A stretch of 61,110 nt of DNA, taken from NCBI GenBank assembly GCA_947625095.1, contig CANQMX010000012.1, forward strand, positions 1 to 61,110, in the 5' to 3' direction. The DNA comes from an uncultured Clostridia bacterium. Its GTDB lineage: Bacteria; Bacillota; Clostridia; Christensenellales; Borkfalkiaceae. Below are positions 1-61,110 of the stretch, one piece after another (the stretch's first letter is position 1; each line of letters begins with the position of its first letter). The notes below the pieces were generated by a model. The model had not been told where the DNA came from and ran no database searches. It worked only from the letters and a program-made list of their open reading frames with translations. Position numbers and translations under genes: made by a program.

Positions 1-124
1 TCGCTTCTTTTTCAAGAATTTCTTTGCCTTCGTACTCTCTACTTCGTACTATTGCTATGCAGTTGTCAATCTGCGGATCTCCCCGGCGACAGCCGAGGTT
101 GTGCTCTTTCGTATAAAAAAGCAC
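1..124 (-). CDS. Partial hypothetical protein, runs off left edge
   Basis: An open frame starts at a GTG (124-122) and stays open for 41 codons to the window edge. It reads MLFYTKEHNLGCRRGD followed by a charged segment ending EILEKEA. A GAGGA ribosome site (129-133) lies 4 nt before the GTG, and a good promoter, TTGACG-17-TATCAT, lies just upstream at 148-176. That combination is why I call such a short piece real. I do not recognise the family. It lies downstream of the XRE regulator on the same strand but has its own promoter. The opposing plus-strand frame here has no such signals. Confidence 0.45.
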   Translation of the reverse strand, partial: MLFYTKEHNLGCRRGDPQIDNCIAIVRSREYEGKEILEKEA

Positions 125-147
125 GCTGTCCTCACGGCAGCCTAATT

Positions 148-176
148 ATGATATCATTTCAAAATGCTTTCGTCAA
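148..176 (-). promoter_or_regulatory. Sigma-A promoter for the left-edge gene
   Basis: On the minus strand TTGACG (171-176) is separated by 17 nt from TATCAT (148-153). The predicted start of transcription is near 141, leaving a short leader with a GAGGA site before the GTG at 124. The stretch 177-280 to its right holds no feature I recognise beyond AT-rich sequence. Confidence 0.5.
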
Positions 177-280
177 GCAATTTTCACAGAATTTTTTGAC
201 TTTTTTGCGGAAAAAGCGGGAATTTTTGGCACACACAACATATCAACAAAACGCATCAAAACACCACAAGATATGGGCGC

Positions 281-562
281 TTAAAGGCTGTTCAAAAAGG
301 CGTTCAGCAAATTTTTTTGTTCGGGCGTCAGATATGCCACCCTCTCTTTCATCTCTTTTTCCTCGGTAAAAAACTCCGCGAGCGTAATTCCAAGCCCCCA
401 GCAGATGTGGCCGAGATATTCCACGGTCGGGCACTTTAAGCCCTCTTCGATCTGATAGATATATGTGGGCGAGACACCCGCCGCCGTCGCGAGCCCATTC
501 TTCGTCAAATTCCTCTTTTCCCGAAAATATTTTACGCGCCTTCCCACCTCTTTCGCGTCCAT
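281..562 (-). CDS. XRE-family HTH transcriptional regulator
   Basis: This 93-residue protein is little more than one lambda-repressor-type HTH: residues 5-60 carry the pattern VKYFREKRNLTKNGLA, then AAGVSPTYIYQIEEG, then a third helix region ending LGITLAEFF. It probably binds DNA as a dimer. ATG 562 follows a GGGGGA ribosome site. It is divergent from the glycosyltransferase at 694, and three copies of ACTATCG lie between the two genes, so it probably controls that gene and itself. The last 25 residues are helical and charged and may serve dimerisation. Regulation of the neighbour is inferred from position and motif, not known for this family member. Confidence 0.85.
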   Translation of the reverse strand: MDAKEVGRRVKYFREKRNLTKNGLATAAGVSPTYIYQIEEGLKCPTVEYLGHICWGLGITLAEFFTEEKEMKERVAYLTPEQKNLLNAFLNSL

Positions 563-581
563 ATCATTCCCCCGAAATTTT

Positions 582-662
582 ACTATCGTATTTATTTTAC
601 CGCGCGAAACATGCCGATATTTTAACTATCGTGTTGACAAATGTAAACTATCGCGATATAAT
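582..662 (+). promoter_or_regulatory. Divergent control region with three ACTATCG operator-like repeats and a sigma-A promoter
   Basis: ACTATCG occurs at 582-588, 625-631 and 647-653, all in the same orientation and 43 and 22 nt apart, i.e. about four and two helical turns. The rightward promoter is TTGACA (634-639), 17 nt, TATAAT (657-662). The second repeat ends just before the -35 and the third lies in the spacer, so a protein bound there would block the promoter. The first repeat lies in the leader of the XRE gene. Confidence 0.65.
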
Positions 663-693
663 GTTTCTACTTTTGTGTTGCTGGGAGAAATTT

Positions 694-1938
694 GTGAAAA
701 AGATCCTCATTTTAACGGCCACGGCGGGCAATGCGCACAACGCCTGCGCGGAAGCGGTGCGCCAACGGCTGAGCGCTGAGGGCGCGCAGACAGAAGTCGT
801 CGATATGTTCCAAAGTTTTTCGCCCCGATATGCCCGCCTTGTCGACCGCGGATACAGTTTTGCCGTAGAGCGGTTGCGCCCGCTCTATGATCTGTTTTAT
901 GAGCACTACCGCAAGAACGACCCTTCCAAGCGCTATTCCAACTCGACGCGGCGCACCTGCCTTTCTGCGGTGGAAGGCCTCATGGCGAAACTGCTCGAAT
1001 ACAAGCCCGACGCCGTCTTTTGCACGCACTACGGTTGCGCCATCGCCCTCTGCTACTTAAAACTTGCTTTCCCGCTGCCCTGCAAAATTTATTCCGTCTG
1101 CCTCGACTACACCCTCTCCCCGTTCTGGGAGTCCGCGATCGGCGTGGACGCATTTTTTATTTCGCACGAGAGCCTGTCCGAAGCGTGTATGGAAAGGGGA
1201 TATCGGCAAGAACAGTTGCTGCCCGTCGGCATCCCCGTTCGCCCCGCGCCGCCGTCCGCGGAAACGTCCCGAAGCGACCTCTTCACCGTTCTCGTCCTGT
1301 TCGGGGGCGGAAATTGGAACGGCATTTATAAATTGTACCGCATGACGCTCCATGCCCTGCGCGGGAGGAGCGCGCGCGTTATCGTCGTCAACGGAAAGAA
1401 CAAAAAGAGTTTCAAAAAAACGGCGCGCCGCAAGCACGCCGATGAGATCGCCGTTGAAAACGTGGGGTTTACGCAGGAACTTCCGCGCTATTTTTCCGAG
1501 GCGGACGTCGTCATCAACAAGTGCGGAGGCGCAAACGCCGCCGAGATGTTGAACGCAGCCGTCCCCATGCTCATCTACGAAAAGATCCCCGCGCAGGAGA
1601 AGCGCAATCTCGCCTTTTTGAAGGCGCACGGGGCGGCTCTCTCCTTCAAAAACGCGGCGACGCTGAAACGCGCCCTCCATGTGTTGTTGGATCGCCCCTC
1701 CGAGCGGATGAAACTTTCGCAAAGTGCAAAAAATCTCGCAAAGAACGGATTGGAGAGCATTGTGACCACCCTCTTTAACAATCCCGCGGCGGATTGGGAA
1801 CAATGCAAGTCCTCAAATATCCGCCTCAACGAGGTCAAAAAGACGTGCAAACGCGCGTTGAAAGCGGCGGCAAAGCAGGAAAAACTCAACAAAAAGTATC
1901 CCTTCCTCAAAGAGGAACGCTTGGAGTGGTATCTTTAA
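694..1938 (+). CDS. GT28-type glycosyltransferase, processive diacylglycerol glucosyltransferase-like
   Basis: The 414-residue product resembles the MGDG synthase/UgtP family, which adds hexose from a nucleotide sugar to diacylglycerol on the inner face of the membrane, making glycolipids and lipoteichoic acid anchors. The N-terminus has the family's glycine-rich loop (LTATAGNAHNACA, with N in place of the usual G). The C-terminal half holds a donor-binding region with VLFGGGNWNG and INKCGGANAAEMLNAAVP. The start is GTG 694, six nt after GGGAG, within a longer open frame; upstream ATGs lie inside the promoter. It is transcribed from TTGACA-17-TATAAT at 634-662 and is likely controlled by the divergent XRE protein. 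Lipid specificity is inferred. Confidence 0.8.
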   Translation: MKKILILTATAGNAHNACAEAVRQRLSAEGAQTEVVDMFQSFSPRYARLVDRGYSFAVERLRPLYDLFYEHYRKNDPSKRYSNSTRRTCLSAVEGLMAKLLEYKPDAVFCTHYGCAIALCYLKLAFPLPCKIYSVCLDYTLSPFWESAIGVDAFFISHESLSEACMERGYRQEQLLPVGIPVRPAPPSAETSRSDLFTVLVLFGGGNWNGIYKLYRMTLHALRGRSARVIVVNGKNKKSFKKTARRKHADEIAVENVGFTQELPRYFSEADVVINKCGGANAAEMLNAAVPMLIYEKIPAQEKRNLAFLKAHGAALSFKNAATLKRALHVLLDRPSERMKLSQSAKNLAKNGLESIVTTLFNNPAADWEQCKSSNIRLNEVKKTCKRALKAAAKQEKLNKKYPFLKEERLEWYL

Positions 1939-2004
1939 CGCCTCGCCGCGCAAGTCGCCGCGTAAGTCGCCGCGCATGGTAGCGTTCTCCTCCGAGGCAA
2001 AGAA

Positions 2005-2029
2005 AAAACGGCGGTCATTCCGCCGTTTT
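2005..2029. terminator. Bidirectional terminator
   Basis: AAAACGGCGG and CCGCCGTTTT pair around a 5-nt loop, giving an A-tract on one side and a T-tract on the other. It sits between the convergent ends of the glycosyltransferase and the FmdB-type gene and can serve both. Confidence 0.75.
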
Positions 2030-2040
2030 GCGTGTTGCGT

Positions 2041-2238
2041 TCAGCCGCAGCCCGAACATTCCGAGCACTTTCCCGAGCAATGTTTGGGCGGCTTGCCCGT
2101 CGCCGAATACATACAGCCCGACCAGCTCCTTTGCGCCTCCGTGCCGCACGCGGGGCACTTCACCGCCTCCTCGTGGCTCTTCACGAGTTCCTCAAATTCC
2201 TTCCCGCACGCGGGGCACTTGTATTGCAGAATGGGCAT
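2041..2238 (-). CDS. FmdB-type zinc ribbon protein
   Basis: A 65-residue protein with the FmdB-family zinc ribbon: residues 1-31 carry [12 protein letters not shown] and KCPACG, four cysteines (8, 11, 28, 31) spaced for one zinc. A Cys-rich tail ([13 protein letters not shown]) may bind a second metal or be disordered. The family is called putative regulatory protein, but its biochemical role is not established. The start at 2238 has a GAGGTG ribosome site 5 nt upstream, and the gene has its own promoter. Confidence 0.8.
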
Positions 2239-2254
2239 CTTTCACCTCTTCCCC

Positions 2255-2283
2255 ATTATACACCGCCCGCGCGCCGATTGCAA
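2255..2283 (-). promoter_or_regulatory. Sigma-A promoter of the FmdB-type gene
   Basis: Reading leftward, TTGCAA (2278-2283), 17 nt, TATAAT (2255-2260), followed by a 16-nt stretch with a GAGGTG site before the ATG. TTGCAA recurs as a -35 element elsewhere in this window (50464 and 59949). Confidence 0.65.
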
Positions 2284-2291
2284 GTATTTTT

Positions 2292-3737
2292 TCAGATGAT
2301 ACACTTCCCATCGGTGAAGGAGTTGACGAGTTCCTCCACGCGCGCGCCCTTCCTGTGAAAGCAGGCCACCATGTCCGCGGGGGAGGCGATAGCGCCGCGG
2401 TATCGCGCGCAGTAATCGGAGAGCGCGGCAAAAAATCGTTTGTCCCCCGCCACCGTGCGCAGGTTGTCAAACAGGATGACCCCCTTGTCGTAGGCCAGAT
2501 TGCGGTACTCGTATTCCCCCGTAAATTCCGTGAGCGGCTTGGACATCCTCGTATCTGCCGCCCCGCTCACCTGCGCGTGAATGGAGTAAAAGGCACGGTA
2601 CGAAAGCTCCGATGAGGCCACCATGTCCGCGTATGACACCCCATATTCGGGGTGTTCGTCCAAAAAGAGCGCCGCCGAAAATTCCGCAAGCCCCTCGTCC
2701 TGCCACGCCTCGTTGTATTGGTCGCTCCCCACCATGGCGTACCACCATTGGTGCGCCGTCTCGTGCGCGACGACGAGGGGGATATCCCCCTCCCGCAGAT
2801 CCCGCGCGATCATGGAGAGCATGGGGTATTCCATTCCGCCGTATGGAAAGTCCGTCTGCACGACGACGTACTGCGGATATTCGTATTCCCCGAACGTCTC
2901 CGCGAAGTAGCAGAGGCTATCCTTCGCCGCGGCGAGGGTGCGCGCGGGGTCGGCGTCGTCGAGGTAGTAATAGGTGACGGGCACGTCCCCCGCCTCCGCG
3001 GAAACGCTCTCGAACGCCGTCCCGAGCACAAAGGCGACGTCGCGCACGTTCTGCGCGCGGAGGGAATACACGGCTTTTCCGCCGCTCTCCTCCCTCTCCG
3101 CCGCCCCGCACACGGTGTATTCCGCGGGCACGGTCAGGGTCACGTCGTAGTCGGCGCACGCCGTCACAAAGGGGTCGCCGTAGGGCGCATACACGCGGTC
3201 GCAAAAGCCCTCCCGCCCATACGTTTCGAGCACGGGATAGAAGTTGGCGAGGTTGACGGTCTCCCTGCCCACCCCGAGGCGGTGTGAAATTTCGGCGAGG
3301 GTCACCTCAAACGTAAAGGTCAACTTCGCCGTCTCGTCGGGGTAGAGCGGCTCTTCGAGCGCGACGGAGAGCACGTTTTCATCCTCGCCGCACACCGCGT
3401 AGCCCGCCGCCCCGCCCACGGCGGAAAAGGTGATGCCGCCGTAACTTTGGCCGTTGTAGTAGGCCGCGGGCGCGTAGAGTTCGGAGACGGGCGCATACTT
3501 CGCCCCCTCGCGGTAGGCGTTGGGCGCAAGGAAAAAGCGCACTTCCTCCCACGCATTGTCCGAACCGTTCACAATGTTCGCCTCCATCTCGGCGCAAAGT
3601 TTTCTCTCCTCGGGGAAATATTCCGCGCGGATGGAGTAAAAAGTCCGCTCCCCGCTGCCGCCGCCCCCGCAGGCCGCAAGCGCAAGCATGGGGGAAAGAA
3701 GAACGCCGCACATCGTAACGCTTAAAATTTTTCGCAT
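2292..3737 (-). CDS. M1-type (gluzincin) metallopeptidase lipoprotein
   Basis: This 481-residue protein begins with a lipoprotein signal (LALAAC, Cys23), so it should be anchored on the outer face of the membrane. Residues about 323-327 are HETAH, followed 18 residues later by the third zinc ligand in NEAWQDEGLAEF. An exopeptidase-loop-like GGMEYP lies about 20 residues before. These are the hallmarks of M1 aminopeptidases, which remove N-terminal residues from peptides. The N-terminal half is the usual beta-sandwich domain, and the C-terminal domain is short for the family. A GGAGG site precedes the ATG. It stands alone, with the FmdB promoter just downstream. Substrate unknown. Confidence 0.88.
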   Translation of the reverse strand: MRKILSVTMCGVLLSPMLALAACGGGGSGERTFYSIRAEYFPEERKLCAEMEANIVNGSDNAWEEVRFFLAPNAYREGAKYAPVSELYAPAAYYNGQSYGGITFSAVGGAAGYAVCGEDENVLSVALEEPLYPDETAKLTFTFEVTLAEISHRLGVGRETVNLANFYPVLETYGREGFCDRVYAPYGDPFVTACADYDVTLTVPAEYTVCGAAEREESGGKAVYSLRAQNVRDVAFVLGTAFESVSAEAGDVPVTYYYLDDADPARTLAAAKDSLCYFAETFGEYEYPQYVVVQTDFPYGGMEYPMLSMIARDLREGDIPLVVAHETAHQWWYAMVGSDQYNEAWQDEGLAEFSAALFLDEHPEYGVSYADMVASSELSYRAFYSIHAQVSGAADTRMSKPLTEFTGEYEYRNLAYDKGVILFDNLRTVAGDKRFFAALSDYCARYRGAIASPADMVACFHRKGARVEELVNSFTDGKCII

Positions 3738-3780
3738 AAAAAACCTCCGCCGAACCCGACGGAGTATTGTATGCGCTTGT

Positions 3781-3828
3781 CCCCCTCGCGTATGCGGGGG
3801 GAAATAAACAGCCCGCCGTGAGGCGGGC
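3781..3828 (-). terminator. Terminator after the 3836-4474 gene
   Basis: GCCCGCC (3811-3817) and GGCGGGC (3822-3828) form a stem whose minus-strand 3' side is followed by TGTTTATTT. A second hairpin of CCCC(T)CGC and GCGGGGG at 3781-3800 follows. The pair lies between the stop of the gene at 3836 and the start of the M1 peptidase. Confidence 0.6.
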
Positions 3829-3835
3829 GCGTCTT

Positions 3836-4474
3836 TTATTCCTGTCCTTCCTGTGCGGGCGTCGTCTCCGCCGTCTCCGCGTTTCCCTCTTCGGGCGCGG
3901 CCGGCGCTTCCGAAGCCTCTTCCGCCTTTTCTGCGGCAGGCGCGGGTGCGGGCGCCTTCCCCTCCGCTCTCGCTTTTTCGGCGGCAAGAAGTTCGGCAAG
4001 CAGCCTGTGCACCGACTTTATCTTCCCCTGGTACAAATTCCCCGTGAGGTCGACGGCATACAGGCGGAGCGTCTTCAACACCTTGCCCTTTTCCCCGTCG
4101 ATGAGCAGCCCCATGAGTTCCTCCTCGGTGAGGGAGAAGCGGAGCGAACTGCGCTGTTCGATGACGACGCGCGATTCGGGCGTCAGGTTGTTCTTTTGCT
4201 TATAGAGGGCAGTCAGGTTGAAGGAGACCCTGCCGTTCTTGATGCCGATCTCGTTCAGGGCGACCTCGTTGAGGGAGCGGTTGCCGATGGTACATTCCGC
4301 GCACCGTTTGCGCGTCGCCGCGTCCGCCGCATAAAAGCCCAAAAAGTTCAGCCGCTGCACCGCTATTTTGTTGCGGAGCACGAGGAGCATTGAGAGCACC
4401 ACCGCGATCAGCACCACGATGATGACGGAAGAAATCACCACGATGAGTCCCACGCCGTCATTCAACCATTCCAT
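3836..4474 (-). CDS. Single-pass membrane protein of unknown function
   Basis: One strong transmembrane segment (about residues 8-35, VVISSVIIVVLIAVVL) is followed by a soluble domain of about 130 residues and an Ala/Glu/Pro-rich, probably disordered tail (last 45 residues). The soluble part contains two cysteines (KRCAEC) and mixed alpha/beta sequence I cannot place. Two ATGs compete: 4480 is only 1 nt from GGAGG, while 4474 is 7 nt away, so I prefer 4474 (212 residues). It is transcribed from its own promoter at 4506-4533. No neighbour suggests a role. Confidence 0.7.
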   Translation of the reverse strand: MEWLNDGVGLIVVISSVIIVVLIAVVLSMLLVLRNKIAVQRLNFLGFYAADAATRKRCAECTIGNRSLNEVALNEIGIKNGRVSFNLTALYKQKNNLTPESRVVIEQRSSLRFSLTEEELMGLLIDGEKGKVLKTLRLYAVDLTGNLYQGKIKSVHRLLAELLAAEKARAEGKAPAPAPAAEKAEEASEAPAAPEEGNAETAETTPAQEGQE

Positions 4475-4505
4475 ATCCATTCCTCCCGATTATTTTGTCA
4501 CCTCT

Positions 4506-4533
4506 ATTATACACGCCCTGCGCCCAAAATCAA
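4506..4533 (-). promoter_or_regulatory. Sigma-A promoter of the 3836-4474 gene
   Basis: On the minus strand TTGATT (4528-4533), 16 nt, TATAAT (4506-4511). The transcript would carry a leader of about 25 nt with GGGAGGA. Confidence 0.5.
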
Positions 4534-4542
4534 TCTTGTTTC

Positions 4543-4575
4543 AAAAAAAATCGGCGCATCCGCGCCGATTTTTTT
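4543..4575. terminator. Bidirectional terminator at the end of the M23 gene
   Basis: TCGGCGC (4551-4557) and GCGCCGA (4562-4568) are flanked by eight A and seven T residues. It overlaps the stop codon of the M23 gene on the minus strand. Confidence 0.8.
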
Positions 4576-5221
4576 ACTTTTCGTCGAACACCACATCGAT
4601 GTAGTCGAGGGGGTTCACATTCTTGCCGCTCTTCACCATTTCAAGGTGCAGGTGGGTGCCCTCCGCCTTCTCGATGCCGTACGCCGCCGCCACCGTGCCG
4701 AGTTTCGTCCCCTGCTTCACGGTATCGCCCACGCGGATCTTGCTGTCGATCTCGATGAAGCGGTACACGGTCTGCAAGTTGTCGCCGTGGTCGATCACGA
4801 TATAGTTCCCCGTCTCGGGTCGCTCGTAGATGGTTTTGACAACGCCGTCGCTCATGGCGCACACGGCCGTGCCCTCTTCGGCGGCAAAGTCGATGGCGTT
4901 GTGGCGATAGTACCAGCGGAGCACCTTGTTGCCGTAGATGAAGGCATACTCCGTCGAAGCGGGGGCTTCCACGGGCGCGATGAAACGCACAGGCTCGCCT
5001 GTCGAGGGCGTATCGGGCACGTCGGGGTCGACGGGCGGCACGCCGCCGGGCTCGTCCGGATCATCCGGCTCGGTGTAGGGCGGAACGTCCAAGGTCGGCT
5101 CGGTGTCCCCCGCCGCAAAGTACACGGTCAGCACCGTAGCGGCGACGAGCAGTAGCACGCTCACGGCGAGGACAAGGTAGTAAATCAATTTCTTTCTGCT
5201 TTTGGTCTTTTCTTCCTTCAT
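4574..5221 (-). CDS. Membrane-anchored M23 (LytM) peptidase, SpoIIQ-like
   Basis: A 215-residue protein: cytoplasmic Lys/Arg stretch, one transmembrane helix (residues 12-36), a Pro/Asp-rich linker (40-76), then an M23 domain. The zinc ligands are all present: His107 and Asp111 in RHNAIDFAA and HLH at 190-192. Short size, single N-terminal helix and LytM fold match SpoIIQ, the forespore partner of SpoIIIAH during engulfment. In clostridial SpoIIQ the ligand set is usually complete, as here, while Bacillus subtilis has lost it. A generic cell-wall endopeptidase is the alternative. GGGAGGA lies 7 nt before the ATG. I see no clean sigma-F or sigma-G promoter upstream. Confidence 0.75.
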   Translation of the reverse strand: MKEEKTKSRKKLIYYLVLAVSVLLLVAATVLTVYFAAGDTEPTLDVPPYTEPDDPDEPGGVPPVDPDVPDTPSTGEPVRFIAPVEAPASTEYAFIYGNKVLRWYYRHNAIDFAAEEGTAVCAMSDGVVKTIYERPETGNYIVIDHGDNLQTVYRFIEIDSKIRVGDTVKQGTKLGTVAAAYGIEKAEGTHLHLEMVKSGKNVNPLDYIDVVFDEK

Positions 5222-5229
5222 TCAAGTAT

Positions 5230-6120
5230 CCTCCCGGAAAGAATTATGTACGCCTTTTGTTGCCCTTCCGCATTTGTTTTATACATCTTGTTGCACAACT
5301 TTTGTCCCTCTTGTCCCGCGCCTCGTTTGTCTCGCAAGGCCTACCCTCCTTGGGAGGTCGCAGAACGCACTTCGTCGGCGCACGCCCTTTGTTTGCGCCT
5401 TTCTTGCGAAAGGCTTGTTTTAAGGGCGGCGCCTCCTCCCCTCGTTTCCCAAAAAATCTTTGCTATGCAAATCTTTTTTGGGATCCCTTTTTCCAGCCCT
5501 GCGGGCTGTGCGAAGCGTTCTGCGGTGTCCCGCCCGCACTATTCGTTTACTAAGGGCGGCACGAGCGCGTAGCGCGAAGTAGTGAGCGCATCGGAAGGCG
5601 CGAACGGTGACCGTCCCGCCCGCACCATTTTTGACCAAGGGCGGCACACCCCACGCGCACTATTGCCGACTAAGCGTGGCACGAGCCGTAGGCGAAGTAG
5701 CGGCACAGCCGCGCAGTAGGGCGGGATTCCACCCGCCCGAGACGGCTTCGCCGCAGGCAATGGTGGGGAGGCACTCCTCATACCGCCGCGTCCTCCCTCA
5801 TTCCGAGCCGCGCGCCCGTCGCATCATGTGCGGCGGGCGCGCGGCGAGAGAATCTTTCTCCGAAGAACCCGCCCCCGCGTTATTACGCGTCATTCTGAAC
5901 CCCCGCAGGGGGTGAAGAATCCCCCGAACGCAGTCCACCCTATCCCCCCACCCATCCACACAGGGGTGCGGTCTCCTCATACCGAACCCGCGCAGCGGGT
6001 GAGTGTATCTTGCCCCCTCCTTGTAGAGGGATAAAGGGGGGTGGGCTGTCCCCACCCCCCCCCCGAGCGGGGTGGGGACGCAGGGGGCGGGGCGCCCCAC
6101 TTTCTCCGCCCGCCAAAACG
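5230..6120. repeat. Repeat island 1
   Basis: About 900 nt without a credible gene. It is a mosaic of elements found elsewhere in the window: a 278-nt block (5335-5612) present in inverted orientation at 24378-24652; the stretch with GACGGCTTCGCCGCAGG and TGGTGGGGAGG that recurs at about 10120, 10390, 17530 and 24320; one CATTCTGA...GAAGAATC hairpin (5889-5921); and one CTCATACCGA...GTGTATCTT hairpin (5976-6011). Short open frames here are repeat shadows. Confidence 0.8.
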
Positions 6121-6126
6121 CCCGCC

Positions 6127-6552
6127 TCAATACCCGCCGAAGATGAGCGGCGTCCCCACTGCGGTCTCCTCCGCACCGAGAGCGATGTGCAGATTGACGA
6201 GATACCCCTCTATCATCACGCCGCCGCCCAAATCGGGAGAGTACAGATAATAATTTTTCACGCCGCCCGTCTCCTCCTCAAACAGAAGTCGGGCGTGGAA
6301 GCGCGCCTTGATCTCCTCGTACCTGTCCCCCGCATACCGCGCGCTCTCGCCCGTCACGCCGCCCGCAAGTTTTGTGAAAAGCGGCTCGTCCGTGCGCTTC
6401 ATGAGGCAGGAGGAGGAATCCCCGTAATACACTTCATACCCGCCGCCCTCGGGGAACACGGGCGCGTGCAGCACAAGGAGGAGAAACACCGCGCAGGCGA
6501 GGCAGGCGAGCGTCACGGCCGCGGCCTTCATTCCACAAAAAAATCGGTGCAT
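6127..6552 (-). CDS. Small exported protein, possibly YwmB-like
   Basis: From ATG 6552 the product is 141 residues with an N-terminal hydrophobic segment (about residues 6-30) acting as signal or anchor, then a small alpha/beta domain ending LGAEETAVGTPLIFGGY. The closing pattern, a strand with NLHIAL followed by GTP-hydrophobic-Gly-Tyr, reminds me of the C-terminus of YwmB-type proteins, but this is recall, not alignment. An in-frame ATG at 6600 would add 16 residues and run through the terminator-like hairpin at 6559-6582, so I prefer 6552, preceded by GGGAGGA. It lies just after the prmA-HIT operon. Confidence 0.6.
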   Translation of the reverse strand: MHRFFCGMKAAAVTLACLACAVFLLLVLHAPVFPEGGGYEVYYGDSSSCLMKRTDEPLFTKLAGGVTGESARYAGDRYEEIKARFHARLLFEEETGGVKNYYLYSPDLGGGVMIEGYLVNLHIALGAEETAVGTPLIFGGY

Positions 6553-6582
6553 AAAAAAATCCTCCCGCAAGTACGGAAGGAT
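6553..6582 (-). terminator. Terminator-like hairpin that contains a ribosome binding site
   Basis: ATCCT(C)CCG (6559-6567) pairs with CGG(A)AGGAT (6574-6582) and on the minus strand is followed by TTTTTT, ending the HIT-gene transcript. The 3' arm, GGGAGGAT, is also the ribosome site of the gene starting at 6552. Pairing would both end transcription and hide the site. Confidence 0.55.
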
Positions 6583-6613
6583 TGTTGACCGCGCCGTCAA
6601 AATTTATACGGCC

Positions 6614-6952
6614 TCACTTTTCCCAGGAGAGCGTCTCGCCGCCGAGGATGTGGATGTGCAGATGCTTTACGCTCTGCCCCGCGCTCTCGCCTTGGTTGAT
6701 GACGAGCCTGTACCCGTCCGCAAGCCCCAGCGTCGGCGCAAGCGCGGCAATTTTTTTGAGGACGCGCCCAAGGAACGCCGCCCGCCCATCGTCCAATTCG
6801 GAAAGGTACGCAAAGTGCTCCTTCGGCACGCACAGCAGGTGAATTTTCGCAAGGGGAGCAATGTCCTTGAAGATGACGATCTCCCCGTCCTCATACACCT
6901 TTGCGGAGGGAATTTCTCCCGCGATAATCTTACAAAAGATGCAGTTTTCCAT
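6614..6952 (-). CDS. HIT-family nucleotide-binding protein
   Basis: A 112-residue Hint-branch HIT protein that hydrolyses nucleoside phosphoramidates or similar substrates. The N-terminal CIFCKIIAGEIPSAKVYED and the catalytic His triad HLHIH (97, 99, 101) followed by ILGG are clear. Cys4, Cys7 and His46 match the zinc ligands of some members. Its ATG overlaps the mtaB stop (TAATG), so translation is coupled. It is the last gene of the prmA-rsmE-mtaB-HIT string. Confidence 0.95.
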   Translation of the reverse strand: MENCIFCKIIAGEIPSAKVYEDGEIVIFKDIAPLAKIHLLCVPKEHFAYLSELDDGRAAFLGRVLKKIAALAPTLGLADGYRLVINQGESAGQSVKHLHIHILGGETLSWEK

Positions 6953-8178
6953 TATTTTATCTCCTTTATGATCTCGGCATAAGCGCCGTCATGGTACGGT
7001 TTCAGCGGCCGAACCTCGTACATGCCCCCCTCGTTTGCGCTCTCGGCGTACACGCGAATATAATTTTCGGTGTACCCGCCGTCCTCCTCGAAGAGGGCGG
7101 TAAGCCTTCTGCCCAAAAAGCGGCGGATGTAATTTTGTTCGGCATTTTTGCCCGCGGCGAGGAGCCGCGCCGTGCGCTCCTTTTTGACTTCTGCGGGCAG
7201 GTCGCAAAGTTTCGCCGCCGCCGTCCCCTCGCGCGCGGAGAAGGGAAAGGCGTGCACCCGCGCAAATCCCGCCTCCCCGATGATCGAGAGCGACTGCAAA
7301 AAATCCTCCTCCGTCTCGGTGGGGAAGCCCGCGATGATGTCCGTCGTGATGGCGGCGTCGGGGAAATATTCGTAAATTTTTCCGCACGCCGCAAGGTATT
7401 GTTCCCGCGTGTAGTGCCTGTTCATGGCGCGGAGCACTGCGGTCGACCCGCTCTGCAAAGAGAGGTGGAAGTGCGGGCACACATTCCCCGCCGCCTTCGC
7501 CTTCTCCAAAAATTCCTCGGTCACGACGCCCTCTTCGAGCGACCCCAAGCGGATGCGCGCGGGCACGTCCTTGAGCGCCACGAGCAAGTCGCCCAAATCC
7601 ATATCCCCGTCGCGGTAGGAGGAAATGTCGATGCCCGTCAGCACCACCTCCTTCGCCCCGCACGCCATGGCCTCGGAGAGGATGCTCTCCGCGCTGCGCG
7701 AGCGCGTCCTGCCTCGCAAATACGGAATGAGGCAGTACGAGCAAAAGTTGTTGCACCCGTCCTCGATGCGCAAAAAGGCGCGCGTCTTGTTGCGCTTGGG
7801 CGCGGGCAGTTCGCAGAACGCGGTCTCCGTCTCATGGAAGATCCCCCGCCCGTCGAGCAGTTCCAGGATCTTGTCCTTTCGCATCGCGCCCGCGACGACG
7901 GTCACCCCCTCGCGCCCCGCAAACGCCTCCGCGCTGTGCTCCGAGGCGCACCCGCACACCACAATGGGGGCAAGGGGGTTGAACCTACGCATCCGCGTCA
8001 CCGCCTGGCGGGACTTGCGCTCCGCCTCCTTGGTCACCGCGCAAGTGTTGAGGAGGTAGAGGTCTGCCTCCCCGAGCACGTCGGTCACCTCATAGCCGCG
8101 CTCCTCCAGCCCGCGCATGAGGGAGGCGCTCTCCACCTCGTTCATCTTGCACCCGAGGGTGAACACGCACGCCTTCAT
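6952..8178 (-). CDS. mtaB: tRNA t6A37 methylthiotransferase MtaB
   Basis: A 408-residue radical SAM enzyme that converts t6A37 of tRNAs reading ANN codons to ms2t6A. The N-terminal methylthiotransferase domain holds three cluster cysteines (Cys10 in LGCKMNEVES, Cys46 in NTCAVT, Cys77 in VCGC). The radical SAM cluster is CNNFCSYC (142, 146, 149). A TRAM-type RNA-binding segment occupies the last 60 residues. The start at 8178 overlaps the rsmE stop by 4 nt (ATGA); a longer in-frame extension would run into rsmE. Cys spacing and gene order favour MtaB over MiaB and RimO. Confidence 0.93.
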   Translation of the reverse strand: MKACVFTLGCKMNEVESASLMRGLEERGYEVTDVLGEADLYLLNTCAVTKEAERKSRQAVTRMRRFNPLAPIVVCGCASEHSAEAFAGREGVTVVAGAMRKDKILELLDGRGIFHETETAFCELPAPKRNKTRAFLRIEDGCNNFCSYCLIPYLRGRTRSRSAESILSEAMACGAKEVVLTGIDISSYRDGDMDLGDLLVALKDVPARIRLGSLEEGVVTEEFLEKAKAAGNVCPHFHLSLQSGSTAVLRAMNRHYTREQYLAACGKIYEYFPDAAITTDIIAGFPTETEEDFLQSLSIIGEAGFARVHAFPFSAREGTAAAKLCDLPAEVKKERTARLLAAGKNAEQNYIRRFLGRRLTALFEEDGGYTENYIRVYAESANEGGMYEVRPLKPYHDGAYAEIIKEIK

Positions 8179-8888
8179 TTGAGTTCCCCCGCCCTGTCCA
8201 TGACGACGGCGACGAGGGCGATGGCGGCAGTCTCCGCGCGCAGGATGCGCTTTCCGAGGCAGATCCCCGTATAGCCCATCTCCTTCGCGCGCGCCCATTC
8301 CTCCTCGGCAAAGCCGCCCTCGCTGCCCACCACGAGGCAGTAGGAAGCGCCGCCCACCGCAATTTCCCCCTCGCTTTTCTCCAAAAATTCGCACGCAAAC
8401 AGCCTGTTTTCGTACTTTAAGCCCGCGGTCAACGCCTCTTCCAGACTGCCGAAATACACCACTTCGGGCGCGCGGGCGCGCATACACTGCTTGGCGGCCT
8501 CGCGGGAGACGCGGTTTAGCCTCGCCAATTTATTTTCGTTCATGTACGCCGCGCAGTAGCGGGAGGAGAACACCCCCACCCTGTTCACGCCGAGTTCCAC
8601 GGCCTTCTGCACGGCAAGTTCGGTCTTGTCGCCCTTGAGCGCGCCGAGGAGGAGCAACACGTCGGCGCGCGGCTCTCTCGAAGATGGCGTGCTCCCCACA
8701 ACGTGCAAAATGAGGGCGCTTCTCTCCACCCGCGCCACAATGGCGGCGTACTCCACCCCGCTCCCGTCGAGCAGGGTCACCTCGTCCCCCACCGTAAGCC
8801 GCAACACGTTCTTGGCGTGGTTATATTCGTCGCCCGTCAGCGCGACTTCCTCCGCCACCTTCTCTACAAAAAACCTGTTCCGCGCCAT
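8175..8888 (-). CDS. rsmE: 16S rRNA m3U1498 methyltransferase RsmE
   Basis: The 237-residue protein is a SPOUT methyltransferase that modifies U1498 in 16S rRNA. The N-terminal PUA-like part begins RFFVEK and contains YNHAKNVLRL. The C-terminal knot has VGSEGGFAEEE and LGKRILRAETAAI, the AdoMet-binding signatures of the family. The start at 8888 lies 1 nt after the prmA stop, and its stop overlaps the mtaB start. The position between prmA and mtaB is typical of Clostridia. Confidence 0.95.
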   Translation of the reverse strand: MARNRFFVEKVAEEVALTGDEYNHAKNVLRLTVGDEVTLLDGSGVEYAAIVARVERSALILHVVGSTPSSREPRADVLLLLGALKGDKTELAVQKAVELGVNRVGVFSSRYCAAYMNENKLARLNRVSREAAKQCMRARAPEVVYFGSLEEALTAGLKYENRLFACEFLEKSEGEIAVGGASYCLVVGSEGGFAEEEWARAKEMGYTGICLGKRILRAETAAIALVAVVMDRAGELK

Positions 8889-8889
8889 C

Positions 8890-9831
8890 TCACTTTCCCT
8901 CGAGCACGAGGGCGCACCACTCGCCCCGCCTCTCTTCGCGTATGGGGGCAAGCCCCGCGCGCGCAAACGCCGCCTTGACTTTTTCCATGCGGTCGGGCAG
9001 AATTCCCGATAGAATGACTTTCCCGCCCGCGTTGAGATGGGCATACGCCGCAGGCGCAAGCCCCACCAAAATTTCCGCCGTGATGTTGGCGAGGATGAGG
9101 TCGGCGCACATCTTTGTGTCGTCCACGAGGTTGCTCTCTTCGACCGCGATCCTGTCCGCAACGCCGTTTTTTATGGCGTTGTGCCTGCTGCTCGCCACGG
9201 CGACGGGGTCGATGTCGGTGAGGTAGCACTTCTTTGCGCCGAGTTTTGCCGCCGCAATGCCCAAAATGCCGCTCCCGCAGCCGACGTCCAACACGACGTC
9301 CCCCGCGCGGAGGTACTGCTGCATGAGTTCGACGCACATCGCGGTCGTCTCGTGCTCGCCCGTGCCGAACGCCATGTTGCTGTCGAGGAGCACCACCTCC
9401 TCGCCCGCCTTCTTCTCATAGGCTATCCACTCGGGCACGACGACGATGCGCCCGAGGTGTATGGGGCGGAAGTGTTTTTTCCACACGTCTATCCAGTCGT
9501 CGCCGTCGATCTCGCGCTTGGTCTCCTCGAGCGTGCCGAAGTCCAACTCTCCCGCCGCCCTCTCGCGGCAGGCGTAAATTTCCCGCATGATTTGGGGAAT
9601 TTCCCCCGCCCGTTCGGGGAGGAGAAAGGCCTTCACGAGGACGTCTCCCCCGCGTTGTTGCAGGCTCTCGTCGAGGTAGTCCCAAAACACGCCGTTTTTT
9701 CCCGATTGCAGGGCGACGACGTCGGCGAGGTCGGAGACGGCGACGCCTCCCTCGGTATAATTCCACAGGACGTCGGCGACGACTTCGCTCGCCTCGCTCG
9801 TCGTATGCACCGTAAGTTCCAGATATTTCAT
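8890..9831 (-). CDS. prmA: Ribosomal protein L11 methyltransferase PrmA
   Basis: A 313-residue class I methyltransferase that trimethylates ribosomal protein L11. The N-terminal substrate domain starts MKYLELTVHTTSEA, as in the family. AdoMet motif I is VVLDVGCGSGILGIAAAKLGA, with NMAFGTGEH just before it and LANITAEI as the catalytic-loop motif. The start is fixed by the family N-terminus. A TATAAT box ends 6 nt before this ATG and there is no ribosome site, so the mRNA appears leaderless. It is the first gene of a coupled four-gene string. Confidence 0.95.
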   Translation of the reverse strand: MKYLELTVHTTSEASEVVADVLWNYTEGGVAVSDLADVVALQSGKNGVFWDYLDESLQQRGGDVLVKAFLLPERAGEIPQIMREIYACRERAAGELDFGTLEETKREIDGDDWIDVWKKHFRPIHLGRIVVVPEWIAYEKKAGEEVVLLDSNMAFGTGEHETTAMCVELMQQYLRAGDVVLDVGCGSGILGIAAAKLGAKKCYLTDIDPVAVASSRHNAIKNGVADRIAVEESNLVDDTKMCADLILANITAEILVGLAPAAYAHLNAGGKVILSGILPDRMEKVKAAFARAGLAPIREERRGEWCALVLEGK

Positions 9832-9837
9832 ACGCCC

Positions 9838-9866
9838 ATTATATCCCGCCCCACCCCAAAAGTCAA
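9838..9866 (-). promoter_or_regulatory. Promoter of the prmA operon, leaderless architecture
   Basis: TTGACT (9861-9866), 17 nt, TATAAT (9838-9843), then GGGCGT and the prmA ATG at 9831. With a start site 6-7 nt after the -10, transcription would begin at the A of the ATG. Confidence 0.75.
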
Positions 9867-9871
9867 CAAAA

Positions 9872-10745
9872 TCCCATCTCTTCCCCACTTGCTTCCCCCT
9901 CTTGGGGGAAGTGGCGCGAAGCGCCGAAATGGATTTTCGCCCGCCCCTCCTCATATCGAATTGTTGCCCGCATCCTTCCACCCCGACCAAGGCCTCCCCT
10001 CCTTAGGAGGTCGCGGAACGCACCATGAGCATCAGCCCTGCGGGCTGTGCGAAGCGTTCCGCGGTGAGTGAGTGCATCGGAAGGCGCGAACGGTGACCGA
10101 GGGCGGGATTCCACCCGCCCGAGACGGCTCCGCCGTAGGCGGTGGTGGGGAGGTGCTCCTCCTCCCTCCCCCTCATACCGAGTTTGCGCCCCGCGGCACA
10201 GCCGCGGGGCGCAAACGAGCGTATCTTCCCATATCCCCCGCCCCGTAAAACGGGGAGGGGGATATGGGGGGAGGGGGTAAGGCCTGCCCCCTTTGAAAGG
10301 GGCGGAAGCCGCAACGCCGCGAAGTAGCGCATCTTCCCTCCTCTCGCCCTTCCGCCCCTACAAGGCCTACCCTCCTTCGGAGGGGAGGCTCTGCCGTAGG
10401 CGGTGGTGGGGAGGCACTTCTCATTCCACCTCATATACTTATCCCGCCCCCCTCATACACTCATTGCCGCTCCCCTCCACATACCGAACATACGCCCCGT
10501 CCTCTCCCCTCATACCGAGTTTGAGCGGCGCGCGGCAACTGCCGCGCGCCGCTCAAACGAGTGTATCTTCCCACAAACGCAGTCTATTTCCCCCCTCAAT
10601 ATAACCTGCGCCCCGCCTCATACCGAACCTGCCCCTGCGCTTTCCTACCCCCTCATACCGCATTGCCGCCCGCGCCAAAGGCGCGGGCGGCAATGCGTGT
10701 ATCTTTCCTCAGACGCACAGCAGGCGGATAACTATTCCGCCCGTG
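9872..10745. repeat. Repeat island 2
   Basis: About 870 nt of repeats between prmA and the second XRE gene. Constant-edge hairpins lie at 10172-10227, 10509-10569 and 10652-10705, each with a different perfect stem (GTTTGCGCCCCGCGG, GTTTGAGCGGCGCGCGGCA and ATTGCCGCCCGCGCC respectively). A block with AAGGCCTACCCTCC...GTAGGCGGTGGTGGGGAGG lies at 10361-10414, and a related block at about 9990-10160. No coding capacity that I trust. Confidence 0.8.
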
Positions 10746-10754
10746 CATATCGTC

Positions 10755-10967
10755 CTATTTTTTCAACCCCAAGATCTCGTCGGAGGAAACGTCGAGGATC
10801 TCGCAGAGGTTGGCGAATGTCTCGATCGACGGAAACTTATCGAGCCGCATATACTTGCTCACGGTGGAGGCGTTTACGCCGAGTTTTTCCGCGATCTCCT
10901 TCTGCGAAAGCCCGCTCCGTTTGATTTCCTCGCGCAACCGATTTTGAATTTCCGATAACTTTATCAT
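10755..10967 (-). CDS. XRE-family HTH regulator (second)
   Basis: A 70-residue protein made of one HTH: IQNRLREEIKRSGLSQKEIA, then EKLGVNASTVSKYMR, then a helix with ETFANLCEILDVSSDEI. ATG 10967 starts right at the domain; an in-frame ATG at 10985 would add 6 residues. No ribosome site precedes either, so the transcript may be leaderless. Two palindromes of the form GCAC-N3-GTGC lie immediately upstream, over the promoter of the divergent gene at 11037. The arrangement suggests autoregulation and control of that neighbour. Confidence 0.85.
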   Translation of the reverse strand: MIKLSEIQNRLREEIKRSGLSQKEIAEKLGVNASTVSKYMRLDKFPSIETFANLCEILDVSSDEILGLKK

Positions 10968-10973
10968 ATCACT

Positions 10974-11029
10974 AATATTGCACATTGTGCAATATTTTAC
11001 TTGACAAAGGCACACCGTGCCTTTATGAT
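10974..11029 (+). promoter_or_regulatory. Two GCAC-N3-GTGC palindromes over a sigma-A promoter
   Basis: Palindrome 1 is AATATTGCAC-ATT-GTGCAATATT (10974-10996). Palindrome 2 is AAAGGCAC-ACC-GTGCCTTT (11006-11024). Their centres are 30 nt apart and they share only the GCAC/GTGC core. The rightward promoter TTGACA (11001-11006), 17 nt, TATGAT (11024-11029) has palindrome 2 filling its spacer exactly, so binding would exclude RNA polymerase. Confidence 0.75.
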
Positions 11030-11036
11030 AGAGGAT

Positions 11037-11447
11037 ATGAAAGGATTTTTTCGTTTCGGCATCAATTATAAAATCAACCGACTTATCACATTTTTCAACT
11101 GCGCTCTTTTTCCCACTCGGGGCTTGCCGCTTGTATTGGTTGAAAATTTCGTTACCGCGCCCATTCTGCATTTCGATCGGGCGACGGGAAAGGCAGTCTA
11201 TGCCTTAATTCGACTGTTGTTGCGGGAAAAAACCGAACTTTCCCCGTGCGTTCTTCTCTATGAATATTTTGACGACCGTCCCTATGCGACCTACTGCGAT
11301 ATGATGGAAAAACTCGGCTATATCCTGCTTGAAGTGAAGCCAAAGCGAAAGTCTGTATTATATTTATTCGGGAAGTGCGTACCCAAAAAAGAGATTTACG
11401 CCTACGCGACCACCGAAAAGGCACTGCGCGAACAATACGGATATTAA
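11037..11447 (+). CDS. Hypothetical protein, target of the divergent XRE regulator
   Basis: A 136-residue protein starting MKGFFRFGINYKINRL. I do not recognise the family. It is mixed alpha/beta and moderately basic, with no clear signal peptide or membrane segment. The ATG at 11037 lies 7 nt after TATGAT, so the mRNA looks leaderless; an earlier in-frame ATG at 11025 lies within the -10 box and cannot be used. Base composition is lower in GC than the flanking genes, and with its regulator it interrupts the dnaJ-prmA linkage seen in relatives, so recent acquisition of the pair is plausible. Confidence 0.7.
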   Translation: MKGFFRFGINYKINRLITFFNCALFPTRGLPLVLVENFVTAPILHFDRATGKAVYALIRLLLREKTELSPCVLLYEYFDDRPYATYCDMMEKLGYILLEVKPKRKSVLYLFGKCVPKKEIYAYATTEKALREQYGY

Positions 11448-11462
11448 AAAATCTATAATAAC

Positions 11463-11496
11463 TTGCGCCCCGTCTGCCAAAGCAGACGGGGCGCAA
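11463..11496. terminator. Long hairpin between convergent genes
   Basis: TTGCGCCCCGTCTGC (11463-11477) pairs perfectly with 11482-11496 around CAAA. On the minus strand, downstream of dnaJ, it is followed by GTTATTATAGATTTTTT, a weak U-tract. It can stop both dnaJ and the gene ending at 11447. Confidence 0.65.
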
Positions 11497-11510
11497 AAAA
11501 TTTCCCCAAT

Positions 11511-12647
11511 TTACTTCTTATACGCCTCTTTCCCGTACAGCGCGGAGAGGTTATCCGCATAGCGTTTTGCCTTATTGTACTGTTTCAAATCAAACGTGCC
11601 GCGCGCATTTTCCAGCGCCGCGCGCTGTTCGCGGGTGAGTTTTTCGGGCACTTCCACAAAGACGCGCAAATACAAATTCCCTGTGCCGTTCCTCGTTTTA
11701 ATGCCCTTGCCGCGCACGGTAAACGTCGTGCCCGACTGCGTCCCCTCGGGGATATTGTAGTCGAACGCGTCGTCGAGGTCGGGCACTTTCACCGTTCCGC
11801 CGAGGGTCGCCGTCAAAAATGGCACGGGCAGATCGACGTACAAGTCGTAATTTTTGCGCTCAAAGATCTTATGCGGTTCGACGCGGAACACCACGATGAG
11901 GTCACCCGCCTCGCCGCCCTCGGTGCTTGCCTGGCCGTAGCCGCGCTTGCGGATGTACGAATTGGTGTCCGCGCCCGCGGGGATATTCAGCGTGATTTTG
12001 GTCTCGCGGCGGATGTAGCCCCTGCCCTTGCAGTCGGGGCACTTGTCGGTGATGATCTTCCCTCTGCCGCCGCAGTCGGGGCACGCCCCCACGCGAATGG
12101 TCCTGCCGAACATCGTCTCCTGGGTAAAGCGCACCTGTCCCTTACCGCCGCACTTTTGGCAGGAGCGGAAGGCCGTCCCGTCCTTTGCGCCCGTGCCCTT
12201 GCAGGCGGGGCAGGGTTCGTTGCGGGAGTAGGAGATCTCCTTGGTGCACCCCTTGGCGGCGTCCATAAAGGAGAGCCGCATTTCAAGTTGAATGTCCTCG
12301 CCCGAGGTGTCGCGCTGCATGGATGCGCCGCCGCCGAAGCCCTGGAAGATAGAGCCGAAGATGTCCTCGAACCCTCCGAAGCCTCCGCCGCCGAAGCCAC
12401 CCATGCCACCCATACCGCCCATGCCGGGGTGTTCCTGTTCGTAGTCGTAGGCGGCGCGCTTCTGCTTATCGGAGAGCACCTCGTTGGCCTCGTTGATCTC
12501 CTTGAACTTCTCGGCTGCGAGTTTATCGTTGGGGTGGAGGTCGGGGTGGTACTGTTTGACGAGTTTTTTATACGCCGCCTTGATCTCCTCCTCGGTGGCG
12601 TTTTTGCTCACGCCGAGGACTTCGTAATAATTTTTTTTGTCTGCCAT
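11511..12647 (-). CDS. dnaJ: Chaperone DnaJ
   Basis: The 378-residue protein is the Hsp40 co-chaperone that delivers clients to DnaK and stimulates its ATPase. The J domain (residues 4-70) has KQYHPDLHP; a Gly/Met/Phe-rich linker ([12 protein letters not shown]) follows. Four zinc motifs, [24 protein letters not shown] and CPDCKGRG, lie about residues 145-215, then the substrate-binding C-terminal beta domains. The ATG 12647 is preceded by AAAGGG and, further up, by an 8-bp hairpin (12672-12691). It is separated from dnaK by a repeat island, whereas in most Clostridia the two adjoin. Confidence 0.97.
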
Positions 12648-12739
12648 AAGAACCCTTTTTCATCACGTCAAGAAGCCGCCCCTGCGGCTTCCGAACCTTG
12701 AATTATTGAATATAAACCGCAAAAACGCTATCGTTTTCG

Positions 12740-13234
12740 CCCTTTGCAACCCCCACTCCTCATATCGAGGCGTTGCCGCCCCGCGCGTCTGTTTTCAGCG
12801 TCATTCTGAACCCCCACAGGGGGTGAAGAATCCCGAAAAACGAAGTCCGTCTCGCAAGGCCTACCCTCCTCGGGAGGGGGGGTAGGGGGTGGGTCTCCTC
12901 ATACCGAACCCGCCATCGCGGTGTCCCGCGCGCCATATAATTGTCATGTCGACCGAAGTGGAGACATCTCTACATTATCCCCTTCCCCGTTCGCGAGAAG
13001 CCTTCCTTGTGGCTTTCGGGAAAGGCGACCGTATGATATGTGGAGCCTTTCTCCGCAATGGGGGTGTCCCCTAGGAACGGGGGTGGGGTTCTCGCCCGCG
13101 CTGTAAGAATGTCATGTCGAGCGTAGCGTAGCGCAGTCGAGACATCTCTACCTTATGCCCCTCATACCGAGGCGTAGCCGCCCCGCGCGCACCACTTACA
13201 TTCCAAGCGCGGCACGAGCCGTAGGCGAAGTAGG
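12740..13234. repeat. Repeat island 3
   Basis: Between dnaJ and dnaK. It holds a CATTCTGA...GAAGAATC hairpin (12800-12832), two CATGTCGA...GAGACATC hairpins (12943-12968 and 13111-13146), and truncated left halves of the CTCATACCGA family near 12898 and 13158. All three sister families thus occur within 400 nt. No gene seen. Confidence 0.75.
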
Positions 13235-13326
13235 GCGACCCAATTTGCCGCACACTTGCGGCTTAATGTCTTTGAGAACGAACTATTCGCGGGCGAACCG
13301 TTGAGAGATGCACAAATTCAGTCCTC
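13235..13326 (-). ncRNA. 92-nt structured element in the dnaK 3' region, copy A
   Basis: Nearly identical to 15572-15663 (about six mismatches in 92, mostly in predicted loops). On the plus strand AATTTG near the left end pairs with CAAATT near the right end, enclosing a GCCGC/GCGGC hairpin and a TTCGC/GCGAA hairpin. It lies about 80 nt beyond the dnaK stop. Function unknown. It could be a 3'-UTR RNA or a small mobile repeat, and it matches no RNA class I can name. Confidence 0.45.
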
Positions 13327-13398
13327 ACGGAAAAATATTTTGCGCTTGCCGCGCCGCCGCAAGGCGACAAGGCGCGGGCGCAAAAGATTTTTCCGTGA
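13325..13398 (-). terminator. Long stem-loop directly after dnaK
   Basis: CACGGAAAAAT at the left and ATTTTTCCGTG at the right form the base of an extended hairpin that continues with TTTTGCGC/GCGCAAAA and an imperfect GC-rich upper stem. It joins the dnaK stop to the 92-nt element. Confidence 0.6.
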
Positions 13399-13403
13399 AC
13401 TTT

Positions 13404-15209
13404 TTATTGGTGGAATTCCTCGTCACCGCCCTGTGCGCCGCCGTTGTCAGAGCCTGCCCCCTGCGCGCCGGCCGCACCCTGCTGGTACAACTTCGCGATC
13501 ACGGGCTGGATCTTCTTGGAAAGTTCCTCAAACGCCGCGTTGTACTTCTCCTCGTCGTCGGCTTCGAGGTCCTTCTTGGCCTCATCCACCGCCGCCTGCA
13601 ACGTCTCTTTATCCTCGTCGGAGAGTTTCCCCTCGCTGTCCTTGATGGTCTGCTCGACGGAGAAGATAAGCCCGTCAAGTTTGTTGCGCGCCTCCACCTT
13701 TGCCTTACGCTTCTTGTCCTCTTCGGCGTACTGCTCTGCGTCCTTCACGGCCTTGTTGATCTCGTCCTCGGAGAGGTTGGTCGAGGAGGTAATGGTGATA
13801 TCCGTCGACTTCCCCGTTCCCAGATCTTTGGCCTCGACGTGCACGATGCCGTTGGCGTCGACGTCGAAGGTGACTTCGATCTGCGGAATTCCGCGGGGGG
13901 CGGGCGCGATGCCCGTCAGCATAAATCTGCCCATCGTCTTGTTGTCGCGGCAGAATTCGCGCTCCCCTTGCAAAATATGAATCTCCACGCTCGTCTGGTT
14001 ATCCGCGGCGGTCGAGAACACCTGCGACTTCTTGACGGGGATGGTCGTATTCCTGTCGATGAGGCGGGTGAACACGCCGCCGAGGGTCTCGATGCCGAGG
14101 GAGAGCGGCATGACGTCGAGGAGCAGCACGTCCTTCACTTCGCCCGTCAGAACGCCCCCTTGGATGGCAGCGCCGATGGCGACGCACTCATCGGGGTTGA
14201 TGCCCTTGAAGGGTTCTTTGCCCGTAATGCTCTTGACCTTCTCGACGACGCAGGGAACGCGGGTCGAGCCGCCCACCAAAATGACTTTGTCGATGTCGTT
14301 GTAGGAAAGCCCCGCGTCCTTCATGGCAAGGCGCATGGGTTCGGCGGTCTTTTCCACGAGGTCGGCGATGAGGGCCTCAAACTTCTGCCGCGTGATCTCG
14401 AGTTCCAGATGCGCAGGGCCTGCGTCCGTCATGGAGATGAAGGGCAGGGAGACCGAGGTCGAAGTCATGCCCGAAAGTTCTATTTTGGCCTTTTCGGCGG
14501 CCTCTTTCAGGCGCTGCATCGCCATCTTGTCCTTGGAGAGGTCGACGCCGTGCGATTTTCTGAATTCGTCCACCATGTAGTCCATGAGGCGCTTGTCGAA
14601 GTCGTCGCCGCCGAGCATATTGTTTCCATTGGTGGCGAGCACCTCGAACACGCCGTCGGAGATCTCCAAAATGGAGACGTCGAACGTGCCGCCGCCGAGG
14701 TCGTAGATCATCACCTTGCTGTTCTCCTTCTCCTTGTCGAGGCCGTACGAAAGCGCCGCCGCCGTGGGTTCGTTGATGATGCGGAGCACATTCAGCCCCG
14801 CGATCTTGCCCGCGTCCTTGGTCGCTTGCCGCTGCGCGTCGGTGAAGTAGGCGGGGCAGGTAATGACGGCGTCCGTCACTTTGCCGCCGAGGTACGCCTC
14901 CGCGTCGGCCTTCAACTTGGAGAGGATCATGGCGGAGATCTCCTGCGGGGAGTACGCCTTTTCGTCGATCTTCACCTTGTAATCCGAGCCCATCTTGCGC
15001 TTTATCGAGATGACGGTCTTATCGGGGTTGGCGACGGCCTGGCGTTTTGCGACCTGGCCGACGACGCGCGAGCCGTCCTTCTGAAATGCGACGACGGAGG
15101 GGGTGGTTCTTGCGCCCTCCGCGTTTGCGATGACGACGGGTTCGCCGCCCTCCATCACCGCGACGCACGAATTGGTCGTGCCCAAATCGATACCGATAAC
15201 TTTTGCCAT
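13404..15209 (-). CDS. dnaK: Chaperone DnaK (Hsp70)
   Basis: A 601-residue ATP-dependent chaperone. The actin-like ATPase opens with [14 protein letters not shown], contains [15 protein letters not shown] and [15 protein letters not shown], and has [11 protein letters not shown] before the linker ([18 protein letters not shown]). The substrate-binding domain and helical lid follow, ending in a Gly/Ala/Gln-rich tail. Length is at the short end of the Gram-positive range. AAGGAG precedes the ATG. No CIRCE sequence is seen in its upstream region or that of grpE. Confidence 0.98.
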
Positions 15210-15299
15210 AATATTTTTCTCCTTGATTATTTTCTATATTATTGTTGATTTTTTGTTGTCTTTTTTGTTTCTTTCCGCGATCGTATCCCCTTCTTCTTA

Positions 15300-15571
15300 A
15301 GGTCGGCTTCCTATCCCCTTCCCCTCAGGGGAGCCTTCCTTGAGGCTTTCGGGAAAGGCGACCATATGATATGTGGAGCCTTTCTCCGCAATGGGGGGGA
15401 TAAGGGGGTGGGTGCTCCTCATACCGAACCCGCGTAGCGGGTGAGTGTATCTTATCCCCTTCCCCTCAGGGGAGGGGTGCTATCGTTTCGCCGAGCTACC
15501 GCACGGCGGCAACCGCACTACTTCCCTTGCTGTAAATTACGTGCCTTAGGCGGAATTCACTTCCGCCGTGG
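15300..15571. repeat. Repeat island 4
   Basis: Between dnaK and grpE. It has a CTCATACCGA...GTGTATCTT hairpin (15418-15453, stem ACCCGC/GCGGGT), a stretch with GGCGACCATATGATATGTGGAGCC that recurs at about 13023-13050, and TATCCCCTTCCCCTCAGGGGA repeats. Confidence 0.7.
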
Positions 15572-15663
15572 GCGACTCAATTTGCCGCATACTTGCGGCT
15601 TAATGTCTTTGAGAACGTCCTATTCGCGGGCGACCCGTTGAGAGATGCACAAATTCAGTCCTC
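15572..15663 (-). ncRNA. 92-nt structured element in the grpE 3' region, copy B
   Basis: Second copy of the element at 13235-13326, in the same orientation relative to its gene. Differences fall mainly in the loop of the GCCGC hairpin, in the AAC/TCC triplet and at one side of the TTCGC hairpin. As at dnaK, it abuts a gene-specific stem-loop. Confidence 0.45.
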
Positions 15664-15722
15664 GTAACTTTCTTTGCCCGCAGTATGCCGCCCGCAGGGC
15701 GCTATAACGGAAGAAAGTTACG
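15663..15722 (-). terminator. Long stem-loop directly after grpE
   Basis: CGTAACTTTCTT (15663-15674) pairs with AAGAAAGTTACG (15711-15722). The upper part is GC-rich and imperfect. Its sequence is unrelated to the dnaK stem, but both are flanked by GTTC on the gene side and GAGGACTGAATTT on the element side (minus-strand reading). Confidence 0.6.
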
Positions 15723-15724
15723 AA

Positions 15725-16330
15725 CTATTTTACTACCACCACCTGCGCAAACCGCAGCACCTTCCCATCGCGCTCATAGCCTTTCAGATACACCTCGCGC
15801 ACCGTGCCGCTCGCCTCACCCTCGGCGGGGTCGACGGCCATAATGGCCTCGTGTTTTTCGGCGTCAAACGCCTCGCCCGCGGGGTCGATGACCTCAATGC
15901 GTTCCCCCTCCAGCAATTTGTTGAAGGCGTCCAGCACCATGGCAATGCCCTTTTTGGTCGCTTCATCCTTGCACGCCGCATAGGCGCGATCCAAATTATC
16001 TGCAATGGGGAAGAGTTTTACAACCACATCCGCCCTGCCGTCGTTGTATTTCTGTGCGCTCTCGCGGGCGGTGCGCTTGCGGTAGTTCTCGTACTCGGCG
16101 GAAACGGAATACCACTTCCGCTTGTAATCCTCCGCCTCCGCGCGCGCCGCATCCAGCGCTTTTTCAAGTTCCGCGCCCGCATTGTTCTCTTGGAGAACGT
16201 CGCCCCCCGCGGCCGCCTCCCGAGCGGCCTCCGCCTCCGCGGTCTGCACCTTTTCCTGCGCTATTTCCTGTGTTTTCTCTGTCTTTTCAGCCTGAGCCGC
16301 CTGTTTTGCGGCGGGTTTTTTCTTGTCCAC
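15725..16330 (-). CDS. grpE: Nucleotide exchange factor GrpE
   Basis: The 201-residue protein releases ADP from DnaK. An Ala/Glu/Gln-rich N-terminal 50 residues precede the coiled coil (AEAEDYKRKWYSVSAEYENY), then the beta-domain with IEVIDPAGEAFDAEKHEAIM and the closing strands GKVLRFAQVVVVK. The start is GTG 16330 with GGAG 7 nt upstream. It heads what is ancestrally a grpE-dnaK-dnaJ operon, yet here it ends in its own stem-loop. No hrcA gene is found on the upstream side. Confidence 0.95.
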   Translation of the reverse strand: MDKKKPAAKQAAQAEKTEKTQEIAQEKVQTAEAEAAREAAAGGDVLQENNAGAELEKALDAARAEAEDYKRKWYSVSAEYENYRKRTARESAQKYNDGRADVVVKLFPIADNLDRAYAACKDEATKKGIAMVLDAFNKLLEGERIEVIDPAGEAFDAEKHEAIMAVDPAEGEASGTVREVYLKGYERDGKVLRFAQVVVVK

Positions 16331-16350
16331 AGCACTGCTCCGATTTTGTT

Positions 16351-16374
16351 TTCCACATTTAATATAAAGTGGAA
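16351..16374. promoter_or_regulatory. Inverted repeat over the likely grpE promoter
   Basis: TTCCAC (16351-16356) and GTGGAA (16369-16374) flank an AT-rich centre that includes TATATT or TTAAAT, candidate -10 boxes for grpE on the minus strand. The -35 is poor. The site is not CIRCE (TTAGCACTC-N9-GAGTGCTAA), so if heat-shock control exists here it uses another operator. Confidence 0.45.
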
Positions 16375-16439
16375 CGGCGCTTCATAAACGCAATTCGCCG
16401 AAAAAATCTCTCAAAACGCAAAAAATTTTTTTCTGCCTA

Positions 16440-16468
16440 TTTACATTCTTTGGCTTTTGTATTAAAAT
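16440..16468 (+). promoter_or_regulatory. Sigma-A promoter of the PRTase-like gene
   Basis: TTTACA (16440-16445), 17 nt, TAAAAT (16463-16468). An AGGCGGG site follows before the ATG at 16493. Confidence 0.65.
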
Positions 16469-16492
16469 AATAGAAAAAAGGCGGGAAAATTT

Positions 16493-17125
16493 ATGGAAAC
16501 AAGGGCGTTCGATCTCTTTGCGAAGGGGAACAACAAGGTGAGCGTGCGGGCGATCCCGGGGCACTTTGTCACGCAACATTCGCATCTTAACTATTGCATC
16601 GATATGACGCGCCTCAAAACGGAGGCGAGCGTCGCAAAGGGCGCGGCGCAGATCTTTGCGGAAAGTTACTCGGGGATCGTCGTAGATACCATCATCACCC
16701 TCGAGCACACCAAGATGATCGGGGCGTTTCTCGCGGAGACGCTCACATCGTCTGCGGGCATCAATATGCGGCAGGAGATCGCGGTCATCTCGCCCGAGTT
16801 CACGGCGGACGGAAAGATCATTTTGCGGGACAATCTCATTCCGTACGTCAAGGCGCGGCGCATTTTGGTGCTTGCGGCGACGGCGACGACGGGCATGACG
16901 GTGATGGACGCCATCCGCGGCCTGCGTTATTACGGCGGCGACCCTGTGGGGGTCGCGACGGTATTCGGGGGCAAGTTTGAGATCCCGGGCATCCCGGTAT
17001 CGCGCATTGTGAGCGCGGAGGACTTGCCGAAGTACGGTTCATACTCTGCGGCGGAGTGTCCGATGTGCAAGCGTGGCGAGCGCATCGACGCCCTCGTCAA
17101 CGCCTACGGTTACAGCAAAATTTAA
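16493..17125 (+). CDS. Phosphoribosyltransferase-like protein (orotate PRTase-type)
   Basis: This 210-residue protein has the length and layout of a type I PRTase: N-terminal hood-like segment, a central Rossmann-like sheet and the segment RRILVLAATATTGMTVMDAI (about residues 120-140) where the PRPP loop should be. In active PRTases that loop carries two acidic residues before the T/G stretch; here they are Ala-Ala. Near the C-terminus is CPMCKRGERID, a possible metal site. It may therefore bind rather than transfer, or be a divergent enzyme. It is divergent from grpE and has its own promoter. Pathway unknown. Confidence 0.65.
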   Translation: METRAFDLFAKGNNKVSVRAIPGHFVTQHSHLNYCIDMTRLKTEASVAKGAAQIFAESYSGIVVDTIITLEHTKMIGAFLAETLTSSAGINMRQEIAVISPEFTADGKIILRDNLIPYVKARRILVLAATATTGMTVMDAIRGLRYYGGDPVGVATVFGGKFEIPGIPVSRIVSAEDLPKYGSYSAAECPMCKRGERIDALVNAYGYSKI

Positions 17126-17255
17126 CCACAGCCCCCTCCTCGGAGGGGGTGTCTCTTTGAGACGGGGGTGGGCATCCCTTCTCATACACTCGCTCTCCGC
17201 GCCTTCCCCGCGGGGCGCTGTATTTTTTCACCCCCGTCCTTCTCTTTCCCATCCC

Positions 17256-17575
17256 TCCTCATACCGACGCCCCGTAGGGGCGGAGTGTATCTTCCCCCAA
17301 ACGCAGTCAACACTTGCCCACCCCTCGGAGGGGTGGGTGTCACCGTAGGTGACGGAAGGGGTGTCCCCTATTCCAATCCCCCTTCCCCCCGCCCGTCTCT
17401 TTCCCATCTCTCCTCATACCGAGCCGTGCGCCGACGCCACAGCGTCGGCGCACGGCGAGTGTATCTTCCCCCAAACGCAGTCCGTCCACCCAAGGCCTAC
17501 CCTCCTGCGGAGGGGAGGCTCCGCCGTAGGCGGTGGTGGGGAGGCTTTTCATACTATGAAAGTGCGCCCCGCGGC
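17256..17575 (+). repeat. Direct duplication, copy 1
   Basis: Matches 17844-18163 at a fixed offset of 588 with about three visible differences. A further matching block (17701-17779 and 18176-18254, offset 475) shows the original duplicated unit was longer and that copy 2 has lost 113 nt. Confidence 0.9.
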
Positions 17576-17843
17576 CTTGCCGCGGGGCGCTGTATTTTTC
17601 CCATCTCCCCACTCTTTCCCTCTCACTTGCCCACCCCTCCAGGGGTGGGTGTCACCGCAGGTGACGGAAGGGGTGTAATATTCCACCCTCCTAAAAGTCC
17701 CCGCCCGCCTCCTCTTTCTTATCCCCCTCCCCGCTTGCGGGGAGGGGGACGCAGGGGGAGGGGCAACACTTGCCCCGCACCTCCCCTCCTTCTTGCCTGC
17801 CCCCTTTCCAAGGGGGCGGGGTAGGGGTAGGGGTTGCCCTTAT

Positions 17844-18163
17844 TCCTCATACCGACGCCCCGTAGGGGCGGAGTGTATCTTCCCCCAAACGCAGTCAACA
17901 CTTGCCCACCCCTCGGAGGGGTGGGTGTCACCGTAGGTGACGGAAGGGGTGTCCCCTATTCCAATCCCCCTTCCCCCCGCCCGTCTCTTTCCCATCTCTC
18001 CTCATACCGAGCCGTGCGCCGACGCCACAGCGTCGGCGCACGGCGAGTGTATCTTCCCCCAAACGCAGTCCGTCCACCCAAGGCCTACCCTCCTGCGGAG
18101 GGGAGGCTCTGCCATAGGCGGTGGTGGGGAGGCTTCTCATACTATGAAAGTGCGCCCCGCGGC
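17844..18163 (+). repeat. Direct duplication, copy 2
   Basis: Second copy of 17256-17575. It carries the changes CCGCCG to CTGCCA and CTTTTC to CTTCTC. Near identity in non-coding sequence indicates a recent event. Confidence 0.9.
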
Positions 18164-18420
18164 TTTCTTCCCCCCCCGCCCGCCTCCTCTTTCTTATCCC
18201 CCTCCCCGCTTGCGGGGAGGGGGACACAGGGGGAGGGGCAACACTTGCCCACGCTCCGCATATACCCTCTACCCCTCATACCGAGCCGCCGCAGGCGGCG
18301 AGTGTATCTTTTCTAAACGAAGTCCTTTCCCCACAAAAAATCGCCGCCCGCGCCCTTGGCGCGGGCGGCTTCCATGCCCCAAAAAATTTCCTGAATTTTT
18401 GTAAAAAAAACTGTCACCTA

Positions 18421-18839
18421 TCCCCCGAAAATTGTTTTTCGTATGTTATTGTGGAAGTATGGAAAACCCCTCTCTCTCTTTCTCTTCACTATCCTACCCC
18501 TTACTTTCTCATTTGCCTGCCCGCGCTCCACGCATATCCCTATCCCTCATTCCGAGTCTTTGCGCCGACCGCGCACAGCGCGGTCGGCGCAAAGGCGAGA
18601 GAATCTTATACTCGCTTCCACTTCCGACAAAAGGGCAACCCCGCTCCGCACGGCCTCTGCCCCCTTCACGCCTGCCCACGCTCCGCATACCCCCTACTCC
18701 TCATACCGAACCCCTGTGTCGTCCGCGCATAGGGGAGAGTGTATCTTCCCTGCCCTATCCCAAACCGCCTATCAAAAAAAGCAATTTTTTGCGGAGATCC
18801 CCAACCGCGGAGAACAAAACCGGCGGCGGCGCAAAAAAA
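18421..18839. other. Non-coding stretch with two hairpin repeats
   Basis: No credible gene. A variant constant-edge hairpin at 18546-18607 (CTCATTCCGAG...GAGAATCTT, stem TCTTTGCGCCGACCGCGC) and a partly decayed one at 18700-18747 (CTCATACCGAACCCCTGTG...GTGTATCTT). Confidence 0.6.
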
Positions 18840-18908
18840 TTTCTTTTTCCGCCCGCGCGCGCCGTTCCCCCCTACGGGGGGAACGGCGCGCGCGGGCGGA
18901 AAAAGAAA
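18840..18908. repeat. Perfect 33-bp hairpin with a 3-nt loop
   Basis: The arm 18840-18872 (starting TTTCTTTTTCCGCCCGCG and ending CCCCCC) is the exact reverse complement of 18876-18908, loop TAC. On the minus strand it is followed by a T7 run, so it could terminate leftward transcription, but no leftward gene ends here. It lies 82 nt before the gene at 18991. Confidence 0.85.
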
Positions 18909-18990
18909 AATAAAAAATGTTGACATATAAAGGCCAAAACAAAAGGAGTGGGTGGTACGATAAAATTGCGACGGGCAAAGGAGGAACAAA

Positions 18991-19524
18991 ATGACGGCAA
19001 TGGAATTTGTAAATGCGCTGGAAAAGTACGGCGCGGACGTTCTTCTGATTGCGGCGGGCGTGTGTTTACTTACAGCCCTCCTCAAAAAGACGGTCTTAAA
19101 AAACTGCCCGAACAAAGTTTACACATTTTTACCCTTCCTCATCGGAATTTTGCTGTACGCCGCGTACCGCGCGGTTGCGACGTGGAGCGCGCTCCCCTTC
19201 ACCGAGGAGATCGCGGCGACATTTGAGGGCGGGCTGAATTGCGGCGCGGCTGCCACGATCTACTACATCGTGTACGAGCAATTCATCCGCAAGGGAAAAA
19301 GTAAACTCTCGCTCTCGCCCATGCTGGGCGGAATTCTGCCCGACGAGAAGTGCGAGGAGGCTTCGGCGGAACTTTTGAAGGGCGCAAAGGAGCGCCCCCA
19401 AGAGGAACTGACCGTATTCGTGAAGGAGACCATCATCCGCTACGCGGGCGAAAATCTGACCGACACGGAACTTGAAGCGGCCGCCCAAGCCATTGCAACG
19501 CTGCTTGCGGCGTTGAAGGAGTAG
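18991..19524 (+). CDS. Membrane protein of unknown function upstream of the germination operon
   Basis: A 177-residue protein with two or three predicted membrane segments (about residues 17-33, 43-60 and 80-95) and a charged, helical cytoplasmic C-terminal half (KLSLSPMLGGILPDEKCEEAS and ETIIRYAGENLTDTELEAA). AAAGGAGG lies 6 nt before the ATG. I do not recognise the family. It is followed by a perfect hairpin (19532-19559) and then by the gerA-type operon on the same strand; a functional link to germination is only positional. Confidence 0.7.
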   Translation: MTAMEFVNALEKYGADVLLIAAGVCLLTALLKKTVLKNCPNKVYTFLPFLIGILLYAAYRAVATWSALPFTEEIAATFEGGLNCGAAATIYYIVYEQFIRKGKSKLSLSPMLGGILPDEKCEEASAELLKGAKERPQEELTVFVKETIIRYAGENLTDTELEAAAQAIATLLAALKE

Positions 19525-19531
19525 ACCGTCG

Positions 19532-19559
19532 CCCTCTTCCCGCCTCGGCGGGAAGAGGG
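19532..19559 (+). terminator. Hairpin after the 18991-19524 gene
   Basis: CCCTCTTCCCGCC (19532-19544) pairs with GGCGGGAAGAGGG (19547-19559). No T-tract follows, so it may stabilise the mRNA end or act as a factor-dependent stop. Confidence 0.5.
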
Positions 19560-19569
19560 TCTCGCCGCC

Positions 19570-19598
19570 GCATAAATTCCCATTCTTCCCCCATACTT
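19570..19598 (+). promoter_or_regulatory. Sigma-G-like promoter of the gerABC operon
   Basis: GCATA (19570-19574), 17 nt, CATACTT (19592-19598) fits the forespore sigma-G pattern (GHATA, CATnnTA). Six nt separate CATACT from the ATG at 19604 and there is no ribosome site, so the transcript would be leaderless. gerA-type operons are known sigma-G targets in Bacillus. Confidence 0.6.
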
Positions 19599-19603
19599 TG
19601 GGT

Positions 19604-21037
19604 ATGAAAAATATATCGGGCAAACTGAAAAGCGACTTGAAGGAACTGAAAAAATTGCTGCCCGCCGAGGACATTCTGACCTTTGAATTTTCCTCGGAGC
19701 GGGGGCTTGAATTCGCGCTCGTCTACGCCGACCCCATTTCGGACAAGGAACTTTTGGGCGAGCAGGTAATAAAGCCGCTCATCAAGTACGAGGGTGAAAA
19801 GAAGGCGAAGGACATCGGGGAAAAGTTGGCTTCGCCCGAACTGCGCACCGAAAAGAGTTTTGAAAAACTCACGGCGGAGATCTTGGCGGGCAATCCCGTG
19901 CTCCTCTGGGAGGGCGCGGATGAAGCCATCGTCGCGGGCACGAAAAAAGTTTTTGTGCGCGCCATTGCCGAGCCTTCCACCGACGTTGTGGTGAAGGGCC
20001 CGCGCGAGGGATTTATCGAGGATGTGAAGATCAACACCTCGCTCGTGCGGCGCAGATTCAAGACGGGCGAACTGAAAATGGACATGGTGGAGGTGGGGCG
20101 ACGCTCCAAGACGGTGGTCGCCGTGTGCTACCTTGATGGCATTTCCAAGCCCGCCGCCGTGGAGGAAGTCAAGAAAAAACTCAACTCGATCGACATCGAC
20201 TACGTTCCCGACAGTTCCTACCTCACCCACTTTCTCGCCTCCCGCCCCTTTTCCCTCGTAAAGCAGGTGGGCACGACGGAAAAGCCCGACATCTTCTGCG
20301 CGAAAATAGCCGAGGGGCGGGTGGGGCTTTTGGTGGACGGTTCGCCCATCGCGCTGACCGTGCCCTATCTTCTCATCGAGGATTTTCAATCGAGCGAGGA
20401 CTACTTCGTGCCGCCGTACCGGGCGACCTTCACGCGGCTACTGCGGCTCTTCGCCCTCATCGTCGCCATCTACCTGCCCGCCTTTTACGTGGCGGCGCAA
20501 CTCTTCAAACTGCAACTCTTCCCCGTGAAACTTCTCTTGACGATCGCGGGGAGCATCCGCGACATCCCCTTTTCGCCGTCGCTTGAAATGCTGCTCGTGC
20601 TGCTCGTATTGGAGGTTTTGAACGAGGCGAGCATCCGTATGCCCAAGTACGTCGGCATGGCGCTCTCCGTCGTCGGCGCGCTCGTCTTGGGCGAGACCGC
20701 CGTCTCCGCCGGCTTCGTCTCCACGCCCGCCATCATCATTATCGCCTTTTCGGGCATCGGGCTGTACGCAGTGCCCAACCTCATCGAGCAGACGAGCGTT
20801 CTGCGCCTCGTCATGCTGCTTGTGGCGGGGAGCGTGGGCACTTACGGCATTGTGCTGGTGACGGCCTTCGTCATCTTGTACCTTGTGACGACGGAGAACT
20901 TCGGCGCGCCCCTCGTTGCGCCCTTCTCCCCCTTTGTGGCGCACGACCTGCGCGACTCGCTGGTGAAGTACAACTTGGGGTCGCTGCCCACCCGCCCCGA
21001 GCTCTTGAAAAGCCCCAACAAAAGGAGGTTGAAATGA
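19604..21037 (+). CDS. Spore germination receptor subunit A (GerA/GerBA family)
   Basis: The 477-residue protein is the A subunit of a nutrient germinant receptor in the inner spore membrane. A cytoplasmic N-terminal part of about 270 residues (with VDGSPIALTVPYLLIEDFQSSEDYF) precedes a C-terminal membrane domain of four to five helices with RLLRLFALIVAIYLPAFYVA and the conserved RMPKYVGMALSVVGALVLGE. A TTG at 19598 is in frame, but ATG 19604 matches the promoter spacing. It overlaps gerB by 4 nt. Confidence 0.93.
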   Translation: MKNISGKLKSDLKELKKLLPAEDILTFEFSSERGLEFALVYADPISDKELLGEQVIKPLIKYEGEKKAKDIGEKLASPELRTEKSFEKLTAEILAGNPVLLWEGADEAIVAGTKKVFVRAIAEPSTDVVVKGPREGFIEDVKINTSLVRRRFKTGELKMDMVEVGRRSKTVVAVCYLDGISKPAAVEEVKKKLNSIDIDYVPDSSYLTHFLASRPFSLVKQVGTTEKPDIFCAKIAEGRVGLLVDGSPIALTVPYLLIEDFQSSEDYFVPPYRATFTRLLRLFALIVAIYLPAFYVAAQLFKLQLFPVKLLLTIAGSIRDIPFSPSLEMLLVLLVLEVLNEASIRMPKYVGMALSVVGALVLGETAVSAGFVSTPAIIIIAFSGIGLYAVPNLIEQTSVLRLVMLLVAGSVGTYGIVLVTAFVILYLVTTENFGAPLVAPFSPFVAHDLRDSLVKYNLGSLPTRPELLKSPNKRRLK

Positions 21038-22116
21038 ACAAAATTTCCGCACGGCAAATCTACTTTTTCCTCGCGTGCGTCGCGCCCGTGGGGAAACTCA
21101 TTCTCCTGCCCGCGCAACTTGCGAATTTTTCCAAAAACGACCTGCTCTTCCCCCTGCTCGCGCACATTTTGTTGCAGGCGGCGGCGGTGTTCTGCGTGCT
21201 GCTTCTTTCCAAAAAGGGACAGACGCTGTACGATTTGATGGAAAACGCCTTTGGGAAGATCGCGGCGAAAATTCTTGCGGGCGTGTTTGCGCTCTTCCTC
21301 CTCTTCGCGGCGCTGCTGCCCATTTTGGAGCAAAAACTGTTTGTGCAAAACGTGTTCTACGACACCTTGCCCACCGTCGTCTCCTTTTCGCCCTACTTTT
21401 TGTTTGCGGCGTTTTTGTGCGCCAAGCCGCTGGGGGGCTTCGGCCGCACGTGGGACATTTTGGCGCCCCTCGCCATTGTGGGGCTGGCGGGCATCCTTTT
21501 GCTCTCCGCCCCGAGCGCGGACTTCGGCGCGCTTGCGCCTGCGGGCGCGGCGGGCGGCGCGGGATTTTTACAGGGGGCGCGGAGCGGCTTTGCGTGGTTC
21601 TATGACGCCGCCCTCCTCATCCCCATGCTCGGGCACATCGAGTACAGGGAGGGCATGGCGTGGAAGGGCGCGCTCTTCTACCTCTTGGGCGGGGCGTTCG
21701 TCCTCCTGTTCTTTGCCACCTTTTACGGCATCTTTCAGGAGACGGCGGTCAACCAACTGTTCGCCTTCTCCGCGACATCCAAATACTACGAGGGGGTGAC
21801 GACGCTGGGGCGCATCGATTATGTGTTCATCTACGCCCTCGCCCTTGTGATGGCCTTCTACTGCGCCCTGCCCGTGCAGGGGAGCATCGAGTGCACCTTG
21901 CAGGCCTGCGGGCGGAAAAAATACCTGCCCACCGTGCTCGGCATTTTGTTGAGTGCCGTCCTCTTTGCCCTCTCGCTCATTTTAGACTACAAGTTCGCCG
22001 ACGTGTTGCAGGCGATCTCCGGCACGGTGTTTTGGCTCTTCCCCGTGTTCTGCCTCGCCGTGCCCGCCCTCATGCTGCTCTTCCTCATCAAAGGAGGCCG
22101 CCGTGAGACTGCGTAA
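21034..22116 (+). CDS. Spore germination receptor subunit B (GerB family permease)
   Basis: A 360-residue APC-superfamily protein with about ten membrane helices, the presumed germinant-binding subunit. It opens NKISARQIYFFLACVAPVGKL, typical of GerB. AAAGGAGG precedes the ATG, which overlaps the gerA stop (ATGA). It overlaps gerC by 14 nt. Ligand specificity cannot be read from sequence. Confidence 0.92.
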   Translation: MNKISARQIYFFLACVAPVGKLILLPAQLANFSKNDLLFPLLAHILLQAAAVFCVLLLSKKGQTLYDLMENAFGKIAAKILAGVFALFLLFAALLPILEQKLFVQNVFYDTLPTVVSFSPYFLFAAFLCAKPLGGFGRTWDILAPLAIVGLAGILLLSAPSADFGALAPAGAAGGAGFLQGARSGFAWFYDAALLIPMLGHIEYREGMAWKGALFYLLGGAFVLLFFATFYGIFQETAVNQLFAFSATSKYYEGVTTLGRIDYVFIYALALVMAFYCALPVQGSIECTLQACGRKKYLPTVLGILLSAVLFALSLILDYKFADVLQAISGTVFWLFPVFCLAVPALMLLFLIKGGRRETA

Positions 22117-23332
22117 ATTTTTGAAGACCATCCCCATGAAGTTGTACGTTCTGCTTGCCGCCGTCGTCGCGTTCGCCTTCTTCTCCAACGACTTCGGGCT
22201 GGTGGACATCCAAAAGACCGCCATCATCCTCGCTGCCGGCATCGACAAGACGGAGGCGGGGTACTCCCTGACCGCGCAGATCGCCGTACCCAAAGGCACA
22301 GACCGCACGACGGGGGGCACTTCGAGCGTGGAGATCGAGGCCGAGGGGCAGACCGTTTCCGACTGCATCTCCCTCATCTTCTCCAAGACGGGCTGGGTAC
22401 CCAAACTCGTGTTCTGCGACCTCATCGTGCTCGGCGAGAGCGCGGTGAAGGAGGACGTCGTCGCCTCGCTCAACTACTTTTTACGCAACGACTATATGCC
22501 CGATTCCTGCCTGCTTGCCGTCTGCGAGGGGAAGGCGGGAGAACTCATCTCCTCCAAGAGCGCCATCGACGACGCCTCCTCCCTCGCCATCGAAAAACTC
22601 TTCTCCGACGCCGCCGTGCGCTCGGGCAAGGTGGTGACCAACACCTTGAAGGACTTTGCCATCGACTACTACGGCGTTTCCAAGAGTTCCTACCTCCCCT
22701 TCGTGCGCATGGCCGACCAAAAGGGCAGCCAAGGCGAGAGCGGCTCGGGCGGAGGTTCGGGCGGCGGCGCGGGCGGCTCGGGTTCATCGGGTTCATCGGG
22801 CGGCGGAGGTTCGGGTGGCTCGGAAAATTCCGAAAAAATTTACAGCGCGGAGGAGACCGCAATCTTCAAAGAGGGCGTGATGGTGGGGCTTCTCCCCCGC
22901 GAACAGACGCTTGCGTTCAGCCTGCTCAGCGGCAACGTGTTTACGGGCACGATCAATTCCGAGGAGAGCGGCAAGCCCGTGACCCTCACCGTGATCGAAA
23001 ACAAGGGGAGCGTCTCCCTGAAGAACGACCCCGCGCCGAGGGCGGAACTTTCGCTGGAACTCACCGTGCGCCTCTGCTGCCGCGGGGCAACCGCCGCCAT
23101 GGAGGACATCTCCTCCGACAAAGTGACGCCCGAGATCGTGGAAAATACCACCGCGCGGCTGAAAGGCTATATGCAGGACCTGTGGCAGACGACAAAGGAC
23201 TGCGGCTGCGATATTTTTAAGTTGAACCGTATGCTGTACCGCTCCTCCCTCAAGGAGTACGCGCGCTGGAAGGACAACCTGCTGAATGTTGCCGAGGCCG
23301 GGTTTGAGGCGAAGGTCGTTTCGATGAAATGA
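22103..23332 (+). CDS. Spore germination receptor subunit C (Ger(x)C family), non-lipidated variant
   Basis: The 409-residue protein has the GerC fold: an N-terminal domain with VDIQKTAIILAAGIDKT and a C-terminal domain with the family pattern LTVRLCCRGA and KEYARWKDNLL. Usual GerC proteins are lipoproteins (LxGCW...). Here the hydrophobic N-terminus (residues 12-28) has no cysteine, so it is anchored by a helix or secreted. A Gly/Ser linker of about 40 residues (around 215-250) separates the domains and is not usual. Start GTG 22103 with AAGGAGG 5 nt upstream. Confidence 0.88.
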   Translation: MRLRKFLKTIPMKLYVLLAAVVAFAFFSNDFGLVDIQKTAIILAAGIDKTEAGYSLTAQIAVPKGTDRTTGGTSSVEIEAEGQTVSDCISLIFSKTGWVPKLVFCDLIVLGESAVKEDVVASLNYFLRNDYMPDSCLLAVCEGKAGELISSKSAIDDASSLAIEKLFSDAAVRSGKVVTNTLKDFAIDYYGVSKSSYLPFVRMADQKGSQGESGSGGGSGGGAGGSGSSGSSGGGGSGGSENSEKIYSAEETAIFKEGVMVGLLPREQTLAFSLLSGNVFTGTINSEESGKPVTLTVIENKGSVSLKNDPAPRAELSLELTVRLCCRGATAAMEDISSDKVTPEIVENTTARLKGYMQDLWQTTKDCGCDIFKLNRMLYRSSLKEYARWKDNLLNVAEAGFEAKVVSMK

Positions 23333-23910
23333 GGGGAAAGTTGCCCCTCCCCCTGCGTCCCCCTCCCCGCGCCCAATGGCGCAGGGAGGGGGATTGGAGA
23401 GATTACGTTCCGCACGCAGGAGAGATCGCGTTCCGCACGAAAAAATATCTCACCCGCACGCAAAGAATATCTCCCGCGCAAAAAATTTCTCCCGCGCGCA
23501 AAAAACATCCCCCGCGCAACCGCACGGGGGCAAAATTTCGAGTATTCAGTTGTCGGGCAGATACTCCCTTTCTCCGTTTGCTCTGCCGCCTCACGGTTTT
23601 GCGCATCAACTGTTTTGGCGGTTTCACTTACGGGGGTAGGGGTCTCTCGACTTCACTCATCGTTCGGACTCACTGTCCGTGGCGGTTTCCCATCTTTTCC
23701 GCGCCTTTTTTCAAAGCCGAGTCTTCTCCGCCCCTATCATATCATGGTACACCGGTCTGTCCTCCTTCTACGTTTTCTTGCGTCCTTGGAGAATTACTCT
23801 CTTCATATCGTCGTACCCCCCGATATGAGATTTTTTGGGAGCTTGCGTCTTCCTTCACCCCGCTCCCCTGTGAACGCGAGCTTTCCCGCCCGCCTTTCAG
23901 TCTGTTGCCC

Positions 23911-23937
23911 TTATGATTTCAGGTACCTGATGTGCAT
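23911..23937 (-). CDS. Possible 8-codon leader peptide
   Basis: ATG 23937 opens MHIRYLKS and stops at 23911. AAGGAGG (23947-23953) lies 9 nt upstream, and a strong promoter, TTGACA-16-TATAAT, lies at 24006-24033. No intact gene follows leftward before 23337. It looks like an attenuator leader whose gene is lost, or the start of an unrecognised RNA. Confidence 0.4.
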   Translation of the reverse strand: MHIRYLKS

Positions 23938-24005
23938 TGGAGTGTACCTCCTTGCCGATGTTAATAGCCAACAATTTCTGTTAGTTATTTTCTCTTTCTG
24001 GCTTC

Positions 24006-24033
24006 ATTATAGCATATATTTCCCGTCTGTCAA
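24006..24033 (-). promoter_or_regulatory. Strong orphan sigma-A promoter
   Basis: TTGACA (24028-24033), 16 nt, TATAAT (24006-24011) on the minus strand. It is the closest match to consensus in the window, yet it drives no recognisable gene. Confidence 0.6.
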
Positions 24034-24974
24034 TAGTTTTCGGAAAATTTTTCGGAAAAAATTTTTACCACTTGCGCACGCGCGCGCTCGCCATATGAAA
24101 TGCCATACCGCCGCGCTCCATAGGAGCGCGGCGGTATGAGGGGGGACAATGCACGGGGCGGGGCGGTATGAGGAAAAAGGTTGCCCCTCCCCCTGTATCC
24201 CCCTCCCCGCGGCTTTGCCGCGGGGAGGGGGATAAGATACACTCCCTCGCTTCGCTCGGTCGGTATGAGGGGGACGGCGGGCGGCAACTCGTTATGAAGG
24301 GGGCTGGCATATGAGAGGAGCACCTCCCCACCACCGCCTGCGGCGGAGCCGTCTCGGGCGAGTAGAAACCCGCCCTCGGTCACCGTTCGCGCCTTCCGAT
24401 GCGCTACTTCGTCGCTATGCTCCTCGTGCCACGCTTGGATTGTAAATAATGCGCGTGGGGCACTCACCGCGGAACGCCTCGCACAGCCCACAGGGCTGAA
24501 AAGAAGGGACTCCCAAAAAAGATTTGTGTAGCAAAGATTTTTTGGGAAGAGGAGGCGCCGCCCTTAAAACAAGCCTTTCGCAAGAAAGGCGCAAACAAAG
24601 GGCGTGCGCCGACGAGGTGCGTTCCGCGACCTCCGAAGGAGGGTAGGCCTTGGGTGGGCGGACTGCGTTTAGGGGAAGATACGCTCGCCTGCCGCCCGTC
24701 CGCTTTCGCGGACGGGCGGCAGGCTCGGTATGAGGAGTGGACTGCGTTAGGGGGATTCTTCGCTAACGCTCAGAATGACGCGGTAGCACGCTCGGTCGGT
24801 ATGAGGAAAGCCAGCGGGACAACGAGATACACCCCTCCCGTCTCGCCGTGCGCGGCGAGACACCCACCCCTCCAAGGGGTGGGCAAGTCGGACTTCGTTG
24901 GGGGGAAGATACGCTCCGCCCCTGCGGGGCGTCGGTATGAGGGGATCATGGGGCGGAATAAGGGGGAAAGTTAC

Positions 24975-25003
24975 AAAAAATTCCCCCTCGGGGAGGGGGA
25001 ATT
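24975..25003 (-). terminator. Terminator of the protease-Opp operon
   Basis: AATTCCCCCTC (24979-24989) pairs with GAGGGGGAATT (24993-25003), and on the minus strand TTTTTT follows. It is the first strong terminator after the small gene at 25143. Confidence 0.75.
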
Positions 25004-25016
25004 GTGAGAATCTCGA

Positions 25017-25163
25017 TAAGAATGTCCGGCCGTGAAGTAAGAATATCCAGCAGTGAAGGCGGAAGGTTCAGCCGTGAAATCGGAATGTCAGGCCGCGAAG
25101 TAAGAATATCCAGCCGTGAAGTTGAAAGGTTCAGCAGTGTAGTCAGAATGTCCAGCCGTGAAG
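25017..25163. repeat. 7 x 21-bp tandem repeat overlapping a gene end
   Basis: Seven units of exactly 21 nt, consensus TAAGAATATCCAGCCGTGAAG with variation. The rightmost unit (25143-25163) encodes, on the minus strand, the last six codons LHGWTF and the stop of the 86-residue protein. The other six lie beyond the stop. Unit length is seven codons. Confidence 0.9.
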
Positions 25164-25403
25164 CCAGAGGTAGATGACGAGCACCGCGGCCGTGAAACCC
25201 AAGAGCACCATCAGGAACGCGGGCAGGTACGCAAGATACCCCGCGCGCACCAGCGCGCGCTTTTCCTTGCGCGTCGGCTTATCCTCTTCCTTCACCTTGC
25301 CCGCCGTGGGATTGTACCACGGCATCCCCTCGACGTTCATTTCGGCGATCGTTCTGCCGTCGTCATCGGGCGGGAGCGGCTTTTTCTTTTTTTTGCCCAA
25401 CAT
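25143..25403 (-). CDS. 86-residue membrane protein at the end of the Opp operon
   Basis: It starts MLGKKKKKPLPPDDDGRTI, has the segment AEMNVEGMPWYNP, a Lys/Glu-rich middle and one or two hydrophobic helices (about residues 58-83) up to the C-terminus LHGWTF. The basic N-terminus is likely cytoplasmic. ATG 25403 lies 2 nt after the oppF stop with AGGAG inside oppF, so it is co-translated. It may be a small accessory of the transporter; that is inference. Its 3' end forms the first unit of the 21-bp tandem repeat. Confidence 0.75.
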   Translation of the reverse strand: MLGKKKKKPLPPDDDGRTIAEMNVEGMPWYNPTAGKVKEEDKPTRKEKRALVRAGYLAYLPAFLMVLLGFTAAVLVIYLWLHGWTF

Positions 25404-25405
25404 TT

Positions 25406-26614
25406 TTACTCCTGCGGGTACAGGTGGCACGCGCAGAGATGGCCGTTCCCGTAGTCGATGAACTTGGGCGCGACCTCCTTGCAGATATCCATGCAGTGCG
25501 AGCACCGCGTGTGGAACTTGCAGCCCTTGGGCGGATTGGCGGGGCTGGGAATATCCCCCTCCAATATGATGCGGTTGACACGGTAGTGCGGGTCGGGCAC
25601 AGGCACTGCCGAGAGGAGCGCCAATGTGTACGGGTGCATCGGGCTGTTGAAGATGGCGTTCTTCGACCCCATCTCCACAAAGTTGCCGAGATACATCACC
25701 CCGACGCGATCCGAGATGTGCTTGACGACGGAGAGATCGTGCGAGATGAACATATAGGTGAGCTGCATATCGTCCTGCAACTCCTTGAGGAGGTTGACGA
25801 TCTGCGCCTGAATGGAGACATCGAGCGCCGAGACGGGTTCATCGCACACGACGAACTTGGGCTTTAACGCGAGGGCGCGCGCGATGCAGATGCGCTGGCG
25901 CTGGCCGCCCGAAAATTCGTGCGGGTAGCGGTCGAAATAGAAATCTTGCAGGCCGCACTTGCGCATGACCGAGATGATGTAGTCGCGATAGTCGCTCTTG
26001 GACACGATGCCGTGCACCTTGACCGCCTCGCCGATGATCTCGCCCACGGGAAGCCGCGGCGGGAGACTGCTGTATGGGTCTTGAAAGACGATCTGCATCT
26101 GCGGACGGATCTTGCGCAGCTCCGCCGCCTTCATCTTGGTGATATCCTTCCCGTCGAACACGACGCTCCCCGCCGTGATATCGAGAAGGCGCAGAATACT
26201 CCTGCCCATCGTGCTCTTGCCGCAGCCCGATTCGCCGACAACGCCCAGCGTTTCGCCTTGCGCGATATTGAAACTCACGCCGTCGACCGCCTTGACGTAC
26301 GTCTTGCGGTATTCCAATTTGTGCTTGGTCTTAAACGCCTCCTGCGGCGCTTCGCCTTCGCCCTCGGGCGCGGATTCTGCCGTTTCGGGCTGCGCTTCGG
26401 GCTGTGCCGCTTCCTCCCCTTCTCCCTCCGCTTGCTCTGCGGCGGGTTCGGCGGGCGCGACGGGCACTTTCTCCTTGACGAGCTTCCACTCCTTGCGGAT
26501 GAGGAAGTACTTTTTGAGATCGCGCACTTCGAGGAGGTTGCTGTTTTCCTGCTGCGCCTCTGCGGCTGCGGTTGCCTGCACCTCTGTTGCCGCGGTTTGC
26601 TGCTCGACGCTCAT
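25406..26614 (-). CDS. oppF: Oligopeptide ABC transporter ATP-binding protein OppF
   Basis: The 402-residue ATPase has Walker [11 protein letters not shown]-loop FQDPYSSLPPR, signature FSGGQRQRICIARAL and Walker B FVVCDEP, plus the OppF C-terminal region with a four-Cys cluster pattern around CKFHTRCSHCMDIC, as in dipeptide/oligopeptide ATPases. Two oddities: an Ala/Gln/Glu-rich N-terminal 25 residues, and an insert of about 60 acidic Ala/Glu/Pro residues between the first strand (LIRKEWK) and the Walker A region. ATG 26614 overlaps the oppD stop by 4 nt, with AAAGGAGG upstream. Confidence 0.93.
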   Translation of the reverse strand: MSVEQQTAATEVQATAAAEAQQENSNLLEVRDLKKYFLIRKEWKLVKEKVPVAPAEPAAEQAEGEGEEAAQPEAQPETAESAPEGEGEAPQEAFKTKHKLEYRKTYVKAVDGVSFNIAQGETLGVVGESGCGKSTMGRSILRLLDITAGSVVFDGKDITKMKAAELRKIRPQMQIVFQDPYSSLPPRLPVGEIIGEAVKVHGIVSKSDYRDYIISVMRKCGLQDFYFDRYPHEFSGGQRQRICIARALALKPKFVVCDEPVSALDVSIQAQIVNLLKELQDDMQLTYMFISHDLSVVKHISDRVGVMYLGNFVEMGSKNAIFNSPMHPYTLALLSAVPVPDPHYRVNRIILEGDIPSPANPPKGCKFHTRCSHCMDICKEVAPKFIDYGNGHLCACHLYPQE

Positions 26615-27996
26615 TGCTCTTCCTCCTTTCCGCCCGCATAGTAGCACGCCACGCTGTGCGTGGGAGTGACCTGCACGAGAGGCGGATATTCTCCCTCACA
26701 CTTTTTGCCGCAGCGTTCGCAGCGGTCTCTGAAATAGCAGTACTTGGGCATATCGATGGGATTGGGCACCTGCCCCTTGATACTGTAAAGCCAATCGCTA
26801 TCCTTGTTGAGCACGGGCTTGCTCTTTTGCAGACCCACCGTGTAGGGGTGCATGGGGGAATCGAAGATGTCCTCGACCGTGCCCTTTTCGATGACGCGAC
26901 CCGCATACATGACGACGACGTAGTCCGCCATGCCTGCAATGACCCCGAGATCGTGCGTGATGAGCATGATGCTGCCGTTGATCTTCTCCTTGATGCCCTT
27001 CAAGAGATCCAACACCTGCGCCTGAATGGTGACGTCGAGCGCCGTGGTTGGCTCATCCGCGATGATGAGTTTGGGGTTGCACGCGAGCGCCATTGCGATC
27101 ATGACGCGCTGGCGCATCCCGCCCGAGAGTTCGTGCGGGTAACTCTTATAGACATTGTCCGCCATGGCGATGCCGACCAAATTCAGCATCTCGATGGAGC
27201 GCGCCTTGGCGAGCGCCTTGTCCGCGCCCGGGGTGTGCAGGAGCACGACCTCGTCGAGCTGGTTGCCGATGGTGAACAGCGGGTTGAGGCTCGTCATCGG
27301 CTCCTGGAAGATCATGGAGATCTCCTTTCCGCGGATCTTGCGCATATCGTTCGTCGGCATCTTGGCGATGTCGTACGTCTTGTCCTCCATCTCGAAGGCG
27401 GGAAAGCCGTTGCCGTCCTTCGCCTGCACGGGCACCATGACGGGGTTGCCCGCCTTATCGAGCACGGGACGACCCTTTTTATCCAACTTGGGCGCGGTCT
27501 TGACGACCTTTTCGCCATCCTTTTCCTCGTACTCCCAAATGGGAATGGGCTTGCCGTCCTCGCCGCGCTTATAGTCCTGCGTCTGGAAGCGGATGGAACC
27601 GTTTACGATCTGCCCCTGCGGCGCTTGCACGAGTTGCATGACGGAGAGCGATGTGACCGACTTTCCGCAGCCCGATTCGCCGACGACGCCGACGACCGAG
27701 CTCTTGGGGATCTCAAAACTGACGCCGTCCACCGACTTGGAGACGCCCGCATCGGTGAAAAAGTAGGTGCAGAGGTTTTCGATCTCCAAGATGTTGCCGG
27801 GGTCTTTCATCTCCGTGAGATATTCCGCTTCGGAGACGTGGCGCGCCTTCTTCTTTTCGTATTCGCGCGTCGTCTTGGCGTTTTCGCGCGCGATCTTGCG
27901 GGCTTCCTTGCCCGAGATGTAGTGGGGATCATCCTTGTGCGTGGCGTGCCTGTACCATGCCTTGACGCGCCCGAGCAAATTCTTCTTTTCTGCCAT
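26611..27996 (-). CDS. oppD: Oligopeptide ABC transporter ATP-binding protein OppD
   Basis: The 461-residue ATPase carries [50 protein letters not shown] and the C-terminal CxxRC-type cluster ([14 protein letters not shown]). It is about 120 residues longer than usual: a basic N-terminal extension of some 60 residues (ending near [11 protein letters not shown]), and an insert of some 65 residues between Walker A and the Q-loop ([15 protein letters not shown]). Reading is uninterrupted, so these are real extensions, not a frameshift. Start 27996 is 3 nt after the oppC stop. Confidence 0.93.
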
Positions 27997-27999
27997 ACC

Positions 28000-29136
28000 T
28001 TACCTCTTCATCTTGGGATCGAGCGCATCCCGAAGTCCGTCGCCGATGAAGTTGAACGCGAGAACGGCGAGAATGATCATGATGCCGGCGGGAAGCCAAC
28101 ATTCGACATAGTAGTTGAGAATTGCCGTGTTGCCGACGGCAGACTGCACCATCTGCCCCCACGAAGCAGCCTCCGGAGGCACGCCGAGGCCGATGAAACT
28201 GAGCGTTGCCTCGTATAGAATGATGCTGCCGAGGCCGAGCGTCATGGACACGATGAGCTGCGGCATGACGTTGGGAATGAGGTGGCGGAAGATCTTGCGC
28301 GACGGGCTGAACCCGAGCGCCTCCGTGGCCACCATGTACTCCTGCTCGCGTAGGAATAGGATCTGCCCGCGCACGAGACGCGCGACGCCCGTCCAACTCA
28401 ATAGCGCGAGACACGCCATCATGATGTATATCCGCAAGTCCGCCGAGACTTCCGTACTTTCGAGGATCGCGCCTATGATGAGCAGGATGGGTAGCGACGG
28501 GATACAGTTCAGAATATCCACGATACGCATGATGACCATATCCACCCACTTGCCGAAATACCCCGCAAGACCGCCCAAGATGATGCCGATGATGGTATAG
28601 ATGAGAACGACGAGGAAACTCAAGAGAATGGAGAGCCGCCCGCCGTACATGAGGCGCACGAAGATATCGCGGCCGTTTTGATCCGTGCCCAAAACGTGCA
28701 GGCGCGCGGCCTTGTCGCTCGTCGCCTTGCTGTACGTGAAGGGCGCGGCGTTGGAGTTGATATCCGACATGATGAGGCTATCGGTGTACACCGTGTACTT
28801 GTTGCCCGCTTCATCCTCCGCTTCCATGATGCGGTAGGAATACCTTACTTCCGTGCCCGTTCTATCGACCTCTTCCTCCTGCCAGCCCACAAAGACAGGC
28901 CCGAGGAAGGAGAAGAGAAGCAAAAAGACAAACATGATGAGACCCGCAACGCACAGACGCGAGCGGAAAAACCGCTTCATGACGAGACGGAAGGGCGAGA
29001 TGATGCGCACACGGTCGGCGACGGATTCCACCGCCTCCGTTTGTTGCGCTTCGGGCTGCTGCGCCTCGGGCTGCTGCGCTTCGGGCGCGGAAACCGCTTG
29101 TTGCGCCTCGGTTGTGATCTTTTCTTCTTCTTGCAT
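28000..29136 (-). CDS. oppC: Oligopeptide ABC transporter permease OppC
   Basis: A 378-residue permease: the N-terminal cytoplasmic part has repeated PEAQQ units (residues about 18-35), then the first membrane helix (CVAGLIMFVFLLLFSFLGPV), an extracytoplasmic loop of about 100 residues, and five further helices. The coupling motif EALGFSPSRKIFRHLIPNV marks the contact with the ATPases. The start lies 14 nt after the oppB stop. Confidence 0.94.
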   Translation of the reverse strand: MQEEEKITTEAQQAVSAPEAQQPEAQQPEAQQTEAVESVADRVRIISPFRLVMKRFFRSRLCVAGLIMFVFLLLFSFLGPVFVGWQEEEVDRTGTEVRYSYRIMEAEDEAGNKYTVYTDSLIMSDINSNAAPFTYSKATSDKAARLHVLGTDQNGRDIFVRLMYGGRLSILLSFLVVLIYTIIGIILGGLAGYFGKWVDMVIMRIVDILNCIPSLPILLIIGAILESTEVSADLRIYIMMACLALLSWTGVARLVRGQILFLREQEYMVATEALGFSPSRKIFRHLIPNVMPQLIVSMTLGLGSIILYEATLSFIGLGVPPEAASWGQMVQSAVGNTAILNYYVECWLPAGIMIILAVLAFNFIGDGLRDALDPKMKR

Positions 29137-29150
29137 ATGTGCGGTCTCCT

Positions 29151-30137
29151 CTATTTGCTGATTTTGATGCGCGGGTCGACGACCATGTACATGATATCCG
29201 AAAGGAGCGTGCCGAGCACCGTCAGAATTGCGATGAACATATTATACCCCATGATGAAGGGGATATCGCCCTGTTTTAGGGCGTTGTACGCGATCTGACC
29301 GATGCCGGGGAGCGCAAAGACCTGCTCCAAGATCATCATGCCGCCGAAGAGGCTCGGGATGATGCCCGCGATCATCGTGACGAGGGGCACCATGGTGTTG
29401 CGGAACACGTGCTTGTAGATGACGGTGCGCTCGGAGAGGCCCTTGGCGCGCGCCGTGCGGATGTAATCCTGGTTGAGAACTTCCAAGGTGTTCGTACGCG
29501 TGTGGCGCATGAGGCCGCCCACCGAGATGATGGTGATGGCGATCATGGGGAGCACAATGTGCCAAAGTTCGTTGCCGAACTTCGCCGCGCCCGTGAGATA
29601 GGGGTCTACGATGCCCTGCGAGGGGAACCAGCCCAAATCGTAGGAGAACACTTTAATGAGCAGGATGGCGATGAAGAACGACGGGAAGGAGATACCGATC
29701 ATCGCAAAGACCGTGGTCGTATAGTCGATGGCGCCGTACTGCTTGGTCGCCGCCTTGATGCCGAGCGGGATGGCGATGACGAACTCCAAGACATACGCCG
29801 CAATGGCGATGCCGAAGGAGATCCACATATGCTCGGAGATGACGGTGGTGACGGGCTGGTTGTAGAGGAACGACGTGCCCAAATCGCCCGAGAGCGCCGC
29901 GATGAGCCACTTCCAATACCCGCGCAAAATGCCGACAAAGGAACTATCCTCCAAGCCGTAGAGCGTTTTGATGCGGTAGAGTTCCTCTTTGTTGATGGTG
30001 CCCTGCGTCATCTGCGAAAGAAATTTGTTCTCGACGTAGTCCATGGGGAGACACCGCACGAGGATGTACAGAATGATGGACACCGCGAACAAGATCAGAA
30101 TGGAATATAAAATTCTTTTGATGATGTATTTAACCAT
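29151..30137 (-). CDS. oppB: Oligopeptide ABC transporter permease OppB
   Basis: A 328-residue permease with six membrane helices. The N-terminus IIKRILYSILILFAVSIILYIL is typical, and the coupling motif is RAKGLSERTVIYKHVFRNT. It forms the channel with OppC. It follows oppA after a 69-nt gap containing a 9-bp hairpin. Confidence 0.95.
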   Translation of the reverse strand: MVKYIIKRILYSILILFAVSIILYILVRCLPMDYVENKFLSQMTQGTINKEELYRIKTLYGLEDSSFVGILRGYWKWLIAALSGDLGTSFLYNQPVTTVISEHMWISFGIAIAAYVLEFVIAIPLGIKAATKQYGAIDYTTTVFAMIGISFPSFFIAILLIKVFSYDLGWFPSQGIVDPYLTGAAKFGNELWHIVLPMIAITIISVGGLMRHTRTNTLEVLNQDYIRTARAKGLSERTVIYKHVFRNTMVPLVTMIAGIIPSLFGGMMILEQVFALPGIGQIAYNALKQGDIPFIMGYNMFIAILTVLGTLLSDIMYMVVDPRIKISK

Positions 30138-30156
30138 GTTCCCTCAAAACGGCCTG

Positions 30157-30185
30157 TTCGCACCGCGCGAATTGCACGGTGCGAA
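30157..30185 (-). other. Hairpin between oppA and oppB
   Basis: TTCGCACCG (30157-30165) pairs with CGGTGCGAA (30177-30185). Such stem-loops behind binding-protein genes often protect the upstream mRNA and reduce expression of the distal genes. There is no T-tract, so read-through into oppB is expected. Confidence 0.6.
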
Positions 30186-30206
30186 GCCGAAGTACTGTGA
30201 AATAAA

Positions 30207-32747
30207 TCAGGCGAAGTTGACTTCCCAAATGCGTGAGAGCGGGGACTGGAACGCCGTGGATTCGGCAAAGAGCGCGAGCGTCGCGTCGTCGAACAGTCCT
30301 CTCGGGTAGACGTAGAGCGCCTTTCTTTGATAGGTGGGAAGTTCAACGGCGAGTTCCATGACGAGGTCGAGCGCGCACTTCCCGCCGTCATCCGGCGTGC
30401 CCGAATACGCCTTGTAGCGCTCGGAGACGACGGTCGTCTGTCTGCCCTGTTCGATGCGAATTGCCAACTCTTCAAGGAGGTCTTTTTGCCTTCCCACTGT
30501 GCTGTTCGCATTGATATCGGCGTCCTCGATCCAAGGGAAGCCCCAAGCGAGGATACTCGTTGCCGACGAATCCTTGTGGTAGACCTGGTACATATCGGGG
30601 TCGGAGGAAGAACTCCACGCAGCCGCCCACACTTCGAGCCGTCCTGCGGCGAGTTTGGAGAGCGCGGTGGAATCGCGCGAGACCGTGACATCAAAGCCGA
30701 TATCGTTCAAAATTTCCGCCGCTCTGACCATGCAACTGTAGGCGGGGTGATCTTCGCTGTCGCCCGCGATGGTGAAGGTGAATTTCAGCCGTTCGTTGTT
30801 CTTTACAAGGAAGCCGTTGGAATCGGGCTGATACCCTGCTCTTAGCGCATATTCCTTGGATTTTTCACCTGTCGCATCGAAGGGGTAGTATGCCGTGGCG
30901 TCTTCAGGATAATATTTTTCGAGCACCGTGGACATAGGTCGATAGATGGCGGTAGCGAGGTTATCGCTGCCGTAGTAGTCGATGCAGAGTTTGGTATTCA
31001 TGGCGGACATAATTGCCTTGCGGATGTTGAGGTCCTGCACGTAACTTGCGTTGATGCCGATGTAGCCGTAGCCGAGATTCTCGGTGAGCGTGGAGGCGAG
31101 AATTTTTCTATCCTCTCCGGAGAGATTTTCGATCATCTCGTTGGTGGCGGAGGGAGAGGCAAAGTTGATATCGCCCGTCTTGACACTCTCGTAGAGAAGG
31201 GAGGTGTTGATGACCTTGTAGCAGAGTTTTTTGATCTTTGGCTCGCCGAGCATGAAGTTCTCATTGCTCTGCAAGTAGACGATGTTGTCGCTGAAAAATC
31301 TGCTCTTGCTGTTCTTCAACGCATTCAGATCGGTGGGCGGATTGCTATCCGCCGTGGAGGCGCGATAGGGACCTGCGCCGAGGGGCACCTGAATGACGCG
31401 GACGCTATCCATAAAGTCGCTGTCGCCGAATTCCACGCCGAAGTACTCCTTATCCTTTTCGAGGCTGAATTTGCTCGCCGTGGAGGAATAATAGTGCATG
31501 GGCGCGACCGTAAAGCCGAAGTTCTGGATGGCCTTGGGATCTTCGCCATTGATACGAATGTGGAGCACATCGCGCGCCTTGTCGAGGGGCCTGGAGCCGC
31601 TCGCCGTGGGAAGCGCGCTCAGGTTCTCCATGGTGATGCCCGAAATCGTGCGCACCTGCATATCGTCGCCGATGATCGTCTTGATCGCCTCGCCACGAAG
31701 ATACTGGTGGAAGGTGTTGGCCGTCGCATAGTACGTGATGACATTGTACAGGTTGGTTTTATAAGCCTTGGTGGCACTCTCTTTGCCGTCACGCAACATA
31801 TATCTGAACACGAAATCTGTGAGAGTAGCCTTGTCCTTTGCGGTATTTTTATCGTAACCGTAAGAGGGCGTGTACCACTTTGTGATCTCCCCCGTTTGCG
31901 GGTCTGTCTCTTTTTCCGTCTTCAGAGAGAGCAAACCGTAATTGTACATGAAGATCTGCCAATAATCCGTGATAATCTTTTTGCCGTCCTTATCGACATA
32001 CTTTTCGTAGTCCTCGAGGTTGGAGGACATGGCGGTGTTCCAGTCGGTATCGATCTCCTCCTTGAAGAGCTCTTCGACCTTCGCGATATCATCTATGGCG
32101 TGCTCTTTGGTTTCTAAATCGCTGTAGTTGCCCGTGTTGCCATCCATCGCCCAGTCTCTGAGAGCGCTGAGGCGAGTTGTAACCTCAAATTCAAGCGCAC
32201 CCTCAAAGCCCTCTTGGCCTGCCACGGTGGGCGACTGCGTTCTGTACGCCCGCAAGCCCTGAATATCCACGGAATACATGGTGGCAGAACCCGTGTAGGC
32301 GGGGTCGAGATACATATAGATATTGAAGAGGACATCCTGCTTTGTGAGCGGCGTGCCATCCGAGAATACGATATCGTCCTTGAGGGCGAAATAGTAATCG
32401 GTATAGTAGCCGCGATCAATGCCATCCACCTCGTCGCGGGTAGTTTTACTACCCGTCGTGACGAAGCTGTAATCGTAGGCGACGCAGGGTTCATCGACCC
32501 CTGCGACGATCTCCCCCTTGCTATCGGTGGAGAGCATCCCGATCATCGTCTGCCCGACGATATCGCCATCCGTGCCCGAGGTGTAGAAGAACGGGTTAAA
32601 AACGCCGTCCGGAAGGTCAGTACCCAAAATGAGCGCGTCCGCGCCGCTTCCGCCACCGCAGGCAGCGAGGCAGCCGCACGCAAGCCCCACCGCCATGGTG
32701 AGACCCATTGCCGTTGCAATGATACGCAATACCTTTTTCTTTTTCAT
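30207..32747 (-). CDS. oppA: Oligopeptide-binding lipoprotein OppA-like
   Basis: An 846-residue substrate-binding lipoprotein (lipobox LAAC, Cys30), family SBP_bac_5. That family is normally 500-600 residues, so this one is enlarged, with extra sequence around residues 200-330 (EELFKEEIDTDWNT to DKATLTDFVFRYML). The family pattern DDIVFSDGTPLTKQDVLFN is near residue 130. It delivers peptides to OppBC at the outer face of the membrane. It follows the lipoprotein at 32798 after 50 nt. Confidence 0.9.
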   Translation of the reverse strand: MKKKKVLRIIATAMGLTMAVGLACGCLAACGGGSGADALILGTDLPDGVFNPFFYTSGTDGDIVGQTMIGMLSTDSKGEIVAGVDEPCVAYDYSFVTTGSKTTRDEVDGIDRGYYTDYYFALKDDIVFSDGTPLTKQDVLFNIYMYLDPAYTGSATMYSVDIQGLRAYRTQSPTVAGQEGFEGALEFEVTTRLSALRDWAMDGNTGNYSDLETKEHAIDDIAKVEELFKEEIDTDWNTAMSSNLEDYEKYVDKDGKKIITDYWQIFMYNYGLLSLKTEKETDPQTGEITKWYTPSYGYDKNTAKDKATLTDFVFRYMLRDGKESATKAYKTNLYNVITYYATANTFHQYLRGEAIKTIIGDDMQVRTISGITMENLSALPTASGSRPLDKARDVLHIRINGEDPKAIQNFGFTVAPMHYYSSTASKFSLEKDKEYFGVEFGDSDFMDSVRVIQVPLGAGPYRASTADSNPPTDLNALKNSKSRFFSDNIVYLQSNENFMLGEPKIKKLCYKVINTSLLYESVKTGDINFASPSATNEMIENLSGEDRKILASTLTENLGYGYIGINASYVQDLNIRKAIMSAMNTKLCIDYYGSDNLATAIYRPMSTVLEKYYPEDATAYYPFDATGEKSKEYALRAGYQPDSNGFLVKNNERLKFTFTIAGDSEDHPAYSCMVRAAEILNDIGFDVTVSRDSTALSKLAAGRLEVWAAAWSSSSDPDMYQVYHKDSSATSILAWGFPWIEDADINANSTVGRQKDLLEELAIRIEQGRQTTVVSERYKAYSGTPDDGGKCALDLVMELAVELPTYQRKALYVYPRGLFDDATLALFAESTAFQSPLSRIWEVNFA

Positions 32748-32797
32748 AAATCCTCCTGTGAACGTACACTATTCAAATTTTTATCTGTCGCTCCGCG

Positions 32798-34006
32798 TTA
32801 AGAAGCGGCCTTTTCTTGTATTGTGACGGATGTACAATCATAGCCCGTATCGGCAAAGCCCGCCGCCTTATCGCCGATGGTATTATTACACACGAGTTCC
32901 TTTCCTTCGACCTGTTTGGCTAAACTATAGATCATCGTACCGATAAGGGTGACTTCGTTGAGCGTTGCGCCCGCTTCGGCACGCCCCGCAAGAGCGCCGA
33001 TATAGTTATTGTAACCCGCGCTGAGTCCCGCAGTGGAGACGTTAAACACGAAGTTTTCAAACGTGATCTTCTCCAAGTGCGCCGTCTCCGTAAGGCGGTT
33101 GAAGAGGCCGAGGTAGACATCTCCGGACGACGACGCAGAACGCGTGACCGTGAAATTGGAAATCTTATGTCCGTTCCCATAGAATGTACCCGTATAGGAA
33201 TTGGGAAAAGAGATCTGAGGCCTTTGACCGTCTTGCTCGTAATTGATATCCGTCATAAGATAGATGTTCGAGCCGTCGTCGAATTCAAACTGCGCCTTGG
33301 TGCGAACGACGGTGAACACGCCTTCGAGAGCGTTGGCGTAGATATCCCAGACCCGCTTTTCCTCCGAGAATTTATCGGTGGGCGTCATGGGGAATTGAAG
33401 CCGCTGTTCATCATAAGTCCCCCCCGCGGTGGGATCGGCGAGCGCGCTCTCGGCCGTTTCCTTTTCTTCGAAGTACGCGATGACCGTGTAACCGGAGATG
33501 GCGGGCGTGACTTGCTGCGCGACGCCGTCCTCGCTCTGTTCCACCGTGACGGTTGCCGTCTTTGCGTAATTTTCGCCGTAGTGGATGTTGATGGTATAAT
33601 TCTCCCGCCAATAGGCGTAGAGGGTGAGATTACCCGTGACTTTATCCTTGGAAAAGTCCCACTTCTTCGTCATATCGTAGGTGATGGTATCGCCTTCCTT
33701 GCTGCCTTGATAGTAGCCGCCGAAAGTGTAGCCATCCTTGACGGGAGTCTCGCCGCTGTAACCGTTCTTATCCGTGCCCGGCTTGATGATGGGAGAACCG
33801 CTTTGGACATACTGGTGCAGCTCACCGCGTTTACGGTCGTCCTTGCCCGACGTGCCGCCTGCGAGGTCGAAGATGACTTCACAGTCGTAGCCGTCCTCAC
33901 GGATCTTTTCCAATGTGAGCACGGACTGCCTGCACGCGGTCAGAACACCCGCAAACAGAAATAGACACGCGAGACAGAATAAGATCGTCAAACGTTTGTG
34001 TTTCAA
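32798..34006 (-). CDS. Surface lipoprotein with InlB B-type repeats
   Basis: A 402-residue lipoprotein (lipobox LTAC, Cys25). Residues about 40-190 hold two to three Listeria/Bacteroides-type beta-grasp repeats (GYTFGGYYQGSKEGD...LTLYAYW and ISGYTVIAYFEEKET). Residues about 240-390 form a beta-helix-like segment (GTFYGNGHKISNFTV, YLGLFNRLTETAHLEKITFENFVF) resembling GLUG-type repeats. Such domains serve adhesion or carbohydrate and protein contact outside the cell. It lies between the LRR lipoprotein and oppA in the operon. A role in presenting substrate to the protease or transporter is inference. Confidence 0.82.
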   Translation of the reverse strand: MKHKRLTILFCLACLFLFAGVLTACRQSVLTLEKIREDGYDCEVIFDLAGGTSGKDDRKRGELHQYVQSGSPIIKPGTDKNGYSGETPVKDGYTFGGYYQGSKEGDTITYDMTKKWDFSKDKVTGNLTLYAYWRENYTINIHYGENYAKTATVTVEQSEDGVAQQVTPAISGYTVIAYFEEKETAESALADPTAGGTYDEQRLQFPMTPTDKFSEEKRVWDIYANALEGVFTVVRTKAQFEFDDGSNIYLMTDINYEQDGQRPQISFPNSYTGTFYGNGHKISNFTVTRSASSSGDVYLGLFNRLTETAHLEKITFENFVFNVSTAGLSAGYNNYIGALAGRAEAGATLNEVTLIGTMIYSLAKQVEGKELVCNNTIGDKAAGFADTGYDCTSVTIQEKAAS

Positions 34007-34034
34007 TGTTTCCTCCTTCCTCTGCCTTCGTAGG

Positions 34035-37000
34035 TCATGCGGTCACGGTTTGAGTTTGAAGATGCGCGTCGCCGTCGGGCGTTTTGCCGAGTTTCGACCA
34101 GTTGGCATCCGCTTGGAACGCGGCGATGACGGTTTCCGTCGCCACGATTTTGACCGTATATCCCTCGGAAGCATGATAGAAGATATTTCTTTCGCTCGAA
34201 TCGAGCGCCATTTCTACAAGTTTCGACGCGTAGAGCGTGACGGTTTTGAGGGAAGTGCACTCGCTGAACGTGAGTTCGCCGAATTTTGCGAGTTGGCTCG
34301 CGTGCTGTGCCGTGCCGAAGTCGATGGTTTCGAGCGCCGTGCAGCCGCTGAATGCGCCATCGCCCACCTCCGTGACGGAAGCGGGAACGGCGAGAGTGCG
34401 AACCCCCGTATGGGCGAACGCCTCCGCGCCGATCTTGGTGAGCGCGCTCGTGCCCTCTGCCGCGCCGACGAACGTGATAGAGAAGCGGGCGTTTGGCTCG
34501 TTTGCGGTAGAGCCATTGTACTGCATCCCCACCCCTTCAAATGCCTCGATGCCGATCTCCTGCACACTTGCGGGGATGACGATCTCCCGATTGATATTGG
34601 AGGTGTAGGAGACGGTTTCGCCCGAACCCGACGTTGAGGAGGCAGCATAGGCGCAGAACGTCTGCGCGGGGATCTTTGTGACGCCGTTCGCGATCGTGAT
34701 CTGCTCCAACGACGTGATCATTGCAAACGCGCCCACGCCGAGCTGCGTGTTAGCGGAAAGTTCGACCTCTTCGAGTTCGGTCTGACGAAACGCATAGTCG
34801 CCGATGCTTGTGGCGTGCGAGAGGTCTATCTCCTCGATGGCGGTGCTGAAATAACTGTACGCGCCGAATGAGGTGATGGTGTTGCCCTCGGGGAAGTTCA
34901 CCTTGGAAAGCCCCGTAAACAGCGCAAACGCACCGTCGGGAATGGCGGAATACTGCCTGTTGACGGTCACTTCGTTGAGCGTGGCGGGAACGCCGCCCAT
35001 GTTGGCGATAGCGGCATTTTTGAAGGTCGTCCCGTCGTCGAGTTCGTCGTCTTCGTAAGAAATCCGCGTCCCGAAGATATACGCCATATAGGTGTTGTTC
35101 GTGGCGCTGCCGCCGATGAAGGGCACTTCGAGGCTGCGGAGCGCAAAACTGTTGCTGAACGCGCCCGCCGCAATGCTTGTGACGGTATCGGGAACGGCGA
35201 CCTTCTCCACCGCGCTATCGGTGAACGCGCCCGCCGCGATGCTTGTGACGCCGCTCTTGAAATTGACTGCCGTCTTGGCGGAGGGAACGGCAAGAAGGGT
35301 TGTGCCGGCCGCATTGTACAGGCATCCGTCGTAGACCGAATACTCCGCCGAAGTCGTGCCCTCCGCCATCTTATACTCCTCGAATTGAGGGCAGCCCGTG
35401 AAGGCGTACTCCCCGATGGAGGTGAGCTGCGGCGAGACCGTGAACGATTTAAGCGCGGTGTACGCAAAGGCGTACTCCCCGATGGAGGTGACAGAATTGA
35501 GACCCGAGACCTCCTCCAGCCCCACCGCACCGCAGAATGCCGAATTTCCCACTGCGGTAGACGTGCCGCCCACAAAGGTGACGGAACGCAGCGTTGCGGG
35601 AATATACGCGCTGCGGCGCGTGCGCGATTCGCGCGCGGTCGCACCGAAGTAGTACGCGAGATAGTCGTTTGCGCCGTTGAGCGCGGGAACGGTGAGCGTT
35701 TCCAATGCGCTCATGCCCCCGAGCGCGCCACATTCGAGGCGGACAGACGCGCCGACGGTGACAGTTTTGAGCGCCGTGTTGCCTTCAAACGCGCCTGCCT
35801 TGACGGTGGTGACGTTTGCGGGCAGACTGTACTGCGCCTCCTCTTCACCGCCGCCGATGTGGTATACGAGTTCGTTGTTGTTGTGGTAAAGGTCTCTGCC
35901 GCTCACTTTGTAAGTTCCGTTCCCCGACGTTTCAACCGAAGAGAGCGCGGAGCAGCCCGAAAATATATTCGTGCCGAACGAAGTGAGGTTGCCGCGGAAG
36001 GTGACCTTTTCGAGCGAGGAGCAGCCGTCAAAGAGGCCGTTGTTCACCTGCGTGACGCCTGCGGGAAGGGTCATCTCCTTGATGAGGGTGCAGTCGCCGA
36101 ACGCCTGCGCGCCCACCGACGTTGCACGATCGGAGAGCGTGATGGCGGAGAGTTTCTTGCAGCCGAGGAAGAGTCCTTCGGGAATGGATGTGACGTTTGA
36201 GATATCGCCGTACGAGGTGAGGCGGCTGCAATCAAAGAAGGCATATTTGCCGAGCGAAGAAGTCACCCGAGTGAGATTGACGGAGACGAGATAGCGGCAG
36301 CGATAGAATGCCTGCTCGCCCACCGAAACGATGGTTTGCGGCAGGGAGACCTGCGTGATATCGTCATTATCGCGGAATGCCGCCTCGCCGATAGAGAGGA
36401 CGGATTGTGCATTGTAGCGGTTGGGCACAATGACGGTGGAACTTGTCCCCGTATAACCCGTAACGGTGTTCCCCGAAATTGTAAGCCCCTTGGTGTAGAA
36501 ACTCGTGTAGAGATTCAGATTGGTCGTCGCGTTTTGGCCAAACGCATAGGCGGTGGTGAGCGTGGAATTCGTATACCAGTGCCCCGCATATTCGAGGTCG
36601 CCCGTTGCGGGGAAGAGGTCGGGATCTGAGATCGCCGTGCCCTTTTTCACCGGGATGCGCGTGAGCGGCTCATCGTTGCCGTAATAGGTGATGTAGGCGT
36701 AGTTGGAGTCGTCATCCCAGCGCGCGTACAGGGTGATGTTTCCTTCGGGGTACACGGTGAAGGAGAAATACTCATTATCGTTGCAGGCGGCGGAAGTGTA
36801 CCAGCCGCCGAAGGCGTAGCCCTCCTTTGTGGGAGACGCGGGCATGGTGAGCCTGCTTCCCACCGCGCCCACCGAGGACTGTACGGCAGAGCCGCCCATA
36901 CTATCGTACACGATGCGGGAGCTGCGCTGCGACGCCCAGCCCGCGTACACCGTGATGTTGTTCGCCGGCATCCTCTGCGAAAAATCGAAGTTCTGCGTGC

Positions 37001-37223
37001 ACGACGCATCCGAATACCAACCCGTGAAGGTGAAGAGCGCCTTTGTGGGATCGGCGGGGCGCGCGATCTCCTCGCCCTGTTTCAATTCATAGGGAGCGAT
37101 CTGCGTGCCGCCGTATGTTTCAAACGTGACGGTGTATTTTTCGCCACCGCCGCCGCACGCCGCAAGCGCGCCGACGAAGAGAGAACAGAGCAGGATCAGA
37201 AGAAAGGTCTTTAACTTTTTCAT
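34035..37223 (-). CDS. Surface lipoprotein with InlB repeats and BspA-type leucine-rich repeats
   Basis: A 1062-residue lipoprotein (lipobox LAAC, Cys23). Residues about 30-240 contain three InlB B-type repeats (FTFTGWYSDASC, YAFGGWYTSAAC). From about 270 to 1030 come some thirty LRR_5/BspA units of the form SIGEYAFAYTALKSFTVSPQ. BspA-type LRRs mediate protein binding in gut and oral bacteria. The start is 3 nt after the protease stop, so the two are co-translated. The same LRR type occurs in the protease itself, suggesting that the two surface proteins bind the same targets or each other. Confidence 0.88.
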   Translation of the reverse strand: MKKLKTFLLILLCSLFVGALAACGGGGEKYTVTFETYGGTQIAPYELKQGEEIARPADPTKALFTFTGWYSDASCTQNFDFSQRMPANNITVYAGWASQRSSRIVYDSMGGSAVQSSVGAVGSRLTMPASPTKEGYAFGGWYTSAACNDNEYFSFTVYPEGNITLYARWDDDSNYAYITYYGNDEPLTRIPVKKGTAISDPDLFPATGDLEYAGHWYTNSTLTTAYAFGQNATTNLNLYTSFYTKGLTISGNTVTGYTGTSSTVIVPNRYNAQSVLSIGEAAFRDNDDITQVSLPQTIVSVGEQAFYRCRYLVSVNLTRVTSSLGKYAFFDCSRLTSYGDISNVTSIPEGLFLGCKKLSAITLSDRATSVGAQAFGDCTLIKEMTLPAGVTQVNNGLFDGCSSLEKVTFRGNLTSFGTNIFSGCSALSSVETSGNGTYKVSGRDLYHNNNELVYHIGGGEEEAQYSLPANVTTVKAGAFEGNTALKTVTVGASVRLECGALGGMSALETLTVPALNGANDYLAYYFGATARESRTRRSAYIPATLRSVTFVGGTSTAVGNSAFCGAVGLEEVSGLNSVTSIGEYAFAYTALKSFTVSPQLTSIGEYAFTGCPQFEEYKMAEGTTSAEYSVYDGCLYNAAGTTLLAVPSAKTAVNFKSGVTSIAAGAFTDSAVEKVAVPDTVTSIAAGAFSNSFALRSLEVPFIGGSATNNTYMAYIFGTRISYEDDELDDGTTFKNAAIANMGGVPATLNEVTVNRQYSAIPDGAFALFTGLSKVNFPEGNTITSFGAYSYFSTAIEEIDLSHATSIGDYAFRQTELEEVELSANTQLGVGAFAMITSLEQITIANGVTKIPAQTFCAYAASSTSGSGETVSYTSNINREIVIPASVQEIGIEAFEGVGMQYNGSTANEPNARFSITFVGAAEGTSALTKIGAEAFAHTGVRTLAVPASVTEVGDGAFSGCTALETIDFGTAQHASQLAKFGELTFSECTSLKTVTLYASKLVEMALDSSERNIFYHASEGYTVKIVATETVIAAFQADANWSKLGKTPDGDAHLQTQTVTA

Positions 37224-37226
37224 GGC

Positions 37227-40200
37227 TTATTTCTCCCTCCTTCCCGTATGGGTGCGGCAGATGAGGAAGGCTGCACCGCAAGCCGCGACGATCGCCGCAA
37301 AGACGGCGAACCAAACCGCGCCGTTTTCGCCGGTGCTCGCCGCCTCGGCCGTCTCCGCCAAAGGCTCTGTCTGCGTTTCCACATAGGAAACGCCGCTTGC
37401 CGCCTGCAATTTTGCGTAGGCCGCTTTGACCTCTTGGAAGCCCTGCTGCGTGGAATCGAGGAGGTTGTAGATACGGCGGAGAAGATTGATCTCCGCGGTG
37501 CGCTCGTCGCCCGAGAGTTCGGAGAGCGCGTTGACGCGGTCGATGAAGTCGAGCGCGCTCGCGTTGAGGGCGTTCGTTTTCGTCTTTTTGATCTTCCCGT
37601 TCGCGTTGGTCGTCTGGTCGTAGACACCACCGAGGTACTCCTTCCAGATATAGCCGTCGTAGCCCGTGGCGTTCATTGGAACGATCCATTCCAGCGTGAG
37701 CGTACTACCCAACTCCTTCGGGAGGTTGTTATAGGTATTGATGAGGTCATCGCCCTGCATCGTGCCGACGCTCTCCAACGTGGGTGCGGCGACGGCGCCG
37801 ATTTCGACCGTAGCCAACTTGCTTGCGCGGTAGAACGCGCCCACCCCGATGGACTTCATGTGCGCGGGCAGGGTGATTTTTGTGAGGACATCGTTTTCAT
37901 AGAAGGCGTACGCGCCCACCTTGACCGTCCTCTCCTTGACGGTATACGCGGTGACATCTTTCTTGCCGAGAGGATAGGCGACGAGGGTGTAGAGGTCGCC
38001 GCCGTTCTTTTGGTAGAGCACGCCGTTTTCGGTGAGGAAGCGGCTGTTGTTTGCGCCGACGTCAATAGAACCCAAAGCGGTTGCGCCCGCAAACGCCTGC
38101 TGTTCCACGGAGCGAAGGTTGGGCAAGGTAAGCGCGGTGACGCCCGAACCGCTGAACGCGTTTGCGCCGATGGATCTGGCGGCGGGAAGCGCGATCGTGG
38201 TGAGGGCGCGCGTGCCGCGGAAGGCGTTCGCGCCGATATTCTCCGCCGCCTTGACGTTGATCGTTCCAATATTCTCCGCCGCCTTGACGTTGATCGTTCC
38301 AAGCGCTGTGCATCCGTCGAATGCGCTGACGCCGATCGTGGTTGCCGCATTGAGCGTTACATTCGTAAGCGATGTGCAGCGCGCAAAGGCGAGGTCGCCG
38401 ACCTCAGTTGCGGAACTCGTCACGTTGGAAACCGGCGTATTGTAGAATGCGCGCGTGCCGATGCGCTTGGCTTTGATCGCACTCACAGTCCCGAGGCGTG
38501 TGCCCTCGAACGCGCTGTCCCCGATTTCCTCGATATTATTGAAATTAAATGTAGCGAAGAGCGTCCCCTCGAAGGCGTGCGCGCCAATGGTGCGAACGCT
38601 TGCGGGAAGGCTGATGTTTAAGATTTGCGTCCCGCCGAAGCAGTAATCGGGGATAGTATCGATCTGCGCCTGTAACGTCACTGTCGCAAGTGAGGTCGCG
38701 CGGCAGAACGCGCTGTCGCCGAGTTCTTTGATGTTCGCGGGGATCGTCACCGAGCCGAGCGCGGGGCACTCCGCAAACATTTCGGTTGAAAGTTTTTCGA
38801 GCGTATTCCCGAGCGTCACGCTTGTGAGCGACGTGCAGTGGAAGAACACGCCATCGTCGACTTCCTTCAACGAAGTGGCGTTCGTGAAGTTCACTGTGGT
38901 CAAATCGCTCTCCGCAAAGGCATATTCGCCGATATGGGTGACTTTTGCGGGAACATTGAGCGTTCCGTTTAAGCCTGTGCAACCGGCAAAGGCATAGTCG
39001 CCGATGTAGGTGACATTTGTGGGAACGGCGGCGATGGCGTCGTTCGCCGCAAAGGCATAGTCGCCGATATAGGTGATATTGCCCGTCCCCTTAAGCGTCG
39101 CCGTGCACTGCTGGAAGGCGCGCGCCTCGATGCGTTCGACATTTTTGAGGTCGATCGTATTGATCGAAGAGACATTCGTAAAGGCATTCGCCCCGATGAT
39201 GCGCACGCTTTCGGGCACGGTGAATGTAGTCGCCGTCCTTGCGAAGGGATAGGCGATAAGGCGATACATCGTCTTATCGTACAGTACGCCGTCCTGCGTG
39301 GCGGCGAGGTACTTGTTGCCATCCTCCACCACGAACTTGTTGAGGCGGCTTAGCCCGCCGAATGCGCGGATATCCGGCTCGATGATGCAGGCATCCTTAT
39401 CCACGGTGATGGTGGTAAGGTTACTGCACCCGTACAACGCCTGCTGCCCCAACTTGGTCAGCCCCGCGGGGAAGGTGAACGATGTGAGCGAGGTATTGTA
39501 GGAGAATGCCATCGCCCCGATCTCATACACCGAACCGAGGAAGTTGACGTGCGTAAGCGACGTGCAGCGGTAGAACGCCTGCACATCGATGAGCTCCACA
39601 TCGCCCGCAAAGGTGACGTCGGTGAGCGCGGTGCAGTTCTGGAAGGTCAACGGCCCGATGTGGTTGCCGTAGCACACGACGCTCTTCAAACTCGTGCACC
39701 CGTAGAACGCGCCGAACTCGGTAACGGTATTAGCGGGAATGACGAGCTCGGTGAGCGCGGTGCAGCGGTAGAACGCCTGCTCGCCGATGACGCCCACCTT
39801 GCTCAGATCCACCGTCTTGAGCGCGGTGCAGTTGACGAATGCCATTGCGCTGATGTACGTCGTCCTGCTCAAATCGATGGTTTCAAGCGAGGTATCGTAC
39901 ACAAAGGCATACGCGCCGATGGTCTGCAAGTGCTCCGTGTTGATCTTTTTCAGTTTGGGGTTCCATGCGACCCCGAAGGTCTGGATCTGCGTGCAACTTT
40001 CGGGGAGTTCGATCTCTTCGAGGTTGTCGCACCCGTAGATGCCTGCGCGCATGATGTACTGCACGCCCTCGGGAATGATGATCTTTTTGATATAGGGGTT
40101 CTGGAAGAACGCCAAGGGATAGATATAGGAGATGCCGAGATCTTCAGGGATCTTCACAATGCCGTTTTCATCCCCTCTACCCGTGTAGGAGCGCAGATAT

Positions 40201-43200
40201 ACGCTATCCACATAGTACTCTTCCTTCACGCGCACCGAGCAACTCGCGTTGATATACGTTCCCGCGATGCGCACGCCGATGGTCGCCGAGCCCGACTTCA
40301 TCCCCTTGACGGTGCACTTTAACTTGTTGGCGGGGTCGGGCGTCGCCGTGACGTTGGTGCTCGAACTCGTCCACTGTATCTCGAGATCGTCTATGGGATA
40401 ATCCGAAGGTTTGATGGTGGCGGTGATGGTCATCTCCTCGCCGCGCTCGATGCTGAGCGAATAGTTGGAAAGTTCCACTTCGCGCACCGAAGGCGTCGTG
40501 GGCGTGCCCTCCACGCGCACCTTAAATTTAAGCATATTGCCGCCATCCGCAGGCGTCACGGAAATTTCCGCTTCACCCGCCTGCTTGCCGACGACAAGGC
40601 CGCTATCCGCTTCCACCGTGGCGATGTTGGGCGCGTTGCTCGTCCAGACGAGTTTCTTCGTCCAATAGCCCTCAAACTCGCTTTCGCCGACCTTGGAGAA
40701 GATGCGAACATAGTCCTCCAAATCGACGTCGCCGTTGGGGCGAATGGTGTACTGCTCGCGCGCATTCCTCGTCTTTTCAAGCCGCACTTCGTCGCACTCT
40801 TTGAGTTTGACAAAGAATTCGTCCCCGTTCTTTGCATAGTCCATGAACTGAACGTAAAGTTGATAGTTGTTCTTTACGATGAGGTCCCAATAGGAGGTCA
40901 CATCGAGCGAAACGCGCGTCGTGCCGTTGAATTCGCCGTTGTAGATGGGAACTACGCTATCCGTAATGGCGGTAAGCCCCGTCGGCTCGCCGTTTTCATC
41001 TATGCTTTCATATGTGTACACGAGGTAGCCCTGCAAGTAGTGGTTGTCATGCACGTTGAACTCCACCGTCTTGCGGTGGTTCGCATCGCGCACATATACC
41101 TCGTATTCGCCCTCTTCGTTGGTGAGGAGCACCGGCTTTTCGTCATCGATGTAGAAATCGAAGGAGAACGTATTTCTGTTCCCGCGCGTATACTCCGTCT
41201 CTCCTTCGCCCTTCCAATCGAGGTAGCACGTCATGCTGAACGTATACTTGCCGTTGTTGGCGAGGTCGTAGTTGCGCACATCGAAGTTGACATAGATGTA
41301 GCCGCCCATCTGCTCGCCGCCGCTCGAATGTGATTTGCGCGCGTTGTAATCGACGCCCGACCAGATGAGTTCACCCGTGACGGAATCGCGGATCTCCATT
41401 TCCACCCGCTTCGCGCCGCGCAGAAGCCCCGCGGCGACGGAATAGAGAAGATAGTTGCCCTCGGAATTGTGCGTGAGCGAAGCATACTGCTCGCGCGTGA
41501 CGGGCGTTTCATACCCCTGCGCGATGTTGTAGCCGTACGCGCCGAGACCCCACGAACCGATCTCGGGATTGCCGTAGTCGTCCGTCATGTTGAAGCCCGC
41601 CATGGGGAGGGTGCCGTAGACGTCGGCGACAAGTTTATCCTCTTCCAGAACGGAGGAATCCACCGCCGATTCGCCCACTTCGTAGGCGGTGACGTCGAGC
41701 ATGGGCGCATCCTCCCAATTGCCGTAGAAGGCGAGGAAGGGAAGATTGAGGTTGATCTTATCGGGATTGTACGACTGCAATTCGACGTAACCTTCCACAT
41801 ACATCCCGTTGACAAAGTTTTTGGTGAGGTATGCCTTGTCCTCCGCGGAAAGTTTTACGGTGACGACGAGCTTCGCCGTGGTGTAACCTTCGATGGAGAG
41901 CGTCGCGTTGTTGCCGATCTCCGCCTTGCCGCCCGTCACTTCCGCAACGGAATAGGTGGCGGTGGGAGAGAGCATATACGCCTTTTCGGCGACCGTCTTG
42001 CCGTCCGAGGACATACTCTCCGTCATGACGATGGGATTGATCTTGTAACTGAGCGACTCGGCGGACATATTGGTGATATTGAATTTAAGTTCGTACACGC
42101 CTGCGCGCGCGGGATCGTCTTTGAGCGAGAGTTTGGGCTTGTTCGAACCATCCACCGAGAGGTACGCCTTGGTGTGCACCGAGCGGTAGATATCGCCGAT
42201 GCCTGCGCCCTGCTTGCGCGGGGAATAGGGGTTGCCCTCCTCGTTGCGCGCGATGGTCGCCGTGCTCATCATGAGGCCGTAGGAGAGGTCGCGCACTTCC
42301 GTCGTAGAAGTCATACCCTCCAACGTCTTTACATATTCGCGCACCAATACGAGCGCGCCCGCGATGTTGGGGCACGCCATCGAAGTGCCGCTTATGGTAT
42401 CGTATTCGTTTCCGCCGGGGAAGGACGATGTGATGTCGCCGCCGTGTCCCGTGATATCGGGGCAGAGTTCGAGGTCGGGCAGCGGCCCCCACGAGGAGAA
42501 GTCGGACATGAACGGGCCGGCGAGATAGTTCTTATCTATCCGTATCGTACCCGTCGTCTTTTCCTCGAAGTATTTGCCGAAGTCCATGGAGACGAGGCAG
42601 CTCGGAATGACGTTTTGCGTACCGATGGACATATTGAGCATACCCGAGAGGTGGTTATAGATGATGACGCCGACGGCGCCCTTGGATTTTGCGATTTTGA
42701 CCTTGTCCTCAAACGAGTTGTTGCCGCGCTTGACGACTGCGATCTTTCCGTTGACGTCGATGTTCGTATAGTTGGCCTCGAACCCGACGCCGGGGATGAC
42801 GACGTATTGGAATTCGCCGCTCTCGGAATTGCCGAGCAGTTCCTCCACAAATTTGTTTGGCTCTGTCTTGCCCGTCGTGCGCGATTCGCTGAAATAGACC
42901 TCTTTTTCGCCGTTGACGTACATATAGGGCGTCTTGACACCGCTTATGGAGGCGACGGCAAAGGATGCCGTGTACGTTGCGGGCGAACCTACTGTGCCCG
43001 CATCGGGGTTGGAGGCGAGGTTGGTGTTGCCGTTCGCGCCGCCGTAGGAGGAGGAAAATTCGTTGCCCGCCGCAACGACAAGGCTGATGCCCGATTGTTC
43101 GATGAGGTCGTACGTCTCGTTTACGTTCTCCTCATCCTCCTCGCGGGAGAAACCGCAGGAAGCGCCGAGGGACATATTGATGGCGTCCACGCCGAGCACC

Positions 43201-44189
43201 GCCGCATCGTTGAGCGCGGCGAGGATGCCCTCCGTGGAACTCGTGCCCGAATCCTTGAACACCTTAAAGGTGGCGATCTGCGCGCGCGGCGCAACGCCCC
43301 GTATTCTCCACGATTCGCCCGCGATGATGCCCGCAACGTGCGTGCCGTGCGCCTCGGCGGGGTAGACGTTGGTATCCACATCGGCATAGTCGAACGCATA
43401 GGGAAGTTTAGAGGTGATATACAGGTCGTCCTCGTCGATCTCTTCGTCGTCCTCCCCCATCCACATCGCCGCTGTGAGGGCGGGAACTGCCCTTGCCACG
43501 TCGTCCTTTGTGATGGCCATCGTATCGGGATCGAGATCCATACGGAACACTTCGTGTGTATAGTCCGTGCCCGTATCAAGCACGGCGACCACCGTGCCCG
43601 TGCCGTCGAATTCCACATTGGTGGAGTTGAAGATACCCGTATCCTGCACGTTCACGTCGTTTTCGACGATCTCCTGCGGGGCTTCGTACTCGTTGGAGAG
43701 GATGACTTTGGAGACAAGCGCGCTATTTTCGATCTTTGCGAGGTTGCCGTAGCGCACCCGCGCGGAGAAGCCGTTGAACACCGTCGTGTAGCGGTAGCCC
43801 ACATCGATGAGGTAGCCCGCGAGCGAAGAGACTGCGCGGGAGATCTCCTCATTGCGCTCGGCGAGCAGTTTTTCCCCGTCGAACGCCTGCAAAAGTTCCG
43901 TGGCGGTGACGCCGCGCTCGTTCGCCGTTTCGAGGAGAGGCTCGCCTTGAAGCCCGACAAGAACGGTGACGATATCCTGCGCGTCCGGCTCGCCGACAAG
44001 AGAAATCGACTCCGAGCGCCTCTCTTCCTTTTCTCCGCTGTCAACGATCTCCGCGGCGGACGCCGAAGCGGTGGGGGCGGAGGCTTCCGTACCCGCAGCG
44101 CCGCGCGCGCCCAGCGCCTCCAAAGCGATAAACGCCCCGAATATCGCGGCGAAGCACAATACCAGAACGCTCTTTAACGATTTCATCAT
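37227..44189 (-). CDS. Giant membrane-anchored S8 subtilase with Ig-like and leucine-rich repeats
   Basis: A 2320-residue surface protease. Signal peptide (residues 1-30), propeptide-like segment, then a subtilisin domain with Asp205 (VVAVLDTGTDYTHE), His281 (HGTHVAGIIAG), Asn376 (AAGNE) and Ser603 (GTSMACPN). A PA domain (KVKIAKSKGAVGVIIYNHLSG) is inserted before Ser603, as in lactocepin and C5a peptidase. Fn3-like parts follow, two Big_2-like domains (about 1150-1310), some 35 BspA-type LRRs (about 1330-2160), and a C-terminal membrane helix (about 2290-2313) with basic tail; no LPXTG. All catalytic residues are present. It heads the operon that continues into the Opp importer. Confidence 0.92.
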   Translation of the reverse strand: MMKSLKSVLVLCFAAIFGAFIALEALGARGAAGTEASAPTASASAAEIVDSGEKEERRSESISLVGEPDAQDIVTVLVGLQGEPLLETANERGVTATELLQAFDGEKLLAERNEEISRAVSSLAGYLIDVGYRYTTVFNGFSARVRYGNLAKIENSALVSKVILSNEYEAPQEIVENDVNVQDTGIFNSTNVEFDGTGTVVAVLDTGTDYTHEVFRMDLDPDTMAITKDDVARAVPALTAAMWMGEDDEEIDEDDLYITSKLPYAFDYADVDTNVYPAEAHGTHVAGIIAGESWRIRGVAPRAQIATFKVFKDSGTSSTEGILAALNDAAVLGVDAINMSLGASCGFSREEDEENVNETYDLIEQSGISLVVAAGNEFSSSYGGANGNTNLASNPDAGTVGSPATYTASFAVASISGVKTPYMYVNGEKEVYFSESRTTGKTEPNKFVEELLGNSESGEFQYVVIPGVGFEANYTNIDVNGKIAVVKRGNNSFEDKVKIAKSKGAVGVIIYNHLSGMLNMSIGTQNVIPSCLVSMDFGKYFEEKTTGTIRIDKNYLAGPFMSDFSSWGPLPDLELCPDITGHGGDITSSFPGGNEYDTISGTSMACPNIAGALVLVREYVKTLEGMTSTTEVRDLSYGLMMSTATIARNEEGNPYSPRKQGAGIGDIYRSVHTKAYLSVDGSNKPKLSLKDDPARAGVYELKFNITNMSAESLSYKINPIVMTESMSSDGKTVAEKAYMLSPTATYSVAEVTGGKAEIGNNATLSIEGYTTAKLVVTVKLSAEDKAYLTKNFVNGMYVEGYVELQSYNPDKINLNLPFLAFYGNWEDAPMLDVTAYEVGESAVDSSVLEEDKLVADVYGTLPMAGFNMTDDYGNPEIGSWGLGAYGYNIAQGYETPVTREQYASLTHNSEGNYLLYSVAAGLLRGAKRVEMEIRDSVTGELIWSGVDYNARKSHSSGGEQMGGYIYVNFDVRNYDLANNGKYTFSMTCYLDWKGEGETEYTRGNRNTFSFDFYIDDEKPVLLTNEEGEYEVYVRDANHRKTVEFNVHDNHYLQGYLVYTYESIDENGEPTGLTAITDSVVPIYNGEFNGTTRVSLDVTSYWDLIVKNNYQLYVQFMDYAKNGDEFFVKLKECDEVRLEKTRNAREQYTIRPNGDVDLEDYVRIFSKVGESEFEGYWTKKLVWTSNAPNIATVEADSGLVVGKQAGEAEISVTPADGGNMLKFKVRVEGTPTTPSVREVELSNYSLSIERGEEMTITATIKPSDYPIDDLEIQWTSSSTNVTATPDPANKLKCTVKGMKSGSATIGVRIAGTYINASCSVRVKEEYYVDSVYLRSYTGRGDENGIVKIPEDLGISYIYPLAFFQNPYIKKIIIPEGVQYIMRAGIYGCDNLEEIELPESCTQIQTFGVAWNPKLKKINTEHLQTIGAYAFVYDTSLETIDLSRTTYISAMAFVNCTALKTVDLSKVGVIGEQAFYRCTALTELVIPANTVTEFGAFYGCTSLKSVVCYGNHIGPLTFQNCTALTDVTFAGDVELIDVQAFYRCTSLTHVNFLGSVYEIGAMAFSYNTSLTSFTFPAGLTKLGQQALYGCSNLTTITVDKDACIIEPDIRAFGGLSRLNKFVVEDGNKYLAATQDGVLYDKTMYRLIAYPFARTATTFTVPESVRIIGANAFTNVSSINTIDLKNVERIEARAFQQCTATLKGTGNITYIGDYAFAANDAIAAVPTNVTYIGDYAFAGCTGLNGTLNVPAKVTHIGEYAFAESDLTTVNFTNATSLKEVDDGVFFHCTSLTSVTLGNTLEKLSTEMFAECPALGSVTIPANIKELGDSAFCRATSLATVTLQAQIDTIPDYCFGGTQILNISLPASVRTIGAHAFEGTLFATFNFNNIEEIGDSAFEGTRLGTVSAIKAKRIGTRAFYNTPVSNVTSSATEVGDLAFARCTSLTNVTLNAATTIGVSAFDGCTALGTINVKAAENIGTINVKAAENIGANAFRGTRALTTIALPAARSIGANAFSGSGVTALTLPNLRSVEQQAFAGATALGSIDVGANNSRFLTENGVLYQKNGGDLYTLVAYPLGKKDVTAYTVKERTVKVGAYAFYENDVLTKITLPAHMKSIGVGAFYRASKLATVEIGAVAAPTLESVGTMQGDDLINTYNNLPKELGSTLTLEWIVPMNATGYDGYIWKEYLGGVYDQTTNANGKIKKTKTNALNASALDFIDRVNALSELSGDERTAEINLLRRIYNLLDSTQQGFQEVKAAYAKLQAASGVSYVETQTEPLAETAEAASTGENGAVWFAVFAAIVAACGAAFLICRTHTGRREK
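38236..38301. repeat. Exact 33-bp tandem duplication inside the protease LRR region
   Basis: 38236-38268 and 38269-38301 are identical and produce the doubled peptide GTINVKAAENIG. It is in frame, adding 11 residues, and is evidently recent because no silent change separates the two copies. Confidence 0.9.
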
Positions 44190-44306
44190 AATCGATTTTC
44201 TCCTTGGATCAATCCTTATCCTGTTCGGATGGCAGGCGCACCCTGCGCCCGCTCACTTTTCGTTTTTTTGCCTTTTTCGCCTTCGGCGCAAAAAGATACA
44301 TTTTGT

Positions 44307-44336
44307 ATTTTAGCATAATCGCAAGCGATTCGTCAA
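44307..44336 (-). promoter_or_regulatory. Promoter of the protease-Opp operon with an operator-like palindrome
   Basis: TTGACG (44331-44336), 18 nt, TAAAAT (44307-44312) with TG one nt upstream (extended -10). The spacer contains AATCGC-AA-GCGATT (44317-44330), a perfect inverted repeat. TTTGACGAA overlapping the -35 matches the Spo0A box TGNCGAA on the minus strand. The mRNA leader is about 110 nt and has GC-rich hairpins at about 44230-44290, then AAGGAG before the ATG. Confidence 0.6.
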
Positions 44337-44512
44337 ATCGATTTCATACGTTTTTGCAAAAATCTTATAAAAATTTATCCCGATTTTTCTACACTATAAG
44401 TATAGGCGATTGCCAAAAATTATAAGAAATCGTTAATATATTCATTAAATTATTCAATTTAATTTTGCAAAACGCGCCCCCGCCCTTTCGCCGCGGGGGC
44501 AAAAGGCATTTC

Positions 44513-44567
44513 TTCGACAAATCCCGACGTATTCCCCGCACGTTAGCTTTCCCGTTTTTCCTATAAT
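44513..44567 (+). promoter_or_regulatory. spoIIE promoter with Spo0A box
   Basis: TATAAT (44562-44567) has no good -35 at the usual distance. TTCGACAAA (44513-44521) is the reverse complement of TTTGTCGAA, a close 0A box, centred near -57. This fits the known Spo0A-activated sigma-A control of spoIIE in Bacillus. The initial transcript can form TACCG-A6-CGGTA (44568-44583). The rest of 44190-44591 holds only the divergent operon's promoter and leader. Confidence 0.6.
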
Positions 44568-44591
44568 TACCGAAAAAACGGTAGGTGCTCC

Positions 44592-46883
44592 ATGAATATG
44601 AGATCTCTCCCCCTGCGCCGCGTCCGCATTTCCTACGGGGCGGCGGCAAAATACCTTGCCCTTCTTTGCGCCATGCTGCTTATGAACCTCGCCCTCCCGC
44701 AGGGCGAGCCACTCTCCTTCGCGCTCATGTTCGGCGCGCTGTGCTGCGGGTTAAACCCCTTCCTCGTATGCGGATGGCATTTGGCGGCGTCCGTCACGGC
44801 GCTCTCCGCGGCGGCGTCTCTTTCGGCGAGCGTGCAGGCGGCGTTTTTGCTTCTCGTGTTCGCCCTCTACCGCCGTTTCGGGCGGGAAATGCGCTTCGAG
44901 CGCGCCATCTACGCCCTCATCGCCCAGCTTCCCTTCCTGTTCCTCTTCCCGCATACGGGCTATTCGCTCTTCCCCTTCGGCGCGTTTTGGCAGAAAATGA
45001 TCCTCTGCGCGCTCATTTTGGCGCTCTCCCTCCTCTTTGAGGGCGGCCTGCGCGCCCTCCTCTTCCGCGCCTTCAAGTGCCGTTTGGGCGGCGGAGAGAT
45101 CGCCGAACTCGCCCTTATGTGGCTGTTTTTGGGGATGGGGCTGAGCCGTCTGACGGGGGAACTTCCCCTGCTCGCCGCCATCGCGCTTGCGGGCTTTTCC
45201 GCCGTGTGCCTCTTCAAGAGCGCCGTCTCCGTCCCCTTCGCCCTCGTGCTCTCCCTCCCCCTCTGCGTGGTGCGTTTGAGCGCCGTGCCCGCCGCCGCCA
45301 TATGCGCCCTCGCCTGCCTTGCCCTCCTCTTTTTGCCGTATGGCCGCATCGCCGCCGCGCTCGCCCTCTTCGTCGGCTTCATGGGCGTGGAGTTCCTCGG
45401 CGGGCTGTTCTCCTCCTCCGCCGCCACCATCGCCTTTACCCTCCTATCCGTCTTTTTGCCCTGCGCCGCCGTCTGCTGCGTGCCCGAAAAACTCTTCCGC
45501 CGCCTCGGCCGCACCCTTCTCTTCTACCGCGAGCGCACCCTGCCGCGCATCGCCATCAACCGCAACCGCCGCGCCGTGGGCGAGCAACTCTTCGAGATCT
45601 CCGCCCTCTTCCGCGAAATAGAGACCGCCTTCCGCACCGAGGACGCCCCCGACGACGCAGGCGCGCGCATCCGCGAAAAACTCATCTCCAACCTCTGTTC
45701 CTCCTGCCCAAACCGCAGAAAGTGCCGCGAGATGCACATTCCCGACAGCATGGATAAGCTCATCGCCGTCGGCAAGGCGAAGGGGCGGGTCAACCTCATC
45801 GACCTGCCCGCCGACCTCTCCTCGGCGTGCAACAACACGGCGGGGCTTTTGTTTGCGCTCAACAAGCAACTTGCCGAGTACCGCCGCTATGCCTGCGAAG
45901 TTCAGGCGGCGCGCGAGGGAAAGCGGCTGCTCGCCGACCAGGCGCGGGGCATCAGCGAAATTCTGCGCGACATCGCCCTCGAACAGAGCGGCGAATACGC
46001 CTTCACCGATGAGGAGGCGCGGCTCTCTGCGGCGCTCGCCTCGGCGGGGATTTTGAGTTCGGAGATCTTTTTGTACGGCGACGATACGCGCTTCACGGCG
46101 AGCATGACCCTCGAAAACCACACAAACGCCGCGCGCTTGGTGAAGGTCGCAAGCGACGCGCTGGGCGTTCCCCTCGCCCTCTCGGAGAAGATCCCCCTGA
46201 CCCCCGACCGCGCCTGTTTCATCCTGAAGCGCAGAGCGAATTTCGACGCGGCGTTCGGCGTCGCCTCCTGCCCCAAAAAGGGGGAGCAGGCGAGCGGCGA
46301 TACCCACTCCATTCTCAAAATTGACGAGCGGCGCTTCCTCGTCGCCCTCTCCGACGGCATGGGCAGCGGCGCGGGCGCGCGCGACGTTTCCGACCAAACG
46401 CTGTCGCTTTTGGAGGGTTTTTACAAGGCAAAGATGCCCTCGGAGACGGTGCTCGGCACCGTCAACAAACTCATCGCCTTCTCCTCGGAGGAGACCTTCT
46501 CCTGCCTCGATCTTGCCGCCGTCAACCTCGATACGGGCGCGGCGGACATCGTGAAGATCGGTTCTCCCGCTGGGTTTGTGCTCTCGGGCGAGGAACTGCG
46601 CGTGCTCGAGGGCGAAAGCCTGCCCATCGGTATGCTCGAGGCGGTGCACCCCGCCACGCTGCAGGTGGAACTGCGGCCGGACGACTTCCTCATCTTCATG
46701 AGCGACGGTGTGACGACGGCGTTCGGCTCCTCCGCCGACCTCTGCGCCTATTTGAGCAAATTGAAGCCGCTCAACCCGCAGTCGCTCGCCGAGGAGATCC
46801 TGAAAACCGCGCTCAATAAATACAACGGCAGCGCCGAGGACGACATGACGGTGCTCGCCGTAAAACTGACCAGAGCGGCGTAA
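44592..46883 (+). CDS. spoIIE: Stage II sporulation protein E (SpoIIE) phosphatase
   Basis: The 763-residue protein dephosphorylates SpoIIAA to activate sigma-F in the forespore and localises to the polar septum. About ten membrane helices fill residues 15-305. A central regulatory region has CSSCPNRRKC (about 369-378). The PP2C domain from about 555 shows SDGMGSG (near 586), FMSDGV (near 702) and DDMTVLAVK at the end. ATG 44592 or 44598 may be used; AGGTG lies 5-11 nt upstream. It is divergent from the protease-Opp operon. Confidence 0.95.
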   Translation: MNMRSLPLRRVRISYGAAAKYLALLCAMLLMNLALPQGEPLSFALMFGALCCGLNPFLVCGWHLAASVTALSAAASLSASVQAAFLLLVFALYRRFGREMRFERAIYALIAQLPFLFLFPHTGYSLFPFGAFWQKMILCALILALSLLFEGGLRALLFRAFKCRLGGGEIAELALMWLFLGMGLSRLTGELPLLAAIALAGFSAVCLFKSAVSVPFALVLSLPLCVVRLSAVPAAAICALACLALLFLPYGRIAAALALFVGFMGVEFLGGLFSSSAATIAFTLLSVFLPCAAVCCVPEKLFRRLGRTLLFYRERTLPRIAINRNRRAVGEQLFEISALFREIETAFRTEDAPDDAGARIREKLISNLCSSCPNRRKCREMHIPDSMDKLIAVGKAKGRVNLIDLPADLSSACNNTAGLLFALNKQLAEYRRYACEVQAAREGKRLLADQARGISEILRDIALEQSGEYAFTDEEARLSAALASAGILSSEIFLYGDDTRFTASMTLENHTNAARLVKVASDALGVPLALSEKIPLTPDRACFILKRRANFDAAFGVASCPKKGEQASGDTHSILKIDERRFLVALSDGMGSGAGARDVSDQTLSLLEGFYKAKMPSETVLGTVNKLIAFSSEETFSCLDLAAVNLDTGAADIVKIGSPAGFVLSGEELRVLEGESLPIGMLEAVHPATLQVELRPDDFLIFMSDGVTTAFGSSADLCAYLSKLKPLNPQSLAEEILKTALNKYNGSAEDDMTVLAVKLTRAA

Positions 46884-46912
46884 AAACCGCATAACGCTGT
46901 GCGTTTTACGCG

Positions 46913-46942
46913 AAAGAGCCGCCTCCGAAGAGGCGGCTCTTT
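46913..46942. terminator. Bidirectional terminator
   Basis: AAAGAGCCGCCTC (46913-46925) and GAGGCGGCTCTTT (46930-46942), 13 bp, between the convergent spoIIE and acetyltransferase genes. Confidence 0.8.
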
Positions 46943-46958
46943 CGTTGCCGTTTCGGGG

Positions 46959-47528
46959 TTATTCCCCGATTTTTTTGAGGGGCTTTGCGGGCACGCCCGC
47001 AACGACGGTATTCGCGGGAACATCCCTCGTCACCACCGCGCCCGCCGCGATGACGGCGCCCTCCCCCACCGTCACCCCGGGCAGAACGGTGGCGTGCGCG
47101 CCGATCCAGACTTTATTTCCGATCTTCACGGGCGCGGGCGTCATGTTGCCGCGCTTCGCGGGGTCGAGATCGTGGTTCAGGGTCGCGATGACCACCTGAT
47201 GCCCGATGAGCACGTCGTCGCCGATCTCAATTCCGCCCTGATCCTGAAAACAGCACCCCGCGTTGATAAAAACCCGCCTGCCGACCGCAATATTCCTGCC
47301 GTAATCGGTGTAAAAGGGCGGGAAAAGCCCGAACGTCTCGTCCGTTTCCTGCCCGATGAGCTCGAAAAACAGCCGCCTCAATTCTTCCGGCTCGTGATAT
47401 GTTCCGTTGATCTCTGCCGTAAGCGCAAGCGCGCGCTGCGACATTTCGTGCATATGCAGGTGCGTTTCCGACCCCGCCTCGATGTACGTTTGTTGTTGCA
47501 TTTTTGCCCTGAATTGCTCTGTATCCAT
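46959..47528 (-). CDS. Maltose/galactoside O-acetyltransferase family protein
   Basis: A 189-residue left-handed beta-helix acetyltransferase (LacA/Maa/NodL type) that transfers acetyl from acetyl-CoA to a sugar or similar hydroxyl. The N-terminal domain covers residues 1-55, then [19 protein letters not shown], catalytic His in [11 protein letters not shown], and hexapeptide repeats with [30 protein letters not shown]. It has a consensus promoter (TTGACA-17-TAAAAT) ending 6 nt before the ATG and no ribosome site: a leaderless gene. Acceptor unknown. Confidence 0.92.
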
Positions 47529-47534
47529 GCCTCT

Positions 47535-47563
47535 ATTTTACTCCATGCAGGGGAAGATGTCAA
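47535..47563 (-). promoter_or_regulatory. Leaderless promoter of the O-acetyltransferase
   Basis: TTGACA (47558-47563), 17 nt, TAAAAT (47535-47540), AGAGGC, ATG 47528. The distance from -10 to ATG places the start site at the A of the start codon. Confidence 0.75.
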
Positions 47564-47640
47564 CCGTAAAACAGCCCCTTTCGAATAAAAGAAAAACGGC
47601 GAAAACTCACAGCGTTTTGCGGTTTTTGCAAAAATGAGCG

Positions 47641-47664
47641 CCGCCGCTTCCAAAGAAGCGGCGG
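47641..47664. terminator. Hairpin terminator behind the SGNH hydrolase
   Basis: CCGCCGCTTC (47641-47650) pairs with GAAGCGGCGG (47655-47664). It lies downstream of the gene ending at 47681; the T-tract is weak. Confidence 0.55.
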
Positions 47665-47680
47665 TTCACAAATTAACCTG

Positions 47681-48286
47681 TCAGATGATTTTTTTCAGTT
47701 CCTTTATCACGAGGTCGGCGATGTAGCGGCAACCGCGGTGGGTGGGGTGCACGCCGTCCGTCGTGAACTGCGCGGGGTCGATGTCCTGCGTCAGCCCCGT
47801 AAAGATCTCGTCGAGGGGGATAACGGGCAGTTTATTTACCGCGGCGATCTCGCGGATGATTTTGTTGAAGGCGTCGAGGTAGGGGCGGAAGCGCTGTTTA
47901 TCGCCCATGTTCAAGACAAAGGGCAAGATACACCACAGTTTTGCGCCCGTCGCCGAAATTTTCTCCACAAGCGCAGCGTAATTGGCGCGGAAGGTCTCGG
48001 GCGAGACGACCTCGCCATGCGAAAAGCGGCACCACACGTCGTTGACGCCCACCTGCAAAAAGACGACGTCGGGCTTCTCTTTCACCACGTCCTCCTCCAC
48101 GCGCGCCAAGAGGTCGGCGGTCTTGTTGCCGCCCACACCGCGGTTGACGATGACAAGGTCGGCCTCGGGATAGAGCAGGTGGAGTTTGCCCGCCGCGATA
48201 TTCACATACCCCGCGCCGAGGTCGTTTTCATCGAGGATATCTCTCCCCGACTCCGTAATGGAATCCCCGAAAAACAAAATTTTCAT
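47681..48286 (-). CDS. SGNH/GDSL-family hydrolase
   Basis: A 201-residue esterase or acetylhydrolase of the SGNH type: block I GDSITESGRD (Ser9), block II NRGVGGNK (Gly), block III GVNDVW (Asn) and block V DGVHPTHRG (Asp/His). There is no signal peptide, so it is cytoplasmic. The start is 9 nt after the pyrophosphatase stop, suggesting one transcript. Next to it, but on a separate transcript, is an O-acetyltransferase; the pair could add and remove acetyl groups, which is inference. Confidence 0.9.
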   Translation of the reverse strand: MKILFFGDSITESGRDILDENDLGAGYVNIAAGKLHLLYPEADLVIVNRGVGGNKTADLLARVEEDVVKEKPDVVFLQVGVNDVWCRFSHGEVVSPETFRANYAALVEKISATGAKLWCILPFVLNMGDKQRFRPYLDAFNKIIREIAAVNKLPVIPLDEIFTGLTQDIDPAQFTTDGVHPTHRGCRYIADLVIKELKKII

Positions 48287-48295
48287 ATTCTTTTC

Positions 48296-48826
48296 CTACT
48301 TTCCGAACTTGGCTTTATAGGCTTCAATGCACTTGCGCACGATCTCCACGGCGTCGTCGCGGTGGGCGATCTCGGTGACCGCCGTCTTCTTGTGTTCGAG
48401 GGACTTGTACACCTCAAAAAAGTGCTTCATCTCCTCAAAGATGTGCTGGGGCAGCTCGTGAATGTCGTAATATTCGTTATAGTTGGGGTCTTTGGCGGGA
48501 ATGGCGATGATCTTCTCGTCGAGAGAGCCGCCGTCTATCATCTTGATGACGCCGAGGGGATAGCACGAGATGAGCGTCATGGGGTAGATGGTCTCGTTGG
48601 TGAGCACGAGCACATCCAGGGGGTCGCCGTCCTCGGCGAGGGTGCGCGGGATAAAGCCGTAGTTGGCGGGATACACCGTGGAGGTGTACAGCACGCGGTC
48701 GAGCTTCAAAATGCCCGTCTCCTTGTCGAGTTCGTACTTCGCCTTGCTGCCCTTGGGGATCTCGATGAGCGCTTCAAAGGCCTTGGGCGTGATGCGTTTT
48801 TCGTCGATGTCGTGCCAGATGTTCAT
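48296..48826 (-). CDS. ppa: Soluble inorganic pyrophosphatase (family I)
   Basis: The 176-residue enzyme hydrolyses PPi from biosynthesis. Family I markers: IPKGSKAKYE, YPANYGFIP, the Asp-rich EDGDPLDVLVL and AKDPNYNEYYDI. ATG 48826 follows GGGAG; longer in-frame extension has no support. It is transcribed from TTGCGA-17-TAAAAT (48849-48877) and followed by the SGNH gene. Confidence 0.95.
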   Translation of the reverse strand: MNIWHDIDEKRITPKAFEALIEIPKGSKAKYELDKETGILKLDRVLYTSTVYPANYGFIPRTLAEDGDPLDVLVLTNETIYPMTLISCYPLGVIKMIDGGSLDEKIIAIPAKDPNYNEYYDIHELPQHIFEEMKHFFEVYKSLEHKKTAVTEIAHRDDAVEIVRKCIEAYKAKFGK

Positions 48827-48848
48827 AAAAGTCTCCCTTTGCGCCTCT

Positions 48849-48877
48849 ATTTTAGCACAATTCGCCCTGCCTCGCAA
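48849..48877 (-). promoter_or_regulatory. Promoter of the pyrophosphatase gene
   Basis: TTGCGA (48872-48877), 17 nt, TAAAAT (48849-48854) with an upstream TG. The same TAAAATAGAGGC sequence forms the -10 region of the O-acetyltransferase gene, but here a GGGAG site and a normal leader follow. Confidence 0.65.
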
Positions 48878-48928
48878 GGGCGTGCCGAGAAATTTTCGCA
48901 AATTTTTTCAATTCGATAAAAATATACT

Positions 48929-48957
48929 TTGACAAAGCCGTAAATTTATGGTATATT
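48929..48957 (+). promoter_or_regulatory. tRNA-Ser promoter
   Basis: TTGACA (48929-48934), 17 nt, TATATT (48952-48957), about 60 nt before the mature tRNA 5' end. Confidence 0.75.
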
Positions 48958-49018
48958 GATGGAGCTTGCAGGGCGTCCCTGCGCGGGATGGTGCGGCGCG
49001 GCGCATTGCACAAGTTGA

Positions 49019-49110
49019 GCAGAAGTACCCAAGTGGCTCAAGGGGCTCCCCTGCTAAGGGAGTAGTACCTGTGAAAGGTAGCGCGGGTTCAAATCCCGCC
49101 TTCTGCGCCA
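49019..49110 (+). tRNA. tRNA-Ser (anticodon GCU)
   Basis: The acceptor stem GCAGAAG pairs with CTTCTGC, discriminator G, encoded CCA at 49108-49110. The anticodon stem CTCCC/GGGAG holds GCT in its loop. A long variable arm (TACCTGTGAAAGGTA) and TTCAAAT T-loop confirm the serine type. It reads AGC and AGU codons. Confidence 0.97.
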
Positions 49111-49145
49111 AAAAATTCCGAGAGTTTTTACTCTCGGAATTTTTT
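49111..49145 (+). terminator. Terminator of tRNA-Ser
   Basis: AAAAATTCCGAGAGT and ACTCTCGGAATTTTT pair around TTTT directly after the CCA end, with a T-run on the right. Confidence 0.85.
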
Positions 49146-49159
49146 GTTGTACCGAATGC

Positions 49160-49495
49160 AAGGCGGGATTTGAGGGTGGAGGCGCGAGCGGTAGCGAGCG
49201 GTTTGCGGGCGAATTGTATGATAACGGAAACGTTCGCCGCAAACTGCACAGCACGGTGTGCTGTGCACCGGGGCGCGCCGCCAAAGGCGCAAATCCTCGC
49301 GGCGGCGGAGTTCCTCCGCCGCCGCGCATAAGGCGGGTTCGCCCCGCCCGCACTATTTTCGACCAAGGGCGGCACAAGCCGTAGGCGCAGTAGCGTGTGG
49401 CGCGAAGTAATCCCGCCGCTCATTCGCCAAAGGCGCAAATCCTCGCGGCGGCGGAGTTCCTCCGCCGCCGCGCATAAGACGGGCACGCCCCGCCT
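49160..49495. repeat. Repeat island 7, behind the tRNA
   Basis: A 53-bp perfect direct repeat (49280-49332 and 49426-49478), each containing the hairpin GCGGCGGCGGA/TCCGCCGCCGC, plus the ACCAAGGGCGGCAC and GCCGTAGGCG elements known from islands 1 and 3. No gene; the leftward open frame across it is a shadow of the tRNA and repeats. Confidence 0.75.
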
Positions 49496-49575
49496 GTTCT
49501 TCTGCGCGCGTGCTTTTTTCGCCTTCCTTGTATTCCGCTAAATTGAAGTTCATAAATCGTTCAAGGACATTTCAA

Positions 49576-50358
49576 TCATCTATTCATTTTGATGGCTTGA
49601 AATTCAATGCTGACATCTCTGTAGCCCGTAACATATCCAAACCGCATGACGTCGATTCCGCTCGGGTCGATTTTCGCATATGGTTCCCCATTGACATACA
49701 TGATAATCTTGTACCCTTCGATTTTATAGATGGAATAATGCAATTCGGTTCCCGCCCAAAATGCGTCACTGTCTTTCGCTTCAAATTTGATATTCTCATC
49801 GTACGTCAAGTTACAATGATATTGAAATTTATGATGTGGGATAGGGCTTTCTGCCCCCTCCGCGATAAATTTTAGGTCTGCGCTGTCCGATATACCGTCG
49901 AGTTTATAATGAATTTTCAATTCATCGGTCGCCTTATCGTTGTCGTTATCAATCAGTTGCAATGTAACGTCGGATAAATCCAATTTGCGATTGAATATAT
50001 CGTCCCCGATGTTTTTCAACTTATATGTATTTGTCGTATAAATATCTTGTGCGACCGCCTCGGAAAACTCTACAACATAGTTTTCGTTCCCTTCACTCAA
50101 AACAAGATTGATGTGATATGCCGTATAGAATTTCGTGTCGATCGTAGACAGGTCTTTGACCTTGTTTTCATGTGTCTTTATGTATTCCACCCGATCCATT
50201 TCCGACAATTCCACACTGATCGTCAACCCGGGATCGAGATCGGATATCCCTTGAAAAAGTCCCTCTTTCAAAGAAATTTCAAATTGCTTTTGCCCCGCGC
50301 AACCGACCAAACATGATGCTATCGCAAACAATATACACACAAGAGATATTTTTCTCAT
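49576..50358 (-). CDS. Lipoprotein of unknown function, AT-rich
   Basis: A 260-residue protein with lipobox LVGC (Cys20). The rest is beta-rich with no domain I recognise; DNDNDKATDELK could be a calcium-binding or exposed loop. GGGAG lies 9 nt before the ATG. Its base composition is clearly lower in GC than the neighbours, suggesting transfer. It stands alone between repeat island 7 and a divergent membrane protein gene, with its own promoter. Confidence 0.75.
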   Translation of the reverse strand: MRKISLVCILFAIASCLVGCAGQKQFEISLKEGLFQGISDLDPGLTISVELSEMDRVEYIKTHENKVKDLSTIDTKFYTAYHINLVLSEGNENYVVEFSEAVAQDIYTTNTYKLKNIGDDIFNRKLDLSDVTLQLIDNDNDKATDELKIHYKLDGISDSADLKFIAEGAESPIPHHKFQYHCNLTYDENIKFEAKDSDAFWAGTELHYSIYKIEGYKIIMYVNGEPYAKIDPSGIDVMRFGYVTGYRDVSIEFQAIKMNR

Positions 50359-50384
50359 ATCCGTACTCCCGACAACCTGACTTT

Positions 50385-50412
50385 ATTATACCAAACCCAA
50401 CACAAAAATCAA
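50385..50412 (-). promoter_or_regulatory. Promoter of the AT-rich lipoprotein
   Basis: TTGATT (50407-50412), 16 nt, TATAAT (50385-50390) on the minus strand. Confidence 0.55.
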
Positions 50413-50463
50413 GCGGTCGGAAAGCCCCCGCCTCTCGGCAGAAATTTTATGTCCCCCCGCCCA

Positions 50464-50515
50464 TTGCAATTTGCGCGGCGACGTGGTATAATGGCGTGGT
50501 ATAATGTGGTAGAAT
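50464..50515 (+). promoter_or_regulatory. Promoter with three successive extended -10 boxes
   Basis: TTGCAA (50464-50469), 17 nt, TATAAT (50487-50492). The sequence GTGGTATAATG is then repeated: TGGTATAAT at 50484 and 50497 and TGGTAGAAT at 50507. Only the first has a -35 at 17 nt; the others are extended -10 elements. Confidence 0.7.
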
Positions 50516-50547
50516 GGCGTGGAAAAGGGCGCATCGGGAGGCAACCC

Positions 50548-51192
50548 ATGGAAAAAATCAACAGGAAACAGGTAAAGGAAGAACTTTTGCAATACATCGA
50601 CCGCATCCGCGATGAAAACGGCAATGCGGTAGTGGAGGTCGCCCTCGAAGGCGTCACGCTGTACGACCCCCTCTCCGTGAAGGGTGAAAAGGATCTGAGC
50701 GGCGAAATTTACGACTACATCGAGGCGCAGACCAACGTCATTCCCGCGGAAGTGCCCCTTCGCGTGCGCCTGCACGGGGATTTTTCCGAGGAGGAGCAGG
50801 CCGAGATCAAGGCGAGTATGCACCGCCATTACACGATGAAGGCGTACGATATCTCGTGGGATCTCGTCGCCAATTTCCGCAAGATGCTGCTTCTCGCGCT
50901 CTTCGGGGCGGCGGTGCTTGCCGTGTATCTCTTTCTCGCCATCACGGGCAGAAATGCATTCTTCACCGAGATCCTCTCCATCGTCGGTTCATTCTCCTTA
51001 TGGGAGGCGGCGGACGCCTTTTTGTTGGAGCGCCCGCACCTTCGGCGGGAATTCCGCAACAATCGTCAGAACCTGACCCAAACGGTGGAATTCGTGCGCG
51101 ATGATGCGGAAGCCACCCCCGCCCCTTCCGCCGAACCGACCGACCCTACCGCGGAAACCGACCCGACCGACCCCGCCCCTCCCCAAGAATAA
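50548..51192 (+). CDS. Two-helix membrane protein of unknown function
   Basis: From ATG 50548 (GGGAGG 6 nt upstream) the product is 214 residues: a soluble N-terminal part of about 110 residues with an ISWDLVANFRKM boundary, two membrane helices (about 114-132 and 138-158), and a cytoplasmic tail ending in a Pro/Thr/Asp/Glu-rich stretch (TDPTAETDPTDPAPPQE). I do not recognise the family. It is followed by a hairpin that is also found behind the AraC gene. Confidence 0.7.
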   Translation: MEKINRKQVKEELLQYIDRIRDENGNAVVEVALEGVTLYDPLSVKGEKDLSGEIYDYIEAQTNVIPAEVPLRVRLHGDFSEEEQAEIKASMHRHYTMKAYDISWDLVANFRKMLLLALFGAAVLAVYLFLAITGRNAFFTEILSIVGSFSLWEAADAFLLERPHLRREFRNNRQNLTQTVEFVRDDAEATPAPSAEPTDPTAETDPTDPAPPQE

Positions 51193-51198
51193 GCGACC

Positions 51199-51225
51199 GC
51201 CGCCCGACGTTCATCGTCGGGCGGC
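51199..51225. terminator. 27-nt hairpin, copy 1
   Basis: GCCGCCCGACG-TTCAT-CGTCGGGCGGC followed by GTATTTTC. The identical 27 nt occur at 52247-52273, so the two copies bracket the AraC-type gene. Confidence 0.7.
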
Positions 51226-51239
51226 GTATTTTCAAACCG

Positions 51240-52151
51240 TCATTTCTCTTTCTCAACGGGCAGCCAAAGTTTGATATATCGCTCCGCGCGCTCCCGTGTG
51301 CGCCAATGCAGGGCGACGACCTCGGGTGCGTCCGCCAATCGGTAGCCGCTCTCGGGCAACCAACCGAGGGCAATCCTTTTGCGCAGGTCGGCATATTCCC
51401 CGATCGGCGCTTCCCCCTTTTCTGTTGCGAAAACAGCGCACCGGCACGGCGAAAAATCGAGGATCTCCAACCCCATTCCGTCAATTTCGATTCCCGTAAC
51501 GGAAAAATCGAACAGCGCCCGTCTCGTCCATTCGTCGAGTTCGTAGGCGATATAGTAATCGTACCCGTCGTCGCCAACATTCGTCACGATCGCATACTCC
51601 GTCGTCCTATCGCAGGCGGAGCCAAGCAGTAGCCACTGCTTCCCGCGCGTCGAAGAGTAAAACGCATGCTCTTGCCGCAGGCGCTCTTCTCCGTACGGCA
51701 CGCCGCAAAACCGCCGCTTGTATCCAACGAGAACTTTTCCCGCGCGCATCTCTATTCTCGGCGGCGGCACGGGGGTTTCCTCTCTTTTAAGAAAAATTTG
51801 CAGGCGCGGAAAACTCTTTGCGGGGCTGCCGCGCTTCACTTCGGACGGCAGCACGCCGTGGAAGGCGAAAAAGGCGCGCGAAAAACTTTCGGAGGAGGAA
51901 TAGCCGTACTTCAAGGCGGTATCGAGCACCTTTGCGCCGCCCGCAAGTTCCTCCGCCGCACGGGAAAGCCTCCGGCGGCGGATATACTCCCCCACCGTCA
52001 CGCCGCACACGATGCCGAACACGCGCTGAAAATGGTAGCAAGAGGCATAGGCGCGCCGCGCCGCCTCGGCATAGTCGATCTCCCCGTCCAAATGTTCCTC
52101 GAGATAGGCGACCGCCCGCTCGATATCGTCCTTCTTCATACCGCCCTCCAT
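51240..52151 (-). CDS. AraC-family regulator with a GyrI-like effector domain
   Basis: Residues 5-110 hold two HTHs of the AraC type (YAEAARRAYASCYHFQRVF and VLDTALKYGYSSSESFSRAFFAFHG). The C-terminal 155 residues are a GyrI-like/effector-binding domain (RAGKVLVGYKR ... WTRRALFDFSVTGI), as in Rob and BmrR-type multidrug sensors. ATG 52151 lies 6 nt after TATAAT without a ribosome site; ATG 52139 with GGAGG upstream is the alternative. Product 303 residues. No efflux gene lies beside it, so the target is unknown. Confidence 0.88.
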   Translation of the reverse strand: MEGGMKKDDIERAVAYLEEHLDGEIDYAEAARRAYASCYHFQRVFGIVCGVTVGEYIRRRRLSRAAEELAGGAKVLDTALKYGYSSSESFSRAFFAFHGVLPSEVKRGSPAKSFPRLQIFLKREETPVPPPRIEMRAGKVLVGYKRRFCGVPYGEERLRQEHAFYSSTRGKQWLLLGSACDRTTEYAIVTNVGDDGYDYYIAYELDEWTRRALFDFSVTGIEIDGMGLEILDFSPCRCAVFATEKGEAPIGEYADLRKRIALGWLPESGYRLADAPEVVALHWRTRERAERYIKLWLPVEKEK

Positions 52152-52157
52152 GTCCCC

Positions 52158-52163
52158 ATTATA
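52158..52163 (-). promoter_or_regulatory. -10 box of the AraC-type gene, leaderless spacing
   Basis: TATAAT (52158-52163), GGGGAC, ATG 52151. The -35 is weak (AAGATT at 17 nt), fitting a regulated gene. Confidence 0.55.
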
Positions 52164-52246
52164 ACAGACGCGCACGGAAAAATCTTGATATTCCGTGCGA
52201 AACCCGCTCCCTTCTCTGCCCCAAAAAGTACAATTTGATATAGCAC

Positions 52247-52273
52247 GCCGCCCGACGTTCATCGTCGGGCGGC
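52247..52273. terminator. 27-nt hairpin, copy 2
   Basis: Identical to 51199-51225. On the plus strand it is followed by GCAATTTTTT. It lies between the AraC gene's upstream region and the end of the flavoprotein operon. Confidence 0.7.
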
Positions 52274-52292
52274 GCAATTTTTTCAAAAAATC

Positions 52293-52913
52293 TCACCTTA
52301 TAAAATTCGTCGAAATGCGTTTTTCATACGGCGGGAAGCAAACGCCCTTCTCTTCGCCCGCCTCGATGCACTTCAAAAGCCACGCGATGTTGCGTCCCAA
52401 AGTGCGCATCGTCTGCATCCCCTCGCCGTCCTTGAGGACTTCCTCGGGCGTGTTGCCGTGCACCTGGTTCCAATACTGCGAGGAGACGACGGGCATACTG
52501 TTGATGGTAAAGTACTTATTCAGCCTGTCGAACGCCGCCGACGCGCCGCCCCTTCTGCAACTGACGACGGCCGCGCCGAGTTTGCCCTGAAAGCCGCTCC
52601 CCGCGTAAAAGAGCCTGTCGGCAAACGCGCAGATCTGCCCGCTCGGGGCGGCATAGTAGACGGGCGAACCCAAGACGATCGCGCCGAATTCGGGCAGCCG
52701 CGCAATGGTGCGGTTGACGGCGTCATCGAACACGCACCTGCCGCTCTCATAACACTTGCGGCAGGCGATGCACCCTGCCACGGGCTTTGTGCCGAGCCAC
52801 AGGATCTCCGCCTCCACGCCCTCCTCTTCGAGCGTCTTTTTCGCCTCGCTTAACGCGGTAAAGGTGCAGCCCCTTTCGTGCGGGCTGCCGTTCACAAGCA
52901 GTACCTTTTTCAT
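52293..52913 (-). CDS. Flavodoxin-like NAD(P)H-dependent FMN oxidoreductase
   Basis: A 206-residue flavodoxin-fold protein of the multimeric iron-sulfur flavoprotein/NADPH-FMN reductase type. The FMN phosphate loop is VNGSPHERGCTFTAL; GCIACRKCYESGRCVFDD resembles the compact cysteine motif of Isf; LGSPVYYAAPSGQ is the isoalloxazine-contacting loop. It is last in a four-gene operon with an azoreductase-like protein, an EFR1 ferredoxin and an epimerase; a shared electron-transfer role is likely. Start 52913 lies 1 nt after the preceding stop. Confidence 0.88.
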   Translation of the reverse strand: MKKVLLVNGSPHERGCTFTALSEAKKTLEEEGVEAEILWLGTKPVAGCIACRKCYESGRCVFDDAVNRTIARLPEFGAIVLGSPVYYAAPSGQICAFADRLFYAGSGFQGKLGAAVVSCRRGGASAAFDRLNKYFTINSMPVVSSQYWNQVHGNTPEEVLKDGEGMQTMRTLGRNIAWLLKCIEAGEEKGVCFPPYEKRISTNFIR

Positions 52914-52914
52914 C

Positions 52915-53502
52915 TCAATCCTCCAAACTTTTTGCAAGCGCCTGCGCCTCGTGTTCGGCGAGGGCAAGCCGCACTTCGCCCTCCTCTTCGGAGACCATAT
53001 CCAGCCCGTAGCAGGAGACCGACTGAAATTCCCCGATGCCGAAGAAGCGGCACAGCGCCTTCAGGTAGGGCGTCGCCTGCTCCTGCTCGTCGCCGTCCGC
53101 AATCTCCAAGCCGCGCGTCGTGAGATACACCATGCGTTCGGCGCGGCACATCCCCGCGCACGTCGCCCCGTCGAAGGCAAGCCCCGCAACGGAGACGTGT
53201 TCGAAGTACGTTTTCAGCTTAGCGGGGATACCCATGTCCCAGAACGGCGCGGCGACGACCACCATGTCCGCCGCCGAAAACTGCTTGGCAAGGTCGAACA
53301 TGGGTGCGTCGTAATCGCCCGCCTCGATCATGGTGTTGCGCTTTTCCAGCGTCTCCCGCCCGAGGGGGAGAATGTCCGCCGCCTCCACATCCACGCGCGA
53401 AATTTCGTACCCTTCGAGTGCAGAAAAAAAGGCACGCGCAAGGCGCGCCGTTCTCGAAGTTTCGCCGCGGATACAGCAATCCACAAAGAGCGCGTGTTTC
53501 AT
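52915..53502 (-). CDS. NAD(P)H dehydrogenase/FMN-dependent azoreductase-like flavoprotein
   Basis: The 195-residue protein has the flavodoxin-like fold of the AzoR/NQO family: FVDCCIRGETSRTARLARAF for the phosphate loop, VVVAAPFWDMGIPAKLKTYFEHV, and LTTRGLEI. It reduces quinones, azo dyes or flavins using NAD(P)H. The start overlaps the EFR1 gene stop by 4 nt. Confidence 0.88.
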   Translation of the reverse strand: MKHALFVDCCIRGETSRTARLARAFFSALEGYEISRVDVEAADILPLGRETLEKRNTMIEAGDYDAPMFDLAKQFSAADMVVVAAPFWDMGIPAKLKTYFEHVSVAGLAFDGATCAGMCRAERMVYLTTRGLEIADGDEQEQATPYLKALCRFFGIGEFQSVSCYGLDMVSEEEGEVRLALAEHEAQALAKSLED

Positions 53503-54362
53503 TTCTTTTTCTCTCCGTCCTCCGCGCTGTGAAAGTAGCGGATGTACGATTTTCTGCAATAGCGCTGCACCTCGCCGTCCTCGGCAGGCTCGCCCTCGAA
53601 GGCGTACTTGCCGTTGACGCGCCACCCGTTCAGAAGGGAAATTTTGAGGGCGTCCTCGGGGCAGGAGAACGCGCACCCCATGCACCCCACGCAGGAGCGC
53701 TTGAACTTGGGTTTGCCGTTCACCATCTCGATGTTCCCCTGCGGGCAGATCTTGGCGCAAACGCCGCAACCCACGCACTTGTCCGTCGCCTTAAAGTGGT
53801 GGCCGAGGGCGGGCATGGCGGTGTGCTCGATGCGCAGAGCGAAGGCGACCGACCGTTTCAGCACATTCACGCCCCTGCGCGTGCCGCCGCCCGCTGCGAT
53901 CTCATCGGCCGCCGCGGGGAGTTGGGTCTCGGCAGCCCGCCACATACGCACGGCCATCTTTTCGGAGTGGCGGAAGATGATGTTGTACGGCATCACATAG
54001 CGGTATTCCCCGCGCACCCGATAGCCGCGGTGCTTCAAAATGCGGCGGGGCGTGATGGCCGAAGCGTCGTTCAACTTCAACGGTTCGCCCGAGGTGCGCA
54101 CGAGGTACACGGGCTTGGGGTTTTTCTTATCCGCCTTGGGAAATTTTTTCAGAAATTTGAGCACGGCCGCGGGCGCATTGAACGCGTGCACGGGGTAGCC
54201 GATGAGCACCGTGTCATAGGCGCGCGGGTCGGGGTATGTGCTGTCCGTGCGGATGGGGTAGGTCTCCGTTTCATGTCCGCGGGCCTCAAGCTCCTCGGCA
54301 AGGCGGCTGCAAACCCGCCTCGTGTTGCCCGTGCCCGAAAAGACAAAGAACGCGAATCTCAT
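53499..54362 (-). CDS. EFR1-type flavodoxin-ferredoxin protein
   Basis: A 287-residue fusion: N-terminal flavodoxin-like domain (FVFSGTGNTRRVCSRLAEEL), a middle helical part, and a C-terminal 2[4Fe-4S] ferredoxin (CVGCGVCAKICP and CVGCMGCAFSCP). These EFR1 proteins are thought to carry electrons in anaerobes. Translation is coupled on both sides by 4-nt overlaps. A second, related gene lies at 56380. Confidence 0.92.
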   Translation of the reverse strand: MRFAFFVFSGTGNTRRVCSRLAEELEARGHETETYPIRTDSTYPDPRAYDTVLIGYPVHAFNAPAAVLKFLKKFPKADKKNPKPVYLVRTSGEPLKLNDASAITPRRILKHRGYRVRGEYRYVMPYNIIFRHSEKMAVRMWRAAETQLPAAADEIAAGGGTRRGVNVLKRSVAFALRIEHTAMPALGHHFKATDKCVGCGVCAKICPQGNIEMVNGKPKFKRSCVGCMGCAFSCPEDALKISLLNGWRVNGKYAFEGEPAEDGEVQRYCRKSYIRYFHSAEDGEKKK

Positions 54363-55897
54363 TTCTCCTCTCCGTCCGTCATCACGGCGTTGCCGTCCTC
54401 GTCGAAGTCGTAGCGGTAATTCTCCGCGGGGTCGTGGGAATCGTACCACACCTGCGCGTAGAAGGGCATCTTCTTGGCGAGGCTGTCAAACATCCACGGC
54501 GTAGGCTGGCAGCACGCGGGGCACCAATGCCCGCCGCGGAGCACGGTGTAGGGGCTTGCCTCAAACTCGTGCCCCTCGCAGCACTTCCAGATGAGTTTCT
54601 TGTACGCGTCGCCCTTTGTCATCGTCTCGGAGACGACTTCGCCCCCGCGGAACAGAGCGGCGCTGCGCATATCCTCGATGTCCCACTCCTCCTGCGGCTT
54701 GCTCTCGTCGTAGCCGTGGTCGAGGAGGACGGCGTTCTTCACGTCGCGCATCTCGTCGTAGTTGCCGAAGTCGCCCTTTGCGATGAGTTTGAAGCCGTCC
54801 CACTTGTCGGGGAGCGCCTTCGCCTCCTCCATGCTGCCGAATGTCGCCGTCACGCGCGCCTTATCGCCGTTCTTGACCCAGCGATACGGCGAATTTCTGT
54901 GGTTGCGGAGTTTTCGGAAGAGGAAGAGGTCGATAAGCCCCTTGGGCACGAACCGCCCCAACTTGTACAGTTTGTGTTGAGAGCCGATCCACTTCCAATA
55001 CTCGTGCACGTCGTCGCGCTGGTAGTGGAAGAGCTCCTCAAGTTCGCCGCCGTCTGCAAACCACAGCCCGTGGAAGTTGCGCGAGGCAAGGTACTTGGGC
55101 TTGAAGAACTTTTCCGCAGAGCCGCCGATGATGGCGAACCCGTCGTTAAAGGTATCGTAGCCCGTCTCCATGCCCTTAAAGCCCGCGCCGATGTTGTAAA
55201 TCTTCTTCCAGAACGCGGGGATCTCGCCCGCCATGTCGCGCTCCAAAATGCGCTTGATGAGGTAGCCGCTGTCGCGCGAGGAGACCCATTCGAGGGGGGC
55301 GTTGGGCGCGGTGTGGAACATCAGCCCGTCGGAGATGTTGTCGTGCATCATGTTGGGGTGGAGCATGGCCGTCTGGCGGAGCACCGCCCAGCAGTCCAGC
55401 CCCGCGTCGAGGCAGTACCGTTCGCCGTACAGTTTGTGCATGGCGTAGTGGTCGAAGGGGCTGACGAGCAGGGGATCGCCCACCCGCCCGAAGGGATGTT
55501 TTTCGTTGCGGTTGCCGTAGAGGGCGACCGTTGAGATGTGGATGTATTTGGGTTGCGGCTTACAATCGGCGATGGCGTCGATGAGGGCGACCGCGCCGAG
55601 GAGGTTGCACTCCTCACTTGCCGAGGGGCTGGCGTCGGAATGGGGCGGAATGACCGCCGCCATATGCACCACATAATCCGCGCCCTGCACAAGGCTGCGG
55701 CAGGCCTTCTCGTCGGCTATGGTGCCGCGCACGATCTCGATGCGCGCCCCGTATTTTTTGGCAAGCGCCTTGGCAAGTTTATTGTTTTTCTTCTTGAAGG
55801 ACAACAGCACGCGGCAGACGACGCCGGGAAGTTCCATTGTCTGCGCGAGGGCTTCTCTGCCCATATTTCCGCTTATGCCCGTCATTGCGATTCTCAT
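54359..55897 (-). CDS. NAD-dependent epimerase/dehydratase with a C-terminal zinc-finger-like domain
   Basis: A 512-residue protein: an extended-SDR Rossmann domain (GISGNMG at residue 7, catalytic-type YAMHK near 155), about 320 residues, then a segment with no clear homology (320-430) and a C-terminal module with WKCCEGHEFEAS and GGHWCPACC, a treble-clef-like zinc site of the kind in DUF4379-type modules. That fusion is unusual. It is first in the flavoprotein operon. Substrate unknown; a sugar nucleotide is the default guess for the SDR part. Confidence 0.82.
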   Translation of the reverse strand: MRIAMTGISGNMGREALAQTMELPGVVCRVLLSFKKKNNKLAKALAKKYGARIEIVRGTIADEKACRSLVQGADYVVHMAAVIPPHSDASPSASEECNLLGAVALIDAIADCKPQPKYIHISTVALYGNRNEKHPFGRVGDPLLVSPFDHYAMHKLYGERYCLDAGLDCWAVLRQTAMLHPNMMHDNISDGLMFHTAPNAPLEWVSSRDSGYLIKRILERDMAGEIPAFWKKIYNIGAGFKGMETGYDTFNDGFAIIGGSAEKFFKPKYLASRNFHGLWFADGGELEELFHYQRDDVHEYWKWIGSQHKLYKLGRFVPKGLIDLFLFRKLRNHRNSPYRWVKNGDKARVTATFGSMEEAKALPDKWDGFKLIAKGDFGNYDEMRDVKNAVLLDHGYDESKPQEEWDIEDMRSAALFRGGEVVSETMTKGDAYKKLIWKCCEGHEFEASPYTVLRGGHWCPACCQPTPWMFDSLAKKMPFYAQVWYDSHDPAENYRYDFDEDGNAVMTDGEEK

Positions 55898-55930
55898 TGG
55901 TACGACTCCAATCAAAACAGAATTCAATTC

Positions 55931-55959
55931 AGTATAAGATTTTTCGGCGGACTTGTCAA
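55931..55959 (-). promoter_or_regulatory. Promoter of the epimerase-flavoprotein operon
   Basis: TTGACA (55954-55959), 17 nt, TATACT (55931-55936), then a leader of about 30 nt with TTGGAG before the ATG. Confidence 0.75.
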
Positions 55960-56029
55960 CTTCGTAATGCTTTTCTATGACGGAAATTTTAGGAAAATAC
56001 AAAAAATTCCGCCCTCTCCCCCGCCATGC

Positions 56030-56370
56030 CCCGCCTCGGAACGGTGGATAGCCTTGCTTCCCCCTCGAGGGGGAAGCGCCCCGCAGGGGCAATCGGGGTG
56101 TCCCTTTCCTCGCATCTCATTCCCCATACACGCCCGCGCCCCTCTCATTCCTCATACCGACGACCGAAGGGAGGAGTGTATCTTCCCCCGAACGAAGTCC
56201 GTCCCCTTGCTTCCCCCTCGAGGGGGAAGTGCCCCGCCGGGGCAATAGGGGTGTCCCTCCCTCACTTCTTATTCCTCCTACACGCCCGCGCCTCTCTTCC
56301 CTCATACACTCGTTGCCGCCCGCCGCGCAGAGCGCGGCGGGCGGCAACGAGTGTATCTTTCCCATCTTCC
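56030..56370. repeat. Repeat island 8
   Basis: Two copies of CTTGCTTCCCCCTCGAGGGG...GGGGCAAT(C/A)GGGGTGTCCC (about 56050-56105 and 56209-56256), and constant-edge hairpins at 56151-56184 and 56301-56359. The latter has fully complementary edges (ATACACTCG/CGAGTGTAT) and the stem TTGCCGCCCGCCGCGC. Confidence 0.75.
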
Positions 56371-56379
56371 TCCGAGCCT

Positions 56380-57171
56380 TCACTCCCCCACAAACTCCTC
56401 CGCGCGGTATTGTTCCACAACCTCCTTCCCTACAAGCGTGATCGCCCTCTGCGGGCAACGGCTGATACAGCGGTAGCACATGGTGCACTTCCCGTGCGGC
56501 ACGGCAACGCCGCCCTCCACCGTCAGATTTTTCATCGGGCATAGGCGCGCGCACACGCCGCACCCCACGCACCGCGCGCCGTCTATCTTCAATTTATCGC
56601 AGTACTTCCTCGTCTTGCCGTAAAACCAAAGCCGCTGCCCGAACAGCCCCGCGATATGCGCGAAAAACCCCAGCCCGTCGCGCGGATATTTCCCGCCTTT
56701 TATCCCCTCGGCAACGTGCCCGATCTTCTCCTCGGCGCGGCGGATCAAATCGCGCTTCTCCTCCCCGCTCTTTTCCAAGAGTTTGCTGTCGCACACGCTG
56801 TCGGGCATTTTGAGGTGCAGGCCGCCCAAAATTTTTGCCCCGCACTTTTTCAAAAGCCGCGCCGCGCACCCCGCGCCGTCGCCGCTGAACGCTCCCATCG
56901 TCGCGAGGCACAAAACGCGCTTGCCCCGCCACAGTTCCATGTTTTGAAGGATAAAATCGCGCACCAACTTGGGCGCATTTGAGTACTGCACGGGGTAGCC
57001 GAGGACGATTTTCTCATGCGCCGCGACGGTGGAGGAGGCCACCATGTCCTCGATCGCAACGCACGGCGCGCCCTCGTCCAACAATTTCAAAAGGCGGGAG
57101 ACGCAAAACTTCGTGTTCCCCGTGCCGCTCAGATACACCGCGCAAAATTCATGCTCCATCACTTCGCCCAT
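56380..57171 (-). CDS. EFR1-type flavodoxin-ferredoxin protein (second)
   Basis: The 263-residue protein is the same type as 53499-54362: flavodoxin-like VYLSGTGNTKFCVSRLL, then CVGCGVCARLCP and CTMCYRCISRCP at the C-terminus. The ATG at 57171 directly follows the GNAT stop codon; an ATG 4 codons on is also possible. It is co-transcribed with the GNAT gene. Confidence 0.92.
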   Translation of the reverse strand: MGEVMEHEFCAVYLSGTGNTKFCVSRLLKLLDEGAPCVAIEDMVASSTVAAHEKIVLGYPVQYSNAPKLVRDFILQNMELWRGKRVLCLATMGAFSGDGAGCAARLLKKCGAKILGGLHLKMPDSVCDSKLLEKSGEEKRDLIRRAEEKIGHVAEGIKGGKYPRDGLGFFAHIAGLFGQRLWFYGKTRKYCDKLKIDGARCVGCGVCARLCPMKNLTVEGGVAVPHGKCTMCYRCISRCPQRAITLVGKEVVEQYRAEEFVGE

Positions 57172-57744
57172 TCATCCCTTTTTGTTTTTGAAGTACTCCT
57201 CGCGCAGAATACCGCGCTCCACGATGTCGACGCGCTCGCCCGTCGTGGGGCAGCGGAAAAAGTCTCTGCGCGTTCCCTCGCATACAAGCCCGCACTTTTC
57301 CATGACGCGGGCAGAGCCGAGATTCTCCGCCGCGTGCTCGCCGTCGATGCGGAAAAAGCCCACCTCCTCAAAGCAGTAGCGCAGAACTTCGGTAAGGGCT
57401 TCGGTCATGATGCCCTTCCCCCACCACGCCTTGCCCATGCAGTAGCCGATCGTGCCGCGCTCCTGAAATTCGTCCGCGCGCAGAACGGCAATGTCGCCGA
57501 TGAGAACGTTCCCCTCTTTTAAGACGATCGCCCAATGGTAGATATGCGGCTCGCCGCTCTCCCGTTCCCACATTTGGAGGAGGGCGCGCGTCACTCCGAT
57601 GTCCCCGTGCGGCGCCCATGTGAGGTACTTTGTGACGTCAGGGTCGTTCATCCAATGCGCGAACGCCTCTTCGGCGTCGCTCTCCCTCCACCTGCGGAGG
57701 AGCAGCCGCTCCGTCTCCAAAACTTTCGTGCCCTTGTGTTGCAT
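57172..57744 (-). CDS. GNAT acetyltransferase, RimJ/RimL-like
   Basis: A 190-residue N-acetyltransferase of the Acetyltransf_3 type: LETERLLLRRWRESDAEEAF at the N-terminus, acetyl-CoA motif GIMTEALTEVLRYCFEE, and NLGSARVMEKCGLVCEGTRR. ATG 57744 follows GGGAG. Substrate may be a protein N-terminus or a small amine. Confidence 0.92.
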   Translation of the reverse strand: MQHKGTKVLETERLLLRRWRESDAEEAFAHWMNDPDVTKYLTWAPHGDIGVTRALLQMWERESGEPHIYHWAIVLKEGNVLIGDIAVLRADEFQERGTIGYCMGKAWWGKGIMTEALTEVLRYCFEEVGFFRIDGEHAAENLGSARVMEKCGLVCEGTRRDFFRCPTTGERVDIVERGILREEYFKNKKG

Positions 57745-57773
57745 AGGTCTCTCCCTGAAATTTCTTTTCCGCA

Positions 57774-57802
57774 ATTATATCATACCCCCGCCCCCACGTC
57801 AA
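57774..57802 (-). promoter_or_regulatory. Promoter of the GNAT-EFR1 pair
   Basis: TTGACG (57797-57802), 17 nt, TATAAT (57774-57779), leader with GGGAG. Confidence 0.7.
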
Positions 57803-57842
57803 CGCTCCCGAAAAATACTTTGTCGAAAAAATAGAAATCCCC

Positions 57843-57870
57843 TTGAAAGTATTGGAGAATATGCTATAAT
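57843..57870 (+). promoter_or_regulatory. Promoter of the KilA-N gene
   Basis: TTGAAA (57843-57848), 16 nt, TATAAT (57865-57870) with TG one nt upstream. A GGGAGCG ribosome site follows. Confidence 0.7.
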
Positions 57871-57894
57871 TAAAATATATGGGAGCGAAGCGCC

Positions 57895-58722
57895 ATGCCA
57901 AACAAAGAATTCATCGTAAAGGGCTTGGAAATACGTTATAAACAAGTCAATAAGAACGACTATATCTCTCTCACCGATATTGCCAAGTTCAAAAACCCCA
58001 CCGACCCGAGGTTTACCGTTTATTCGTGGCTGCGGAGCAAGGAGACGTTGCGCTTTCTCGCCGTGTGGGAAGAACTCAACAACCCCGATTTTAACCGTGT
58101 CGAATTCGATACGGTTACAAAGGATGCCGGCACAAATGCCTTTATGATCACTCCTTCCCAATGGATCCAAAAATTGAACGGCATCGGGCTGACCGTCTCT
58201 GCCGGCAAATACAATAGCGGCATTTATGCGCATCAGGATATTGCGTTTGAATTTGCGAGTTGGGTATCCGCAGAGTTTAAATTGTATCTCATCAAAGAGT
58301 TCCAACGCCTGAAAATCTCCGAGCAGAAGGAACTTGAATGGACGTCGAAGCGCGAACTTGCAAAAGTGAATTACCGCATCCATACCGACGCCATCAAGGA
58401 GAATATCGTCCCCACGCTCACCGAGGAACAACTCAAATACGTTTACGCCGATGAAGCCGACCTTCTCAACGTCGCGCTGTTCGGAAAGACTGCCGCCGAA
58501 TGGCGCAAAGAGAACCCGACCTTAAAAGGCAATCTTCGCGACTATGCCACGGTGGAGCAGTTGCTTGTCATCGCAAACATGGAAAGTCTCAACGCCCACC
58601 TCATCGAGCAAGGCGTTTCGCAAGCCGAACGGCTCGTACAACTCAACAATATGGCGCGCTCGCAACTTCGGGTATTGCAACAACTCGATACTTCGCATCT
58701 GCTGGAAGATAAAAACAACTAA
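57895..58722 (+). CDS. KilA-N domain protein
   Basis: A 275-residue protein with an N-terminal KilA-N DNA-binding domain (YISLTDIAKFKNPTD, VYSWLRSKETLRFLAVWE, WIQKLNGIGLTVSAGKYN, IAFEFASWVSAEFKLYLIKEF, residues 20-145) and a helical C-terminal half. KilA-N proteins are commonly of phage origin or act as antirepressors, but free-standing chromosomal copies are frequent in gut Bacillota. It is flanked by its own promoter and terminator with no phage genes near. Confidence 0.92.
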   Translation: MPNKEFIVKGLEIRYKQVNKNDYISLTDIAKFKNPTDPRFTVYSWLRSKETLRFLAVWEELNNPDFNRVEFDTVTKDAGTNAFMITPSQWIQKLNGIGLTVSAGKYNSGIYAHQDIAFEFASWVSAEFKLYLIKEFQRLKISEQKELEWTSKRELAKVNYRIHTDAIKENIVPTLTEEQLKYVYADEADLLNVALFGKTAAEWRKENPTLKGNLRDYATVEQLLVIANMESLNAHLIEQGVSQAERLVQLNNMARSQLRVLQQLDTSHLLEDKNN

Positions 58723-58741
58723 AACGATCTCTCTTTCTATC

Positions 58742-58774
58742 AAAAAGGCCGAGAACAAAAACTCGACCTTTTTT
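58742..58774 (+). terminator. Terminator of the KilA-N gene
   Basis: AAAAAGG(C)CGAG and CTCG(A)CCTTTTTT form the stem, with TTTTTT and CTTTG on the right. Confidence 0.75.
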
Positions 58775-58794
58775 CTTTGCCGCCCGCGCCGAAT

Positions 58795-59472
58795 TTATAA
58801 AATCATCTCCAAAATGCTCACAAATTGCAGCACCGTGCCGAGGATGACGAAGAGGTGCCACACGCTGTGAAAAAACTTCACCCTTTTGCCGAAGGCGAAA
58901 AACACGATGCCCGCGGTGTACGCAATGCCGCCCGCAAGCAGCAGAAAAAAGCACGCCGCCGAGACGACATGGAAGAGCGGCACGAGGAAGGCGACCGCCA
59001 TCCATCCCGCCACAAAGTACAGCGCCATGGAGATGCCCTTCACCGCCTTGTTGTTCATGGCGATGGCGTTCATGGTGATGCCGGCAGCCGCGATGCCCCA
59101 CTCCGCGCCGAGCACCGCCCAGCCCACCGTCGTGCCGTACAGGGGCACGAGGCAGTACACCGAGTACGTCCCCGCGATGAGCAAAAAGATGGTGCAGTGG
59201 TCGAAGATGCGGAACACCGCCTTCGCCCTGCCCGTGGGCAGAAAGTGGTAGAGAGCGCTCATCGTGTACAGCGTGACGACGCCCACGCCGTACAGGCAAA
59301 AGGCGGCGTACTCCGCGGCGTTCTCGGCGAGCGCGAGGAGGGCGACGGTGAACAAAAATCCCAGCCCGCCGCCGGCGATGTGGGAGACGGCGTTGAAGAT
59401 CTCCTCTCCCCTCGAAAAATAGGCGGGATACCCGCCCTTGGCGCGTTCGCGCCCCGATGCGATGTTTTCCAT
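58795..59472 (-). CDS. Hemolysin III/PAQR family membrane protein
   Basis: The 225-residue protein has seven membrane helices. Family marks: GEEIFNAVSHIAGG, SALYHFLP, RIFDHCTIFLLIAGTY and the C-terminal HSVWHLFVILG with metal-binding histidines. Members are membrane hydrolases of uncertain substrate. A TACAAT box ends 6 nt before the ATG and there is no ribosome site, so translation is probably leaderless. Confidence 0.93.
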   Translation of the reverse strand: MENIASGRERAKGGYPAYFSRGEEIFNAVSHIAGGGLGFLFTVALLALAENAAEYAAFCLYGVGVVTLYTMSALYHFLPTGRAKAVFRIFDHCTIFLLIAGTYSVYCLVPLYGTTVGWAVLGAEWGIAAAGITMNAIAMNNKAVKGISMALYFVAGWMAVAFLVPLFHVVSAACFFLLLAGGIAYTAGIVFFAFGKRVKFFHSVWHLFVILGTVLQFVSILEMIL

Positions 59473-59478
59473 GCCCCC

Positions 59479-59507
59479 ATTGTATGACGCCCCGCCGCCC
59501 GCCGCAA
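59479..59507 (-). promoter_or_regulatory. Leaderless promoter of the hemolysin III gene
   Basis: TTGCGG (59502-59507), 17 nt, TACAAT (59479-59484), GGGGGC, ATG 59472. Confidence 0.6.
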
Positions 59508-59556
59508 CCTATTTTCTCCCCGCGCCGCGCTACTCCTCGTCTTGCCCGTTCTATCG

Positions 59557-59589
59557 CAAAAATAAAGCGCTCTACTCTCAGTAGAGCGC
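59557..59589 (-). terminator. Terminator of the zinc-ribbon membrane protein gene
   Basis: GCGCTCTACT (59567-59576) pairs with AGTAGAGCGC (59580-59589), followed on the minus strand by TTTATTTTTGC. Confidence 0.75.
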
Positions 59590-59607
59590 CATTCTACCGC
59601 GCAAATT

Positions 59608-59919
59608 TTATCGCAACACGACGAAGATCACCACGAGCACCGCGATCCCGACGGCCACGCCCACCACAGAGCAAACGATTTTTATCTTTCTGAATTTTTC
59701 GGGATCTACGGGCTTATATCCCATCGGCACGAGCGCGCCCTTGCAGTGTGGGCACTCCGTCATATGGTCGAGAACGTTCTTCCCGCAGTGCGGGCAAACG
59801 ACCACGTGGCTCTCCGCCCGCGCCCTGCGCTTTTCCTCCCGCCGTTTGCGCCGCTCCTCGCGCGCCCTGTCTTTTTCTTTCCGCCGCGCCTCTTTCTTTG
59901 CCCTCTTTTCTTCGTCCAT
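59608..59919 (-). CDS. Zinc-ribbon protein with C-terminal membrane helix
   Basis: A 103-residue protein: a highly charged Lys/Arg/Glu helix (residues 1-38, likely coiled coil), a zinc ribbon (CPHCGKNVLDHMTECPHC, about 44-61) and one membrane helix (about 78-100) at the end. ATG 59919 is set by the promoter TTGCAA-17-TATCAT, which ends 6 nt before it; no ribosome site. Function unknown; such tail-anchored ribbons are common and uncharacterised. Confidence 0.78.
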   Translation of the reverse strand: MDEEKRAKKEARRKEKDRAREERRKRREEKRRARAESHVVVCPHCGKNVLDHMTECPHCKGALVPMGYKPVDPEKFRKIKIVCSVVGVAVGIAVLVVIFVVLR

Positions 59920-59925
59920 ACCGTG

Positions 59926-59954
59926 ATGATACCACATTTCCCCGCCGTTTGCAA
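59926..59954 (-). promoter_or_regulatory. Leaderless promoter of the zinc-ribbon gene
   Basis: TTGCAA (59949-59954), 17 nt, TATCAT (59926-59931) with TG one nt upstream, CACGGT, ATG 59919. Confidence 0.7.
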
Positions 59955-59997
59955 CCCCTCGCGCATATGGAAAAATCATGAAAATGCGCAAAAAGTA

Positions 59998-60026
59998 TTT
60001 ACAAATTTCAAAATGTGATGTATTCT
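59998..60026 (+). promoter_or_regulatory. Promoter of the gene at 60054
   Basis: TTTACA (59998-60003), 17 nt, TATTCT (60021-60026). A GGAGG ribosome site follows 5 nt before the ATG. Confidence 0.6.
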
Positions 60027-60053
60027 TAAATTACGTCATGGACGGAGGTCGGT

Positions 60054-61100
60054 ATGGCAAAAAAGAAAAAACTCGAAGAGGCCGCGGCGAAAGCGGCCGA
60101 GGAGAACGGCGGGCAGAACGGCAAGCTCACCATCTACGATTACGAACAGCGCTATTCCAAGCGGCAGAACGTGCGCGGGGCAAAATTTTTCCTGCGCTTC
60201 ACGGCGACGCTCATCGGCATCGTCGTGTTCGTGTGCCTCTTTTTCGTCGCGAAGGAGGTGTACGAATTCAACCGCTACGCGGGCTACGGGGCGGCGGGCG
60301 TGTGCCTCATTCTCTTCATCTGCCTCTACATCGTGCCCCTCGTCAAGATCATGCGCACGGGGTACTTCGTGACCAACGTCAACGGGTTCACGGCGCGGGA
60401 GGCGCAGAAGCACAACCGCAAACTCCGCCGCGACATCGCGGATAAGATCATCGACCTTACCGCCTCGGTGGAGGGGGTCGGCTGGTACGATTCCGAAGTC
60501 GTGGGCAGGCTCGCCATCGCCGTCAACACGGGCAACGAGGAGGGCATAAAATCGACGCTCACCGAACTCTACAAAGGCTCGGTGAAGAAGTCGGCGAAGG
60601 ATCTCATCTTCAAGAGTTCGCTCCGCTCGGCGACGTACTCCGCCATCTCGCAGACGGCGAAGGTGGATACGCTGCTTGTGGCGTTCGTCAATCTGCAACT
60701 CGTCAAGGACCTCGTCTATCTCTACGGCTTCCGCCCGTCGGATGCGCGCCTCGCAAAAATATTCGCGCGGGTGCTGCAAAATTCCCTCATCGCCTACGGG
60801 CTGGGCGGAATGAACATCGGGCAGACGGTGGTGCAGACGATGGGCTCCGCCGTCAAGGGGATCCCCATTCTCGGCTCGGCGATCGCCGCCGTCGTCGACT
60901 CCTCCGTGCAGGGGCTTGCGAACGGGACGCTCACGACGGTCATCGGCTACCAGACGATTAAGTATCTTAACACCGAATACCGCCTGCAAAATATTTTGGA
61001 CGGCGTGGACGTCTCCGAAACGCAGGTCGAACTCGAGGAGGCGTGTTCCGAACTTGAGACCCAACTCAAAAAGAAAAAGAAACTCGCCGAAGCCGTGTAA
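60054..61100 (+). CDS. Membrane protein, DUF697-like
   Basis: A 348-residue protein with a charged N-terminal 40 residues, two membrane helices (about 48-68 and 76-98, IGIVVFVCLFF and VCLILFICLYIVPL), a helical cytoplasmic domain, and a Gly-rich amphipathic stretch (YGLGGMNIGQTVVQTMGSA, about 255-300) reminiscent of DUF697/YcjF-type proteins. The C-terminus is Glu/Lys-rich. Assignment is by overall look only. It has its own promoter and GGAGG site and ends 10 nt before the window edge. Confidence 0.6.
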   Translation: MAKKKKLEEAAAKAAEENGGQNGKLTIYDYEQRYSKRQNVRGAKFFLRFTATLIGIVVFVCLFFVAKEVYEFNRYAGYGAAGVCLILFICLYIVPLVKIMRTGYFVTNVNGFTAREAQKHNRKLRRDIADKIIDLTASVEGVGWYDSEVVGRLAIAVNTGNEEGIKSTLTELYKGSVKKSAKDLIFKSSLRSATYSAISQTAKVDTLLVAFVNLQLVKDLVYLYGFRPSDARLAKIFARVLQNSLIAYGLGGMNIGQTVVQTMGSAVKGIPILGSAIAAVVDSSVQGLANGTLTTVIGYQTIKYLNTEYRLQNILDGVDVSETQVELEEACSELETQLKKKKKLAEAV

Positions 61101-61110
61101 AACGTTTTTT

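Follow-up and report, generated by a model that had tools for sequence, protein, structure and literature searches.

A conserved gene cluster of uncultured Clostridia links a giant leucine-rich-repeat subtilase and an InlB-type lipoprotein to a complete Opp importer, probably for protein utilisation

The loci with which gut bacteria feed on sugars are well described, and in the polysaccharide utilisation loci of Bacteroidetes surface binding and surface cleavage are co-encoded with import via the TonB-dependent SusCD. Surface proteases such as C5a peptidase and SpyCEP trim specific host proteins. For the use of protein, the lactococcal system offers the nearest comparison, and a passage of one source states that the opp and pep genes and PrtP are required for casein use, while a strain with opp may lack prtP/prtM, which are often plasmid-borne (PMC6098607). 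Excerpts of two further sources place the lactococcal opp genes often on lac/opp plasmids (PMC6458302) and describe PrtP as covalently linked to the wall (PMC7783315). The gene cluster analyzed here shares with lactococcal PrtP-Opp an S8 cell-envelope protease and OppABCDF, but it holds all of them in one cluster, shows neither an LPxTG motif nor a sortase match, and adds leucine-rich repeats (LRRs) and two extra conserved, poorly described proteins. The bind-cleave-import logic proposed for it is the same as that of the Bacteroidetes loci, with the differences that its substrate would be protein and not glycan and that its importer is an ABC transporter and not the TonB-dependent SusCD. Among the open-licence PMC papers listed in literature searches, none was seen to describe such a cluster, and the available passages of PMC6458302, PMC6098607, PMC2605481, PMC3772855, PMC8027456 and PMC11536998 contain none.

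The window, that is, the whole stretch of 61,110 nucleotides analyzed, is contig C12 of a genome of about 1.78 Mb with an estimated completeness of 94.8%. An earlier note on this DNA had described nine same-strand genes between 44189 and 25143, spaced by -4 to 69 nt, and all nine ORFs are present on the minus strand, as follows:

44307..44336, minus strand: promoter-like site TTGACG-18-TAAAAT with a TG extension (10/12 match; recurs in G099, altered in G111)
37227..44189, minus strand: subtilase, 2320 aa (Pfam domains, alignment, nearest solved structures)
34035..37223, minus strand: LRR lipoprotein, 1062 aa, optional partner (LRR_5 and two Flg_new/InlB-type repeat stretches)
32798..34006, minus strand: InlB-type lipoprotein, 402 aa, constant partner 5′ of oppA (TTG start after AGGAGG)
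30207..32747, minus strand: OppA lipoprotein, 846 aa (SBP_bac_5, family 5 binding protein)
29151..30137, minus strand: OppB permease (BPD_transp_1)
28000..29136, minus strand: OppC permease (BPD_transp_1)
26611..27996, minus strand: OppD ATPase, extended at the N-terminus and with an insert following the Walker A region (ABC_tran and oligo_HPY)
25406..26614, minus strand: OppF ATPase, ATG at 26614 (ABC_tran and oligo_HPY)
25143..25403, minus strand: small membrane protein, 86 aa (one C-terminal hydrophobic segment, DDGRTIAEM motif)
24979..25003, minus strand: intrinsic terminator-like hairpin, 11 pairs, T tail (terminator scan)

The gaps are 3 nt between the protease and the LRR lipoprotein, 28 nt between the two lipoproteins, 50 nt between the InlB-type lipoprotein and OppA, 69 nt between OppA and OppB, 14 nt between OppB and OppC, and 3 nt between OppC and OppD. 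OppD and OppF overlap (-4 nt), taking the OppF ATG at 26614 (mechanical ORF start 26647), and the gap from OppF to the small protein is 2 nt with its ATG at 25403 (mechanical ORF start 25505). The cluster is bounded on both sides, since its 5′ neighbour is a divergent spoIIE and its 3′ neighbours are convergent germination genes; these neighbours were not found beside the clusters of relatives, where many of the examined stretches end near the cluster.

The window protease carries S8, PA, Big_2 and LRR_5 domains in Pfam (PF00082 at 140 bits, PA at 54 bits), laid out as a signal peptide, an S8 domain at residues 196-663 with a PA insert, a sub-threshold fn3-like part, Big_2, ten LRR_5 stretches, a C-terminal hydrophobic segment and a short basic tail. 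The fn3_5 model scored 25.8 bits against a cut-off of 27.6 in this protein, was above the cut-off in loci L074 and L097, and was not listed in L162. The catalytic Asp, His and Ser, described earlier as intact, are Asp205, His281 and Ser603, which together with the oxyanion residue Asn376 are invariant across all 47 giant proteases in the alignment, among them that of the window. LRRs had also been claimed for both the protease and a lipoprotein, and Pfam agrees, with LRR_5 present in both; LRR_5 stretches were also seen in all three giant proteases scanned from other clades. The own genome holds one S8 match, and among proteins of solved structure those closest to the protease in sequence are C5a peptidase, chemokine protease C and cell envelope proteinases. 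With the LPXTG-anchored serine peptidases SGO_0316/SGO_0317 and with C5a peptidase/SpyCEP, the protease and its following region align over about 600-700 residues; however, the score for the SGO_0316 family (NF040553) was 222.8 against a cut-off of 1400, and the C-terminus consists of LRRs and a hydrophobic segment, not a sorting signal. Sortase anchoring, suggested by the hydrophobic segment and basic tail, found no support: no LPxTG occurs in the last 130 residues of any of the 47 giant proteases, and no sortase (PF04203) was matched in the own genome at its 94.8% completeness. As a C-terminal hydrophobic segment is present in 45 of these 47 proteins, the protease resembles lactocepin in the catalytic part and differs from it in the anchor.

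The importer is complete, with an SBP_bac_5 protein, two BPD_transp_1 permeases and two ABC_tran and oligo_HPY ATPases, OppD and OppF, both of which retain intact ABC motifs. OppA, aligned with 40 of 42 relatives, has a large, mainly helical extra region at about residues 170-370. A Foldseek search with the OppA model returned AppA with a nonapeptide as the first match, and lactococcal OppA was also high; the nickel-binding NikA/NikZ are likewise among the high structure matches, so the fold does not settle the ligand. The own genome has a second OppA paralogue on contig C1, around which no permease, ATPase or protease of the cluster kinds is labelled in the 20 kb examined; four ORFs beside it were compared with Pfam, giving three without a match and one carbohydrate phosphorylase. 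The 1062-aa lipoprotein contains LRR_5 and Flg_new. The 402-aa lipoprotein, aligned with 38 of 42 relatives, comprises a beta-grasp part with the InlB B-repeat-like fold and a C-terminal beta-rich part; Flg_new (PF09479) scored 25.9 against 27 bits and TIGR02543 19.9 against a cut-off of 20.95, and PF09479 is precomputed for the same protein. The 86-aa membrane protein matched no Pfam or NCBIfam family.

A total of 151 genomes of the family, Borkfalkiaceae in the order Christensenellales, were searched, with PF00082 matches in 86 and matches to the window OppA in 87. Giant S8 proteases were taken as open frames of at least 1300 aa, which dropped 26 of 109 S8 matches and left 83 copies in 77 genomes. 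The earlier note had looked to conservation of the linkage in related genomes, and this was borne out: 63 of the 83 copies (62 of the 77 genomes) lie within 25 kb of OppA, every one of the 63 on the same strand and within about 10.4 kb, with the protease upstream in 54 and downstream in nine. Were the two genes placed at random, 0.7 of 77 genomes, taken as 1.7 Mb each, would be expected to have them on the same strand within 15 kb, and the protease-OppA linkage is thus far above chance. Both genes occur together in 77 genomes, OppA only in seven, the giant S8 only in none and neither in 67, this table leaving out G056, G101 and G134, three of the 87 OppA-positive genomes, for their weaker matches. 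One of the 77 genomes with both, G146, has only a fragmentary OppA match.

Many of the 20 unlinked giant S8 copies are on other, often short, contigs, and in G088 the protease and OppA share one contig at a distance of 233 kb. No protease was found in the examined stretches around opp in G049, G095 and G147. In one genus, some genomes have the Opp module close to histidine genes, and their protease is at another site or was not detected. In locus L118 (genome G095), histidine synthesis accounts for three of the genes that precede the InlB lipoprotein-Opp module. In G002, G049, G088 and G147 the module is likewise preceded, at a distance of a few kb, by same-strand IGPD matches; the match in G088 is separated from the module by a gene for an LRR protein and a further ORF. 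The protease and Opp thus form one conserved locus with operon-like spacing, but the term "self-contained" used earlier overstates the case, since some genomes and loci have Opp without an adjacent protease.

In addition, we analyzed the linkage beyond the family, where S8 frames of about 2000 aa or more and 53 OppA matches were entered, that of G374, on another contig, being excluded. Among the matches listed, 26 of 34 long S8 copies, from five other families of the order, are on the same strand as OppA within 25 kb, and the remaining eight are not, as judged by the OppA matches entered. A profile scan of GTDB representatives gave at least 587 confirmed OppA relatives, the best 80 of which were kept as named loci. 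Besides many uncultured Clostridia, these best 80 include Candidatus Gallimonas and Candidatus Scatosoma, and some of the records bear the labels Anaeroplasma bactoclasticum, Acholeplasmatales or Bacilli. The closest among them, L134, comes from an uncultured Clostridia bacterium whose OppA is 80% identical. Locus L162, from a MAG labelled Anaeroplasma bactoclasticum, has the protease, the InlB-type lipoprotein, OppABCDF and the small protein. An S8 protease was found within a flank of up to 10 kb in 60 of the 80 named loci (45 upstream, 15 downstream). Of the 20 loci without S8, eight probably lack it upstream, as their sequence covers 7 kb or more on that side of OppA, and the rest end sooner. 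Presence counts taken from greedy ORF calling are lower bounds, since it missed genes under longer antisense ORFs (e.g., L078, L081, L090 and L093), and the family and named sets are not independent, at least eight contigs, judged by their length, being common to both.

The InlB-type lipoprotein lies directly 5′ of OppA in 76 of the 80 named loci, the other four starting at a contig end, while the LRR lipoprotein gene immediately precedes it in only 31. It is hence the InlB-type lipoprotein that is constant as a surface partner, and the LRR lipoprotein is optional, which corrects the earlier note, where LRRs on both the protease and the lipoprotein had been put forward for substrate binding; the small membrane protein is near-constant in the conserved locus. 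Median gaps in the named loci, with mechanical start codons, are -1 nt for S8-LRR lipoprotein, 15 nt for S8-InlB lipoprotein, 27 nt for InlB lipoprotein-OppA and 15 nt for small protein-S8. The nine-gene order is present in the window but recurs in only a subset, and elsewhere the protease is downstream of opp or apart from it.

The FastTree program, the quickest and least careful of the methods to hand, was used to construct a tree of 110 OppA proteins, on which the protease is upstream in 64, downstream in 23, absent in 13 and of unknown position in 10. The protease state of 31 rows was set by hand, and the ten rows without a state are those whose contig ended near by. Explaining these positions on the tree takes at least nine changes, in whichever direction, and a downstream protease is found in at least three separate OppA clades (L153; L081, L164 and L168; and a large clade with L080, L173 and L210). 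The downstream protease nearly abuts the cluster, with a median gap from the small protein of 16 nt in the family (n = 6) and 15 nt in the named loci (n = 13). That adjacency outlasts relocation is the strongest sign here of functional coupling.

Of the transcription signals proposed earlier, the promoter-like site at 44307-44336 is the only minus-strand match of at least 10/12, but the promoter scan of the window is overall at chance (12 found, 9.5 expected); the terminator proposed at 24975-25003 has the longest stem among the minus-strand matches, but that scan is not above chance either (19 found, 22.4 expected). The candidate promoter is somewhat strengthened by the recurrence of TTGAC and TG-N-TAAAAT ahead of the protease gene in half of the four relatives compared, the site being kept in G099 and present as a TTGACA...TGATAAAAT version in G111, while nothing comparable was found there in G051 or G108. 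Since the gap between S8 and the InlB lipoprotein exceeds 60 nt in nine of 23 named loci and six of 23 family loci, a second promoter before the InlB lipoprotein is possible. A tRNA is the only Rfam match in the window at the gathering threshold. A CodY-like palindrome with three mismatches lies upstream of the cluster at 44361-44375 (eight matches in the window, 1.3 expected) and may serve as a lead, though AT-rich intergenic sequence can give such matches. Co-transcription as a single operon would fit the short gaps and the one partly conserved candidate promoter.

Three biosynthesis families (IlvC, HisB and TrpA) were also tried. Searches of the own genome found IlvC and HisB but no TrpA and no PTR2 transporter. 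HisB occurs in 28 of 84 module carriers versus 51 of 67 other genomes (within-genus Mantel-Haenszel p 0.006, four of the 151 genomes without a genus code left out), a negative association that reflects genus structure in part. No association was seen for IlvC (35 of 84 carriers, 31 of 67 others), and TrpA does not discriminate because it is nearly absent everywhere, found in six and missing from 145 of the 151 genomes, with or without the module. Amino-acid auxotrophy was accordingly set aside as direct proof of feeding, and the biosynthesis-gene pattern gives a feeding role weak support.

The protease-importer partnership recurs in many relatives, and the cluster therefore looks like a dedicated protein-eating kit. 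We consider it probable that it is a dedicated protein-utilisation locus, in which a membrane-anchored lactocepin-like protease feeds a co-expressed oligopeptide importer with its own surface adaptors. The sequence itself shows the order of the genes, the intact active sites, the family assignments and the conservation of linkage and spacing, while we infer the co-transcription, the proteolysis, the peptide transfer, the adaptor roles and the nutritional purpose. The giant subtilase, membrane-anchored by its C-terminal helix, would bind and cleave extracellular protein, which may be of host or dietary origin as proposed in the earlier note, the LRR and InlB-type lipoproteins would act as surface adaptors holding the substrate or organising the complex, the enlarged OppA would capture the released oligopeptides, and OppBCDF would import them for amino-acid nutrition, with the small membrane protein as a putative accessory of the permease or the protease. 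More tentatively, and with the odds rather against it, the protease, the InlB-type lipoprotein, the enlarged OppA and the small protein might form one membrane machine that holds, cuts and passes peptides without release ("selfish" feeding), a Gram-positive-type protein counterpart of the polysaccharide utilisation loci across many uncultured Clostridia and Bacilli, many from animal guts.

Other readings were weighed. A host-modulating surface protease trimming specific host proteins in the manner of C5a peptidase and SpyCEP, its co-location with Opp reflecting shared regulation or peptide sensing and not feeding, is unlikely. A peptide-signal system for quorum sensing, with the protease maturing or degrading the signals and Opp taking them up, is very improbable; Opp transporters do import signals in some Firmicutes and the window module sits between germination genes and spoIIE, but those neighbours did not recur in the relatives' stretches, often ending close to the cluster, no regulator or pheromone-like product is among the nine genes, and an LRR protease of 2300-2700 aa would be oversized for signal trimming. 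Least probable of all are adjacent independent genes kept by shared ancestry with no functional coupling, for although neither the promoter scan nor the terminator scan exceeds chance and the protease and Opp are apart in some genomes, the protease switches side yet keeps adjacency and strand, gaps are short, co-occurrence is near-complete, and the linkage extends to several families and to records labelled Bacilli.

The locus is real and conserved and would work in the manner of PrtP-Opp from a single cluster, with a different anchor, the constant InlB-type lipoprotein and the near-constant small protein. The protein-eating loci of gut bacteria are much less charted than the sugar-eating ones, and the conserved signature allows a clear test of physical coupling between cleavage and uptake. 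A giant LRR subtilase, an InlB-type lipoprotein, OppA-F and a small membrane protein, taken together, would mark protein-feeding bacteria from sequence.

Within the minus-strand Opp module, the two ATPases have extensions and inserts, situated within the nucleotide-binding domain or next to it, and the module closes with a small one-helix membrane protein, a last gene that is near-constant among the modules.
26611-27996, OppD gene
25406-26614, OppF gene
25143-25403, small one-helix membrane protein gene
Complete OppD/F-like ORFs ranged from 242 to 665 aa, with mechanically called starts, in the 80 loci found through OppA. The small proteins form a family (about 70–100 aa, DDG[RH]T-type motif) that is in neither Pfam nor NCBIfam. 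A second OppA, 62% identical to that of the window, was detected elsewhere in the same genome (G000), with no such permease, ATPase or protease labelled around it.
G000:C1:90366-92798 (L133), second OppA

Very long frames were observed antisense to the protease gene, in the window and in a relative, so that longest-ORF gene calling is misled; the 2730-aa frame gave no match in a Pfam scan.
41469-44177, plus strand, open frame of 902 aa
L090:11712-19901, open frame of 2730 aa
A CodY-box-like palindrome with three mismatches lies just upstream of the promoter-like site of the cluster, and the window scan returned 8 such matches vs 1.3 expected.
44361-44375, CodY-box-like palindrome

At three loci (L174, L178 and L212), the upstream slot usual for the protease is occupied by LRR proteins of about 960–1655 aa, beside Opp modules. 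In one genus (L118, L114, L117, L122 and L131), histidine biosynthesis genes stand upstream of the InlB lipoprotein-Opp module on the same strand, and no protease was found near it; the Pfam scan at L118 covered three ORFs only.
L118:10635-19745 (genome G095), InlB lipoprotein-Opp module near histidine genes
At L117, an LRR protein gene and one further ORF lie between the histidine genes and the module.
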